From positions 44,901,810-44,965,809 of the forward strand of contig CM037593.1 of the NCBI GenBank assembly GCA_021018995.1: a stretch of 64,000 nucleotides of DNA, given 5' to 3'. The first letter of the stretch is position 1, and the number at the start of each line of letters is the position of its first letter. Below, in pieces: positions 1-64,000 of this stretch. Below the pieces are notes generated by a model. The model made no database searches, had not been told where the DNA came from, and saw nothing but the letters and a program-made list of their open reading frames with translations. This DNA comes from Chloranthus sessilifolius. Taxonomy: Eukaryota; Streptophyta; Magnoliopsida; Chloranthales; Chloranthaceae. The position numbers were made by a program, and so were the translations under genes.

Positions 1-874
1 CTATTATACGCTTGCAATAGGTGATGACTTAATTAGATACACATAGTAAGCTGATCAATGGTACATCGAACTAGATATGATTGGCCATTTGATACAGGGC
101 CTTGACAAAGAGAACTCTTCTTTCTGTACTGTGACAAGTGGGATGGATAGTCTTATAGATCAAGACATCCATGAAATGAAGTGACAAACTGTGCTTCTCC
201 AAGTCTTTCTGCATAAATTTTAACTCATCCTTTTGAGGCCGCCCTAAGAGTTCTGTGGCCATCTGAACAAAATCTGGTAAGACAGGAGGAGGTAATCTTA
301 ACATATTGACTTATAGAGTATCGTGGGACATGTTTGGTCTCTCTAAAGGCGCACTAAGAACACCAACGCTATTTCTTGTCAACTGAATAGTCAGCCCCTC
401 TACAATTGTAGAGAGCATTGGGGTTTGACCTTTGCTGCTATTAGTCATCTTTTTATAAAACAACTTCACCAATCTAGGGTGGACTAGTGTCGTTCCCGAC
501 ACTAGGAAATAGCTGAGCCCTGCATCCTTGAAGTATTTGATCGCGGCTCTACTAATATCCATAATTTCTCAAAAGGCAACATCCACTGCAACCTCAGCCC
601 CCATAATATGATGTTTCATTGTGGATGGGGGCTACTCTAACAATTTTTCGATGGATGCAGGCCTCTTGCCCTTATCCACTTGTGTGCTCTCCCTAGTGGC
701 AGACACGGTCTCTTCTTCAATTTCCATTCTTCCTTCGGGTAAGTCCTTAAGAATAACCCCAGAAGACTTGGACTTTTTGGGCGGGGCAGTCACAGCAGCA
801 TGTATATTATGTCTATGGACTGGAGAATGGTCAAACATATTACCTTCTCCGTCGTCTTCTTCCCTTCGCTTCAC
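1..874 (-). pseudogene. Athila extra ORF (Transposase_32-like protein), 5' part, broken
   Basis: The product is of unknown function; this type of ORF follows pol in Athila elements and its core matches what databases call a putative plant transposon protein. Reading starts at about 874 with a basic, charged N-terminus (MKRREEDDGEG, then a PPKKSK stretch), continues at 562-311 (DAGLSYFLVSGTTLVHPRLV) and at 304-71. The stretch ending in PRLVKLFYKKM aligns with PRLVQLFYQHI in the extra ORF of element A at 26455-26652, which supports the assignment. Frame changes near 632-562 and 311-304 make it a pseudogene, and the C-terminal part is outside the window. The family name is my recognition of the pattern, not a search result. 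Confidence 0.6.
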
Positions 875-1566
875 AGTTTTGGATCTATAATGTGTTCTTT
901 TTCCTGTAACAATAATAGAAAATCGATTAGTGCTCCAGGATATCTATAGTTTATGCCCTTACGATTGTGAATCGAGGGTTTTAGGAAAAATCTAACCAAT
1001 TCTGAAATCATTACCTTGTGTGCTTGTTATTGATCAAACCCTAATCTCGAGATAGAAGATGAAACGTTGTTAGGGTGTTTAAAGAAAAGAAAACACAAGG
1101 CAGTTGTAAAAAAAACAGTTGGATTTATCACCAGAGATTTAGAAAATGGAGGGAAAAGAAGAAGGATTAGTTGGAGAGTTCAAAAATGGGGCCGGCTTAT
1201 TCTCTCTCGAATAGGTAGGCCCTAATTTCAGTGGTGACCTGCTGAACCAATCATCACATTCGTGCGTAACCTAGAATCATGGGTTACGATTCTAGTTTTT
1301 CGGCCTTTGTAAGACCGAGCTCTTATACGAATCCAATCGTAATCGTTGTGATTAGACCATCAAATTTGATACCCAAACGTTCATAAATCCATACGATCAC
1401 TCAGAATGATGTACAGTGAAACATACGTTACGATTGGTCATGTTTTGCCATGATTGAGATCGTAAAGTACTTGTTCAACACTACTTAAAATAGAAAACTT
1501 TATACAAATATTTTAAAAGTTTTTTGCTATGGATGAGTCGGTAGCTCGACGGATCCTTGAGGATTT
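875..1566 (-). promoter_or_regulatory. leader of the X(-) extra ORF with TACGATTG-type motifs
   Basis: No coding frame. The stretch lies between the end of gag and the start of the extra ORF, where element A has its own leader (26811-27868). It holds repeated TACGATTG/CAATCGTA motifs, seen near 959-967, 1282-1292, 1326-1347, 1391-1398, 1429-1437 and 1458-1466. The same motif clusters in the X LTR at 4214-4450. A pyrimidine-rich stretch on the minus strand (about 1180-1140) looks like an untranslated leader. The point where pol is missing should lie near 1540-1566. Confidence 0.5.
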
Positions 1567-2900
1567 TCAATTTTGATTTATTGGGGTGGATGTCTCCCCC
1601 AGGAACACTTGTCCTCTCTGGTTACTAACTGACTGCCCTGGTAATTGACCACTTTTTCTCTTTGCTATGAGAAGTGAGTTGGCCAAGCTGGCCTTCCAAC
1701 TTCGTGATGGACTGAGTATGTGAGTGTAGTACTTATGAGAATTGAACAAGCTAAGATAGGTCTTTCGAATATTGATGCGACTGCTGTTGCAAGTCCCGAA
1801 GGATCTGAACAACAATAGCATCAGGTCCGTTGCTCTATCATCCAAATTGTGGTTGCACAATCAGCATTTGTCGTCTTTGGTGGAAAACTTGTGTAGGGGG
1901 ATATCTTGGCTGCACAACTATTGGTGCATGTTGCGTGCCACTTGTCAAACCATAATTGAATCCTAGGTGGTTTCTCCATGACGGGTTAATGCATTCCCGT
2001 AATCTCCTCTTTGAAATACACACGCCTGTTCTTTTTCCATTGCATCTGGATATAATGGCGCAGCTGGGCACTTGACTATAGTATGGGTTAAGCTCTGGTA
2101 AATTGCACAGGCTGCCATAGGTCTTTAATTATGCGAGTTTTTGCTTGAAGGCTTCGACTTTAGCACTAATGTCATTCTCCTTTTTTACTCAGTCATTACT
2201 GATATCGTAAATACCACCCCTCGTGATCGGAGTGTGACGAATCACATCCAGGTTAAATCTTAGCAAAGCCTATTTCTACTTTGAATATTGACCAGTTTCT
2301 CGAACAAATTTTAGGACTGCTGACCAATTTGGGCCATGAAGGCCCCTCCACTTACAACATCAATAGTGGACTGGTTTGTCTCAGTCAACCCTTGATAGAA
2401 ACTCTGCGCAATAGAACAGTTTGTCACATCATGATGAGAACATTTCCTTAACAAGTCCTTCATGCATTCCCAGCTCTCGTAAAGTAATTCCCTGGGCAAT
2501 TGCTTGAAGTCTTGAATTGCTTAGCAAATTTGGTTGGTTTTACCAATTGGGAAGTATTCAGCCAAAAATTTGGCTTGCAATCCATCCCAGTAGGTAATAC
2601 TTGTAGCGGGCAATGATAAGTCACGCTTTCGCTCTATCTTTGAGAGAGAGGGAAACAATCGTAATTTAACAATCTCATCATTCAATACCGACAACTGTAA
2701 TATGGTACAGATTTCCATGAAATCCCTAAGTGTTGATACGGATCTTATCGATGAAGTCCATGAAAAGTAGGCAAGCCTTGTAGCGTATTGAACTTGATCT
2801 CGAAGTTTTGACCAGTTGCCACCTATGGTAAAGCGATAGAAGAGGGTGTGGTCAGGGCTACTAGGGTATAATACTCTTGAATAGGGCGGTCTTCGGCCAT
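1567..2900 (-). pseudogene. Athila-type gag, broken
   Basis: Gag is the capsid/nucleocapsid protein that packages element RNA. The start at 2900 reads MAEDRPIQEYYT, a usual Athila gag beginning. The Retrotrans_gag core follows: WDGLQAKFLAEYFPIGK near 2600-2521 and CSHHDVTNCSIAQSFYQGL near 2430-2370. A glutamine- and serine-rich region comes next, and the C-terminus around 1690-1567 reads SLLIAKRKSGQLPGQSVSN, a conserved Athila gag tail also present in A (KREEGRLPSQSVANPKGQY). The frame changes at least three times and several stops interrupt it. Normal gag is about 450-600 residues; the span here is about 445 codons, so length is kept while the frame is lost. Confidence 0.75.
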
Positions 2901-3243
2901 TGTTAAAGATTCTCTTTCAGAAGCTCGATTGAAAGCTAAGTTACTCAAAAGAGTTCTTTCAATTTATGGATCTCACTCAAATAGATTTAAATTACTAGAA
3001 CGAGCATGATTCATACACCAGAAAAACAATTTTTAAGTTTTTTAATTTTATTTGATTTTTTTTAAAAAGCAGGGAGAGAAAACAAATATGATCCTCTAGC
3101 TTCTATTGTCAGAAGAAGTTTTGAAACCTTCAATCAGCTGCTTCGAATAAACCTACAAAAGATAAAGAAGTGCTCAAAGAAAATAAAAATAGAAAAGAAA
3201 AGAGGTTTGAAAGACAAATATCGATTTTTAGAATTTTTTCGCT
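2901..3243 (-). other. X(-) 5' untranslated internal region
   Basis: Non-coding, between primer site and gag start. It resembles the plus-strand X leader at 47468-47669 (the TTCTGACAA...GAAGCTAGAG block near 3090-3120 matches 47572-47590), confirming that both X copies belong to one family. Confidence 0.6.
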
Positions 3244-3261
3244 TCCCCAGTAGCAGAGCCA
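3244..3261 (-). promoter_or_regulatory. primer-binding site of X(-), decayed tRNA-Asp type
   Basis: The minus strand reads TGGCTCTGCTACTGGGGA immediately after the LTR end and a short AAGTTTT linker. The intact Athila site in element A is TGGCGCCGTTGCCGGGGA, the complement of a plant tRNA-Asp 3' end. Changes are mainly at CpG positions. Confidence 0.65.
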
Positions 3262-3993
3262 AAAACTTTGATAGCTCTATGAATTACGTTCTATCTTAAC
3301 CTATTGAAAACACAAAATGGAAGTCATAGCACTAGCGATAGGATCGCTCTCACGAGGAAGGTCGAAAACTCTCTAAAACTTTTATTTGCCTTTAAAGAAT
3401 AAAGAATGGTTAAATTAAACTAAAGTGCAAGAAAATAAATCTAAATCCTCCTACTTCTATATCCTGGTCGTCAATCAGTCTCCTTCAGTTCTCAAATATT
3501 TATGAAAATTAAAATGCCATTACACTATATTTAAGTCTTCCAGAATTTGGGCGTCAATCAAAAACTAGAATTCTTCAATATAGATTTATACAAATCTACA
3601 ACCTTTCAGAATTTGGGCGTCAATCAAACACTAGAAAATTGAAGATAGAAAAGAAAATATCATTATGCTAATCCTTCAAATTCAAGACTTTAGTCGTTAA
3701 TTAAAATCAAGAACTATCATATGTTTACAAAGCAATAAAAGAGCACAGTACATCTAAACTAGAAAGCAATAAAAAGATCTTTTATCTCTCAGTCACAGGC
3801 GTCAATTGCTTATGAGAAACTATGGATACACTACTCTAATCTTCCAATCCCCAATCACAGGCGTCAATTGCTCTTGAAAAACCTTGGATATCTAAGCTAC
3901 ACTAAACTAAGGTAATCGCCAGGAAACCCAACCTCAGTCGTCAATTGATGCTGAGAATTTCTTCGATACCTTATTCCTAGTGTCAGACCCTCT

Positions 3994-4001
3994 TATTTAT
4001 A
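3994..4001 (-). promoter_or_regulatory. TATA box of X(-) LTR
   Basis: TATAAATA on the minus strand within CTATAAATAAGAGGG. The Y LTRs carry the same CTATAAATAAG context at 5255-5262 and 48383-48390. Confidence 0.6.
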
Positions 4002-4213
4002 GATCATAAGGGGTCGGTTACAAAGTATAGAATTCTAAACAAAGTAAACTACTAAAACAAAAGTTTCTTAAGTTAACAAAACTTCTAATCCTAATCTTCC
4101 TTGCTCTGGATAGTAGATGTGCGCATGATTCTTCTCTATTTTACAGCAGTAGAGATCTTCGGATTCTTCTTTCACCAATCTTCTCAGATCCATAAGATAG
4201 CAGACTTCTATTT

Positions 4214-4450
4214 CAATCGTAAGTACGATTGCATCTCTTCATCTAGTACGATTCCTATCTCTTGAATGATCGTAACTCCTTGCTTCGTGTCTTCTAGTCT
4301 TGAGCATTTTCTATAGGATCGTAATTATGATTCCTTCTTTTCTTTCTTCAGGTTCGCTCTCTCGAGATTACGATTGGATCATAAGCTTCTTTTTTAGCTT
4401 ATAGATTGGTTCTCAACTATGATTGGGATTGTATCTTCGTGCGATCGTTA
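4214..4450. repeat. TACGATTG/CAATCGTA motif cluster in LTR X
   Basis: Copies or near-copies on both strands at 4214-4221, 4224-4231, 4247-4253, 4268-4275, 4317-4322, 4368-4377 and 4441-4448. The first two form an inverted pair three bases apart. The same core recurs in the extra-ORF leader of X(-). Confidence 0.55.
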
Positions 4451-5254
4451 TTCTTACTGCTTTTAGAGTTTATTTTAGCAAAGATTAGCACTTTGACTCT
4501 ATTCTGCTCACTGTTCTAAATATTTGTACATCATCATATCATTAGTAGCAAACTAAGGTCTAGAATTACTAAGTTAAGGGTGATAAAATAGTAAATTATG
4601 TGATTGATAAAAAAATAGTTAAAACATATTTGGAAAATAGTGAGAAAATAGACTGGGATCCCTTTAATCACAGATTCATAAATAAGTCGCATCCTATTCC
4701 TAATCAAATTTGAATTCTGGGTAACAGTCCTGCTCTTCGCTACATGCTAAAGTGAGGTATGAGAATTAGGCCCTATTCATAGTCACGGACCAGTCTTAGT
4801 CGATATGACCCGTCTAATCACTAGCAACCTAAACAGTAAACATCATTGCACGTTACCACCGAAACTAGGCTACAAGCACTAATCCGAGGGTGTCTATCCT
4901 ATTAGATCTAACCCTAATCCCAACAAGGCCATTAGGATTAAATAAAATAGAAATAAATCGCTACTAGCACATCTACAATAACAATCATAAACCTCAAACA
5001 TGCAATCATACCACAAAAATTCAGATTATAAAAGAAGCAGAGATTAAATTAATTACTTATCTTCGATCGTACAAGAGATCCCAAGCTGTGATCTTTATCA
5101 TCGCTGAATTGATCATAGAACAATGATTACTAAGCCCTCAACCTCACAAAGTCTCACAAATCAAAAATTAACTCTAACTTAAAACTAGAAAACCTAAAAC
5201 TATGAGCGAAAAGCCCTTGGGTAAAAGCTATCTTATTCCTAAGCCTAAGGTCCT

Positions 5255-5262
5255 TATTTATA
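5255..5262 (-). promoter_or_regulatory. TATA box of Y(-) LTR
   Basis: TATAAATA on the minus strand in the context CTATAAATAAGGACC, the same context as in Y(+) at 48383-48390. Confidence 0.6.
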
Positions 5263-5482
5263 GATCATAAAGCCCTAGTACAATTCTTAAACACGAAAGG
5301 TATTCACTAAAACTGCCCTAGAATCGAGCTAGGAGAGAAAGAAATATCGGAGTCTTGATTTTCGGAAGAAACCAGCTGTTGTGCCTTAAAATTCGCAAAG
5401 AAACCCAGTTTCGACATGTCGAGAATGGAGCACAACTGATCAAATTTATATGTATAAGGCTGCCCATGATTTCTGTTTGGTT

Positions 5483-5633
5483 TCGACCGGTCCAAATTTG
5501 CATTTAGACCGGTCGAATTCTGCTCTTCTAAAGATTTAATAAGCTCCACCGGTCCACTTTTATTATTGCTAAAGCTTTAATGATCTCTACTGATCAAAAT
5601 CCTACTCCATTTCATCCAAACTCGATTGGTCGA
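5483..5633. repeat. TCGACCGGTCGA motif array in Y(-) LTR
   Basis: Copies at 5483-5494 (TCGACCGGTCCA), 5506-5516, 5548-5556, a weak one near 5589 and 5622-5633 (TCGATTGGTCGA). They lie upstream of nothing coding on this strand except the Y promoter. Variants differ mostly at CpG sites. Confidence 0.55.
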
Positions 5634-5985
5634 CATTGGAAAATCCTGCATTATTCTGTATTCTTCATTTGGTCATAACTTTTTATGTACAACTCGGAAT
5701 TAGGTGTTTCTTGGCTCATTGGAAAGCTGAGAAACTCTACTTTCCAATGGTATAGGCCTCAGTCCTGGAAGATTGTTATGAAAACCTTGGTATTCTCCTT
5801 TATCTTCGTAACTTTCTGCATGTCTTTGAGTCTTCCTTAACTTTGCTCTTTTAATCACTTTTTGTACTTTTGACCTTTAAAACCTATTACACCATATCAT
5901 GCACTAAAAGAAAACATTAATAGTTAAATGTGGCCTAGCAATACCAAGATTTGGGTCTAAATTATATAGTTTTAAAGGCTGATCA

Positions 5986-6114
5986 CACCCCCAAACCTCA
6001 ACTTTGCTAGTCCTCGTGCAAAGGAAAATTTTAAAACTAAACTATAAACTATAACTACTACTCTATAAAAATAAATTCCACTTTCGTAGGGAGCATGATT
6101 GTATTTAGCGTATG
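5986..6114 (-). other. 3' internal end of Y(-) with polypurine tract
   Basis: The polypurine tract TTTGGGGGTG (plus strand 5986-5995) abuts the LTR and primes plus-strand DNA synthesis. The block at 6079-6114 (CCACTTTCGTAGGGAGCATG) matches element A at 20908-20945, showing that this is the end of an Athila internal region. It stops at 6114, where LTR X(+) begins. Confidence 0.7.
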
Positions 6115-6287
6115 TGATCAGTCACATAATTTATCATCTTGATGCCCTTAACTAAGTAATGTTAGCTCACAATTTGCTACCAATGATGTGTGAATGTGCA
6201 TATATTTAGAACAGTAAGCAGAAAACAACAGTAATATTTGCCAAAGTAAACTCATAAAGAAGTAAGAAAGCAGATCGCAAAAGAATC
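6115..6287 (+). repeat. LTR of X(+), first part
   Basis: Starts TGATCAGTCACATAATTT and matches the inverse of 4610-4440. It is cut at 6287 by element B, and the LTR resumes at 46447. The bases gaatc (6283-6287) are repeated at 46447-46451 as B's target duplication. Confidence 0.75.
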
Positions 6288-6692
6288 TGTAGACACCCAA
6301 GTTTGGCCCAAGGCCTGATCGAAACACATTTCAAGAGAGGCAAGTTTTTGAGCTTTTGATGGCATGTATGGAACCCTTAGGAATCACCCCAAACCCTTAG
6401 GAACCTATCCCTAACCCTTAGAAACCTATCCCGACCCTTAGAACCTATTTCGAATCCTAAACCTAACCTTCTCGGGCAATGGATGAGGAGTGGTGTATCG
6501 GGACTATCTACGACCTTCTACTATGATCAAATCTCATACCATTGAAAAGTAGTAGTTGTCAGCTTTCCAACGGTCTAAGAACCACCCCAATCAGAGTTGT
6601 ACATCAAAAGATATGGCAGTCGGAACCCGGAGGGCACACGCGTAATTTTGATTGGCCACCCCCTAGGGGTTTGTGCTAGTTGTATTTTTGCC

Positions 6693-6871
6693 TGGCGCAA
6701 CTAATTAGTTGTGCCATTTTCCCAGGATTTATGCCTGGTGCAACTAATAGTTGTGCCAGCATTAAAGTGGACCCCACCCTCCGAAGCCAACTTACAGGCT
6801 ACTGTTCAGCACTATTTTACTGTACATATGTCTGGCGCAACTAATAGTTGCGCCAGACATATGAACAGTAA
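6693..6871. repeat. palindrome cluster in the 5' LTR of B
   Basis: Three sites of the palindrome with core GGCGCAACTAATAGTTGCGC: 6693-6716, 6735-6759 and 6832-6856. The last pair is 97 bp apart, about twice the usual 48 bp step. The 6832 site extends into arms of 27 bp (6817-6843 and 6845-6871) with one mismatch around a single central base. Confidence 0.85.
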
Positions 6872-7197
6872 CCTCTAATTTTACCTCAAATTTCGTGATT
6901 GGGGTTTGACTTGTTAACCACCTGGGTCTTTGGGGTATGTTTTGATAATTCTGTTGCACCCTCTTACACCCTATTTGCAACCCGTTAGGTGACTTAAAAT
7001 CCCTCCCTATCATCCACCATTGGGGGACCTTTTCACACCTTTCAAGGCTCCAAAAATAGATATGAGATTACCTAATTGCTAAAAACACCTTTTCATACCA
7101 TTGGGGGACCTTTTCACCCTAGGAATCCTTAGATATGAGATTACCTAATTGCTAAAAATAATTAACATCTAAGTGGTCTCCTAATCCACTCATTCCC

Positions 7198-7205
7198 TAT
7201 AAATA
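7198..7205 (+). promoter_or_regulatory. TATA box of B 5' LTR
   Basis: CCCTATAAATAGAGCC, a strong plant TATA box, about 330 bp after the last palindrome and conserved in the 3' LTR at 45712-45719. Confidence 0.8.
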
Positions 7206-7934
7206 GAGCCCCCCTCCCCTTGGATTAAAGGTTAAAAAATTTTACCTAAGAGAGAAAGAGCTTAAAGTGAGAAGATCTTTCTCCCTTTGGTGCACCATTG
7301 CTCATACAAATTTGAGAATTCTAAAACCTCCTTTGAGTGATATTTTACACCTTAGATCCCCTAGTTTAGGTGTATGCTACCCATTTACCTTCCCTCTCTC
7401 CCTCTTAGCTAGCAAGCCTTGGAAGTTAGTACTCCATTTTCCACCACACAAGCCTTCAAAAGCTCATCAAAGCAAGCCAACGCAAGACTCTCTTACGGTT
7501 CTACAAGGGCCCGAGGGCTCCGGCTCTCCCCTTTCTTCTCCTATCTCTTCTTTAGCTCTTTCCATCTTCCCATTTGTGCCATTATGCCGCCAAATATTTT
7601 TTAGGAACGGAGGGGCACAAATAGGATTTAAGGCCCATTTGGGCAAGAGGAAGCCATTTTCGTTTCTTTTACTTTATTTTTATTTTGGCCATTAGTAGAG
7701 ACTGCGTTAAGCGGGTTGATTGGGTGCCTAACATCTTCCCGATCAATAATCGAAGCCCCTACCCAAGAGCCTTTGGTGTGGACCGGATTCAGAGTCATAT
7801 TTTTAGCACTTCGGTGCTCATAAAAATGATATTAATTTCCCAGGAAACCAAAAGCTCAGGGTGGCGACTCCTTATTTTTTGTTAGCGAGCGCATCACCAC
7901 GACGGGATCGTAAAAAATCTCATGGTTGTGCAGA

Positions 7935-7952
7935 TGGCGAGTCTGCTGGGGA
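7935..7952 (+). promoter_or_regulatory. primer-binding site of B
   Basis: TGGCGAGTCTGCTGGGGA two bases after the LTR. This form is typical of Tat/Ogre elements, for which tRNA-Arg is the usual primer; the tRNA identity is from memory and would need alignment to tRNA ends. Confidence 0.7.
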
Positions 7953-8729
7953 TGACTTTTAGAGCTTCTCCTTGAAATTTGGCCATTTCTTTTTATTTTA
8001 CTAACCTTTTTTGCTATTTTTTTTATTATTTTTGTTATTTTTTCACCCCTACTTTTCCATCATTTTTATGCCTTAGCTGATCGGCATTGCCTTTATTTTT
8101 CCTTACATTTCTATCATTTTAGGTGCCTTAGCCAATTGGCAAGACTACTTGAGCATTGTCTTTCAATTTATTTAATTTTTCGTCATTTAAAGTGCCTTAG
8201 CTGATTGGCGGGCCTACTTGTGCAAACATATTCCGACAGTGGATGACGGCTCATAGTGGCGGCACGGGGTCATCACCCCCGTCTTTTGAACTAAAGAAAA
8301 CTTCCATAAAAAAAAGAGAGTTTTAAAAAAAAAATTAAAATTGAACCAAGAATAGGGAGCTTAATTAACTTGTTTTTACATGGTAGATTTTAAAAGGGTT
8401 AGGTTTATGCACACATACAACCACCTGGGTCTTAGTATGGTGGCAGCCCCTAGTGGTGATGATTCAGAAAAGTCTTAGCCCACCTAGTATCTGAGAAGGC
8501 GCTTGCGCCGGAGGTATATCCGGTGGGTTCCCATTCCAAAGCTTAAAACCCTTGGGGAGTGCGCTAGCGAGTTATATCGGACTCAAACCCTTTAGGTGCG
8601 GTGAGGAGAGAACCGCTCACAAAAAAAAAAGCTCAGTTCCCGGAAGCCTAACTTCCATAAAACCCAAAAAAGGGACCACTTTTAGGCTGCTATTCCCTGA
8701 TGTTATAGAATATGGAGCATCATTTTTGC
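7953..8729 (+). other. B leader, non-coding
   Basis: Three imperfect T-rich repeats of about 65 bp containing GCCTTAGCTGATTGGC (near 8071, 8121 and 8191) are followed by AT-rich sequence. I see no coding frame. Around 8490-8520 are short GC-rich inverted sequences (GGCGCTTGCGCC) that could fold. Confidence 0.5.
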
Positions 8730-8897
8730 CTGCCACAAGTATTAGTTGTGCCAGTGCAAAAATTGAGAATTTATAACTGGCGCAACTAATAGTTGCGCCA
8801 GCTTTAAATCCTCCACTTTTACCTTGGCGCAACTATTAGTTGCGCCAGTGTAAAAAAGGGGCCCTACTACCTTGGCGCATGTATTAGTTGCGCCAAG
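8730..8897. repeat. palindrome array in the gag leader of B
   Basis: Four copies at 8730-8754, 8777-8801, 8824-8848 and 8872-8897, starts 47, 47 and 48 bp apart. The second is perfect (CTGGCGCAACTAATAG and its complement half). The spacers differ more than the palindromes. Confidence 0.85.
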
Positions 8898-9380
8898 TCT
8901 ACCTGGACTGCAGCAGCACGAAATCTGAGGCTTTCTCACCTCTCGAGTCCCCCGATTAGTGTGCTTAGTACCGCTGTTTGGGCCCTGCCATCTCCAACAC
9001 CTAATACGCCCCCGTCAGTCAAAAGAAGGCAACTTCTTTTTTACTCAATCCGGGGGATCAGATTATTTGCCTCAATTTTCGTGCCTTCAATAAATCGGAG
9101 GTCCTCCTTCGATTCTTTCGAAGTGCGTCAGAATCGTCGCCGCGGGTCTTGAATTAGGGTACAAGAGCCACCCGAGAAGGGAATTCCAAGGTCTCGGAAC
9201 CTTTGTTTTATAAAATTTTCTCCAAAAATAAAAAAATAAAAATCAAATTAAAACCTAAAAATAGAATCTTTGTGTGTCGACACAACGGCATCATCTTGCC
9301 CTCCATCGTCCCGTAGGGGAAAAAGGAGGAGGATTTTTGGGCCTTATCCGAGGCACCCTTACCCAACCTGTTCACACAGA
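8898..9380 (+). other. B leader between palindrome array and gag
   Basis: Non-coding by inspection, GC-richer at 8950-9180, then an A-rich tract (9215-9260). Gag is taken to start at 9381. Confidence 0.4.
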
Positions 9381-11168
9381 ATGTCGTGGGCAGTGGACCC
9401 GGCTTACGCCGATCCTGACTCATCCCCGCCACACTCTCCAACTCACTCCCATTAGGGAGACATTTCCACATCCATCCCCCTCACCCAATCACCCTTTACC
9501 GTTACTGGCCCATTTAGCGCCCCTGTCTTTTCAACCGCTACCTCCCCAAACATCCAAAATCTAACCCCCAACTCCCCATCTTTTACCCAAACCATGCCCA
9601 TGGCAAATCCAACACCTTTCCCATCCACATTCATGACAAACCCAAACCCATTCTCCATATCCACATCCATGCCCCATTTCCCATCTTCCCCCTATAGGCC
9701 CGATCCGCCCACACTCACATACACCACTTCCGCCTTATCCAACCCCCCACAAATCCTCCCATCTATCCGAGTCATGCCCATTTTTACCGGGGCTATGCCC
9801 AAATTTTCTCACCCCTCCACACCATACTCCCCATTGTCCTAAAACATACCCAATACACCCCTCATCCCTCCAATCCACCCCATATTCCATTACTTACTCG
9901 GGTCATGCCCAATTTTACCAGGGCCATGCCCAATTTATCCTTCACATCTATCCCATCTATATCCCATCACCCCTTAAATCCACCATCCACATCCGACTCT
10001 CCTTCCATGACCATGATGGAGGAGATGTTCCAAGCCTACTCCATGTGGAAGGCTTCCCAAAATGCCTCCTCTCCTCCACACCGCATGACCATAAACCCAT
10101 CCCATATCCTAGCCAATCTCCATGCTTCACTCCCCCGTGATCCCCATCAACTCCCCATAATTCACACCATCCAAAGCCCCATCTCCCATATACCCCAAGG
10201 CACATTGGCCCAAAACCCCACCACCCATGATCTCGAAGGCCCATTGGCCCAACACCCCATCACCCATTCCCAAGGGCCCATGGCCCAAACCCATCAAAGG
10301 CCCATGGCCCATACCCCTCAAAACCCAGTGGGCCAGGCCCACATACCCTAAGGGCCCATTGCCCAAACCCTTACCCAAGGGCCCATGGCCCAAACCCATT
10401 TGGCCCAAGCCCACACCCTCCAAGCGCCCACGGCCCATACCCACCAATGGCCTATGGCCCATACCCCTCAAACCCCACTGGGCCAGACCCATCAAGAGGC
10501 CCATGGCCCAGACCCATCAAGGCCCACTGGGCCAGACCTACCCAGGGCCCATGGCCCAAACCCACCAAGGGCCCATAGCCCAAACCCACTAAGGCCCACT
10601 GGCCCAGACCCACTAATTGCCCATGGCCCAAACTTATCATGATCAAGGTTTCATGGCCCAAGCCCAAATGCCACACTCATACCTTCCCCAATACCCCCAA
10701 CATTTCCCCCAACCTTCACACCTAGGTCAAACCCATACCATACGCCAAACCCAATTTTCTCATGGCCGCGTACCCCAAGACCATCTCCAAACCACTCCCC
10801 ATGCCCAATGGCCCCATAAGGCCCCACCCCAAAACCAAACTTCCACTCATCCCATCGTCCAACAAACTTTCCCTTACCCCCAATGGGCTCACCCAACCCC
10901 TGCTCATGCCATTCCCACTCAACCAATGCAACACCAACAATAGAATCCCACCCTCGCTGCACACTGTGCCGACTAGCAGTATGAAGAGGATGAGAATAGG
11001 AATAGTGGGGCATATGCTGGGACATTGACCAGCCTTAACCCTCCTCTCATAATTACCCACCCCTTGGTGGCCCTGAGTTAAGTCCAGCCAATGGCCGAGA
11101 AAGCAGCCCCTGTATCAAAAGAGTCAGACCAGCTGAAAGAACAGTTGGATAAAATTTAGAAGTAGTTA
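9381..11168 (+). pseudogene. proline-rich N-terminal extension of B gag
   Basis: From ATG 9381 (MSWAVDPAYADPDSSPPHSP) the frame encodes a long stretch dominated by P, H, T, S, Q and N, typical of the region before the capsid core in Tat gag. It passes through several stops and frame changes (9453, 9842, 10350, 10641). It ends with KAAPVSKESDQLKEQLDK near 11100-11157, a short charged helix before the capsid domain. The segment at 10000-10080 (MMEEMFQAYSMWKASQNA) is a conserved-looking helix amid low complexity. The role of such extensions is unknown. Opposite-strand open frames here are mirror effects of the GC-rich repeat. Confidence 0.6.
10190..10650 (+). repeat. 24 bp coding minisatellite (GPMAQTHQ octapeptide)
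   Basis: About 16 degenerate units built on GGCCCATGGCCCAAACCCA, encoding repeats of G-P-M/L-A-Q-T-H-Q. Some units have lost the frame. It lies in the gag N-terminal extension. Confidence 0.75.
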
Positions 11169-12440
11169 ATGAAAATGGATGGTGCTGAAATCCACGCCAC
11201 GGACTTCACAGATTTGTATTTATTCGCTAAGGTCTCCTTGCCCCCCAAATTTAAAATGTCGGCCTTCAACAAATATAACGGCACCGGCAATCCTATTGCA
11301 CACCTGAAGTCCTACTGTGGGGACATGTGCCAATACGAAGGGGACGAAAGACTGCTAATAAAAATCTTTCAGAAGATCCTGACCGGTCTAGCTTTGAGAT
11401 GGTTCACATCTTTGGAACCATTCATGATGAAAACATGGAAGGATTTGACGCACTCCTTTCAAGAACAATATGTCTACAATGTATACATTGAGCCGCGTAA
11501 GTCAGACTTAGCCCGCTTGAGGCAGAACTCGAATGAGACCTTCAGCGACTATCTGGGGCGCTGGAGAGCACTGGCAGCTCAAGTCAGAAACAAAATACTT
11601 GATGATGAGCAGATAGAGATTATCTCATAAAATACTCTGCCAGTGATATCAGACTTTTTGGTGTACCAGCAGCAGTCCAACTTTGCTGATTTGATAAAAA
11701 ATGCTAGTCGATGTGAGGATACCATCAGGGAAGGCCGCTTGAATAAGAACATGCCAAGTGGAGCCGGTGGGGTTAGGAGATTGTCAGAATGAAGAACTGA
11801 GAAGAGGACAGGGGTCGATGTTCAAAACATTGCCAATACCAGGCCCAGTAATAACATAACCCCATTCCAATTTCAAGCCATACCCCCAACACCGGCTAAA
11901 ACTGAGCAGATACAGAGGACAGGGAATGGGCAAGGAATGCAGATGACTCCAGAGTAGAGGAGAGCCCGCTATGACCGAGTTTTCACGCCCTTGGGGTAGT
12001 CTTTGAGTGTACTTTTACCTTTATTAATAGAAAAGTGATTAGTTACTATCCGTCAACCGCAACCTCCTCCTCACCTGATCCCAAGGAATTATGACCCAAA
12101 TACCCACTATAATTTTCATCAAGGTCCGGGTCACCCGACTGATCGCTGCTTCCCATTGAAGCACGTAATCCAAGATTTGATTGACGCTGAGAAAATAATT
12201 CCACCATCACCTTCTCAAGCAAACCATCATGCCAACATTCATCAAGTGCCATGAGCAGGTCCCAGTCCCACCATCGAGATGATAGAAAGTTAGGAGGAAT
12301 TTGAGTTCGATCCATCCGATTACATCAATGATCGGGAGAGTTATGTGGCACCATTACCAAGGAATGATGAAGAAAGGAATGTTGTGGTGATTGAACCCCT
12401 GAATTTATCTGATTATTTTCTCAGCCCCGTACGATAAGTT
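11169..12440 (+). pseudogene. Tat-type gag capsid and nucleocapsid region of B
   Basis: The Retrotrans_gag core is clear at 11240-11630: PPKFKMSAFNKYNGTGNPIA, SYCGDMCQYEGDERL, LALRWFTSLEP and SDYLGRWRALAAQVRNK. After a stop at 11628 the frame goes on (11640-11790, ISDFLVYQQQSNFADL) and reaches a zinc-knuckle-like motif at about 12091-12165, read as YDPNTHYNFHQGPGHPTDRC. The Tat consensus has Cys where this copy has Tyr in HYNFHQ, so the metal site has lost its first ligand. It continues with KHVIQDLIDAEKIIPPS. At least five stops (11628, 11790, 11955, 11998, 12028) make it non-functional. Confidence 0.8.
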
Positions 12441-14379
12441 GAGCCCTTGGATCTCAGAGCGTACTTTCCATCACCCACACCCGTCAATTATGTGCACATA
12501 AATGCATATTAACTATACACCACCACCCCCATCAAGTACCCAATAAACCAACAGACCCCTAATCCACCACCACCAATAAATTACCAATGGCCTACGCCCA
12601 TCCCATTATCCTCAGCTCAACCACCCACAAATTCTACCACCCCCGTCAATTCCTTAATGGCCCATCAAGCCCCCATTCTGCCACCCACTAACTACCAATG
12701 GCCTACGCCCACACCACCACCCTCAAGCTTCACCACCCCCATTTGGCCCAATCTAGCCACCCAATCCACTACCCCTGAAATAAACCAGGTGTTGCCCACA
12801 CCTCCTGAGCCATCTGTACATGCACCTCAAGTATCGACAACCATATCATTCCAGCTCTCAGGACCAACCTATGATCCTCACCAAGTCCCGCTGAGTTATA
12901 AACAAATAGAGGTCAACGCTGGTAGTCATAGAGAAGGGGTAGTGGACTTTGTCACGCGGTCTGGGAAGATATCAAGGCAGCCAAAAGCACCAGTAGCAGC
13001 ACAAGCCCAACCAGAGGGGAAGAAAGATAGAGCTGTGAACCCCTGCAAAAAAATGAGTCGGGAACATATACTAGAGACTCAACTAAGGAGAATGACTGCC
13101 CATATCACTGTGTGGGACCTATTAATAACGTCCCCACTTCATTTCCAAGCATTAATGGGGGCGTTGAAGAATGCGCATGTGTCGCTCCAAGTTAGCCCAG
13201 ATGAAGTCAGACAAATAATTGGTCAAGTGATGGCTCCTAATGCCATTTCATTTTCTGACGCCGACTTACCAGAGGAAGGAGACAGCCACTCAAAATTTTT
13301 GAATATAACAATTGAGTCCAGAAACATGGTAATCCCCTTGGTTCTAATTGATAATGGGTCTGCATTGAATATATGTCCGTTAAGAACCGCTACCAAGATC
13401 GGGGTCGATCCATGCATGTTGAGGCCCACGAGAACTAGCGCTAGAGGTTTTGACAATACCAGGAGAGACATAATGGGAGAAATTAATCTTGAGCTGTTGA
13501 TAGGGCCAATGAACTTTTCCATTTTGTTTCAAGTAATGGACATCAAATCCTCATTTAATCTATTGTTGGGGCGCCCATGGCTGTACGAAGTCGGAGCCAT
13601 ACCTTCCACATTGCTCCAAAAACTCAAGTTTGCAACTGGGCACAAGATTATCACCATCATTGGTGAAGGGCACAGTGAGAGAGAGAAGGCCACCAATAGC
13701 ATCAAAAAATCCAATATACTAGATGTGCCGCACACCGCTGAGGATGCCGACCTCCACAGTTTCGAATATGAGGTGTCGGCAATATTCCTAGAACCCATTG
13801 AGGGCATTATTCCAAAAACGGGAGGCGAAATGGTGGCAGCGGTGGCCATGCTCCAGAAATGGGGCTATCATAAAGGTAGAGGACTAGGGCCCAGATTGCA
13901 GGGTAGAAGAGAGCCAGTCATTGCCAAGGGACAGAAAGTTCGTTTCGGGTTAGGTTAGAAACCCACGGAGGAAGAGGTCCGAGAGGCTAAAGAGAAAGTC
14001 AGGGTCGCCGCAGCTGCGAGAGCTCTAGAAATCAACATTGAAGAGAAACCTCACCCTAGGCCACACATCTGGGATTCCTTTGTCAACGCTAGGGTCGTAA
14101 AGATCGATCGAAATGGGGTAACCCATTTGACCCCACACAAACCCATAACCCATGTCCATCCCACCAATCCCCACATTACCCTTCCTAGCTTGGAGATAGA
14201 TTTGGCCGCATTGTCCCTTTTCGAAGAACGATGGTCAGTACCTGAACAAACTCCCCCTATGGTAAATCACCACAAAACGGTATTGACGTTTGAGGACATC
14301 ATCTCAGACAAAATGGGGGTCAATATGATGGAGGCTGACTCCAAAGAGCCATATTAGTCAGCACCCTCCATCCAAACAG
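12441..14379 (+). pseudogene. B aspartic protease and G-patch region
   Basis: The open frame 12657-13958 (433 codons) holds a proline-rich lead, then the retropepsin domain: active site LIDNGSALNICP at about 13345-13380 (D-N-G-S in place of D-T/S-G) and the flap-side motif LLLGRPWLYE at 13562-13590. A G-patch follows: QKWGYHKGRGLGPRLQGR at 13855-13910. Retropepsin cuts the polyprotein; the G-patch is an RNA/protein-binding module characteristic of Tat elements. A stop at 13956 is followed by in-frame coding to 14357 (VREAKEKVRVAAAARALEIN). It is among the best-preserved parts of B. The reading frame ends at a splice donor candidate, CAG/GTAAAG, at 14379/14380. Confidence 0.8.
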
Positions 14380-14654
14380 GTAAAGGAGTGGCCTCTCAGG
14401 TACGCAACTGGGCATCTTTGCCCCAAACTCTGGAAGCAGGGAATGGCCTACAATTTGGCACCTGTTTCTTAAAAAAAATAACCTGTAAAAAGTGAGATAA
14501 GCTCTTGGAAGGAAATACCTTGTATATATGGCAACCCACTTTGCCAAGGGACCATCTCTGAAGAAAACAAAAATCTAAAAACATTAACAAAATACAAAAT
14601 CCCAAAACAATTGAAAAAATACAAAATTCTAAAATATTGTCTTTTAAAATTTCA
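14380..14654 (+). other. candidate pol intron of B (between protease and RT)
   Basis: Donor CCAAACAG/GTAAAGG at 14380, acceptor TTTTAAAATTTCAG at 14641-14654. The interior is A-rich with repeated ACAAAATACAAAAT and no protein similarity, and coding resumes right after it. Ogre elements are known for an intron in this position. Splicing cannot be shown from sequence alone. Confidence 0.55.
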
Positions 14655-15620
14655 GATAAAGTCCCACAAAATGATGCCTTAACCGAAACACCCGTCCCAC
14701 GTAAAATCGACCCCTTTCCTGTAGAAATACAAGAAGAGGTAGGAGTTATGAGTCTGGATGAGGATAGTCCTTTGGAGGAGCTCCCCAATGAGCTCCTTGA
14801 CTGGTTTGCCGAATTTGAGCATGGCCCTACCCCATTGTCGAGGAAACTGAGGATGTTAATCTAGGGACTGAGGAGATTCCCCGAATTACTAAAATCGGAA
14901 TGTCATTGTCTCCCGAGGAAAGGAAAAGCATGATCGATTTCCTTCGGTCATGTCAAGACATTTTTGCCTGGTCGTACGAGGACATGCCTGGTCTGGACAC
15001 CGATTTGATCGAGCATGAGTTGCCTCTCTACCCCGATATGAAGCCGGTCAAGCAGAAGCTAGACATCTCCGACTCGAGTGGATGTTGAAAGTCAAAGACG
15101 AGGTCATCAAGCAGTATGATGAGGGGTTTCTCATGGTATCCAAGTACCCATAGTGGCTAGCCAATTTCGTGCCCGTACCGAAGAAGGATGGAAAGGTCCG
15201 CATGTGTATCAACTTTCGAAATTTGAACAGGGCAAGCCTGAAAGAGGATTTTCCATTGCCGCACATCGACATCTTGGTCGATAATACCACTAAGCATGGG
15301 ATGCTTTTTTTTATGGATGGATTCTCGAGATATAATCAGATAAAGATGGCAGAGGCAGATCGAGAGAAGACTGCGTTCATCACCCCCTGGGGAACCTTCT
15401 GCTATAGAATCATCCCGTTTGGGCTGAAGAATGCCGATGCAACGTACCAGAGAGCCATGACTGTGCTATTTCACAACATGATGCACTGATAGATTGAAGT
15501 TTATGTTGATGATATAAGAGCCAAATCACTGGAGTGAGGCGATCACTTGGTAAACCTCTTAAAACTGTTTGAGAGGCTGAGAAAATATAGGTTACGTTTG
15601 AATCCACAGAAGTGAGCATT
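14655..15620 (+). pseudogene. reverse transcriptase of B
   Basis: Copies element RNA into DNA. Visible in order: DIFAWSYEDMPGLDTDLIEH (14960-15020), NFVPVPKKDGKVRMCINFRN (15165-15225), PLPHIDILVDNT, FMDGFSRYNQIKMAEADREK (15310-15370), TAFITPWGTFCYRIIPFGLK and, after a stop at 15487, the catalytic EVYVDDIRAKS (15496-15528). The usual FMDGFSGYNQI has Arg for Gly. Frame changes near 14864-14900 and 15088 and stops at 15487, 15536 and 15613 inactivate it. Very similar in layout to the RT of element C. Confidence 0.85.
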
Positions 15621-15627
15621 TGGCGCT

Positions 15628-16380
15628 ATGTCCGGGAAACTGTTGGGATTCATCATCAGCAAGAGAGGGATCGAGGTTGACCCAATCAAAGTCAAAGCTA
15701 TCACTGAAATGTTGCCACCGTCTACTGAGAAGGAAGTTAGAGGGTTCTTAGGTAGAATGCAATATATCAGTCGATTCATTGCACAGCTAACGCCTATCTG
15801 CACGCCGATCTTCAAACTACTTCGAAAGAACTCACCCGTTGAATGGAATGATGATTGTCAGGCAGCGTTCGATAAAATCAAAGGCTACCTCCTTAACCCA
15901 CCTGTGTTGGTACCACCTAAGCCTGGGAGATCACTCTTGATGTATCTCTCCACGACAGAAGTTTCGATGGGATGTGTCTTAGGTCAGCATGAATAGACAG
16001 GAAGAAGAGAACATGCCATTTACTATCTGAGCAAGAAGTTTACTGATTATGAAATGCGCTATTCTCATCTAGAGAAAGCATGTCTGACTCTTGTATGGGC
16101 TACTCTGAGGCTCCGCCATTACTTACTATCTCAAACCGTTCTACTTTTAGCCCGAATGGACCCGTTGAAATACTTGTTCGAAAAGCCAGCCTTCACTAGA
16201 CGAACTTCATTATGGCAGATTTTATTATCCGAGTTCGACATCACGTACGTCACTCAAAAGTCAATTAAGGGGCAGGCACTCGCCGATCTTCTTGCCGACA
16301 ATCCTTTGCCAGATTATGAACCTTTGAGAACTGAGTTCCCTGATGAGGACATCCTTTTCATAACGGAAGACGATACTGAA
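15628..16380 (+). pseudogene. RT connection and original (first) RNase H of B
   Basis: RT thumb and tether: LLGFIISKRGIEVDPIKVKA, then EKEVRGFLGRMQYISRFIAQ. The first RNase H follows (RSLLMYLSTTEVSMGCVLGQ at 15930-15990; YYLSKKFTDYEMRYSHLEKA; HYLLSQTVLLLARMDPLKYL). The usual catalytic Asp of the first motif (YLxxSDxA type) is absent. This is typical of Tat elements, in which this domain has decayed and a second RNase H has been added. One stop at 15994. Confidence 0.75.
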
Positions 16381-16953
16381 GAAGTAGAAGAATCATGGGT
16401 AATGCACTTTGACGGGGCAGCTAATGCAAAAGGTCAGGGAGTTGGCGCCATTCTGATTTTGTCGAAAGGATCCCATGTACCCGTCTCTATCAAGCTCAAC
16501 TTCCCTTGCACTAACAGCATGGCTGAGTACGAGGCTTGCGCCGTTGTTCTGTAGGCATCCCTCTATCTAAACGTAACTCACCTTCGAGTGTTTGGCGATT
16601 CGCAATTAATTATATGTCAGACGAATGGTGACTGGAAGACAAAAGATGAGAAACTAATCCCCTATCATGAACACCTCAAGGATCTGATAGCTTACTTCCA
16701 AGACATGACATTCTCATATGTCTCCCGAATAAGGAATCGCTTTGCCGATGCACTAGCCACATTGGCATCAATGATAGAAATCCGGTATAGTGCTGAGATG
16801 AAGCCAATCATGATCGAGCAGAGGAATGAGCGGACCTTCTGCCTCCAGATTGAGGAACCTAAAAAGCCTGATGATGAGCCACCTTGGTTCTTAGATATTA
16901 AAAATTTCCTCGAGACACTAACTTTCCCTGAGGGTACGTCCAAGACAGACTGA
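16381..16953 (+). pseudogene. second, archaeal-type RNase H of B
   Basis: Removes RNA from RNA:DNA hybrids. The four acidic residues are visible: MHFDGAANAKGQGVGAIL (16400-16455), AEYEACAVVL (16522-16551), RVFGDSQLIICQTNG (16585-16630) and NRFADALATLASM (16735-16770). This extra domain is a hallmark of the Tat lineage. A stop at 16552 interrupts it; otherwise it is well kept. The C-terminal linker runs to a stop at 16951. Confidence 0.8.
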
Positions 16954-18130
16954 CGAACCATTCAACGCCTAGTAGCAGGCTACGTCGTTTGTGGGAGTGC
17001 CTTTACAAGAGATCCTATATTAACATCTTACTCAGGTGCCTTACAGAAAGGAAAGCGGTCAATATCATGAAGGAGATCCACGAATGAGTATGCGGAGCCC
17101 ATGTCAGTGGTCACGTGCTTGCTAAGAAAATTCTACGGCAGGGATACTTTTGGACCACTATCGAATCAGATTGTTGCAAACATGCCCATAAATGCTACAA
17201 GTGTTAGGAACACTCTGGTCTGATACACGCTCCTACCATCGATCTTCACTGCATGACCACTCCTTGGCCGTTTGCTACATGGGGCCTTGACATCGTTGGA
17301 ATGATTAATTAGAAAGTATCAAACGGGCATCAGTTCATCCTCGTCGCCATTGAATACTTTACCAAGTGGGTAGAAGCGGCATCATATGCCAACATCACGG
17401 CCAGTCACGTCGAGAAGTTTCTCAAGAGTAATATTATGTGCCGATTTGGAGTACCCAAGGATATCATCACAGATAACGACATAAACTTTGTAAATAAGCA
17501 CGTTCGAGCCTTCTGCGAGCAATACAAGATCAAGTACATCACTCGTCACCTTATCGACCTCAAACTAATGGAGCCGTGGAAGCTGCTAACAAGACGGTCG
17601 TCCGCATCCTTGAGAAGATGGTCGTCACTTATCGAAATTAGAGCGAAATACTACCGTTCGCTCTATGGGCCTACAGAATGTCCATCCGTACCACTACAGG
17701 GGCAACACATTTCTCCCTTGTGTATGGAACCGAGGTCATCCTATTAGTTGAGGTTGAGGTACCCTCGCTCCGAATCCTCATGGAATCAGGCTCACCCGAA
17801 GCAGAGAAAGAGATCCCGCTTTGACCAATGGAACTTATTAGACGACAAAAGACTCCTAGCCTTGTGTCATACTCAAGTTTACCAGGGGAGACTCACGCGC
17901 GCTTATAATAAACGTGTCCGCAATCAAGATTTGAAGGTAGGAGACACTGTGTGGAAGATGATCTTCCTATCCCTCCATGCCGATCTGGGAAGGACCTTAT
18001 GTCGTTCGAGAAGTGCTACCGGAATGCGCCATCCGTCTCACGACCATGGACGGAGATCATCTTTCAGAGCCCATCAACGTTGGATACGTCCGACGGTTCT
18101 ACTCGTAGTCTCTTGCGATAAGGTAAGTAT
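16954..18130 (+). pseudogene. integrase of B
   Basis: Inserts element DNA. Zinc-binding part at 17085-17220 (CGAHVSGHVLAKKILRQGYF, then HKCYKC with a stop). Core: WGLDIVGMIN (first Asp, 17280-17310), EYFTKWVEAASYANITASHV, IITDNDINFVNKHV (second Asp; the usual Gly is Asp, 17465-17505) and TNGAVEAANKTV (catalytic Glu, 17563-17600, in a shifted frame). Then LWAYRMSIRTTTG and the C-terminal AYNKRVRNQDLKVGDTVW (17900-17955). Several stops and at least two frameshifts (near 17550 and 17740). Confidence 0.8.
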
Positions 18131-18453
18131 TCGTGAAACAAATGCGTGACTGCTTAAGAATCACTCAAAAGAGGCCATCATTTCAAACACAGTAGCCAAA
18201 AATCATCCCTAAAAATGATGATATCCTTTGCTACCCCATTTGAGCCTGGGCCTTTCTTTCAATAGCCACCTTTCCCAAAAAAATGTGTGTGTACATATAC
18301 AAAAAAGGGAAGTAAAGTTACAATCAAAATCCAAAAAAATTGAAAAAATAAAACCTCAAAAAGAGATTGCCTGAAATGGAGCAAAAATAACAAAAAATGT
18401 GTGGAAGAATCACAGGGCATGTACAATAAAAACCCCCAAGGAAGAAAGGTATG
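18131..18453 (+). other. B spacer after integrase
   Basis: Non-coding and A-rich, up to the insertion point of A. The last five bases, gtatg (18449-18453), are A's target duplication. Confidence 0.6.
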
Positions 18454-18470
18454 TGTTAGGCTATTTTTAA

Positions 18471-18606
18471 GTACTTGCTACTGACTTTATTAAAGACAGT
18501 GACAAGAATGGGGTTAGTGAAAATAAATCAAAGGTCGATTGAAAACTACAAAGTAGCAAGCCTAAAATTACACAGTCCTGTAAGATACAGGGCCTGTTGT
18601 AGCAAG
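18471..18606. mobile_element. MITE-like 136 bp insertion in the 3' LTR of A
   Basis: Present only in this LTR. Ends form a short inverted repeat (CTTGCTAC near 18474 and GTAGCAAG at 18599-18606). The sequence TTTTAA occurs on both sides (18465-18470 and 18607-18612) as a probable target duplication. No superfamily can be assigned from this. Confidence 0.55.
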
Positions 18607-19876
18607 TTTTAATAATTAAGAGTTTGTCCCATAGGGAAAGTTGATCTAAAGCTCCAAGGGAGCTATCTTTGGTAGGCCCTCAAGATATGGCTACAGATTT
18701 GGCAATCCTAAATGGAAGGGGATTTAAGGTCAATATTGTCTAAATCCTAAGGTAAACTAATGCCTAAACTACGAAAAGGGTGGAGAAGAATGATGGAGTG
18801 TGAGAAAATAAACATAAAAGGGGGAGAAGTAAGCTATTAGGTACAGATCTGATGGGTCTTATAACTCAGACTCAGATCTGCTGCTATAGAAATCCTGTCC
18901 AATGGCTACATTATCACCAAAGAGAAGAAAGAATCCAACTGACCCCTGTGCCATGATCCAATCCATTATGGCTATAACCTGTCCACTTGAATGGTCACAG
19001 ACTATCCAATAGGGGAACCACAATCCAGAGATGGGTCAGAACAAGTTTATCATCGTAGGCACTACTTCTTCTAGGCTACCAGCTCAAGAATCCATAGGAA
19101 CCTCAACCTCTAAAGTTCTATGTGTGGGGCTAGGCCTGCAATGTGCACTAGCCTGGACACACAGAACCAGCAAGAACTTGAGTACTAGCTTTTAAGCTTA
19201 GCTGTTCACTGCTTTAGAAAGACAACAGTGATCTAATCACAAGCCTACAATCTCTACAGCCAGATCAGATCTGCCATCTGATGGTGGGTCTATACAAATA
19301 TAGGGGAGTCCGTCTCTGCACAATCTCTCACAAGGCTACAAGCACAAGTGTAGAGAAGAAGGATCTGTCTTAGATCTGTGGATTGGCCTCACCCTAGAGC
19401 TATAATCTGTCCACTTAAATGGTCACAAACTATCCACAGAGGCTATCCTCCTCACAGAGGTTTAAAGACAGAACAAGAACATTGCTGCCACCACCATATT
19501 CACAAGGCTACCAGCTCAAGCTCCCATGGGGATTCAGATTTAGTGGATCCTGTGGTGGGGTGGATCTAAATAAACCCTTAAAAATAATCCTCCATTGCTT
19601 ACAATCCAACTTAGCAATGGAGGATCTCAAGGCAGCAGCCTTGTACAGAACATCTCTCAAAACACCAATCCCATACATGCATGAGATCCTATTATAAAAA
19701 TCCATTAAAACTATTCCAAATAGACATACAAAGGCTTAGCCAGCAAATGTTAGACTATGGAGAGAAGAAAAAGGAGAAAAAGAAACTGCCTAAACCCTAA
19801 CCTTAGCCTACTGCAATTCTACAGTTGGTTTCAAGAAGGAGTACAGAAGTCCCTTAAACCTAAACTAGGCTTAGGC

Positions 19877-19883
19877 TTATATA
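19877..19883 (-). promoter_or_regulatory. TATA box of A 3' LTR
   Basis: TATATAA in GCTATATAAGCC on the minus strand; conserved in the 5' LTR at 34969-34975. Confidence 0.6.
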
Positions 19884-20094
19884 GCAGTCAGCTCTGTGAG
19901 AATTAGGGTTAGGAAAACCCTAATTTATCAATGCTATCGTGGCCCATTTATGTTCCTTGGATGCCTCAGGGCGTGTGCACGAAGATTAGAGCATTGGAGT
20001 GCATGCCCTAATTGCTGGAAGTTCCTAGATTGGCCCTGCAGAAGTGGGGAGAAGTTAAGAACCCGAGCCTCGCTAGGTAGAAAGGCTTTCTAGG

Positions 20095-20630
20095 TCTTAT
20101 CGCGTGATAGAATTGGTGTCGCGGGGTTGATTTGACTTGAAGCTCTTACAGTCACGGGATTGATACTTTGGTCATCGCGGGAATGCTCTTTCCATTTGAA
20201 TGGCGCGGGAATTACGCGCGTGGCTCGTTCCTTGATGAATCCCGTGGCGATCCTCGCAAAGAAACAATGTGCATGGGCTTTTGGATCGTGCGAGCAGTTC
20301 CTTGAAAGTTTGTATCCCGCGGCCACTGTGCGACAGCTGTGCGTAAGAATGCCTGGAGCTCTCTCTCCTCAGTGAATCACGCGAAGATTAAAGACGTCTT
20401 TCTTGAGATGCGCGAGATTGCGCGAAACTGTGGGAGAGCTTATGACTGAGCCTTACGAGAACTACGTGAAGTCTACTTTCTGGGCTCTTCTGTCATTCAT
20501 CTGCGCGAGAGCAGCGCGAGCAGTTGGTGTGCTGCCTTCAGAAGCCCGTGACAACTGCGCAAAGCATCTTTTCTGGTTCAATTGAGCCATGCGACATCTG
20601 CGCGAGGCTCACTTCTTGACTTGTTTCTAC
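20095..20630. repeat. GCGCGAG/CGCGAC motif stretch in A 3' LTR
   Basis: Many CpG-rich short motifs on both strands, for example near 20100, 20118, 20176, 20201-20220, 20410-20428 and 20500-20520, in upstream LTR sequence on the minus strand. The same motifs form a degenerate tandem repeat in the extra-ORF leader (27178-27540). Confidence 0.5.
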
Positions 20631-20851
20631 TTTGCTGTGCCTAAGCTGCAGCCAGTTCTGTCTGGGTCTAACTTTCTTTCTCCTGAGGCACTTCTGCGGT
20701 AAAAAGGTAAGCTTCTTGGCATGGTTAGGGCCTTATTTGCAGCTGCTGCTTATTACCTACAGGATAGACTTAAAACACATTTATTAAATGGTTAAGGGTC
20801 TAACAGAGATTAAGTTAAGGGGTGAAAAGTGGTACTTTTCAGGTCTTAATA

Positions 20852-20863
20852 CACTCCCAAACC
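20852..20863 (-). promoter_or_regulatory. polypurine tract of A
   Basis: GGTTTGGGAGTG on the minus strand, directly before the 3' LTR. Same position and form as the Y(-) tract at 5986-5995. Confidence 0.8.
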
Positions 20864-22809
20864 TAATCTTTGCTAATCCCTTAGCAAAGCTGCAACTAAT
20901 TAAATGCCACTTTCGTAGGGATCACGGGTACATTTAGCATATGTATCAAGCCTTTTAAACCCCTAGGTGATCCCTAGTGGAGGAGTGAAGGCTCCTAAGG
21001 GTTTTCAGTGAAGATACCCACAAACTTCACCATTAAAACAGTTAAATATAGTGCAGTTAATGACAACATAGAGTTCAATGTATAAAGCTTCATTCCACAC
21101 CCATTCTTTAACACTTAAAGGGAACTGCAGCAGTAATGCAGGCTATTCAAAACTCAAAATTTAGCAAGTGTTTGCATCACCACCATTCATTTTATATTAG
21201 AAATTCAATGTGTAAAAATCAATTCCCAGCTTGCCTTAAATTCAAAATTCAGGTTGGATACAACCCTAATGAGGTCAAAATTTAGACCCAATTCTCACCA
21301 GGGCTATCTCTCAACATTGACAATCTGAGGATGTTCACATTCAAAACAGCTCAAGAGCAGTTACAGACCCCAAATGGGCCTGCAAGCATGAGCATAGGCA
21401 AGGCTCCTAATTTCTGACATCCTTATGACTTTTCACAATAGATTGGACAACTCTTCATCTCCACATGACAGCTCATTTCACTTTGGATCTACGAGGTCTT
21501 TTTAAATGGGTTGTAATGTGGCTTATGGGTGAGGGATATAAAGAATCAAGGGGTAAAAAGGGAATCAAAATTACGAAATCAGCAAGGTAAGGAGTGATTC
21601 ATGACTTCACAACCTTCATTTTAGCAAAACTTCATCTTTCTTGATATATTCTAAAATCAAAGTGGCTAGCTTCTCCTCTTCTTTTCAAATTTTTAGATGA
21701 TGTTCTTCTCTAGACTTCTCTTTCTTTTTCTCTTTTATTTTTATTCAATCTTTTTATGATTTTTTTTTTAATGATGAACTGTCACACAAATACCATTGAT
21801 ACACAGCTGTTCATAAGTTGCTTTTCTTCACCTTCCACAGAATGTTGGACCATTCTCACTATCTTTAACTCCTTCTCCTTTACCTTTTGAATTCTCAGAG
21901 TGAGGGTGAGGTTGAATAAGGGCATGAGGTTAAGGTACAAGTATTCTGGTGTTTGTCAAAGAAAAGTAGGATTTTTAAGGCTCAACTAGTGTATGCAAAA
22001 GGGTAGCTTTTAAAAGGTTGGATTTTCAGGCTCAAACTGTCCAAATGAAGGCCCTGGATCATTCCCTTAGTGTCATGAGTGCTGTCAATCAGTTTTGATT
22101 TGGAGGTGCCTAACTTCTAGTGAAAAGGTCTTGATTTAATCAGCCCTCAGAGCATAAATAATGCTAAAAACACTCTTCAAAAGAAAATGATGGGCCCAAA
22201 TCTCACTAGGTATGGTCCTCAAATTAACCCATGGGGTGTATTTCATCTGTTTCTCTCCTCTTAGGTTCACTGAGTACTAACTGAAAATTTTTCTGATGTT
22301 AGCTTCATGGTGGTGTCAAGATTTTAACATTTTCAGTTTCGAAAAGTCTGCAAAAATATTTTAAATTTTTCACAAATTTCCTCATTGTATCAAGTTAGGT
22401 GGAAATTGACTTTATTCATCCCAGTTACACCACCATTACTGCACTAAAATAAACTATTCTATTAGCAGACCTACCCTGCCACACCTCCAAACCATGAGGA
22501 GCAGTGTCCTCACTAGTTCAAAATGTGCAGCAAGCATAAAACCTAAAAATAAGAAAACAAAAACTATAAAAGCAAAAAAGAATACACAAAAATGAATGAT
22601 GATTTATTCACACATATAAGCAAAATATTGACAGAATTTATTATAAAGACAAAAGCAAACAGATTACAAAAAGATAGAAAATTGTAAACCTAAGAACAAT
22701 CTAAGCAACACTTTTTGTTAGACAAAATGGTTCTTCCTCCTGGTTCAGGGATATGCTCAGCCTACCATGGAAGAGGAATTATAAGCCGGGAGGAGGTGGA
22801 AGATGAGGA
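20864..22809 (-). other. A 3' untranslated internal region
   Basis: About 1.9 kb without a convincing frame. Near 20908-20945 is a block (CCACTTTCGTAGGGATCACG) shared with Y(-), so it is a conserved Athila element-end sequence. The rest holds T-rich tracts (21690-21770) and nothing else I can name. Confidence 0.5.
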
Positions 22810-23166
22810 TCATGGGGATGGGTGTTGAGCAGGTGGTGGGGGAGATGCAGGTGGTTCGATTTTTTGCTTCTTCTTCTCTCTCTTCTCCTTTTTCTTCTCC
22901 TTGGCTAGGATCCGCTGGACTTCTTCATACTCATCCCAAAGAAATTGTAATGGGTCTGGCTCCTTAGGCGGTGGGGGGGCCAACCACATAGGATAGAATT
23001 TGTTTGGGAACTCGGTGGGTTTGTCATTCGCCATGGTTACGGGTAGGGCCGGACTGCTAAGGTTAGAGGAGAAAGGATGAGATAAAGACGAATTAACTAC
23101 ATGTTTATAATACTTGGATGGGGGAGTATGAATCGGCATATTAAAGTTTTGTCCCTTTCCAAGCAT
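22810..23166 (-). CDS. small third ORF of A, unknown function
   Basis: 118 codons, open from about 23166. Contains PNKFYPMWLAPPPPKEPDP, then DEYEEVQRILAKEKKKEKRE and a Pro-rich end. A predicted coiled, strongly basic stretch (KEKKKEKREKKKQK) suggests nucleic acid contact or nuclear localisation, by composition only. It sits after the extra ORF and could be a separate small protein or an exon of it. A start at the internal Met of MANDKPTEFPNKFYP is equally possible. I do not recognise a family. Confidence 0.4.
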   Translation of the reverse strand: MLGKGQNFNMPIHTPPSKYYKHVVNSSLSHPFSSNLSSPALPVTMANDKPTEFPNKFYPMWLAPPPPKEPDPLQFLWDEYEEVQRILAKEKKKEKREKKKQKIEPPASPPPPAQHPSP

Positions 23167-23658
23167 GGCAATAAATTGTGATTATTCGGGGAATGATAAA
23201 TCGCACAACTGATTATGGGAAAAGAGAGCTCACACTAAATGATGGTCTAATTTTAGCCTTAATAATTAAAGTAATCCCGTATATTGCACAGCTGCACACT
23301 GGTATTCGCGGACTAATATTTTCGCATAGTACAACTGTACATTTATGAGAAGGAAAAGCGCGTATAAGAATCATAGCTCCGCGAGTACAAAATCACAAGT
23401 GATAAAATACTTTGATGTAAACAGAGTTGAAATAGCTGCAGTGCTAGTACTTTGCTCAAAATTCTCTCCCATGTTACTGACAAAAGTGAACAACATTAAG
23501 ACTAATTTAAAAAATAAACAAGCACACAGAACAGATATGGCACATAAATCAATATACAAAAAGAAGAAAAATTCTATTAACTGAGAAGATATGTACAACT
23601 CTAATTACAATGAGAAGATAAGAAGGGAAAGGAAAGAAGAGCCTAAGTACAATCTATT
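23167..23658 (-). other. A-rich spacer between extra ORF and third ORF of A
   Basis: Non-coding on inspection; no repeat or motif that I can name. Confidence 0.4.
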
Positions 23659-26600
23659 CTAAGAGGAGGAGGAATCAGAATCCGAATCTGTAAACCAGTC
23701 CCAACCCATCTGTTTGGCATGTTTCCTCATTTCAGCTTTGCTCTCAGAACTGGGCTTGGACTTGGTTCCATCTGAGGGAGCTTTGGTCTTTTTTTCTTCC
23801 TGAGTTTCTTCTCAGTTGGGCTCTTTTTCTTCTGCTACCTTGGTTGCTTTGGCTGTGGGGGTTTCTTTATGGTTGGAGCCTTTGGTGCCCTCACCCTCAT
23901 CTTTCTGGTTTTGGGTTCAGGAGGGATCAAGGGTGATTTTCCTTTGTCTAGCTCAGTGGGGGCTATGGGGGACTTCCCTTTATCTTTGGGCTCAAGCTGG
24001 CCAGAGAGTTTTGCCTCCTCAGACTGGGCAGCTGGCTCTTTGCCAATTTTAATAGAGGCTATTGTGTAAGCAGTCCTCTTAACAATGACTTTCATCTGTT
24101 TAGGATAAGTTTGCTTCGTAGGGGGTGCAGCAGGGGTCTTGGTAGGTGGAGGCTGCTTTATAGGAGGTGATGAAGGAGGGGCAGCAGGGGCCTTCCCTTT
24201 ATCTGGCTGGATCTTTGGTTTTACCTCCTCAGACTGGGCAGCTGGAGTTTGGGTAGCTGGAGGCTCAGGTTCTGCCATGCGGATAGAGAGTGGGGTGGGC
24301 TACTGAGCTATTGTTTTGGCAGCAGCCAAAGCAGCTTCCAATGAGGCTATCTGAATTTTTGCTTTAAGGAGGTCAGTCTCATGGATTTCCTTTTAGAGTC
24401 TGAAGATCTCCTGGGCATTGTTGAGCCTCTTTTCAAACAGTCTTGCTTTCATCTTCTCCGCATTAGTATTGGCTTTCTCCAGCTCCAGATTTAGCTGATG
24501 ATAAGTAGCTGTAGATTTGGCCTTCTCATAGGCCTCCAAGATGTTAGTCTACCCCAGGGAGATACCCAGTAATTGCTTTCTATGGGCTTCCTTCATTTCA
24601 TCAATCTGTTGCAGCAGGGAGGTCTCAATGGACTGTCTAAGTTGGGCCATGCCCCTCAGGACATCCTTCCTAAGGTAGGGATTGTCTCTCATGGCATGGA
24701 GGATGGTGAGGTAGGGAGGGATGTAAAAAAAATATTTGGATGCGATAGGAAGAGAGCAAGTGGAAGGAGTAAGATGCGATTGGTCCTGGGTGGGGGAAGT
24801 GGGGTTAACAGTGGGTAAGTCTAGTTGTTGGGTGAGGGTAACAGGTTCTGGGTCTGTTTGTGTCTGTTTGTCAGTGAATGATGGAGGGGGTAGGATAAGA
24901 GGTGGGATGGAAGGCATGGGCGGGAAAGAAAATGGGATAGGCTCACTAAGATTAGGGGGTGATGGGGGAGGGAAAATGGGAATGGTGAAAGGTATGAAAG
25001 AGAATGGTGGGATTGTGGGGACAGGGTTGGGTGGGGAAAGGACCAGGGGGGTTGGAGTGGTTTGTTGAGGGATGGGTGAGTTTGTCAAAGTGTGAAGTGT
25101 GGATTTAATGGATGTGAGTTCTATCTGCATCTGGTTCTGGGTCTGTGTAGTGTTGGATAGTTAGGATTGGATGTCTTGGATGAGGGAGAGGATGAGTGTC
25201 AGTGTGTCTGGGCTGGGGGTTGAGTTTGTGTAGAAGATGGCACAGGTTGAAAAGGTGAGGAAGGTGCATGATAGAACATGGAAGGAAGGGGAGATTGGGG
25301 TTCTGGTGAGTGATATTGTGATGTAATTGGGGAGTCCAGGAGGGGGGTGTAGTGGGCGGGCATTGTGTCAAGGAAACTAGCCATAATAGCTTGGAATCCT
25401 GTGATTGTGTTAAGGTTTAAGTCTATGTCTGGGAATGGGGATGTGGTAGGCATGACAAGGGTGGTGTCTTCTTCAATGTGAGGTGTGTCAGTGGGGATAA
25501 AAGGGATTGTGGATGGTGTCTGAGAGATGGTGGGGGTTGTCTCAGTGATTTTCCTTTTCTTGTAAGAAATGAATGGAGGGCTGTCAGGTTTATGTGAAGA
25601 TGATGGGGGTATTGGGGCTGTGTATTGAGGTAAGGTGGGGGATGGTGAGGGGCTAACATGGGGGGTGGTGTCCTCCCTGGTACCAATCACAGGAGAAGTG
25701 GGTGTGGGGATGGATAATGAAGATAAAGGAGGGTGAGAGAGAGATGGAATAGGGGTAGGGGATGTTGGAGTAAAAGGTGGGGGAGATGTGGTGGCTACTG
25801 CAGCAGTGGTGGTGACAGGCTCTGGAATCTCCTGTGTAGTAATAGGGGTGGGCCTTGTAACAGCTGCTTCTTCAGAGTGTTTGGGAAGGGCCTGAGTCTC
25901 AGCCTTCTTTTTCTTCTGTGCTTCCATTAAGCTTCTGCTGATTCCCCATTGCCTCTTGGCAAAAGTAGTATGGGCAAGGGTGGTAGTCTCCTCACTTTTT
26001 GCTATCTTGTACCCCCCCTTATTAGCAGCTTGGTGATGACTCTGGCATAGGGGAGTGTGTGTGGCTTCTTGTTCAGCCCCAATTTCTCCACCATATCCTT
26101 TATTGCTTCAAAGATTAGCCAGGCTGCATGGAAGCCATGGCCTAGCGAGAACAAGTAGACAACATCAGCAATAGGAGCTCTCCTCTCCTGCTGATGGCCT
26201 AAACAGTAAATATTCTTTCTCAGGACCTAGTCAATGAAGAGGAGTCCAGGCTTCAACTCTCTTCTTCTAATAGAATCCCCTGAGGCCTTTAATCCTCTAG
26301 TCAAAGCCCTTGTAATTATATCAATTGAGGCACTCAAGGGGGGGCCATATCCACAGCTAAGGTCAAATGCAGCTGGGATACCCAAAACCTCAGCAATCAC
26401 CTTGGGGCTAACTAGTATTTCGAAGTCATCAATTAACACCAGGAGTCCAGCCTGTCAAGCTTTGTCCTTGGTGACCCTGATGTGCTGGTAAAAGAGTTGC
26501 ACTAGCCTAGGGTAGGCTAGTGCTGGTATTCCTTTCATCAATGGTGTCAGGCCAGCCTTGCTCATGAATTGAATGGCAGGGGCAGAGAGAGGCTCCTTCT

Positions 26601-26810
26601 CAAAGAAGGGCAGGTCGAAAGATGTCTCAGGCTCCAAGGGGATTGAAGCCATGAGCTCGGAGGGTGTAGAAACTCAGGGGTTGGCTCCTCCACCTCCTCA
26701 ACCACTTCCTTCCCTTTTTTATGTGCCTTTGAAGTCTTGACCTTTTTAGGAGTGGTCTCAACAGGGGCCTTATCCTTGCCCCTTTTCTTTTGTGCACTCT
26801 TAGGGGTCAT
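23659..26810 (-). pseudogene. Athila extra ORF (Transposase_32-like, very long), broken
   Basis: About 1,050 codons between ATG 26810 and a stop at 23659-23661, interrupted by several stops and at least one frame change. Order: basic N-terminus (MTPKSAQKKRGKDKAPVE); Transposase_32-like core at 26650-25950 (ALAYPRLVQLFYQHI, LVSPKVIAEVLGIP, then AHTTFAKRQWGISRSL); a Pro/Ser/Thr linker (25930-24760); a coiled-coil region (24690-24310; LNLELEKANTNAEKMKARLF); a Lys/Pro-rich part (KVIVKRTAYTIASIKIG, 24278-23835); and an acidic-serine tail (QMGWDWFTDSDSDSSSS). Function unknown. A domain, linker, coiled coil and basic tail would suit a DNA- or chromatin-binding protein, which is inference. Confidence 0.65.
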
Positions 26811-27868
26811 TCCAACTCTACTTTCAAAAATACAAACTGTGAACTAAGATCTGAGTGCTTACTCTAAAATTGTAGGATTTGGATCGATCTGACACACAGT
26901 GCACCGCGAGATCTCTGAGCAGAGGGTAATAGATGGGGATGATGCTAGGAACAAATCTATAGATTCTTGGTGTGAATGAGGGGTTGTTGGATCGACGCTG
27001 GAGTAGAGAGGGAGAAGAGCGCCGGAAGCTAGGGTTTCGTTGGATGAAGAAGGAAGCGAGAGTGCTGGAAAGGGAGACAAGCGCGGGGTTAAAATACTTG
27101 TCGCTAAGCTTGGCGCGTTGTGGAATATCTGGTCACGGGATTGGAAATGAAACCTAGCAAAGATGCTATTCAACTTGGATTGCGCGACAATCTCCCAGGT
27201 TCACCTTGGAGCGTGTGACAACATGTGAAGAATTTCATGTGAATTGCATGAGAGGCTCCCAGGCCTCCTTTTGGATTGCGCAAAAGGATCTGAGGTTCAC
27301 TTTGAATCTTACGACAGCCTTTGAATCTCGTGACAGCTAATGAAATATTCCTTTTGAATTGCGTGAGAGTCTCCCAAGCTTCTTGCTGAACCTTGCGACA
27401 GCTAGTGAAATGCTCTATTTGGATCGCGCGAGAGGTTCCCCGGTTTACTTGAATCTCGTGACAGCTATTGAATGGTTCTATGTGAACTGCGTGAGAGTCT
27501 CTCAGGCCTCCTTTTGAACCCAGCGACAGCAAAGTAGTAAACATAGAGCATGTGCTCTCTATTCTGCCATTTCCATTTGTGTTGTGGCTGGATCCTAGGC
27601 ATGACTCTCACCACGAGGGGTACCCCCAGACACATTAAGATTAAACATTAAAGCATAGACAGCAAAAATCACCATCCAACATTGTGCATTTAAGCAAAAA
27701 TAATCAATCCAAGAGCAGTAATCATCAAACCAAGCATAAAAAATTTAAACCAGACAGGTCCAGATTCAAGTGGGGCCACTAAAATTTCTTAGAGAATTTG
27801 AACAAAAGAAAGCAAGACAAATATAACAAAACCAAAGTACATATATATAATATTGACACACCTGTGGA
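26811..27868 (-). promoter_or_regulatory. leader of the A extra ORF with degenerate tandem repeats
   Basis: Non-coding, between integrase and the extra ORF. At 27178-27540 lie about six degenerate repeats of some 55-60 bp (per unit: TTGCGTGAGAGTCTCCCAGG and TCGTGACAGCTA type segments). They share GCGTGAG/CGTGACAG motifs with the A LTR. At 26880-27170 is leader-like sequence. It probably carries the promoter of the extra ORF, by position. Confidence 0.55.
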
Positions 27869-28960
27869 TTAGTTTAATGAAGGATCCCCTTGAAAGTGAA
27901 TGGTGTCCATGGGTTCAGCAGGTTTTTCAAAACAAGGCTTAAGCCTCTGACCATTCACCTTCAAGGTTTTCCCAGACTTGGGATCCTTGATTTCCACAGC
28001 ACCAGATGGGAAAACACTCATGATCATGTAGGGACCTTCCCATCTGGATTTCAGTTTGCCAGAAAAAAAATTAAGTTTGGAGTTAAACAGCCAAACCTTG
28101 TCACCAGCTATGAAGCTCTTTCTCAACAAACCCTTGTCAAAGAAAGCCTTGGACCTTTCCTTGTAGATCCGGGCATTGGCATATGCATCCATCCTCAACT
28201 CATCCAATTCTGACAGCTGTAGCAACCTGTGATGACTAGCAGAAGTTAGGTCTAGATTTAAATGTTTAATGGCCCAATAGGCCCTATGTTCTAACTCTAC
28301 TGGACGATGACAAGCCTTGCCATAAACCAGTCTGAAAGGGGACATCCCAATGGGAGTCTTATAGGCAGTCCTATAAGCCCACAGTGCATCATTAAGCTTT
28401 TCATTCCTTCTTCTGTCAAGGATGTGCTTGATCTCCCTATTAGAAATTTCAACTTGCCCACTGGTTTGTGGGTGATAGGGAGTAGCAATCCTATGGGTGA
28501 CAACATATTTCTTGAGCAAGCTCTCAAAATTTCTGATGTAAAAATGGCTACTCCCATCACTGATAATGGCTCTAGGGGTGCCAAATCTTGAGAAGATATT
28601 CTGCTTTATAAACTTGAGGACAACCTGATTATCATTGGTTCTTGTGGCAATAGCTTCTACCCATTTGGAAGCATAATCCACTGCCACTTAGATGAAATGA
28701 TAACCATTTGAAAGAGGAAAGGCCCATGAAGTCAATACCCCAGACATCAAACAGTTCCACAACAAGGATGGGCTGCAACGGCATTGAGTTTCTTTTAGAC
28801 AACCCACCTAATTTTTAACATCTTTCACAGGCCCTGCAGTGTGTATTGGCATCTCTGAATAAAGAAGGCCAATAGAATCCACACTGCAAGATTTTGTCAG
28901 CTATTTTTCTTCCACTAAAGTGGCCTCCACAGGCATTTTCATGGCACATGGCCAGAATAC
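27869..28960 (-). pseudogene. integrase of A
   Basis: The zinc-binding domain is at 28940-28815 ([20 protein letters not shown], then THCRACERC). After a frame break at 28815-28688 the core is fully open from 28687: [14 protein letters not shown] (first Asp), [14 protein letters not shown] (second Asp), [16 protein letters not shown] (Glu), [20 protein letters not shown], and a C-terminal domain with [10 protein letters not shown] and VNGQRLKP. All three catalytic residues are present. The break between zinc domain and core separates it from the rest of pol. Family: chromodomain-less Athila integrase. Confidence 0.9.
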
Positions 28961-30757
28961 TGGGGACATCACTTTCTGGAATATATTTTTGGATGATTTG
29001 GTCTGCACAATACTTGTATAAGCAAGGTTCCTCCCAGAAAAAAAACTTGACCTGTGAGAAAAATAGGTCTTTGTCCATTTTGGTCCAATGGGCAGGAATC
29101 TTGCCTATAACAAGATAATTGATAATGTGTGCATACCAAGGAACAAAGGATTGGATGACAAATAATTGCTCATCCGGGAAAATATCATTTGTAGGATCAT
29201 CAATACATTTATCCAACACAATTCTGGACAAGTGGTCAGCCACCACATTTTCTACACCCTTTTTGTCCTTGATTTCAATGTCAAACTCCTGCAACAGGAG
29301 TATCCATCTAATCAGCCTGGGCTTAGCATCCTTCTTGGTTAATAGGAACTTCAATGCTGAGTGGTCTGTAAAAATTATAGTTTTAGACCCAAGTAGGCAA
29401 GGTCTAAATTTGTCAACAGCAAAAACCACTGCCAGAAGCTCCTTCTCAGTTATTGTGTAATTCAACTGAGCTTCAGCAAGTGATTTACTGAAATAGGCAA
29501 TGACCACTGGCAACTTATCTTTTCTCTGACCCAAAATAGCACCTATTGTCAAGTCGAATGCATCACACATCAACTCAAAGGACAGTGTATAGTCAGGTGT
29601 TTGGAGTACAGGAGCAGAGGTGAGGCAAATCTTTAAAGTTTTAAAAGCCTCAAGACATTCAGAAGAAAAGTCAAAGGGCACATCCTGGCAGAGCAGGTGG
29701 CACAATGGTTTAGCAATTTTGCTAAAGTCTTTGATGAACCTCCTGTAGAATCCAGCATGTCCAAGGAAAGATCTGATTTGTTTGACTGTTCTTGGAGGGG
29801 GCAAATTTGTAATGAGGTCAACTTTGACTTTATCTACCTCAATCCCATCTTTAGAGACTACATGGCCCAACACAATACCTTGTGTTACCATGAAGTGGCT
29901 ATTTTCCCAACTTAAGACCAAATTGGTCTCCTCATATCTTTGCAAGACCAGGTGGAGGTATTGCAGACATTGGCCAAAACTGTCCCCATATACAGAAAAA
30001 TCATCCATAAAAATTTCTAAGAACTTGTCAATCATATCAGAAAATATGGCATATATACACCTCTGAAAGGTAGCTGGGGCATTACACAGCCCAAAAGGCA
30101 TCCTTCGGTAAGCAAAGGTGCCAAAAGGACAACTAAATGTAATTTTCTCTTGATCAATGAATGGGAGAGGGAAGTGGTCTCCCTGGCTGGTCTCAGCTCT
30201 CCAGACTTAGTTGTGATAACTGTTATGCCAGATTTCTTCGGCACCACTTGGATAGGTGCCACTCATTCAGAATCATAAATGAGATAAATTACCCCTGCAT
30301 CTAGCAATTTAATGATTTCTTTGAGGACCACTTCCTGCATGTGAGGATTTAATTTCCTCTGCATTTCCCTGGAGGGTGTTGAGCCCTCCTCTAGATGGAT
30401 CCTGTGCATACAGATTGATGCATCTATCCCTCCTAGATCTGCAATGGTCCAGCCAATTTCCTTTTTGTGCTTTCTCAAGACTGTTAGTAATTCTTTCTCT
30501 TGCTCATTGGTAAGAGAGGAGGAGATAATTACAGGAAGTTTTTCATCTTTCTTAAGAAAAGCATATTTCAATGTTTCTGGAAGCTTCTTGAGATCCAGAT
30601 CAGGGGCTTGTTGGATGGATGACAGGATTGGTGCTTTGTTGGTTTGAGGAAGAGGCAGCAATGTAGGTTTCCAAATGGAATGCTGCACTAAGCCCACAGA
30701 AAACTTCAATGTGGTCATGTCTTCTGGCATTACAGCTAGGCTTCTTTCCTCTACCAT
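28961..30757 (-). pseudogene. RT and RNase H of A
   Basis: The N-terminal RT is open at 30757-30263 (LLPLPQTNKAPILSSIQQAP; KHKKEIGWTIADLGGIDASI; LNPHMQEVVLKEIIKLLDAG). A stop at 30261 and frameshift follow (30262-30032, APIQVVPKKSGITVI). The frame from 30101 is intact: [16 protein letters not shown], catalytic [33 protein letters not shown]. RNase [21 protein letters not shown] (the usual Ser of CDASD is Phe), [42 protein letters not shown] copies RNA to DNA and RNase H removes the RNA. The frame continues into the integrase zinc domain. Confidence 0.9.
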
Positions 30758-30868
30758 GTTTCAAACTTCAGTTAAACTTGTGACAATGTTGCCCCACTCT
30801 AGCAGAGTGGGCAGTTCTTCTTCAACAACTTCTAATACATCCACTGCAAAGCTTTCCTCATTGTCCAG

Positions 30869-31542
30869 CTAAGGGTACTTTGCACTGTTGTACACATTAA
30901 GCTCAACCTTCATATGTCCGAAAGTTACCTCCATGATCTCAGACCTACATTGAATGCATGCATTGGTTGTGGCCAAGAATGGCCTTCCCAAAATAACAGG
31001 TATAGGGGATGTACTCTTGTTGCAGCCCATGTCCAAAACAAGGAAGTCTGCAGGGTAGAAGAACTTAACCACCCCTACTAAGACATCCTCAACCACTCCC
31101 ATAGGTCTCCTTTCAGACCTGTCAGCCATTAACAACACAATGGGGGTGGGTTTTAGCTCCCCCAAACCTAGTCATACACTATACACCGGCGTGGCGGGAT
31201 AACACTAGCTCCAAGGCCTAGAAGGGCCCTTCCAATTGTGTGGTCTCCAATTATGCAAGGAATAGTGGGTATCCCTGGGTCTTGCAACTTCTCAGGCATT
31301 GTCATGTTTAATGCAGAATTAACTGTATTAGTTGTAAAGACCTTTTTGGACAAATAGCCTCTGGCTTTTCTTTTCTGGGTACAAAGGTCTTTCAGAAATT
31401 TTGCATAGGCTGGGACCTGTCGAATTGGATCAAGCAGGGGCAAATTAATTTTTACCTGCTTAAAGGTCTCCATCATTTCCTCTATCTGTGCATTCCCCTT
31501 ATCAAAAGGGGCATGGCCACTCAAAGCTTGAGGAAATGGCAA
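30869..31542 (-). pseudogene. protease of A, catalytic Asp replaced
   Basis: Open at 31542-31168 (DPIRQVPAYAKFLKDLCTQK; IPCIIGDHTIGRALLGLGAS) and 31165-30869 (LKPTPIVLLMADRSERRPMG; VILGRPFLATTNACI). The Athila active site is normally ALLDLGAS; here it reads ALLGLGAS, so the catalytic Asp is Gly. A stop and frame change separate the two parts at 31168-31165. This copy could not process its polyprotein. Confidence 0.85.
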
Positions 31543-31784
31543 CTGAGGTACTGCTGGTTCCTCAGTTGCAAGCCTATGAATGAACTTTTGTTTTTTTGTT
31601 TTTTTATCTTTTATTTCCTGCTGAGGCTCAACTACAGCCTCTTTATTTTTCCCTTGTTGCAGGGTAGCAGGTAACTCTTAACTTTGTGCTCTAACAAAGT
31701 CCTTTTCACTTTCACTCGACAGTTCTTTGGGAATGACCTCTCCTTATTCCTTTCCCACCTGATTGTCTACCAGCCTGCCAGACC

Positions 31785-33325
31785 TTAGGGTTGTGATGGC
31801 ATTAACTCCTCAAAACTTGAGGAGCCTTCTCCAATCGAATATTGGCCCTTAGGGTTGGCCACTGACTGGCTTGGCAACCTACCCTCTTCTCTTTTGGCCA
31901 AGGCATTGGATATTTGGCCAAGCTGTTCTTCTATTTTCTTTATGCTTTGACTGTGAGAAGTCACAGTCTGAGTTAAGACTCCAAGGCTTTGCAATGAGGT
32001 CAAAACCTGGTCCTCGAAAGAAGCATTTAAGGGCTGAGGTGGGGGAACTACCAACTGATTTTGCTGTTGGGGCTGCTGCTAATGCTGGAAATTTGACCTT
32101 GGGGCATATCCCGGGTTAAATTGCTGCTATGGCCTTTGAGGTAAGGCCAACATCTGCTGTGGCTGCATATAATTGTCTTGTCTCCACCTCAAATTTGGGT
32201 GGTCTCTCCATTGGTAATCAGCTTTTTGGTGCTGGTATCCAAATGGCTGTTTGTTGTAACCACCAGATTGTTACTGGCCAAATGATTGGCCAGCAGCAGC
32301 TTGTTCCATCACATACTCAGGATATTGCCCTGCAGATGGGCACTCTTCCACTGTGTGTTATGGAGATTGGCATATCAGGCATGCCTCCATCACTTGTACA
32401 GCCAATCTAGGCTGCACCACACTTAATAGTTATCAAACTTATAAGAAAGATTGGCCATCTGCATTCTTAGGTCATTATTTCCACTAGCATCATACATCTT
32501 TCCTTTGGAAGTTTCAAGAAGCCCCAGCTTAGGAGAAGGCTCTTGAACAGTTCTTGACAAGGACACCTTTTGGAAAACATTTTCACTGATGACCTCGAAC
32601 AAGTCCAATGCCTCATCAGCTATTTTATACATGTAAGTTCCACCACAAGAGGCATCTACCATGTCTCTGCTTTTCTCATCAATCCTATTATAGAAGCTCT
32701 TGACAAGCTGCCAGTCAGGGATCTTATGGTGGGGACATTGTTTGAGCATCTCCTTAAATCTGTCCCATGATTGATTAAAATCCTTAGTTGGGGATTGGGC
32801 AAAAGCAAGTATTGCTTTCCTCAACTGGCTGGTTTTTGTCTCTGGAAAGAATTTGGTCAAAAATCTTGTCTGGAGGTCTTTCCAAGAAGTGTTGCTGTTA
32901 TTTGGGAGAGTAGCTAACCAGGTGCCGGCCCTGTCCTTTAGGGAGAAAGGAAAGAGCCTTAATCTGGTGGCTTCTGGTCTCAAACCAGCAATGGAGAATG
33001 TTGTGCACAGGGCCAAGAATTGGTTAATGTGTTTGTAGGGGTCTTCCTTGCTGAGCCCATGGAAACAGGGAAGCATTTGGATGATGGAGGTTTTAATCTC
33101 ATAGTTTCCCTGAACATCTGGGAATTGGATGCTGAATGGAGAATTATAATCATCAGGAGCATTCAATTCCTTCAATGTTATGGGTTGCTCTTCACCCATG
33201 ACTGCTATCTCAATTTCAGTAGGGGGCTCGACTGTGGTGTGTCTGGGCCTTCTTGGTCTTCTGCCCCTTTCTATCTCAGGGTTAGGAGGCTCTAATGTGG
33301 GATTGAGAGATCTCCTTCCTAACAT
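31785..33325 (-). pseudogene. gag of A
   Basis: Start taken at 33325 (MLGRRSLNPTLEPP); the longer open frame from 33400 has a hydrophobic lead unlikely to be real. Retrotrans_gag core at 33050-32600: CFHGLSKEDPYKHINQFLAL, LFPFSLKDRAGTWLATLPNN, RFLTKFFPETKTSQLRKAIL, FKEMLKQCPHHKIPDWQLVK, and DASCGGTYMYK. A stop at 32423 precedes a zinc-knuckle-like region (C, C, H, C residues near 32400-32330). The C-terminal coiled coil is open at 32054-31785 (SIKKIEEQLGQISNALAKRE, then LPSQSVANPKGQY). Packages the element RNA. Confidence 0.85.
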
Positions 33326-33623
33326 GCACACACACCAACAGCAGGGAAGACTACTTGCAGACACATTGTAATTTAAAAAGATTATAACTATCCTAATCAA
33401 CTGCTATGGAATTTGCAAAGGAGAAATAGACTGAGTTTTTAAGGGTTAGAGAAGTGCAAACAGAGGTAGCTAGACTCCCAGTGTAGTTGTACTTTCCTTC
33501 TCTGTTGCTGTCCAGATCTGTAAGAAAAATTCCAAATATAAACCAGCAGTATCAATTATTCACAAGTACAGCTACCAAAGAATAAAGAATACAAAAATCT
33601 AGGGTCTACTAATAGATCAAGGT
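33326..33623 (-). other. A 5' untranslated internal region
   Basis: Short leader between primer site and gag, non-coding. Confidence 0.6.
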
Positions 33624-33641
33624 TCCCCGGCAACGGCGCCA
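33624..33641 (-). promoter_or_regulatory. primer-binding site of A (tRNA-Asp)
   Basis: TGGCGCCGTTGCCGGGGA on the minus strand, six bases after the LTR. Matches the classic Athila site complementary to tRNA-Asp. Confidence 0.9.
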
Positions 33642-33647
33642 AAAACT

Positions 33648-35963
33648 TGTTAGGCTATTTGTAATGCGTAAGAGTTTGTCCCCCAGGGAAAGTTGAGCTA
33701 AAGCTCCAAGGGAGCTATCTTTGGTAGGCCCTCCAGATCTGGCTACAGATCTGGCAATCCTAAATGGAAGGGGATTTAAGGTCACTATTGTCTAAATCAT
33801 AAGGTAACCTAATGCCTAAACTACAGAAAGGGTTGAGAAGAATGATGGAGTGTGAGAAAATAAACATAAAAGGGGGAGAAGTAAGCTATTAGGTACAGAT
33901 CTGATGGGTCATATAACTCAGACTCAGATCTCCTGCTATAGAAATCCTGTCCAATCGCTACATTATCACCAAAGAGGAGAAAGAATCAAACTGACCCCTG
34001 TGCCATGATCCAATCCCTTATGGCTATAACCTATCCACTTGAATGGTCACAGACTATCCAATAGGAGAACCACAATCCAGAGATGGGTCAGAACAAGTTT
34101 ATCATCGTAGGCACTACTTCTTCTAGGCTACCAGCTCAAGAATCCATAGGAACCTTAACCTCTAAAGTTCTGTGTGTGGGGTTAGGCCTGCAATCTGCAC
34201 TAGCCTGGACACACAGAACCAGCAAGAGTTTGAGTACTAGCTTTTAAGCTTAGCTGTTCACTGTTTTAGAAAGACAGCAGTGATCCAGTCACAAGCCTAC
34301 AATAACTATAGCCAGATCAGATCTGTCATCTGATGGTGGGTCTATACAAATACAGGGGAGTCTGTCTCTGCACAATCTCTCACAATTCTACAAGCACAAG
34401 TGCAGAGAAGAAGGATCTGTCTTAGATCTATGGATTGGCCTCACCCTAGGGCTATAATCTGTCCACTTAAATGGTCACAGACTATCCACAGAGGTTATCC
34501 TCCTCACAGAGGTCTAAGACAGAACAAGAACATTGCTGCCACCACCATGTTCACAAGGCTACCAGCTCAAGCCCCGATGGGGATTCAGATTTAGTGGATC
34601 TTGTGGTGGGGCATAGGCCTGCAATGTGCCTAACCTGGACACACAGGTCCCTTGGATCTAAATAAACCCTTAAAAATAATCCTCCATTGCTTACAATCCA
34701 ACTTAGCAATGGAGGATCTCAAGGCAGCAGCCTTGTACAGAACAACTCTCAAAACACCAATCCCATACATGCATAAAATCCTATTATAAAAATCCATTAA
34801 AACTATTCCAAATAGACATACAAAGGCATAGCTAGCAAATGCTGGACTATTGAGAGAAGAAAAAGGATAAAAAGAAACTACCTAAACCCTAACCTTAGCC
34901 TACTGCAATTCTACAGTTGGTTTCAAGAAGGAGTACAGAAGTCCCTTAAACCTAAACTAGGCTTAGGCTTATATAGTAGTCAGCTCTGTGAGAATTAGGG
35001 TTAGGAAAACCCTAATTTATCAATGCTATCATGGCCCATTTCTGTTCCTTGGATGCCTCAGGGCGTGTGCATAGAGATTGGAGCATTGTAGTGCATGCCC
35101 TAGTTGCTGGAAGTTCCCAGATTGCCCCTGTAGAAGTTGGGAGAAGTTAAGAACCCGAGCCTTGCTAGGTAGAAAGGCTTTCCAGGTCTTATCGCGTGAT
35201 AGAATTGGCATCGCAAGGTTGATTTGACTTGATGCTCTTGCAGTTGCGGGATTGATACTTTGGTTGTCGCTGGAATGCTCTGGTCGTCGCGGGAATGCTC
35301 TTTCCATTTGAATGGCATGGGAATTGCGCGTGCGGCTCGTTCCTTGATGAATCCTGTGGCGATCCTCACGAAGAAACAATGCGCATGGACTTCTGGATCG
35401 CGCGAGCAGTTCCTTGAAAGTTTGTATCCTGCGGCCACTGTGCGACAGCTGCGCGCAGGAATGCATGGAGCTCTCTCTCCTTAGTGAATCGCGCGAAGAT
35501 TAAAGACGTCTTTCTTGAGCTGCGCGAGACTGTGCGAAACTGTGCAAGAGCTTATGACTAATCCTCGCGAGAGCTACGCGAAGTTTACTTTCTGGGCTCT
35601 TCTTTCATTCATCTGTGCGAGAACAGCGCGAGCAGTTGGCGTGCTGCCTTCAAAAGCCCGCGACAACTGCGCGAAGCATTCTTTCTGGTTCAATTGAGCC
35701 CTGCGACATCTGTGCGAGGCTCACTTCTTGACTTGTTTCTGCTTTGCTGTGCCTAAGCTGCAGTCAGTTCTGTCTGGGTCTAACTTTCTTTCTCCTGAGG
35801 CACTTCTGGGGCCAAAAGGTAAGCTTCTTAGCATGGTTAGGGCCTTATTTGCAGCTGCTGCTTATTACCTATAGGATAGATTTAAAACACATTTATTAAA
35901 TGGTTAAGGGTCTAATAGAGATTAAGTTAAGGGGTGAAAAGTGGTACTTTTCAGGTCTTAATA
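33648..35963 (-). repeat. 5' LTR of element A
   Basis: 2,316 bp. It lacks the 136 bp insertion of the 3' LTR and keeps about 43 bp near 34610-34650 that the other copy lacks. TATA box at 34969-34975. CpG-rich motif stretch at 35190-35700. Confidence 0.9.
34969..34975 (-). promoter_or_regulatory. TATA box of A 5' LTR
   Basis: TATATAA on the minus strand in ACTATATAAGCC. Confidence 0.6.
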
Positions 35964-35968
35964 GTATG

Positions 35969-37059
35969 TTGAGAAAACTGAAGCTGTATCAAGGAAACCC
36001 TTTTAGCCTAGCATACCTTCAAATCCTAACCTAACTCATGGCTAAGCTACACCCTGAAGGAAGCCCTCATTTTAGGTTCACAAGCAGTCATAATATCTGT
36101 TAAGTCAACACGAGCAGAGTTGTGAGACGACACCAGAACCCCATCTAGCCGGCTATGACCGAATCGACGTCTCTGTCGTGGCTATTGAAGAAATAAAAAA
36201 AATAAATAAAAATACAAGCTCAAAGCAAGATGGACGTGATGAAAACCCGAAGGGCGCTACAGGTAAAAACAGCGAATTTGTGAGGACCAGGTGAAAACCC
36301 GAAAGAGCGCTTGGAGTAAGAGAGCTAAACCCATGGACGTGGTGAAAACCCGAAAGGGCGCCACGGGTAAAAAAGGAGATAAAATAAAAAAGATGAAAAA
36401 AGAAAAGAAAAGAAAGATTTGCACTAATTGAGAGGATTGATGCTTGAGAAGTTCTCTTAGTTACTCTCCCTATCCCTTTTTTTTGGTTGGGCCACTCATG
36501 CCAGTTCAAATCGGGTCCCAACCAAGTGTGTCCTGAGAACTGCTTTGTCAAACTTATGACTCAAGTTAAGGAGAAAGGTTTGACTCAATCCGAGGGGATT
36601 GACATTCCAATTTTGGTATATATTTTGAAACTCACCCAAGATCCGACTACTTAAAGGGGGTTCAATCATTCCCATAAAAAAAAAAAGGACCCGAGTTCTC
36701 ACCCTGTGATTGAGGCATCAAACCAAACAAAAAGAGAATAAAGAGGCAAGGCGGAAAGCCCTCTTTGTTAAAGGGACCCATTAATAAAAAAAAAAACACA
36801 AACAAATAAGAAACAAGGAGAAGAGGAGTCTTTGTAAATATAATAGATTTTCCTTTTCCGGTTACAGAATGCACCGCTTACACCACATTCCAAAAAATAG
36901 CCGGTGTGATGACTAGCTTTCTTTCTTTCCTCTTTTTTACAAATAGCAAAAAAAAAAAAAGCATAAAGAAAATATATATACCAAAAAGTTTGTATCTGTA
37001 AAGGGATTTCTTACGCCCCTTTTCTGTGTATCTGATATGTGCAAAAATTATGTGTGCAG
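35969..37059 (+). other. B 3' region with GAAAACCCGAA repeats
   Basis: B resumes after the A insertion. Three similar units of GTGAAAACCCGAAAGGGCGC plus GGTAAAA occur at 36238-36266, 36292-36320 and 36343-36372 (54 and about 50 bp apart), each preceded by a GGACGTG or GGACCAG segment. Then follow A-rich tracts (36660-36970). Minus-strand open frames here look like low-complexity shadows and are not called. Confidence 0.55.
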
Positions 37060-38596
37060 GAAGGAATCAGCGGCCCAGCTCGCGCTTTAAAGCACTAATT
37101 TCAACACAAAAATCATCTTCCCGGGCATTCCGCTCAGTTAACCAACGACCATGCAAGCTCTTATACCTCTTCCGAGAAGTATCAGTGGCTCTGAGGGCAA
37201 CACTTAAGGATCCTTTTAGACGAAGGACCTCTCCCTCTGCATCCTCTGCTCTGACCGTTTCCTACGTTAAAAGCTCGTACAGGACCCTCTTCTCATCCAC
37301 TAGCAGCGCAATACGAGCTCAAAGTACCATCTCTTTCTTTGGCTAAGGGCCTCCAGTATCAATACTCTCCGCTAAATCCAGACGACTAGCAACAGGCTGC
37401 TCAATCATTAGCCAGGCCTCATACTCAGGAGAAGACTGAACCAAATCTCCCTATTCCATATCGCACATCAGCGTCGACTGACGTGTCTCCCAAAGAGCAG
37501 CGATTCGATCTATGTCCCCAGAGGACCCCCTAGAAAAGATCAAATCACACAGAGGGGGTTTTGCCTCGCAAGGCACCTGCTGAGTGCAGCCAAACTGACG
37601 CAACACTCAAAATGGGAAGTAGAAGGTGCTGCCTGTCAACCCCAAAAGGGTGATGCCCTCGTGGTCCCGGGAACGAATCATAGGGAAGGTCTGCTCTAGC
37701 CAAGGAAGTCTCCATATGAGATCCACGCTAATCAGCCAAAGCTTCAATTTTGACAAATCTCCCTGGGGAATCATGTGGCACCTGTCCAAAAAGCATCGAA
37801 CCACCTCTCCTCGAGCAAGATAAAAGCGGGGCACTGGTCCCAAAATGGCAAGATGCTCTCCCAGCCAAACCTGAAGCAAAAGTGGGCAACCTCCAAGATT
37901 CTTGGTCTTCCCAAGGGAAAACACATCAAGGCATCGAAAAAGTTCAGCGAGCACCAAATGCATCATAGATCGGCCTGCCTCCAACTCGGTCAAAATATCA
38001 CAAATTGCCAAAGAGAAGCTCTCTCCCCCAGTAAAGAAAAGGATTTCTGAGAAAGAGAGAATGCTTTCACATTGAAGATATTCTGAGTCGGGAATTTTCG
38101 AAGACTTTCGTCACCAAAAAGTTCTTTTAGGAATTTCATCGAACACCTAGTGGGCCCCCCCAATGAGACTTTTCTGATATTCATTTTTCTTCAAGCCCAT
38201 GGTAAGGTGAACGGTTTTGGCATAGCCCGACTTCGGTACAATTCTAGCAAGGCCCCTGTGAAGCCTCAAACCTGACAAGTTAGACAATTCCTCAAGAGTA
38301 GGAGTTATCTCTCGATTCCCAAATCAGAACACATGGCCACTTGGGTTCCAAAAAGATGTGGCAGCATAAAGAAGATCCCACCGTGGGGGAACCTCAATAA
38401 AGGAAGGAAGGCGAGATAGCCCAAGGTGCTCCAAATCAACGAGCTCACTCTCATTCAAGCTCCCAACCCAACTCGTTAGAAATTTGGGTCCCATGCCCAA
38501 GGAAAGGGGTAAATTGAATCCTGGCCCTCCATGTAAGGGAGGGTTGGAAAGCGGGTCCATAAACGTACAAGGATCTTTGAAGCGTATAAAATTCAA
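37060..38596 (-). pseudogene. antisense DUF7745-like gene in B
   Basis: Starts at ATG 38596 (MNFIRFKDPCTFMDPLSNPP) and reads with few stops through SELVDLEHLGLSRLPSFIEV, RWDLLYAATSFWNPSGHVF, then (after TGA at 38342) FGNREITPTLEELSNLSGL, MGLKKNEYQKSLIGGPTRC, LAELFRCLDVFSLGK and LARGEVVRCFLDRCHMIPQ. The C-terminal end (37350-37060) is charged and helical (RLKGSLSVALRATDTSRKRY), a likely coiled coil. The F..PTLEEL..L.G pattern resembles the plant DUF7745 / mobile-domain type protein; function unknown. A TATA-like TTATATAC (38696-38703, minus strand) and two palindromes (38729-38800) lie upstream. Stops at 38342 and past 37607 make it a pseudogene. Family call is by eye. Confidence 0.55.
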
Positions 38597-38695
38597 TGTA
38601 TGTTGATGGACCCGCCCCTAGGAAAATGAGAACATAAAGAATCAGTCAAAAGGGCCAAGTCAAACAAAAAAGAGAGTGTTTTTGGACTGACTCGG

Positions 38696-38703
38696 GTATA
38701 TAA
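38696..38703 (-). promoter_or_regulatory. TATA-like box of antisense DUF7745-like gene
   Basis: TTATATAC on the minus strand, about 100 bp before the ATG and just downstream of the palindrome pair. Confidence 0.4.
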
Positions 38704-38728
38704 GGACCCACAGCTCCCCAGGCTAAGG

Positions 38729-38800
38729 CTGGCGCAACTATTAGTTGCACCAGTGCATTTTGTCCCAATCTTTGCCTGGCGCAACTAATAGTTGCGCCAG
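38729..38800. repeat. palindrome pair before the DUF7745-like gene
   Basis: Sites at 38729-38753 and 38776-38800, starts 47 bp apart. The second is perfect (CTGGCGCAACTAATAG and complement). Confidence 0.85.
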
Positions 38801-39154
38801 ACAAAAGCTCCCTCCTCATAAGTCATTTCGGGGCCTGATTTGGGGGGAATTTCATTTGTTTCCAACCCTTTTAAAAAATTGGTCAAAACTATGGGTAGCC
38901 GTAAGCAACGTTCACGAATTTTTAAGTGCCTCTAACAGTTTAGAAATTATTTTTGTTTCTTTATGTGCAGGATGGATCCTACATCAAAGCATGCGACCCA
39001 AAGGGTCGCTTTCTGAGAGCACTTGGGAAATCATGGCACGCAATCAAGACAAAAGCACCAAAATATTTCCAAAATAAAAATCATCCACAAAGTGCCACAT
39101 CATCCATCCCAAGCTGTCTAAAAATTCAAATCATCAATCCCAAAGTACCAATGT
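38801..39154 (-). other. spacer between the two antisense genes of B
   Basis: Non-coding; presumably the 3' end of the PMD gene and the upstream part of the DUF7745-like gene. Confidence 0.4.
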
Positions 39155-41628
39155 TTAAAAAGGAGAAACTAAGGCATATTCCTTATCCGCGCCCTTTGAT
39201 TTCTTCCGACAACGAGTGGAGCCCTGGTAAGTCTGCATATCCCCCCCTCGGGACCAGGCTTGAGAAATTCGGCTAAGCAAAGATCGCGACTCCTTGGCGC
39301 ACGCACGCTGCAGGTCATAGACAAAATCAGAAATCGGGACCAATCAAAATGATGACGAAACCTACAGAAAAAGCAGAGCAACATAATACTCACCGTCTCT
39401 ACATCCTGAAGCTCCACAAGGTTACGATGATACGCTGCATACTCCATGGCTGAGTCGAAGTTCTACATTCAAAAAGATACAATGTCAGCAATCAGGGCAA
39501 TACTAAAACATGTGCAAAAGGAAGCCGGAAGAAGAAAGAGATGGGCTGCCAGAAGACTTACCCCAGGGATCACCTCAAGAGGAGGAACACGGGCCACTTT
39601 AGAAGAGAGGCGTGCCTGCCTGTCCACGACAGCGCACAGGTATGAGAGAAAGCTGTCATCAAGGCGTCGAAAGGTCCCATAGACCACGGTCGGGTCACCC
39701 CCCCGGAGCACCAGCCTGAGAAGTACTCGACGGACCAACGCTGGAAGAACTTGCCAGAAGGACCCCGCACCAGAATGGTCAACGCCAGAAGGACCTACCC
39801 TCGAAGTATCAGATGTACTTGCTGCCGTCCCGCCTTCATCATTAGAGCCGTTCCCTGGAGCAAACTGTAAACAAAATAAAAATCAGTTCAGAAAGAATAG
39901 AGGCCGAGATAAAACAAAAAGAGACTAATCTAAAGAGGAAAAGGTAATTACCTACACACGCAGGCTGCCAAATGCGAGGAAATTGACACTAGGTTCAAAC
40001 CGTGGTAGGATAAATCAATATGGCAAGCACTCGTACCAAGTATGATAGTCTTTGGGCACATGAAGAGCAAGGATAGGGAGCTCATTGTTGAGGAGGGCCA
40101 CCATGAGTTCCTCAACGCTACCAACAAGATTCCAAACATCCATAGGAGGGTCCATGAGAATGGCATAGTAGCCCTGGAACTGGCACACCACCCGCTCTCC
40201 CAAGTAGTAAGCCTTGGCCTATGCCCCATAAAAGAAAACAACACAATGGTTGTTAAACAGGCGAGAGAGGCCTACGGCCGTCCGATCTCAGAAGGGGAAT
40301 GTGAGATACGGGTCATGGAGGATCTATCCAAGTCCAAAAGCGGTTAGTCAATCAAACAGGCAGTATACTAATAAAGAAGGATTTCCAAGCACAAGTAAAC
40401 CAAGTTGTTAAGAGAGGCTTTACCTGCTCAAGAACCATCAGGTCAAGTTGGGACCTTAAACCCAACTTCAGGTGCTTCATGCCCACATCACGGCGTCGGG
40501 CTTGGTTCCAGTTGCTAAGAAGAGGGTAAGTAAGGTCCTCCAAGTGAAGAAGTGGCTCAGGGTGAAAATGGTGGTATCCCCATACCTGAAATGAGCATTA
40601 CACAGGAGCAGGTCAGTGGCATATAAAGATCATTCAAGAAAATTGGCGAAAGCGAAAGAATGAGAGATTACCTCCAAGGCGGCCCAAAAACTAACAACAG
40701 ATTTGGAATCCCCGGTCATGACCCGAGCTAAGTTAAACATTAACCATGCGTACCCGGCCCCACCCCAATCATACCTATGGATGTCACCCCAGTTGTCCAT
40801 GACGCTCAGCAACGCTAGGCTAACTCGGCCACCGCTCGCATTGGTAAAAAGGGTCTTACCCAGCAGGATCAGAAGAGTAATGCGGGCCAAGACAATCACC
40901 TGCTCAGGCATAATATAAAGCACCCTATCTGGCTGCCCCAGGTCCACCAACTCGTCGGTCGTGTAAAGTGCGGTAAGTCAGGACATGTTGACCTTAGTAC
41001 CATGCGCCTGCCCGCCAGGGGGATAGGCCCCTATCAGTCGGATGACGTCCTCTCTACACGACATGGAGAGGTCAGCTATCGGTATCCCTCCCATCCTAAT
41101 ACCCGTAATCATTGCCCAATCAACAGGTGTCAGGGTTATCTCGGTGTACGGCTTGTGGAAGTTCATCGTCTCCGGGCGAAACCGTTCGATCAAGGCCTTC
41201 AGGTAGGCAGCATCAGCCCTCATAGCAAGGCAGGTCAGAAACTCTCCAAAGCCCACCTATGCTAGCAGAAACTTCACTATGGGGGGGACATAGAGGTAGA
41301 AGTCTTGGAAATCAAGCCATCCCCCGCGAAATACAATAGAGGGCAAGTCCTGCATAAGAAGAGAAAAATACGTTAGATCATGAAAAGAAAGAAAAGCTAC
41401 ACAAAAAAAGAAATCTGAACCATATTTTACCTGGCCGCTATGCCGAAATTCGAAATATGGGTATGCTGTTGATGCAGGCGGCCGGCTCGGGCGGCCTCAC
41501 CCTACATTTCGAGCAATGCGCCCGCCTTCCACTCCACCCAAAGGAAATGCTCCCTTCGCAGGCCGTATACTATCTCGGGCCCTTCCTTGTGGCCATCCTC
41601 GGGAACGTGCTCATCACCACCCGACATT

Positions 41629-42862
41629 CTAAAGCAACAAAAATCAATCACATTAGAGCAGATCAATGATAAAGAGCCATGATAAAACATGCTACAAAGG
41701 AAGGTAAGTATGCTCACCCTCCCCCCTTCTTTTACTTATGAGAGATACATATGCATATGCAAAAAAAAAGAGAGATCCCTTTTAGATTGAAAAAAATCCT
41801 CTCTTCAGAAAATGATAATAAACAAAATTTCCCCTTCCTATCTTTGAAAATAAAGCAAGTTAGAATCGAATAAAATCATTCTTTTATATTTCTGAACAAA
41901 AAAAAGATAAAAAAACCTTTCCTTTTATACTTAGAAAAACAAAAAAATCCTCCCTTTATGTCTAGGAAAACCAAGAAAGAGAAATCATCATCACGCTTCT
42001 CACAAAAGGTCATTTCTTCGTGTTCCTAAAAACAAAAAAAATAATAATCCTTTACTTTGTCTGTCAAAATAAAAGGTAAAACCAAAGACCAAATTTTTTC
42101 CTTCATTTTGTTTGTCGAAAAAAAAAAAAAGAAAAAGAGAGTAAAAACCAAAAACAAAAAATAATCCTTTACTTTGTTTGTCAAAATAAAAGAAAAAAAC
42201 CAAAAAAAAAAAGTAATCCTTTAACTTTGTTTGTCAAAATAAAAGAAAAAACCAAAAACAAAAAATAATCCTTTATTTTGTTTGTCAAAATAAAAGAAAA
42301 ACCAAAAACAAAAAATAATCCTTTACTTTGTTTGTCAAAATAAAAGTTAAAACCAAAAAAAAAAAAAATTTCCTTCATTTTGTTTGTCGAAAAAAGGTAA
42401 AATCAAAAACAAAAAAATTCCCTTTACATTGTTTGCAAAAGTAAAACAACACAAAACTTTTCCTTTACTTTATTTGCAAATATAAAAACAAAAACAAAAA
42501 AATCATTTACTTTATTTTGCAACAATAACAAAAATCATAAAAAAAAAACAAACAAAGAATCCTTTGCTTTATTTAAATAAAAAACAAAAAAAAAATTTCT
42601 TTACTTTATATAAACAAAAAAAAAATCCCTTTCAATATATACAAGTAAAAACAACAAAAAATATATAAAATATGTATAATATATTATGCAAAACACATGA
42701 AACAACAAAAATAGGGCATCATTCATAAGAAATCATCCACACACAATCAATGAACATATATACCACGAAAGTTAACCATTACTCATCAAAGAATGTAAGA
42801 TCATGATCATATTTGCAAAAAATAATAAGAAAAATCAAGAAAAATGAGTTTTTAATGGTTAC
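41629..42862 (-). other. first (leader) intron of the PMD gene
   Basis: Bounded by CACAAG/GTAACC and TTGTTGCTTTAG/AATGTCGG. Contains the AT-rich tandem repeat 41760-42640. Long leader introns are common in plant genes. Confidence 0.55.
41760..42640. repeat. AT-rich tandem repeat, about 51 bp period
   Basis: Core units with AATAATCCTTTACTTTGTTT at about 42044, 42161, 42213, 42265 and 42315, so steps of 50-52 bp in the best part. Decays on both sides. Lies within the PMD leader intron. Confidence 0.7.
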
Positions 42863-43072
42863 CTTGTGAAGGGGATGGGTCGTTGATCTTCTGCGGTGCG
42901 AACGAACAATCGACAAACAAGCAATAGCAATGCGGCACGCGTAAAGGCAACGTAAAGGAACCCTAGAGGGGGGCCGGTTTGCAGTTTTGAGAGAGCGAGA
43001 GGAAGAGTTTTTGAAATAACCACCTTGCTACCTGAACTCAGGCGCTTTAAATTCAAAAAACCCCAGTTTGGT

Positions 43073-43241
43073 CTGGTGCAACTAATAGTTGCGCTAGACA
43101 ATTTTGCCCCTCGGATTGGCTTGGCGCAACTAATAGTTACGCCAGGCAATTTTTTGGCCCTGATTAGCTTGGCATAACTAATAGTTGCACCAGGCCATTT
43201 TGAGCCTTCTTTTGGCTTGGCACAACTAATAGTTGTGCCAG
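43073..43241. repeat. palindrome array before the PMD gene
   Basis: Four copies at 43073-43097, 43121-43145, 43169-43193 and 43217-43241, starts exactly 48 bp apart. Spacers are alike (CAATTTT...GGC), so the array is a 48 bp tandem repeat whose palindromic half is best kept. Confidence 0.9.
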
Positions 43242-44814
43242 ATACTTCCGAGCTGTGTTGGGCCTAGGTCGGGTCTCATGCTTGGCCCGATTCCCCTCCC
43301 TCTTTGTTTTGGATACCCCCAGTAGATGCATATTCTCCCATGGCATTTCGATCTTTGTTCGACTTGCCCAAGTGGAGTTGCTAAAATAAGTGGACCAAGA
43401 TCGATGAGCAAGCTCAAAGCATCTTGATCAGACATGAAAAATACCAAAAAAACACATAAAATGATAACTTCAATATCCAAAAAAAAATCACGTAAAATAA
43501 TATAAAAATCACAAAAATATATAGCACATAAATGATGACATATTTGTGCTTCCCCAAGGAGTTGCACACATGCATAATACGGTGAGACATCAATGTTCTA
43601 TCAGCAATACAGCGGTGCCATAATAAAGTCTTGAGTCTAAGGTTCACGTCGGATCTTTGGATCCTGCTTTAAGGTAGGAGCAATGGTGTCGGTCCCGGTC
43701 AAACAGTCAATGTTTTGATCAAGTTGACTCCCCTGCTAAATCTTGGGGATTAGCGCTCTGTTTTGGATTCATATGAACTTAAGTATCTTAAGCTTCAGAT
43801 ACTCCATTGGAAAAGGTCAATAATTGGTTAAGACCGACCTGTTGAGAATGAGATTACGTATCAATCAAACTATGTGCAACCATGCATCCATGAAGGGTTC
43901 ATTTTCCCTTTATTTTCTGCAGGCTTAGAACCTGTATTGGCAGCGGTATCCCTGTAAAGTGTACGCCATGCGTCTAGGTATCCGTATGATGGTCGTTTGT
44001 TCCCCTAAATTGTACCCAGGCAGGTCTGGGTTGGGGCTTCCATCACCTTTGTTGTTGCTTATTTTCCCTGATGGGTGCATGTTTATGCATAGTTAAAGGA
44101 TGTCTATGATCATTGTTGACGGAAACCAGGATTGGATGTCCCCTTTAGGAGACACCCAATATTTGGTCGGATCTGTCCAAGGTAGTTGAAGCTGGATGCT
44201 CTAGGTCATGTTAATCAAGGGCATGCTTTCAAAAATGGCAAGTACTCCTAAAAAGTATTATAATTTTTATTTGCTCTGCTCAGGTAATCGTGCTAAATAA
44301 ACTTCGGGATCAATGGGTTCGCCTAAAGACCTCAAACCCTGCTTAATGCAGGGGCACCTATGACCAGTCAAATGGGCCAATCAATGCCTCATAGGATTGG
44401 ATGCAAACTGTGGAACCTTGCATATTTTTGCTTTGCGCCTATTTTTAAGTGTGGGTCAATCACCCCCTACTTGCGAAGCTGTTGTATTCAGAATGAATCT
44501 TTAACATCATCTCAAGAAGCGGACATTTTTCCTGACTAACAGGTTTTCGCAACTCGAGAAGCGAATATTTTTCTCAGCTATTAGACTTTCACAACTCATT
44601 CCACCTCAGTTATGCCCAATAATGTCGCTAAGCACTTGGGGACCGATCACCTTGAGAAACTAATGTTTAGCCTGGCATCCAGGGCTTTCATTTTCTCACC
44701 ATGTTACTCATCTGATGCTTGAAGTTCATTCTGAATATAGGAGACCTGTCAGTAATTCCTTGGGCCTCTTCAGATTTTCTTTTCTTTGGCATTCGATTAT
44801 TAGTGATTGGATAC
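43242..44814 (+). other. B 3' untranslated region
   Basis: Over 1.5 kb with no convincing frame on either strand and no repeats I can name. Ends in the polypurine tract. Confidence 0.45.
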
Positions 44815-44828
44815 CAAAGAGGGGCATC
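44815..44828 (+). promoter_or_regulatory. polypurine tract of B
   Basis: CAAAGAGGGGCATC directly before the 3' LTR, the usual form in Tat elements. Confidence 0.8.
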
Positions 44829-45261
44829 TGTAGACACCCAAGTTTGGCCCAAGGCCTGATTGAAACATATTTCGAGAGAGGCGCATTTTTGAGCCTTTGA
44901 TGGCATGTATGGAACCCTTAGGAATCACTCCAAACCTTAGGAATCACCCTAGATCCCTTAGGAACCTATCCTGAACCCTTAGAAACCCATCTCGACCCTT
45001 AGAACCCATTTCGAACCCTAAACCTAACCTTCCCAGGCAATGGATGAGGAGTGGTGCATCGAGACTAGCTATGGCCTTCTACTATAATTGAATCTCATAC
45101 CATTGAAAAGTAGAAGTTGTCAGCTTTCCAACGATCTAAGAACTGCCCCAATCGGAGTTGTACATCAAAAGATATGGTAGTCTGAACCCGGAGGGCACAA
45201 GCATAATTTTGATTAGCCACCCCCTAGGGATTTGAATTAGTTGTGCCAGTTTTATTTTTGC

Positions 45262-45430
45262 CTAGCACAACTATTAGTTGCGCCAGGCCATTTTCCCAAG
45301 ATTTATGCATGGCGCAACTAATAGTTGCGTCAGCATTAAAGTGGACCCCACCTCGCGAAACCAACTTCCATGCCACTGTTTAGCACTATTTTACTGTACA
45401 TTTGCCTGGTGCAACTAATAATTGCGCCAG
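45262..45430. repeat. palindrome cluster in the 3' LTR of B
   Basis: Sites at 45262-45286, 45309-45333 and 45406-45430 (47 and 97 bp steps), with a half site at 45236-45249. Same positions as in the 5' LTR; differences are mostly C/T or G/A at CpG. Confidence 0.85.
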
Positions 45431-45711
45431 GCATATGAACAGTAACCTCTTATTTTACCTCGAATTTTATTATTGAGGTTTGACTTGTTAACCACCTGGG
45501 TCTTTAGGGTGTGTTTTGATAGTTTTGTTGCACCCTCTAACACCCTATTTGCAATCCGTTAGGTGACTTAAAGCCCCTCCCTATCATCCACCATTGGGAG
45601 ACCTTTTCACACCTTTCAAGGCTCCAAATACCTTAGGAATCCTCAGATATGAGATTACCTAATTGCTAAAAATAATTAACATCTAAGTGGTCTCCTAATC
45701 CACTCATTCCC

Positions 45712-45719
45712 TATAAATA
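45712..45719 (+). promoter_or_regulatory. TATA box of B 3' LTR
   Basis: TATAAATA in CCCTATAAATAGAGCC, identical to the 5' LTR. Confidence 0.75.
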
Positions 45720-46446
45720 GAGCCCCCCTCCCCTTGGCTTAAAGGTTGAGAATTTTTACCTAAGAGAGAAAGAGCTTAAAGTGAGAAGATCTTTCTCCCT
45801 TTGGTGCACCATTGCTCATATAAATTTTAGAATTCCAAAACCTCTTTTGAGTGATATTTTCCACCTTAGATCCCCTAGTTTAGGTGTATGCTACCCATTT
45901 ACCTTCCCTCTCTACCCCTTAGCTAGCAAGCCTTAGAAGTTAGTACTCTATTTTCCACTATACAAGCCTTCAAAAGCTCATCAAAGTAAGCCAACACAAG
46001 GCTCTCCTACGGTGATACAAGGGCCCAAGGGCTCCGGCTCTCCCCTTTCTTCTCCTATCTCTTCTTTAGCTCTTCCCATCCTCCCATTTGTGTCGTTATG
46101 TCGTCGAATTTTCGGTAGGAACGGAGGGCCACAAATAGGATTTAAGGCCCATTTGGGCAAGAGGAAGCCATTTTCTTTTCTTTTACTTTATTTTTGTTTT
46201 GGTCATTAATAGAGACCGCGTTAAGCAGGTTGATCGGGTGCCTAACACCTTCCCGATCGATAACCGAAGCCCCTACCTAAGAGCCTTTGGTGTGGACCTG
46301 ATTCAGAGTCATATTTTTAGCACTTCGGTGCTTATAAAAATAATATTGGTTTCCTAAGACACTAAAAGCTCCGGGTGGCGACTCCTTAGTTTTTGTTAGC
46401 GAGCGCATCGCCGCGACGGGATCATCAAAAATCCCACAATTGCACA

Positions 46447-47440
46447 GAATCATAACTGAAAACACCAGTTCTTGAGCTATCAAAGAGAAATCATGAATCT
46501 CAGGAGTCAGTCGAAGAAAAATTGAGAGTAAGATCTAGAAGAGAAAGAGGAATTGTAATTTATGATTCTCCCGAAGAGAAGACTAAAGAGAGCACGATGA
46601 ATCACGAGCGATTGATTAGAAGTCTTGCACTCTACGGATCTGAGAAGATTGGCGAGAATCATTGTTACTGGAAATCAGGAGAAGAAGTCTCACACGCATC
46701 TAGTAATCAAAGCAACTAGGATTGGTATTAGGTAGTTTAGAATTTTAGGAAAGTTTGTTTTAGGTAGTTTACTTTATTTAGAATCCTAAGTCAATGTAAC
46801 CAACCTCTTATAGTTCTAAAAATAAGAGAGCTCGGCACCTAGAATAAGCATCCAAGATCTCCCGATTTCAATTGACAACTGAGATTGAGAAGGTGGAAGA
46901 TCAACCCTAGGATAGATTTAATTTCCAATTTTTTATTTTTTGTCTTTTATTTTCTGTAAAATTAGAGTAGTTTTTATCCAAGGATTTTCAATCTTAATTG
47001 ATGACTAAGAGAGAATTTTTGAAAGATCATTGTATCAGCAATTTACTTTTTCACAATTCACTTTTCATGCAATTTACTTTCCTCCATGTAAATATCCAAG
47101 GACTTATAGATTTTAATTGACGACTAGAATCTGAAAGGCTGAGGATTAGATTTATTTTTCTGCAACTTTTACTTTCAGCACTTAGGATTTCGAAAGTATT
47201 TCAAGTTTTAATTGACGCTTATGATCTGGAAGTTTTGAGAGCTAGTGTAATGGTTTTTCAATTCATAGATAGATTTATTTTCTACATCTTAGTTTAAACA
47301 AAATAAATAATTTTTTATTCTTTAAAGACAAATAGAAGTTCTTTAGTTAAAGACTTCCTCGTGGGAACGATCCTATACTAGTGCTACAATCACCGTTGTG
47401 CGCTTGCAATAGGTTAAGACAAGGTATAATTTAAGAGTCA
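46447..47440 (+). repeat. LTR of X(+), second part
   Basis: Resumes the X LTR after element B, matching the inverse of X(-) 4340-3269. Ends GAGTCA before the primer site. With 6115-6287 it makes about 1.16 kb. A TATA-like TCTAAAAATAAGAGAG lies near 46815. Confidence 0.75.
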
Positions 47441-47449
47441 CTAAGTTTT

Positions 47450-47467
47450 TGACGCCGTTGCTGAGGA
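47450..47467 (+). promoter_or_regulatory. primer-binding site of X(+), decayed tRNA-Asp type
   Basis: TGACGCCGTTGCTGAGGA against the intact TGGCGCCGTTGCCGGGGA: three changes, two of them C-to-T or G-to-A. Confidence 0.7.
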
Positions 47468-47669
47468 AGCGGTATCTGAAAGCCAATATTTGTCTTTCTA
47501 TTTTTCTTTTCTCACTTCTTATTCTATTGTAGGTTGGAGCTAAAGTTGCAGATCAAAAGTTTTAAAACTTCTTCTGACAAAGGAAGCTAGAGACCTAGAT
47601 TTGTCTTCTCTCTACCTATTTTCTAAAATAAAAATTATAAAAACAGAAAAAAAAAATATTCTTGGTGTA
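47468..47669 (+). other. X(+) leader, cut by Y(+)
   Basis: Non-coding leader matching X(-) 3243-3040 in inverse orientation. The rest of X(+) must lie beyond the Y(+) and C insertions, outside the window. Confidence 0.6.
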
Positions 47670-47885
47670 TGATCAGCCTCTAAATTAGGTATAATTTATA
47701 CTCAAATCTCGGCCTTGTTAGCCCTCGCTTAACTACTAATGTATGTTGTTAGTTCATGTTGTGTTGCAACAAGTTTAAAGGTCGGATCAATGAAAAATTA
47801 GTTAAGAGAGCGAAGTTAAGAGAAACCCAAAGCAATGGCAGGCAAATTGAAGGAAACTCGTGAGCGAAGTGACTGAAAGGTCATT

Positions 47886-48235
47886 TCGATCGGTCGAGAT
47901 GGCAAAGTCGACTAGTCGAGATAGCTCAGTAGAAAATTATCCATGAAAGAAAAGGGAGAAGAAAAAGGAGCTCAGGTGGACGAGTTGAAAGTCCCATTTC
48001 GATTGGTCGAGTTCTTACAAGTTTCAGAAATAACAAAATGGACTAGTCAAAGTCCAAGTCAACCAGTTAAGACAAAGTAGAACAGAACAAGAAATTATAA
48101 ATATACAAACCCGACCAGTCGAGGACTGGAGTCGATCGATCGAGTCATAAAATTGAAACTGAAAGAAAGGAAGCGGGGTGCAAGCTGAAGCTAATCCAAG
48201 TTTCGACCGGTCGGGCTTCACTTACGACCAATCGA
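47886..48235. repeat. TCGACCGGTCGA motif pairs in Y(+) LTR
   Basis: Sites near 47886, 47907, 47998, 48041, 48059, 48112, 48132, 48203 and 48225. Several fall in pairs about 18-22 bp apart, near two helical turns. Variants differ mainly at CpG. Confidence 0.6.
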
Positions 48236-48382
48236 AACACTTTTCCTATGTGAAAAGAAAGATGTTCTAGCTGTGTTCGATCTGGTTTCCCAGCTCCTCT
48301 CCGGATCTCACTTCATCAAGTTGATTTCTTGGAATTTTTAGGGTTACCTGCCACATATACTTGTACTAGGGCCTTATACGTC

Positions 48383-48390
48383 TATAAATA
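48383..48390 (+). promoter_or_regulatory. TATA box of Y(+) LTR
   Basis: TATAAATA in GTCTATAAATAAGGACC, about 150 bp after the motif pairs. Confidence 0.65.
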
Positions 48391-49114
48391 AGGACCCCAG
48401 GGGGAGGTTTTGGTAGGGATCTTGTTAATAGAGAAGGGTATGTCCACGTTAGACAAGAGTTTTGGAAAAGATCAAGAATCAACTGTAAGCATTGAGAGAA
48501 GATGGATTCAGTGACAGGGAAGACTCTTCGATCTATGCAAGGATAAATACCTGCAAGTTGAGGTCTCTTGTAACTTTCAGATGAGTGTTTAATAAATTAT
48601 TATGTCTCTCTCTATTTTGAATCCCATTGTTTGGTACGATTGCATGTTTGAGGTTTCGAGAGTCATTGAGAACGAGCGATTGTAAAGGTTTAATTCTATT
48701 TAATTTAATCCTAGTAGCCTTGTAGGGATTGGGGTTAGATTAGATAGGATATTCGCCGACGAACTAGTCCTTGTAGGGTAGTTTTAGTTGGTTACATGAA
48801 ATGATGTATTGATGATGAGATTTATCTAATTCATATATGAAGTGATAGAGCTTGTAGCCTAGAGCGGGGATACCTGGGATTCATAGTAGGAGAGAAATAG
48901 GGTTTGATTATACATGAATCTGAGATCTAAGAGTGATCTTATTCTACATTCTTTCATTTTCATTTCAAAAAAATCTATCTCACAATTTACACTCAAATAG
49001 GATAGAAGTTAGATTAAATAAACAACAAGTTCCTGTGGTTCGACACCCTTATACTCGCCCAAGTACTTCGAACTTGTGCACTTACAAGGTTACATTTAAA
49101 ATGATCAAGTTTTT

Positions 49115-49132
49115 TGCCCCGTTGTCGGGGAC
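49115..49132 (+). promoter_or_regulatory. primer-binding site of Y(+), tRNA-Asp type
   Basis: TGCCCCGTTGTCGGGGAC after the LTR and an AGTTTTT linker; near the Athila tRNA-Asp site with a few changes. Confidence 0.65.
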
Positions 49133-49344
49133 TTCGGCTTTATTTTCTTTAAAATCTGTCTTATTATATATACTTGAATAATATATTAACTCTAGATTGT
49201 TCAGTTTTTTATTTTAAGGATTTGAAAATAAAAGGCTAGAGGCTAGCAAAGCTTATCATGGGGCACCGCGAGAGGCTATGGTACGTGCTTTTACTTGCAG
49301 GTAGGATAAATTAATTCACTTTACTTGTATTCCATATTTTCACC
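49133..49344 (+). other. Y(+) leader
   Basis: Short non-coding leader between primer site and gag. Confidence 0.5.
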
Positions 49345-50649
49345 ATGTCGGGAGAGGAAGCACCCCTGGCTAAGACGTTGAGGGAACATCATGCACCGTT
49401 TCCGCTTATTTCCCCTCGTGCATCGGATTTCCCGCTGCCTTCGGTAATGAGTCTTTTGCTATTAAGCCCGACCTGGTTCAAATGCTTCCAATATTTTGTG
49501 GGATAACGAAGACCCTTATCAACATCTGAAAACCTTCTTAGAAATCTGTACAATTGTGAAGTTAGATACCTTGTCGGAAGATGCCACGCAAATGAGGTTA
49601 TTTCCGTTCTCTCTCAAGGACAGGGCAAAGCAGTGGTTGAACGCTTTGCCTCGTGATTCGATTGCAAATTGAGATACATTACAAAGTAAATTCCTCGCAA
49701 AGTATTTCCCCATTGACAAAATGAACTAGATCCGGAAGGCCATAACCTCGTTTCAACAACTTCCAAATGAGTCCTTCCATTAGAGCTAGGATCGCCTCAA
49801 TGAACTTTTGTGCAAGTGCCCCCATCATAAGGTCCCAAAATGGCAAATAGTGCAGAGATTCTATGAAGGGTTAAGTGACCAAAACTGGTATATGACTGAT
49901 GCTTCTTGTGGGGGTACGTTCCTCATGAAAACTAATGAGGAAGCCTGGGAACTTTTTTATCACCTAAGTGAGAATTCAATGCATCATGACGCATTGCGTA
50001 TGACTGGCCCTGAAATTTCACTTGCTAGACCTTTCGAGGAAGGAGGGATAGACAAAATGAAATCACTAACAGCTATTTCGATCAAAGTTGAGGCTTTGGA
50101 AAAGAAATTAGAAACCATGTTGAGTGAACCATCACACCCAACTTCTCGTTCAAGCAAAGCTTGCAGTATCTGTCAAAGTCTTACTCATGACGTACCTAAA
50201 TGTCCCACGACCCCATTATATCCCGACTTGGTAAAAGAGCACATCATGACATTTTTCTCTTACCAATTGTCGAACAACAGTGTTGGGAATGTAATTCATC
50301 TGAGTGGGAGGAGTCACTCTGAATTGACTATGGGAACCAAGCAAGAGCAAGAGTCAAAGCAACAATCCCAACCTCCGAAGAATAGCAATCTTGAGGATAT
50401 CATGTCGCAAGCTATTAATAGCTGGCAATAGCAGTTCTAGCAACAACAAGAGATATTAATTGCTACATTGACCCACATGAGGCAGCCAATTGCTGCATTA
50501 ACCCAGAGAGTGGAGGACCGGTTACCACACCAACTGATGAACAATTCTAAATGTGAATCATTAATAGGGAAGGTTCCTTCTTCTGACCAAGCACAAGCTG
50601 TCACCACTTTGAGAAGTGGAATAATGGTGGACAATAAGGTAGTGATGCC
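49345..50649 (+). pseudogene. Athila-type gag of Y(+), interrupted by element C
   Basis: ATG 49345 (MSGEEAPLAKTLREHHAPFP). After an early frame change the Retrotrans_gag core is visible: DPYQHLKTFLEICTIVKLDT, MRLFPFSLKDRAKQWLNALP, SKFLAKYFPIDK. From 49808 a 207-codon open frame reads CKCPHHKVPKWQIVQRFYEG, DASCGGTFLMKTNEEAWELF, and a zinc-knuckle segment CSICQSLTHDVPKCP. The end shows AVTTLRSGIMVDNKVVMP, the start of the conserved linker to protease, cut by C at 50650. Same order and spacing as gag of A. Stops near 49670, 49727, 49782 and 50428. Confidence 0.8.
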
Positions 50650-50735
50650 TGTAGACACCCCCATTTTGCCCTCTCGGAATATACAAATTTATTTGGTTAA
50701 CCTTTGACCTCATAACCGTAATATGGGACCATATG

Positions 50736-51048
50736 CTGAAACAATAGTATATGGCTGGACACAGGCTGAAACAATAGTTCTGTGGCTCAGGCCCCATACC
50801 CCCGACGTGAGAACCATGCACTGAAACAATAGTACATGGCTGAACATAGACTGAAACAATAGCTCTGTGGCTAAGATCCTGATGTAGGGAGACTATATAC
50901 TGAAACAATAGTGTATAGTCAGAACGCAAACTGAAACAATAGTCTTGTATTTCAGACCCCCTAACTCTAATGTGGGACCGTGTACTGAAACAATAGTATA
51001 TGGATGGAAAATAATAGTATATAGTCAAAATGTAGGCTGAAACAATAG
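50736..51048 (+). repeat. CTGAAACAATAG array in C LTR
   Basis: Eight exact copies starting at 50736, 50766, 50821, 50851, 50900, 50931, 50985 and 51037, plus a degenerate one near 51005. Alternating steps of about 30 and 50-55 bp give a double unit of about 80-85 bp. Flanking words (GTATATGG, CATATGC) also recur. Confidence 0.85.
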
Positions 51049-52229
51049 CTTGGCATTTCAAGCCCGACCCGAACCTAGACAACCCCGAATTAAGATCCTA
51101 AAACCAAGCTCTCAATTCGATTGCACACCAAATCACAAGCCCGCAATCAGTCCCTTCTCAGACTAGACTTCCTTTCCCCAGACCAACTCGAGACTCGATT
51201 AAGCGTATATCATGAGATGCTAGATCAGATGGAGCACCCGATCACAGGCGCACAATTGGCCTACGCCCGGCCTAGTCTTACTGTCATTGACCCCTAATTG
51301 GGTGCAAAATTAGTCCTAACTCTTTTAGAACTAGAAAACTCGCTGAGCAAGTCAGCCAGTCGCTCACTGAGTCGGTGACCGACTCAAAGCGATTAAGCAC
51401 CGAAAAATTAGCGCGCAATTCGATTAAACACCTGAAACAGGGTGTTTAATTGAAGAAAAACCTTTAAAAGATTTTTTTCTTAATTCGCCTAAGAGATTGG
51501 ACAATTTTCAAGAGAACGAAATTTTTTTGGGATTCCGAAACCAGATCAGAACTCCGAGAATGAACACATAGAACAACCTAATCATGATTTCGAAATTCAA
51601 GTTTCTAATATTCGAGATTTCTCTTCGCAGCCCCGACCCTACGTAAGTATTTAATTTTTTAATTCATGATCGTAACTTCTAATCTCTAGATTTAGTAATT
51701 CTATTAGTTTTAATTTTCAGTCCGAGACCGTAGCACCCTTTTTTAGACCGTAATTCTCGATATCTGGTTCTAGTTTTCTGAATTTAGAACCAGTCCTTAA
51801 TCTGACGGTCTAATTTACTGACCCTAGGCTTTAATTCCGTTCTAAAATCTCAATTTTCAGTCCTATCATTAATTTTTGGTTCTAGTCCTTAGATTATAGA
51901 ACCAGTCTTTAATCATACGGTCTGATTTTCTGATTTCGGACCCGAATTCAGTCCTAGAAATTGAAATTTTAATTTTAATTTCTTAGTTTAATATTTCTAA
52001 AAATCCTAAATATTAATTTTAGTTTCTATAATTCTAGTTCATAATTTAATTCATAATTATCACTCCAAAATCGACTCTGAAAAATCTAAAATACTATTTC
52101 ATAATCCTGAATCTAATTTATCTTTAATCTCAGCCACCCGATTTGCCTAAGGGAACTTAAGGAGGATACTCGGGAACGAGGCCAATCCTCCTTAGCATAG
52201 CGGACCCAAAACCCTTTTTTTTAGAATTA

Positions 52230-52900
52230 TTTAGTTACTTTAATTAGGGTTATAATATTAGTTCCATAATTTCTTCTTAGAATTTCAGTATAGTTAATTT
52301 ACATGCTTTATTTCAATTAAACCCTTAGAATAATTGCTTCGATTATGATTCTAATAAAATTAGTTCCTTTGTTTTAATTAGATAATTCTAGCATAATTAA
52401 TTCCTCACTTTGTTAGACCTCAGTATCAGTAATCAGTCCTTTTATTTTAAATAGAATCTCAGTATGATTAATTTATTGCTCTGATCATAATTCTAGTCAA
52501 ATCAGTTCCTTTATTTAAATTAGAATTTAGCATAGTTAATTCATTGCTTTAATTAGAATTCTAGCAAAATTAGTTTATTTCCTTTAATTAGAATTTTAAT
52601 AAAATTAGTATATTCGCTTAAATTAGAGTTTTAGTAAAATCAGTCTTCTATTTCCATTAGAATTTTGATACAACTAGCATACGTGCTTTACTTAGAATTT
52701 CAATATAATTAGCATGCTTGATTTAATTAAAGTTTTATTAAGATTAATACATGTGCATTCCTAGTACAATTAGGAGACCGATGTTAATCGGACTTATAGT
52801 AGTATTAGGACACTATATTAATTAGAATTCTAGTAGTGCTAGGAAACTAAAATTAATCAGACTCCTGATAGAATTAGAATACTAAATTAAATAAACTATA
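52230..52900. repeat. AT-rich degenerate minisatellite in C LTR
   Basis: Units of about 40-48 bp around TTTAATTAGAATTCTAGC and AAAATTAGTT; at least ten can be followed. Mostly too diverged for exact period. Confidence 0.65.
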
Positions 52901-53272
52901 ACAAATTTTTACATAAGTAAGCTCACAACAGAATTGGGAAGTCTAAACTGATCAAAACTATAACAATCACGGGAAATAAAAGGAGAATTAAACTATCTAA
53001 ATTATAAGAAGACATAGCTGCTGACGTTCGCAGGCGGATGATTCAGTAAAGAAGTAGCCTACTCCCACTTTAAAGCGTGATCATTGACATGTTGCAGCGT
53101 CGATAAATATCTGCAGCTGGTGATCGCAATAAACTAGGAACCTTCCTAGAAAACTCCTTTATTTTACTTCCATTATCCAAATGTCGCATCGCTAGAGTCC
53201 ATTTGGACAGCAGTGGAGCCATTGATTCAACGGGGACCGAAAGGAACCTAGAAAAAGCACATACCAACAAAC

Positions 53273-53290
53273 TGGCGATCGTGATGGGAC
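53273..53290 (+). promoter_or_regulatory. primer-binding site of C (candidate)
   Basis: TGGCGATCGTGATGGGAC followed by ACTTTT, comparable to the B site TGGCGAGTCTGCTGGGGA followed by TGACTTTT. The tRNA is not identified. Confidence 0.45.
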
Positions 53291-53625
53291 ACTTTTATAA
53301 ACTATTTTTCTAGATAGTTAGTTTTCATCTTATCTCCCTTTTCTTTCTTCCCATCGTGTCATTTAGATTCTCTTATATATATATATATATATATATATGA
53401 GTCTTTGTCAAAGACTCTAGATGTCTGGTATATGAAAAGTGAGTTAAGGAGACCCACCATTGTAATGATATCATGACAACCCTATGTACAGAGAAGAATC
53501 ATTTCACAATTTCAGCCCACGGCAACCTGAGATTAACATGGCCAACGAACAAGGAAAATCTCTTCTCCACCCCACACATCGGTAATAATCATAATGGGAG
53601 AGAAGGTAACATCGGATAAAACCTT
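53291..53625 (+). other. C leader with (TA)n tract
   Basis: Non-coding. A TA dinucleotide repeat lies at 53374-53399. Confidence 0.6.
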
Positions 53626-55142
53626 ATGGCTCAACAAATCATAGAACTCAGTATTCAAAGAATACAAAGAGGAGATGACGACTTCGAGGAATTGCTTCGA
53701 GGGTTGGCCGCCGCATACGAAACCATTAGGTCACGACAATTTTCAGAAGAACAAGAGCGATAAGAGAGGCCACCTCCTACCACGAGCACGGTGTCAACTC
53801 GCGCCACACCATTGAGATAACCTGTCTACACATTCTTCAACAATGATTCTTTAAACAAGGTTTGCTCATGGGTCACTCCAAAAGATAGCACCATTAAAAT
53901 TGAAGATCTCCCTAAAATGCTTGATGAGTACATGGCCAAGAGAGAGCGCCCCGGTCACTCATTCGGATTCGACAAATTTTGCCGGGACGTTGAGTTTAAT
54001 TTACCAATAGGATTTAAGCCACCGAAATTTATCAAATATAATGGCACGAGAAATTCGAATCATCACTTGACCCTCTTTTGTAATGATTGTCGACCCATAC
54101 ATGAAAATTCAGGACTTCTCATTCATTATTTCCAGCGTTCATTAGAAGGAGAAGCTTTATATTGGTTTGCGGGACTCCCACTTTATAAGATAGAAACCGT
54201 CAATGAATTAGTTGGTCAATTCCTAGACTAATACAGACACTTGATCCAAGAGACAGTCAGTCTCAGCAATCTAATGGCAGCCAAGCAAGGACCTGATGAA
54301 GAATTTACCGACTTCGTCGTTAGATGGAGAAAACTCGCTGCTATGACCGGCACTTCAATGAAAAAGAAGGATTCGGTGGAAATTATCATCGATAATACTA
54401 GAGAACCGTTAAAGAGCGCACTAGTCATAAGTGATTGCCCCGATTTCACTGTACTTCACTCATGGGCATCCCGACTAGCGCGACACATTAAAGGCGGAGA
54501 CCTTGCTCTATCCATAGTCACATCGAAAGTGGGCTCTTCCAGTAAATCAAAATAAAAAAATAATAAGAAAGCTTTAGGAACCGAATAGGTTATCACCGTT
54601 GTTAATCAAGGACTCTGGAAACAAAAATTTCCACCCACAAAACTTCGAGCAAAATTAAAATCAGCAACAATACACGAACCAAATCACAAGCACTAATCAA
54701 CAAAGATATGCAAACCAAAACCAAAGCCAGAACCAGAATCAGGGTCAGTATCAGAATAGGAATCAATATCTCAACACCTACTAGAATCAAAACACGACAC
54801 ATAATCGACCAGCCCACGTGCCGAATTACAATAGTGTGCCCCCACCGCAGAACTTTAACCCAGCCATAGGCCCCTACCAACCGAGACAGGAACACTATCC
54901 CCCTTTACCAGATATGATTCCCAACATTCTCCATCTCCTTAGCACTCAAAATCTCCTTTGATTTTCGGAGGAAAGACCCCGCCCATGGCTGATAAATCTA
55001 GACTATATATTGTGCCTTCCATCGATACGCAGGACACAACTTAGAAGACTGTTGGGTCCTCAAGGACGTAATCTATGATATGAATGACCAAGATCAGATA
55101 GATTGAGAAGCACTTAGGAATCCTAACCCTAATAATAACCAA
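53626..55142 (+). pseudogene. Tat-type gag of C
   Basis: ATG 53626 (MAQQIIELSIQRIQRGDDDF). The capsid core is open at 53917-54228: FNLPIGFKPPKFIKYNGTRN, SGLLIHYFQRSLEGEALYWF. After a stop at 54229 it continues with ETVSLSNLMAAKQGPDEEF and RWRKLAAMTGTSMKKKDSVE (54241-54555). A stretch of N/Q-rich repeats follows, and a zinc-knuckle-like motif YCAFHRYAGHNLEDCW at about 55014-55060 keeps C, H, H, C. Several stops (53761, 53817, 54229, 54553, 54586). Order and motifs match gag of B. Confidence 0.75.
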
Positions 55143-56105
55143 CCCCAACAAAATTTAGGGATCGTTAATAACCTCATGCCCAACCACAACCAAGCAACAC
55201 CGGCTCAGGTCACCACCGTAGATCTCTTCGGTCGATCCCTCTTCCAACCTTCCACCTTAATCACTCACATTCAACCCTCTGCTACTTCCACCACACCAGC
55301 GAGATCACCTTCACCCCTGGATCCCTCGACCCTGATCACTCACATCGCCCCGACGAATCCACCTCCTTATCCAAAATTCACTCAGATACAAGACTATTCC
55401 TTTAGGGCTTGGAGACCACTCCTCCATAGTCACTCACCAGAGCCTTCAATCCCTCCAAATCTCGAACCAATGCCATTACCGCTCCCTTTGTCCAATTCTG
55501 AACCCGAGTATGGAGATCATGTTCCCCAAACTGTAGTCCAAATTGCTGCATGGGTAGAAAGTGTCACCCGACGAACTCCAGGTCAAGACAACGAAATAAC
55601 CATCAAGCGTTTATTGAATCTGGAAGAAAGTGAGCCAGAAGAACATCCTGACCCTTGACAGACGTTGGTCTCTACTTTCCTAGAAGAGGAAGATTACACA
55701 CAGTACCTCCCACCTTGGAGCGGCACCATTCAGGTATGTGTTCCAACCTCAAATTTTTCCCATTTTACAAATACATCCATGTCAAGCCGAGCCGGGTTCG
55801 GTCAACAACTGACTTGTTTGATTCCCAAATCAGGAACTAATTACCCACCTCCGCCTTTCTTTCGAAGTAAGGATTTCACGAACGCACAACCACCAGAGGA
55901 GAATGTGAGAGAAAGAGAAGTTAGCTTGCCTCCCCCACCTCATATCATCCCTCCACCAATTCCTTCACCTCAACCATTCCAACTACCCACACCTAAGGCC
56001 CATCGGCCAGGCAAAGAAACTGTGCTCGAGCCAGGGCAAGAATACGACCTTCTGCGGCATCTCTAGAAGATCCCAGCCCAGATTTCCATACTAGAACTCA
56101 TCAAA
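55143..56105 (+). pseudogene. C gag-protease linker, Pro/Ser-rich
   Basis: Two open frames (55176-55658 and 55665-56066) rich in P, S and T, with LDPSTLITHIAPTNPPPYPK and TFLEEEDYTQYLPPWSG. The phrase THIxPTNPP also occurs in the B linker after its G-patch (THVHPTNPH), so such words recur in this lineage. No known domain. Confidence 0.5.
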
Positions 56106-56570
56106 AAATTGCCTGACCATCACCAGTTGTTGATAAGGATACTTGAAGACACACAAGTGGATGAGGATACGACCCTAAATGAGCCCCATCAAATCACATC
56201 GGTCATGGCGCAACCTTTAACGCTGACTTTTACAGATGCAGACACGCCTAAAGAGTCACTCCGTGAGAGTGCAACCCTCATATATCTTACGATCATAATT
56301 AGAGGATTCTATGTACCACACGCACTAGTTGATACGGGAGCAGGACTTAACCTCTACCCTCTCACCACGTTAAAAATGCTTGAATACACAGAGCAGGATG
56401 TCAGGCCCTCCGCACTGTCACTCATAGCTTATGATGGATCGTGTCGCTTTGTCAAAGGAACTATGAAGCTACAGGTTCGCCTCAAACCTTTAACGAAAGA
56501 CGTTACCATGTTTCTGATTTCACTAGTACGTACAATCTCATTTTATGAAGGAAATGGCTGGAGTCAATGA
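56106..56570 (+). pseudogene. aspartic protease of C
   Basis: Open at 56109-56570: DHHQLLIRILEDTQVDEDTT, LTLTFTDADTPKESL, and the active site ALVDTGAGLNLYPLTTLKML at about 56320-56380 with D-T-G intact. The flap-side motif is expected after 56570 and lies in a shifted frame. Processes the polyprotein. One of the better kept parts of C. Confidence 0.75.
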
Positions 56571-57450
56571 AGGCCGCCGCATCTACATACCACCAATGCA
56601 TCAAATTTCCATACGAGGACTCCATCGTCCGTATATATGTTGATGCACCCCTCCAGGAGATGGATACTGATTATGCGGCAAGCATACCAGCCACTCATGA
56701 TTACGTGTTGAACACAGGTCATATTAAAAGACTCGAATCCTTGATGAGACAACCATTATGGAAGTCCGTCTCCCTACCCCTCCTAGTTTTCTCCTAACGC
56801 GTCGACAAAAATTAATGAGAAGAGAGGTTGGCCCAAACCTCACCAAACTCTATGCCATTAATCCTATCGCGACAAAAGGGTGGAACCTTATGTACTAACT
56901 TGGATACATTCCCCACACCGGACTCGATAAAAATAAGCAAGGTCGTATAAGACTCGTTGTCCCAATGCAAATATGTAAGCACATAGGGTTAGGATACCAA
57001 TCGGACGGCTCGCAAGCCAACCTGTCCCCCACCTCACCAAAATGGTCTCTATATGACCACTTCTCCTATGGGATTACTAAGAAAGCAGATGTACCAAAGC
57101 ATAAGGAAGTGTCCTTCACTAGATCCCAAGAAGTGGAAATCGAGCGAATGATCAAAGCGTTCAATAATTTAACCAATTTAAATGATGATATTGATAAACC
57201 GCTCGAAGGAGTCAAACCCATATTCGACACTGAGGAATTTACAGAAGCGAGGAGAGAAGAACTTCCAGAACTCGACTCACGAGTAGAAGTTTGGGAATCC
57301 ACTAACGACGAAGATTTTCACATAACAGCCTTGCAAGATAGTGAAGTGCATTTATGCTTAAAACGGGAAAAAGATGATACTCCACAAGAAGATACTAACT
57401 TGTATAGCATCCGCCTCAACATTGGCCTTAAGGGATGGGAATGCCCTTAG
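56571..57450 (+). pseudogene. C region after protease with G-patch-like segment
   Basis: 56567-56797 is open (FPYEDSIVRIYVDAPLQEMD); a glycine-spaced stretch near 56890-56960 (LGYIPHTGLDKNKQGR) sits where B has its G-patch and may be a diverged one. 56965-57450 is open (SYGITKKADVPKHKEVSFTR; DDIDKPLEGVKPIFDTEEFT), acidic in its second half. Function unknown. Confidence 0.45.
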
Positions 57451-58568
57451 GACTCCCCTTATATCGCTTACCCATGCCAACCCCGCTATAGGGCATGCGT
57501 TGACATATTAGAATGCTTCGCTAGTTAGACCCGACACTCTACGATAGAAGAATCGAATCACACCAACCTTGTGACTACCGACACAAGTAATGATCTACTA
57601 GCTCAGCTATCGGCACAGGAACCAGAAAATCCCAACGGTCATCTGGTTGACCTAGGAGGAAACACTCACACCGCCCTCCTAGAATTTGAAGAGGAACTTG
57701 AACTAGACACTTCTACATTCCTAGATTCTCCACAACTCCAAATATTTTAGAAATCTCTAGAGGAAGGGTGGCAACCTCCCCCAAGTGATGATGAGGACTA
57801 CTGGATTGACCTCCCGGCACTCGAGTTAGCGGAGCCAGCCAATCTAGGACTTCAAGCACTATCAGATTAAGAAGATGAATTCGATATCATCTTCGACTCT
57901 AACTTAGAAGGATGAGAATGTCCTTGGGGATCCCCCTGCATTCTTCACCATTATAAACCTCGCTGCCGAGCATGCGCGCTCATCCTAACATATTATGAAG
58001 ATCAAGGAAGGAACTAGCTATCCCTGAAGATCCTTTGAGAGATCCCCCTCGGTGGGAAGAATAATATTATTATAGCCAAGAGGATAATATTTCAATTGAC
58101 TACGATATTCAGAGATTCTTCGAAGAAGAGGCGACCAATGTGGCAGAAGAAATTCAAGCGTTAGTGTCGCTGTCACCAGTGCCACTCATCCAAAAGATCT
58201 CATTAGATAAAGACTCCAAAAAAAAAATGCCAAATTCACAACAAGTCTGCATTTCTCGAAGAATCGCCCGAACGGCTCCAGCAGCCATCTCGCTCCCTCA
58301 AGTAGAGGAAGCAATTCTCCCGGCGCCCCTTGAGGTGACCGACCCTGTACCATATTCATTATCAAAAATAATAAATAAATAAAAAACAAAAAATGGAAAA
58401 CCCTAAAAATTCATAAATATAAAATCCCAAAAAATTAGCAAACCCCAGAAAGAAAGGGAACTCTTCGTCCCAAACCAAATTTGTGGCCAACAAGGAGACT
58501 TTTCTCCCAAGGTTTTTATCCCATTCTCCACACTAGGACGTAAAGCATCCCGGCTAAACAATAAGCCA
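57451..58568 (+). other. C spacer between protease and RT, candidate intron region
   Basis: 57451-58380 holds remnants of acidic coding sequence with many stops (57601-57870 LLAQLSAQEPENPNGHLVDL; 58140-58382 open, RTAPAAISLPQVEEAILPAP). 58375-58455 is A-rich and resembles the B intron in position and composition (ATAAAATCCCAAAAAATTAG). Splice sites are not clear. Confidence 0.4.
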
Positions 58569-59640
58569 GTGATCATACTGGACGAGATACTTCGTGACTT
58601 TGAGAGAAGAATCAGTAGTCTCGGCCTTCACCTTACCAAAGATCTCTCAATCATAGAATGTGTCGATGAAGGATTACCTTTCCCAAACTCAGATCCCCAG
58701 TGTAGCAATTTTGTAGTATATGAACTTACCGAGGACGAAGAAAGAACACCAGTTGCCGAGGAGGCACTGGACTTCCAACGGGTTATGAAGCATTTCTATG
58801 AGCAAACCCAAGCTGCCACGAAACCCACAAAAGAACTTAACTTTGGCACTAAAGAGAAACCCAAGAAGCTACTAATTAGCACAACACTCAACTCCAAGGA
58901 ATGCCAACAAATTGCACAAGTCCTGCAAGAACACCTTGATTCCTTCGCATGGTCCTACGAGGACATGCCCGGTTTAGACCCAAGTTTAGTAGAACATCGC
59001 CTGGTCTTAGAACTCGAGCCTATTAAGCAGAAACTCCGCAGGATGCGCCCACAAACCGCCCTCCAAGTTAAAGAGGAAGTCGACAAGTTACACAAAGCCA
59101 AATTTATCCAAGTCGTTCTTTACCCTAAGTGGGTCGCTAATATAGTACCTGTCACCAAGAAAGATGGTAGAGTATGGGTTTGCATCGACTTCTGAAACCT
59201 CAACCAGGCATGCCCAAAAGATGACATCCAAGTCCACACATTGACACTCTAGTCGACAACACCGCTAGATATGAGATGCTATCCTTTATGGATGATTTCT
59301 CTGGATATAATCAGATCAAATTAGCAGAGTCCGACCAAGAGAAGACTTCCTTCACTACACCATGGGGAACATACTATTATGTAGTTATGCCTTTTGGGCT
59401 CAAGAACGCAGGAGCCACGTATCAACACGCCATGATGGCTATCTTTCACGACATTGTGTATAAGAGTGTAGAAGTCTACGTCGATGACATATTAGTGAAG
59501 TCTCAAACGCGAGTAGGACATGTTGAAGCACTCTGACTAGTGTTACAAAGGGCTAAGGAATATCAGTTAAATGAATCCAAAGAAATGTGTCTTCGGGATC
59601 ACTTTCAGAAAATTACTTGGGTCAATAGTTAGTAAGCAAG
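58569..59640 (+). pseudogene. reverse transcriptase of C
   Basis: Open at 58569-59195: DSFAWSYEDMPGLDPSLVEH, YPKWVANIVPVTKKDGRVWV, CIDF then a stop where RNLN is expected. After a frameshift, 59276-59536 reads SFMDDFSGYNQIKLAESDQE, TPWGTYYYVVMPFGLKNAGA and the catalytic VEVYVDDILVKSQTR, intact. Stop at 59534. Close to the B RT in order and wording. Confidence 0.85.
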
Positions 59641-60219
59641 GGATCGAAGTTGACCCTGCAAAAGTCAGAGCCATCCTCGAGATTCCGCCTCCCAGTAATA
59701 TCAAAGAGTTACAAGGCCTGATACGAAGATTATAATTCATCAGAAGATTTATCTCCCAGCATTCGGACATATGCGATCCTTTCTACAGACTACTTAAAGG
59801 AGGAATTGAGTACAAATGGGATGATCAGTGTCAGCAAGCCTTCGACAACATCAAGAAGTACCTCCTTAACCCACCAATACTATCGCCACCAGTCCCCAGA
59901 AGACTCTTAATTCTATACCTCCCAACAAACAATAAAGCAATGAGAGTAATTCTGGGACAATATGAAGAAGACGGTAAGAGAGAGAAGGCTATCTACTACC
60001 TCAGTAGAACGATGGTCGAATACGAACAAAAATACACTTCAATGGAGAAGACTTGCCTCACATTGGTCTGGGCCTCTATCAAACTACGACACTACTTCGG
60101 AGCACATAAAATACTAGTACTAGCCCGAATGGACCCTCTGAAGTACGTATTCGAAAAGCCCACAACATCAGGAAAGATCGCTCACTGGCATATGCTCCTG
60201 TAAGAATTCGATATCACTT
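59641..60219 (+). pseudogene. RT connection and first RNase H of C
   Basis: GIEVDPAKVRAILEIPPPSN (59640-59700), then a stop at 59732; KYLLNPPILSPPVPRRLLIL; 59940-60203 open (RVILGQYEEDGKREKAIYYL, KYTSMEKTCLTLVWASIKLR, KILVLARMDPLKYVFEKPTT). As in B, the first acidic motif (LYLPTNNKAMRVIL) lacks the catalytic Asp, as usual for Tat elements. Stop at 60201. Confidence 0.75.
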
Positions 60220-60762
60220 ATGTCATACAAAAGTCGATCAAAGGGGCAAGCGATCGCCAATTATCCCGCAGATCTCCTACTGTCGAGTGGTGAGCCCGTC
60301 CATGCGGATTTCCTCGATGAGGACCTACTCACGATTCATAACGAAGAGCCCAATAAGACCTCATGGACCCTTTATTTTGACGGCGCTCTAAATCACGAAG
60401 GAAAAGGCATCGGGATAGTCCTCCTAAGCCTAGAAGGAGTTGTCATACCTAAGGCTTTTCAACTAAATTTTTCCGTCACTAACAACATTATAGAATACGA
60501 AGCCTTTATAGCTGGACTACGAGTAGCGCTACAATTAGGTGTTAAACAGTTAAAAACTATCGGTGATTCCAAACTAGTAATTTCACAAGTCATAAGAGAA
60601 TGGGAAACTAAGAAAAGGAGACTAATGGCATACCTAGAAACTGCTCAATATTTAATAAAGAAATTTGAAAGAATCTCTTTCACGCACATTCCTAAATTGA
60701 AAAATGAGCTCGCAGATTCCTTAGCCACACTAGCCTCGGTAATCAAAATACCTATCGGATAA
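60220..60762 (+). pseudogene. second, archaeal-type RNase H of C
   Basis: One uninterrupted frame of 180 codons: TLYFDGALNHEGKGIGIVLL, NIIEYEAFIAGLRVALQLGV, KTIGDSKLVISQVIREWETK and NELADSLATLASVIK, so all four acidic positions (D, E, D, D) are kept. It is listed as a pseudogene because it is only a domain of a broken polyprotein. Confidence 0.85.
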
Positions 60763-62209
60763 AATACCAAGACCTTCTTCATCGAAAAGCTGACAGTACC
60801 CACCCACAAGGTAGCATGGGCCATCAAGAGAGAATTACCCATCCTCCCCACGAATACAGGGCCGAAAGAAGCAATCACTCCAAAGAATCACGTCAAGATA
60901 AAAACCGAAATCACTATGTTCAGATTTGAAAAATCACCGACTGACGATAGACAATCGTGGTATTTTGACATCTGAAACTTCTTGAAACATCAACACGTCC
61001 CTCCATACGCCATGAAGATTGAACGGAAGACTATAAAGAACCGATGCACCCGATTCTGCATACTTGGCAAAACATTTTACAAAGAGGCCTTCACTAAAGA
61101 AGTACTACTACGATGCGTCATGACTGCCGAAGGACAATACATCATCCGAGAAGCACACGCCAATGCCTGTGGTGCCCACTCTGATAGACAGAGACTCGCC
61201 AATCAAGTTACACGACAAGGCTACTTCTGGCCGATAATAATCAAAGATTGTTACCTCTATGTCCAATCCTGTAAGCAATGCCAAGAACACGCCGCACTCA
61301 TCAAAGCTCCATTAGTTGTATTGAATACTATGACCTCGCTATGGCCATTTTCGATGTCATTAGACCTTTCACCGACACCATTGAGAACACTCACAAGCAC
61401 GCATTCATAATTACGGCAACCGAATACTACACCAAATGGGTAGAAGCTGAATCCTATATCAGAATCACCACTTAAACACTCGTAAAGTTTATCGTTCAAA
61501 ATATCATCACCAGGTTTGGAGTACCCAGGATGTTTGTCACCAACAACGGATCACAATTTATCACAGAGAAGATGAAGAAGTTATGCAAGAAGTATGACAT
61601 CGATCTATGCCACTCATCACCGTTCTACCCTCAAGGCAATGGACAAGCAGAAGCTACAAACAAAATGTTGATTCGAATCCTAAAACACACAGTAGAAACA
61701 AGCAATGGAGCTGACTGGCCTGAACAACTACCAGAAGCACTCTGGGCCTATAGGATTTCTATTGTACGACCACTGGCCAAACTCCCTACCTCCTTACCTA
61801 CGGGATGGAGGCAGTCTTACCATATGAGATACAAGTACCATCCTTACGGATTCAACTTGATGATGAGCTATTCTTAGATGAGAAGAGAATCGCCCTACTC
61901 ACGCAGCTAGAGCAGCTCGATGAAACACGTCTAAGGGCAACTGATCACACTCAGGTATATTAGAGGAGAGTGGCTAGAGCTTACGATAAGAAAGTCCTTG
62001 AAAGAACCTTTAATATTGGGGAATTAGTCTTGAAGAAAATCATGCCTTCCAAGCACGCCCATCCAAAAGGAAAACTAAAAACGAACTGGGAAGGCCCTTA
62101 TGTCATAACAGCCACATACCCTGAAAATGCCTACAAACTGGTGAACCGAGACGGGGAAGAACTCCCTAGCTCGTGGAACGCCATGTACCTTAGAAAATAC
62201 TACCCTTAG
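60763..62209 (+). pseudogene. integrase of C, second catalytic Asp replaced
   Basis: Zinc-binding part: REAHANACGAHSDRQRLANQ, then SCKQCQEHAALIKAP (61140-61310). Core: EYYTKWVEAESYIRITT, FVTNNGSQFITEKMK (61530-61575) where the family has TDNG, so the catalytic Asp is Asn; NGQAEATNKMLIRILKH (Glu kept, 61640-61690); PEALWAYRISIVRPLAKLPT. C-terminal part open at 61970-62209: AYDKKVLERTFNIGELVLKK, KTNWEGPYVI. Frame changes near 61345 and 61790 and a stop at 61474. Confidence 0.8.
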
Positions 62210-64000
62210 CCCTGTGATCGTCACATCCCATGGTTAAATACTTATACTTATCACCCCCGTAGTCATCATGACCCATTCATTGGTCGTACACCTTCAATTC
62301 TCATAATATCCTTAAGACCTCTGATTTATCTCTCACTTTTTTCTCACTCAGGCAATCTGATTAAAAGACTAGTGACCTATCTAACCTCTTTTGAAAGAGG
62401 TTAGATAGGTCATCACGATCCTCATTTTATTTCCCCCACCATTGGAGAAGACGTTAGAAAAAAAAATTAAGATTTTAGGTTTAATCAAAACTCATTATTC
62501 TTACGCTAGCAGGATGCTTTCAAGAATACATATATTAAAATTTTTGAGTGAGAGCATTACGACGAATGAATAAGTCAATAAGCTCAAGGAAGCATAAGCA
62601 GGCCGTGAGGACATCTCTGATAACTTTACTAAAAGTGTATAAGTAAGCTACGAGGGCATCCCTAATGTCCCCATACTACTAGATATTATCGTAAGGTGGC
62701 AGGAGGAGGAAAAACTCATGCTAACCATAGAATGTGAGAATTTGATGGTACCGAAATATGACGAAGAGCTCGATCATGGCACCCCGTATCCCCTGAGAAA
62801 AAGATTGTTACTCATCCCTTTTGGGAAGCATTAGATACAAACTATTCACCACATCACTGAGCCTTACCCCCCTCTTCTATTTTTACATCGAATAATAAAT
62901 CAAAAGCCTTACAGAATGCTCCTATAAATGAAACCGAAAACTGATGAATGATGATTGATGCAATCACATACTATACCTACCATACTTCTCCCTAATAACC
63001 ATGGGATAGGATGACCACCATCCTAGGATAGACCCCTGTATACACTGACCTAATCAAAGAGACCTCCCCGGTCGATGACAGTACTGATCAATTTTTCTTC
63101 AAAACTAACTTACCAAATACCCATGACTGCTTATAGACCCAAGGTGCTTATCTCAAAACCTAGAAAAGCCCCATTGCATCATGATACTGGAGCATTTTTT
63201 TTGGATTAAAAGAAGAATCATATCAGAAGTGCTGGCTTGTCCACAAAGAAGATGAGGAACGACAAAGTTACCACCTAGAAAGTGATGCCGAAGATACCAT
63301 ACTGCCAATCCTATCACGCTCCTACACTGGAGCATTTTATTTTTATTATTTTGTTATTATTTCTATCTTAGCTATTTGCTTTCCCTGTTGCATTGTTGTC
63401 ATTTCCAATATATAAAAAAAAGAAAGAGAAAAAAAAGAGCACATATCTATCTTTTACTACCAGACTCCGGTAAGAGACACTTACCCTCTTGACAACTAGC
63501 AAGGGGGAGAACAAAAACTACTGACAGCATTATTCTCACATGTGCAGATATGTAGGAACCTTCAATCATCACCGAGCCAGCTCAGGAAGCATCCAAGTCC
63601 CAATGACGGTCGATGGCGCTAATGTAACTAAAAAGTAAAAGTAGACGCAAGAGGTAACTAAAAGAAAAAGAGCCAATCAGGTACATCTAAACCAAAAATC
63701 TCTATATATGTCAAAATCTTTTCATTTCTTTTTACATTTATCATCGGGGGCATCCCCCCTATATATACAACACACACATTCCATGGATACAAAAACACAC
63801 ACACACACCCTTACTCCCTACACTGCTGCTAGGATGGCTGATCACCGCTGTCCCCGGTATCATCAGCTCGGAGGCTCGTCGACCGATCCTCTGAAAACAC
63901 AATCCTAGCACCTGGAGTCCTTAGAACCTCTAAACGACAAGGCCCCGCCACAGAATCCCCCTCACTAGTCTGGCTAACAGATCACCTCAATCGACAATGA
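62210..64000 (+). other. C 3' region, incomplete
   Basis: About 1.8 kb with no protein-like frame. Contains the 40 bp palindrome at 62373-62412 and A-rich tracts near 62455 and 63412. If C follows the layout of B, antisense genes would lie beyond the window. Confidence 0.45.
62373..62412. repeat. 40 bp near-perfect palindrome after C integrase
   Basis: Arms of 19 bp (TGACCTATCTAACCTCTTT and its complement) around the two bases TG, about 165 bp after the integrase stop. Confidence 0.8.

Follow-up and report, generated by a model that had tools for sequence, protein, structure and literature searches.

One of the closest described counterparts of the element studied here is VANC/VANDAL, through which MULE DNA transposons of Arabidopsis counteract silencing (PMC5735166, PMC10398659). 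In the parts of these papers that bear on the comparison, the likeness lies in a motif that differs among related elements, with the VANDAL element encoding an extra protein of matching specificity. The VANC motifs have 8 to 9 bases, and the main text of PMC5735166 does not contain the word palindrome; the VANC6 motif, AGTTGTCC, has AGTTG in common with the half-site described below, perhaps by chance. Binding and loss of methylation have been demonstrated for VANC, whereas our dyads are putative binding sites. A second group of counterparts is formed by Ogre and Retand elements, which also carry extra open reading frames (ORFs). A plant mobile domain (PMD) is present in 57% of Ogre elements (PMC6317226), and the relevant sections of three reports describe Transposase_28 in Retand elements, a proposed regulatory role for the extra ORFs, and a gene23 of Grande that has a separate promoter and encodes a nuclear product (PMC6317226, PMC7264820, PMC11963269). 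The function of the antisense genes is given there as unknown (PMC11963269, PMC7264820), and the 3' region is described with tandem repeats, but those sections mention no dyads common to the LTR, leader and antisense promoters. Likewise, the Arabidopsis PMD proteins MAIN, MAIL1 and PP7L are linked to the expression of genes with a promoter motif; this DOWN motif, CATGCAGTTT, differs from our dyad and, in the parts of the reports concerned, direct binding is unproven there too (PMC7156037, PMC9899485).

In the literature searched, we found no description of dyads shared by an LTR, a leader and antisense promoters. Tobacco Tto1 offers a likeness in its repeated factor sites, as its LTR has repeated MYB sites for a host factor; we know of no dyad in Tto1 and of no such sites outside its LTR or at its accessory genes.

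Layout of the element and its palindromes

The window, that is, the whole 64,000-nucleotide stretch analysed, contains an element that spans positions 6288-46446. Self-comparison indicated a length of 40 kb, of which 17 kb are a nested insert, and GAATC flanks the element on both sides (6283-6287 before the 5' LTR, 46447-46451 after the 3' LTR). The Pfam domains follow the order RT_RNaseH (3.5e-16), RVT_3 (3.7e-10) and rve (7.9e-10). The element thus has the marks of the Tat/Ogre group, namely a gag-pol with a second RNase H ahead of the integrase, a large size and a PMD ORF between pol and the 3' LTR; judged by these features, it is a Tat/Ogre-type Ty3 LTR retrotransposon. The 5' LTR is followed by TGGCGAGTCTGCTGGGGA, a putative primer site for tRNA-Arg, which would be of the Ogre type. 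With its gag, RT, RNase H and integrase, the element differs from the VANDAL (MULE) DNA transposons as described, and for this reason it was not filed as a VANC-type member.

Features of the element in the window, in order of position
Feature	Position	Strand	Details
5' LTR (TG...CA)	6288..7932	+	self-comparison of window; boundary bases read
U3 array of 5' LTR, 3 dyads	6692..6856	none	starts 6692, 6735, 6832; steps 43, 97 bp
TATA-like TATAAATAG	7198..7206	+	about 340 bp downstream of U3 array; sequence read, putative promoter
Leader array, 4 dyads	8730..8896	none	starts 8730, 8777, 8824, 8872; steps 47, 47, 48 bp
gag, RT, RNase H, second RNase H (RVT_3) and integrase pieces	11166..17747	+	Pfam
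Antisense gene 2 (PMD/DUF7745-like), broken	37607..38560	-	candidate ATG at 38560, as read
TATATAA box	38697..38703	-	32 bp from proximal dyad of gene 2 array; putative promoter and direction
Array upstream of antisense gene 2, 2 dyads	38729..38800	none	starts 38729, 38776; step 47 bp
Antisense gene 1 (PMD), broken	39469..43000 (approximate limits)	-	Pfam
TTTAAA box	43046..43051	-	27 bp from proximal dyad of gene 1 array; putative role
Array upstream of antisense gene 1, 4 dyads	43073..43241	none	starts 43073, 43121, 43169, 43217; steps 48, 48, 48 bp
3' LTR	44829..46446	+	self-comparison of window; boundary bases read
U3 array of 3' LTR, 3 dyads	45262..45430	none	starts 45262, 45309, 45406; steps 47, 97 bp

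A 25-bp dyad, CTGGCGCAACTA-W-TAGTTGCGCCAG, occurs in 16 copies grouped in five arrays. The preliminary description had listed about 16 copies, and all 16 were recovered at their places; its steps hold for the leader, for both antisense arrays and for the 3' LTR, but those of the 5' LTR are 43 and 97 bp rather than 47 and 97 bp. The cluster at 6693-6871 lies within the U3 of the 5' LTR, and its last dyad is embedded in a 55-bp near-palindrome (6817-6871). Fifteen of the 16 copies agree with the consensus at 20 to 24 of 24 letters; the copy at 6692 scores only 15 of 24 in the 25-bp frame because it is 26 bp long, one base longer. When the window was searched with a 20-mer, allowing up to three mismatches, the two strands together gave 27 rows where 0.01 were expected, and five first-order shuffles gave no copy that matched at 17 or more of 24 letters. 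Copies 1 and 4 of the leader array are mixed dyads.

Both antisense genes are broken in the window, and their PMD matches there fall under the curated cut-off (gene 2, 7.7e-5 on 37607-38110; gene 1, 0.0075 on 40630-40977). Other copies gave stronger matches, as gene 2 reached 7e-13, above the cut-off, in locus L026 (DUF7745 reached 3.5e-5, under the cut-off, in L024), and gene 1 reached 2.2e-16 in L019, with 60.4 bits against a cut-off of 34.9. Gene 1 contains A-rich tandem repeats and an apparent splice donor near 42863. One gene-1 PMD protein compared with known structures had no sequence match. The TATATAA box of gene 2 can be read on the plus strand too.

Positions, steps and conservation across the genome

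Across the whole genome, the exact 20-mer was found 5473 times in forward and 5449 times in reverse orientation, while the reversed control was found 0 times. Next, arrays were surveyed in the window and in another 60 loci from this genome (L009-L068, selected for an exact palindrome and situated within the first 72 Mb of contig 1), a dyad being counted if it matched at 17 or more of 24 letters; L001-L008 were omitted from the counts because they overlap with L009-L014. This resulted in 237 copies in 78 arrays. All but one of the arrays (77/78) lie at four places, the LTR U3, the gag leader and the region upstream of each of the two antisense PMD genes, so that the motif is repeated in noncoding regions as in VANC-type systems. 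Among 159 steps, 109 measure 47 to 48 bp, 14 measure 37 to 38 bp, about one helical turn less, 24 measure 96 to 101 bp, and 12 are of other lengths. Palindromes in other copies of the family thus share both position and step length, as the preliminary description had expected, rather than being absent or randomly spaced. This near-constant step and the box distance are features of the window element in comparison with VANC/VANDAL. Copy number in the LTR arrays ranges from 1 to 5, and copies 1 and 4 are asymmetric in all 11 four-copy leaders. Within the out-of-phase steps of 96 to 101 bp there was no clear sign of decayed dyads (mean best match of 9.8, against 9.2 after shuffling). In one locus outside this survey, L080, a U3 flank is joined to a gene-2 flank at a dyad array.

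In raw counts, a TATA-like box lies 31 to 34 bp from the proximal dyad in 13 of 13 gene-2 arrays and a TTTAAA box 20 to 27 bp from it in 11 of 13 gene-1 arrays. Since the arrays at any one place are homologous, the matched steps and box distances within that place are partly due to inheritance. No such array was present in the 1-kb stretch preceding the PMD exon in three other PMD copies, whose promoter may be further off.

The preliminary description had also proposed that the palindromes change more slowly than their spacers, and this was borne out in most comparisons and at the A/T columns. Between places, dyad identity is 0.843 and spacer identity 0.516, against 0.472 after shuffling (spacers of 46- to 49-bp steps only; a random 15% of the pairs for different places). 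A further sample of LTRs was chosen without the palindrome (L089-L108, the closest LTR relatives, rows 3-22 of 40 scored), and 18 of these 20 contain arrays. There, with dyads taken at 16 or more of 24 matches, the A/T columns are conserved at 0.964, compared with 0.863 in the flank and 0.843 in the spacer (p 2e-6 and 4e-6), whereas the G/C columns are no better conserved than flanks or spacers (p 0.25 and 0.31); these p values assume that the columns are independent of one another, although the sequences are related. Nor did the expectation hold in gene-1 two-copy arrays, where conservation of the non-exact dyads is no higher (0.667, compared with 0.689 and 0.661, over 75 letter pairs); this comparison took in 58 of the 78 arrays, those with the commoner copy numbers.

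Symmetric CpG change was considered as proof of a kept dyad and rejected. Genome-wide, 387 and 871 copies are symmetric and 1206 asymmetric, while 1161 asymmetric copies are expected under independence, a figure derived from the two symmetric counts. Similarly, 147 non-exact copies contain 22 symmetric double changes, against 25.2 expected from shuffled arms. CpG changes strike the two arms independently, as expected of dead copies. Individual copies thus decay freely, given that G/C columns are no better conserved and that single CpG changes are unmatched between the arms.

A sister lineage with a changed palindrome

The best evidence, stronger than any in the preliminary description, comes from a sister lineage in which both arms have changed. 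Its dyad, GGCGCATGTA-W-TACATGCGCC, is a four-base variant altered in both arms and has 720 exact copies in the genome. In the 20 loci fetched (L069-L088, contigs 1 and 2), the changed dyad occupies the same four places, with 20 of 25 steps at 46 to 49 bp; a motif that differs between related elements is again a trait of VANC-type systems. These loci contain 45 dyads, of which 25 are exact because the loci were chosen by the exact changed palindrome; the remaining 20 include 16 with symmetry at the variable pair. Seven dyads are not of the lineage type, including three with both arms changed alike (c.c, d.d and a.a). A tree of the gene-2 flank separates eight rows with mostly the changed dyad, plus L026, which has the window's type, from the other 11 rows (split 100/100). 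That both arms have changed at each of the four places points to a docking site for a regulator, possibly an element-encoded one.

We also asked whether the antisense proteins diverge faster between the two dyad lineages and dropped this as evidence, since the pieces disagree and come from one changed-dyad element only. A 115-residue piece of gene 1 is 61% identical between lineages versus 75 and 80% within the window's lineage, a 92-residue piece is 69% versus 60 to 75%, and a 167-residue piece of gene 2 is 73% versus 70 to 76%.

Possible readers of the palindromes

The dyad sites as such are well supported; promoters, protein binding, a dimer, the identity of the protein and the direction of its effect are what we infer from them. 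We see an even chance that the dyads are operators read by a regulator with twofold symmetry, the most likely candidate being a PMD protein that the element encodes, by analogy with VANC/VANDAL. A sequence-specific dimer would read the half-site TGGCGCA-W-S-TA twice around the central A/T, in arrays of mostly 2 to 4 sites with chiefly 47- to 48-bp steps. With arrays in the U3, within the leader and immediately before the boxes of both antisense genes, a single protein could act on all transcription units simultaneously. The most likely reader would be one of the two antisense PMD proteins of the element itself, which would create a feedback loop, and the most likely effect would be activation or anti-silencing of copies bearing the matching site, like that of VANC for VANDAL.

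The evidence at the sites suits any trans-acting factor, and host transcription factors (e.g., of the MYB, E2F or HD-Zip type) might instead bind them for tissue- or phase-bound expression without any element protein. The half-sites may loosely resemble MYB type II (TAGTTG) and E2F (TTGGCGC) sites, which would count for such factors; however, the E2F-like first T is present in just 83 of 237 copies, and the other half-site at four places in the sister lineage would demand a factor swap at every site, so we regard this explanation as unlikely.

The both-arm change would also preserve pairing if the dyads acted as RNA (or single-strand DNA) hairpins of the genomic RNA, serving packaging, priming or template switching. 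Every place lies within the full-length RNA, and an 11-bp stem is predicted (-18.1 kcal/mol, z -7.05). Since an RNA stem tolerates G.U and not A.C, an excess of sense-strand C>T over G>A would be looked for, but the counts are 105 and 96 (p 0.57, end positions excluded). Moreover, it is hard to see why a role in RNA would call for near-constant steps and box distances, and the leader-type mixed dyads, although kept across elements, fold less stably (-13.6 and -14.8), yet still fold; we consider hairpins improbable. Passive tandem repeats without function, kept uniform through recombination, slippage or template switching between the palindromes, would account for the variable copy number in LTR arrays and the tandem-like steps, and the joint in L080 indicates that palindromes may be recombination joints. 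Against this, spacers show almost no relation from one place to another, so that exchange would repeatedly have had to stop at the dyad edges; the confinement to four places, the similar box distances and the better conservation of A/T positions over spacers also speak against it, and we give passive repeats an equally small chance.

Returning to the regulator, a fuller version, to which we give somewhat less than an even chance, is that of an Ogre-type element with its own regulon. Here, a PMD dimer on phased dyads at the LTR, leader and accessory promoters would shield matching copies from silencing, and lineages would avoid cross-talk by changing both dyad halves together with the protein. 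The conserved dyad, which is specific to its lineage and recurs at several putative control regions, provides a concrete target for asking which PMD protein is its reader and whether the outcome is activation or protection of the element. If true, this reading would mean that self-recognition of the VANC kind, so far a matter of DNA transposons, extends to LTR retrotransposons, and would assign a molecular role to the plant mobile domain, bearing also on the host proteins MAIN and MAIL1.

Dyad arrays in the window and in other copies

The 25-bp odd palindrome CTGGCGCAACTA-W-TAGTTGCGCCAG, here called the dyad, occurs as 16 copies in five arrays in the window, all confined to a single Ty3-type element. 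Each LTR carries an array in its U3, a third array lies in the leader ahead of gag, and the remaining two are situated upstream of one antisense gene each. The coordinates and start-to-start steps of the preliminary description were correct, except that one 5' LTR step is 43 bp; the first 5' LTR dyad, at this step, is 26 bp long. Genome-wide, the exact 20-mer gave 10,922 matches in 2.17 Gb (5473 forward, 5449 reverse), and its reversed control gave none. For the last LTR dyad, mean flank symmetry in the sampled arrays was 0.63 (assumed chance value, about 0.25-0.28).

Features of the window and their positions
Feature	Position	Remark
Ty3-type element	6288-46446	
LTRs of the element	6288-7932 and 44829-46446	GAATC flanks the element on both sides
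Near-palindrome of 55 bp	6817-6871	Encloses the last U3 dyad
TTATAA at the second leader dyad	8755-8776	
Nested second LTR element	about 18617-35963	Inside the Ty3-type element
Candidate ATG of antisense gene 2	38560	
A-rich tandem repeats	42143-42446	Units of about 50 bp; in antisense gene 1, probably within its first intron
Inverted matches (about 69-76%)	3011-5013 and 46609-48807	Flank the element on either side; perhaps other LTRs in opposite orientation
Perfect 40-bp palindrome TGACCTATCTAACCTCTTTTGAAAGAGGTTAGATAGGTCA	62373-62412	Beyond the element

Loci were fetched around exact matches (twenty of 10 kb and forty of 0.8 kb, all within the initial 72 Mb of contig 1), giving, with the window, 237 dyads in 78 arrays. 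Of these arrays, 77 could be assigned to the four places seen in the window (38 to the LTR and 13 each to the leader, gene 2, and gene 1); the sole unplaced array, in L062, has steps of 32 and 48. Steps were 48 bp in 20/20 cases at gene 1, 47 to 48 bp in 24/25 at gene 2 (the remaining one 44) and 47 to 48 bp in 36/36 in the leader, while the 76 LTR steps comprised 28 of 47 to 48, 14 of 37 to 38, 24 of 96 to 101, and 10 others. Where both flanks aligned in the twenty 10-kb loci, themselves dyad selected, dyads were present at 30/30 sites. In a palindrome-blind sample, picked by LTR sequence outside the dyads (rows 3 to 22 of 40 scored), 18 of 20 LTRs carried two to five dyads. The dyad-less loci L094 and L106 gave no match to the window's U3, and their few matches were located in or at the edge of a nested foreign element; U3 therefore seems to be absent from both.

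Dyads, spacers, and neighboring boxes

Pairwise identity was calculated for dyad, spacer, and flank columns with exact copies excluded (58/78 arrays used). The respective values were 0.857, 0.785, and 0.784 for four-copy leaders; 0.799, 0.584, and 0.702 for three-copy gene 2 arrays; 0.847, 0.743, and 0.703 for three-copy gene 1 arrays; 0.841, 0.657, and 0.690 for three-copy LTRs; 0.828, 0.667, and 0.765 for four-copy LTRs; and 0.667, 0.689, and 0.661 for two-copy gene 1 arrays, with only 75 letter pairs left. Among palindrome-blind LTRs, conservation in A/T columns was 0.964 in dyads, 0.863 in flanks (p 2e-6), and 0.843 in spacers (p 4e-6), and G/C columns showed no difference (0.849, 0.827, and 0.819). 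Spacer identity was 0.718 for the same place and rank, 0.516 between different places, and 0.472 when shuffled; dyad identity was 0.855 for the same place and rank and 0.843 between places. Thus, one dyad at one main step is shared by four nearly unrelated stretches.

On the antisense-gene side of the proximal dyad, a TATA-like box lies at 31 to 34 bp in 13/13 gene 2 arrays and TTTAAA at 20 to 27 bp in 11/13 gene 1 arrays, the arrays of any one place being homologous; TTTAAA lies at 33 to 34 bp in L031 and, with a shorter palindrome between, at 65 bp in L019. From these motifs we infer putative promoter activity; both boxes are also readable on the opposite strand. Among 12 leader arrays of three or more copies, 11 have TTATAA adjoining dyad 2, possibly a further promoter in either direction.

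The proposed names of the antisense genes, PMD (plant mobile domain) and DUF7745-like, agree with Pfam, where PMD exceeded the cut-off in a gene 1 copy (L019, 2.2e-16) and a gene 2 copy (L026, 7e-13); neither PMD in the window's gene fragments nor the matches to DUF7745 reached it. PMD is very abundant in the species' genome (20,277 first-look candidates; 128 matches from 117 scored), and three full-length stop-free copies may be host genes.

Change of both arms in a sister lineage

The half-site reads GGCGCA-W-S-TA, with AC at W-S in both arms in the window's lineage. A variant that differs by four bases, reading TG in each arm, has 720 exact copies. Twenty loci picked by it fall at these four places as well (6 in the LTR, 2 in the leader, 7 at gene 2, and 5 at gene 1, with L080 entered under LTR), with steps of 46 to 49 bp in 20/25 cases (others, 42, 77, 77, 89, and 96). 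In L080, one dyad array links a U3 flank to a gene 2 flank, as if the element had been shortened via recombination between arrays. Six pairs of variant loci have separations compatible with one element, indicating that the change is common to distant arrays of one element.

In these twenty loci, selected by the exact variant, 25/45 dyads were exact and 41/45 symmetric at the W-S pair (the lineage type in 38, and c.c, d.d, and a.a in one dyad each), and four were mixed; in the first sample, L034 and L013 held one changed dyad apiece, each symmetric in itself. The gene 2 flank tree split eight rows of mostly changed dyads (including L013 and L080), together with L026, from the other 11 rows (100/100), and four changed rows clustered in the LTR tree with weak support (76). 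Mixed dyads occurred at copies 1 and 4 in 11/11 four-copy leaders of the window's lineage, and also elsewhere; thus, symmetry is preferred but not absolute.

A twofold-symmetric factor as the proposed reading

CpG transitions in one arm were not mirrored in the other (symmetric changes, 387 and 871; asymmetric, 1206, versus 1161 expected under independence), so individual copies appear to be decaying neutrally, as methylated and largely inactive copies would. If so, the change of both arms in the sister lineage must date to active copies. The dyad could also fold as an RNA hairpin, but sense-strand C>T and G>A were about equal (105 and 96), which speaks against such a role. A single twofold-symmetric DNA-binding factor, acting on every transcription unit of the element, would account for the recurrence of one dyad in unrelated contexts, for its step, for the distance to the boxes, and for the joint change of both arms.

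Searched titles and abstract starts, covering few subscription papers or preprints, contained no prior description of such dyads. Passages on the VANC anti-silencing system describe joint change of protein and sites (PMC5735166, PMC10398659); however, VANC resides in DNA transposons, and membership in that system is therefore not claimed. A regulatory role has been proposed for the extra genes of Ogre/Retand elements, in passages that name no target site (PMC11963269, PMC6317226, PMC7264820). The simplest candidate for the twofold-symmetric factor would be a PMD protein of the element itself, since a lineage could then alter protein and sites together.
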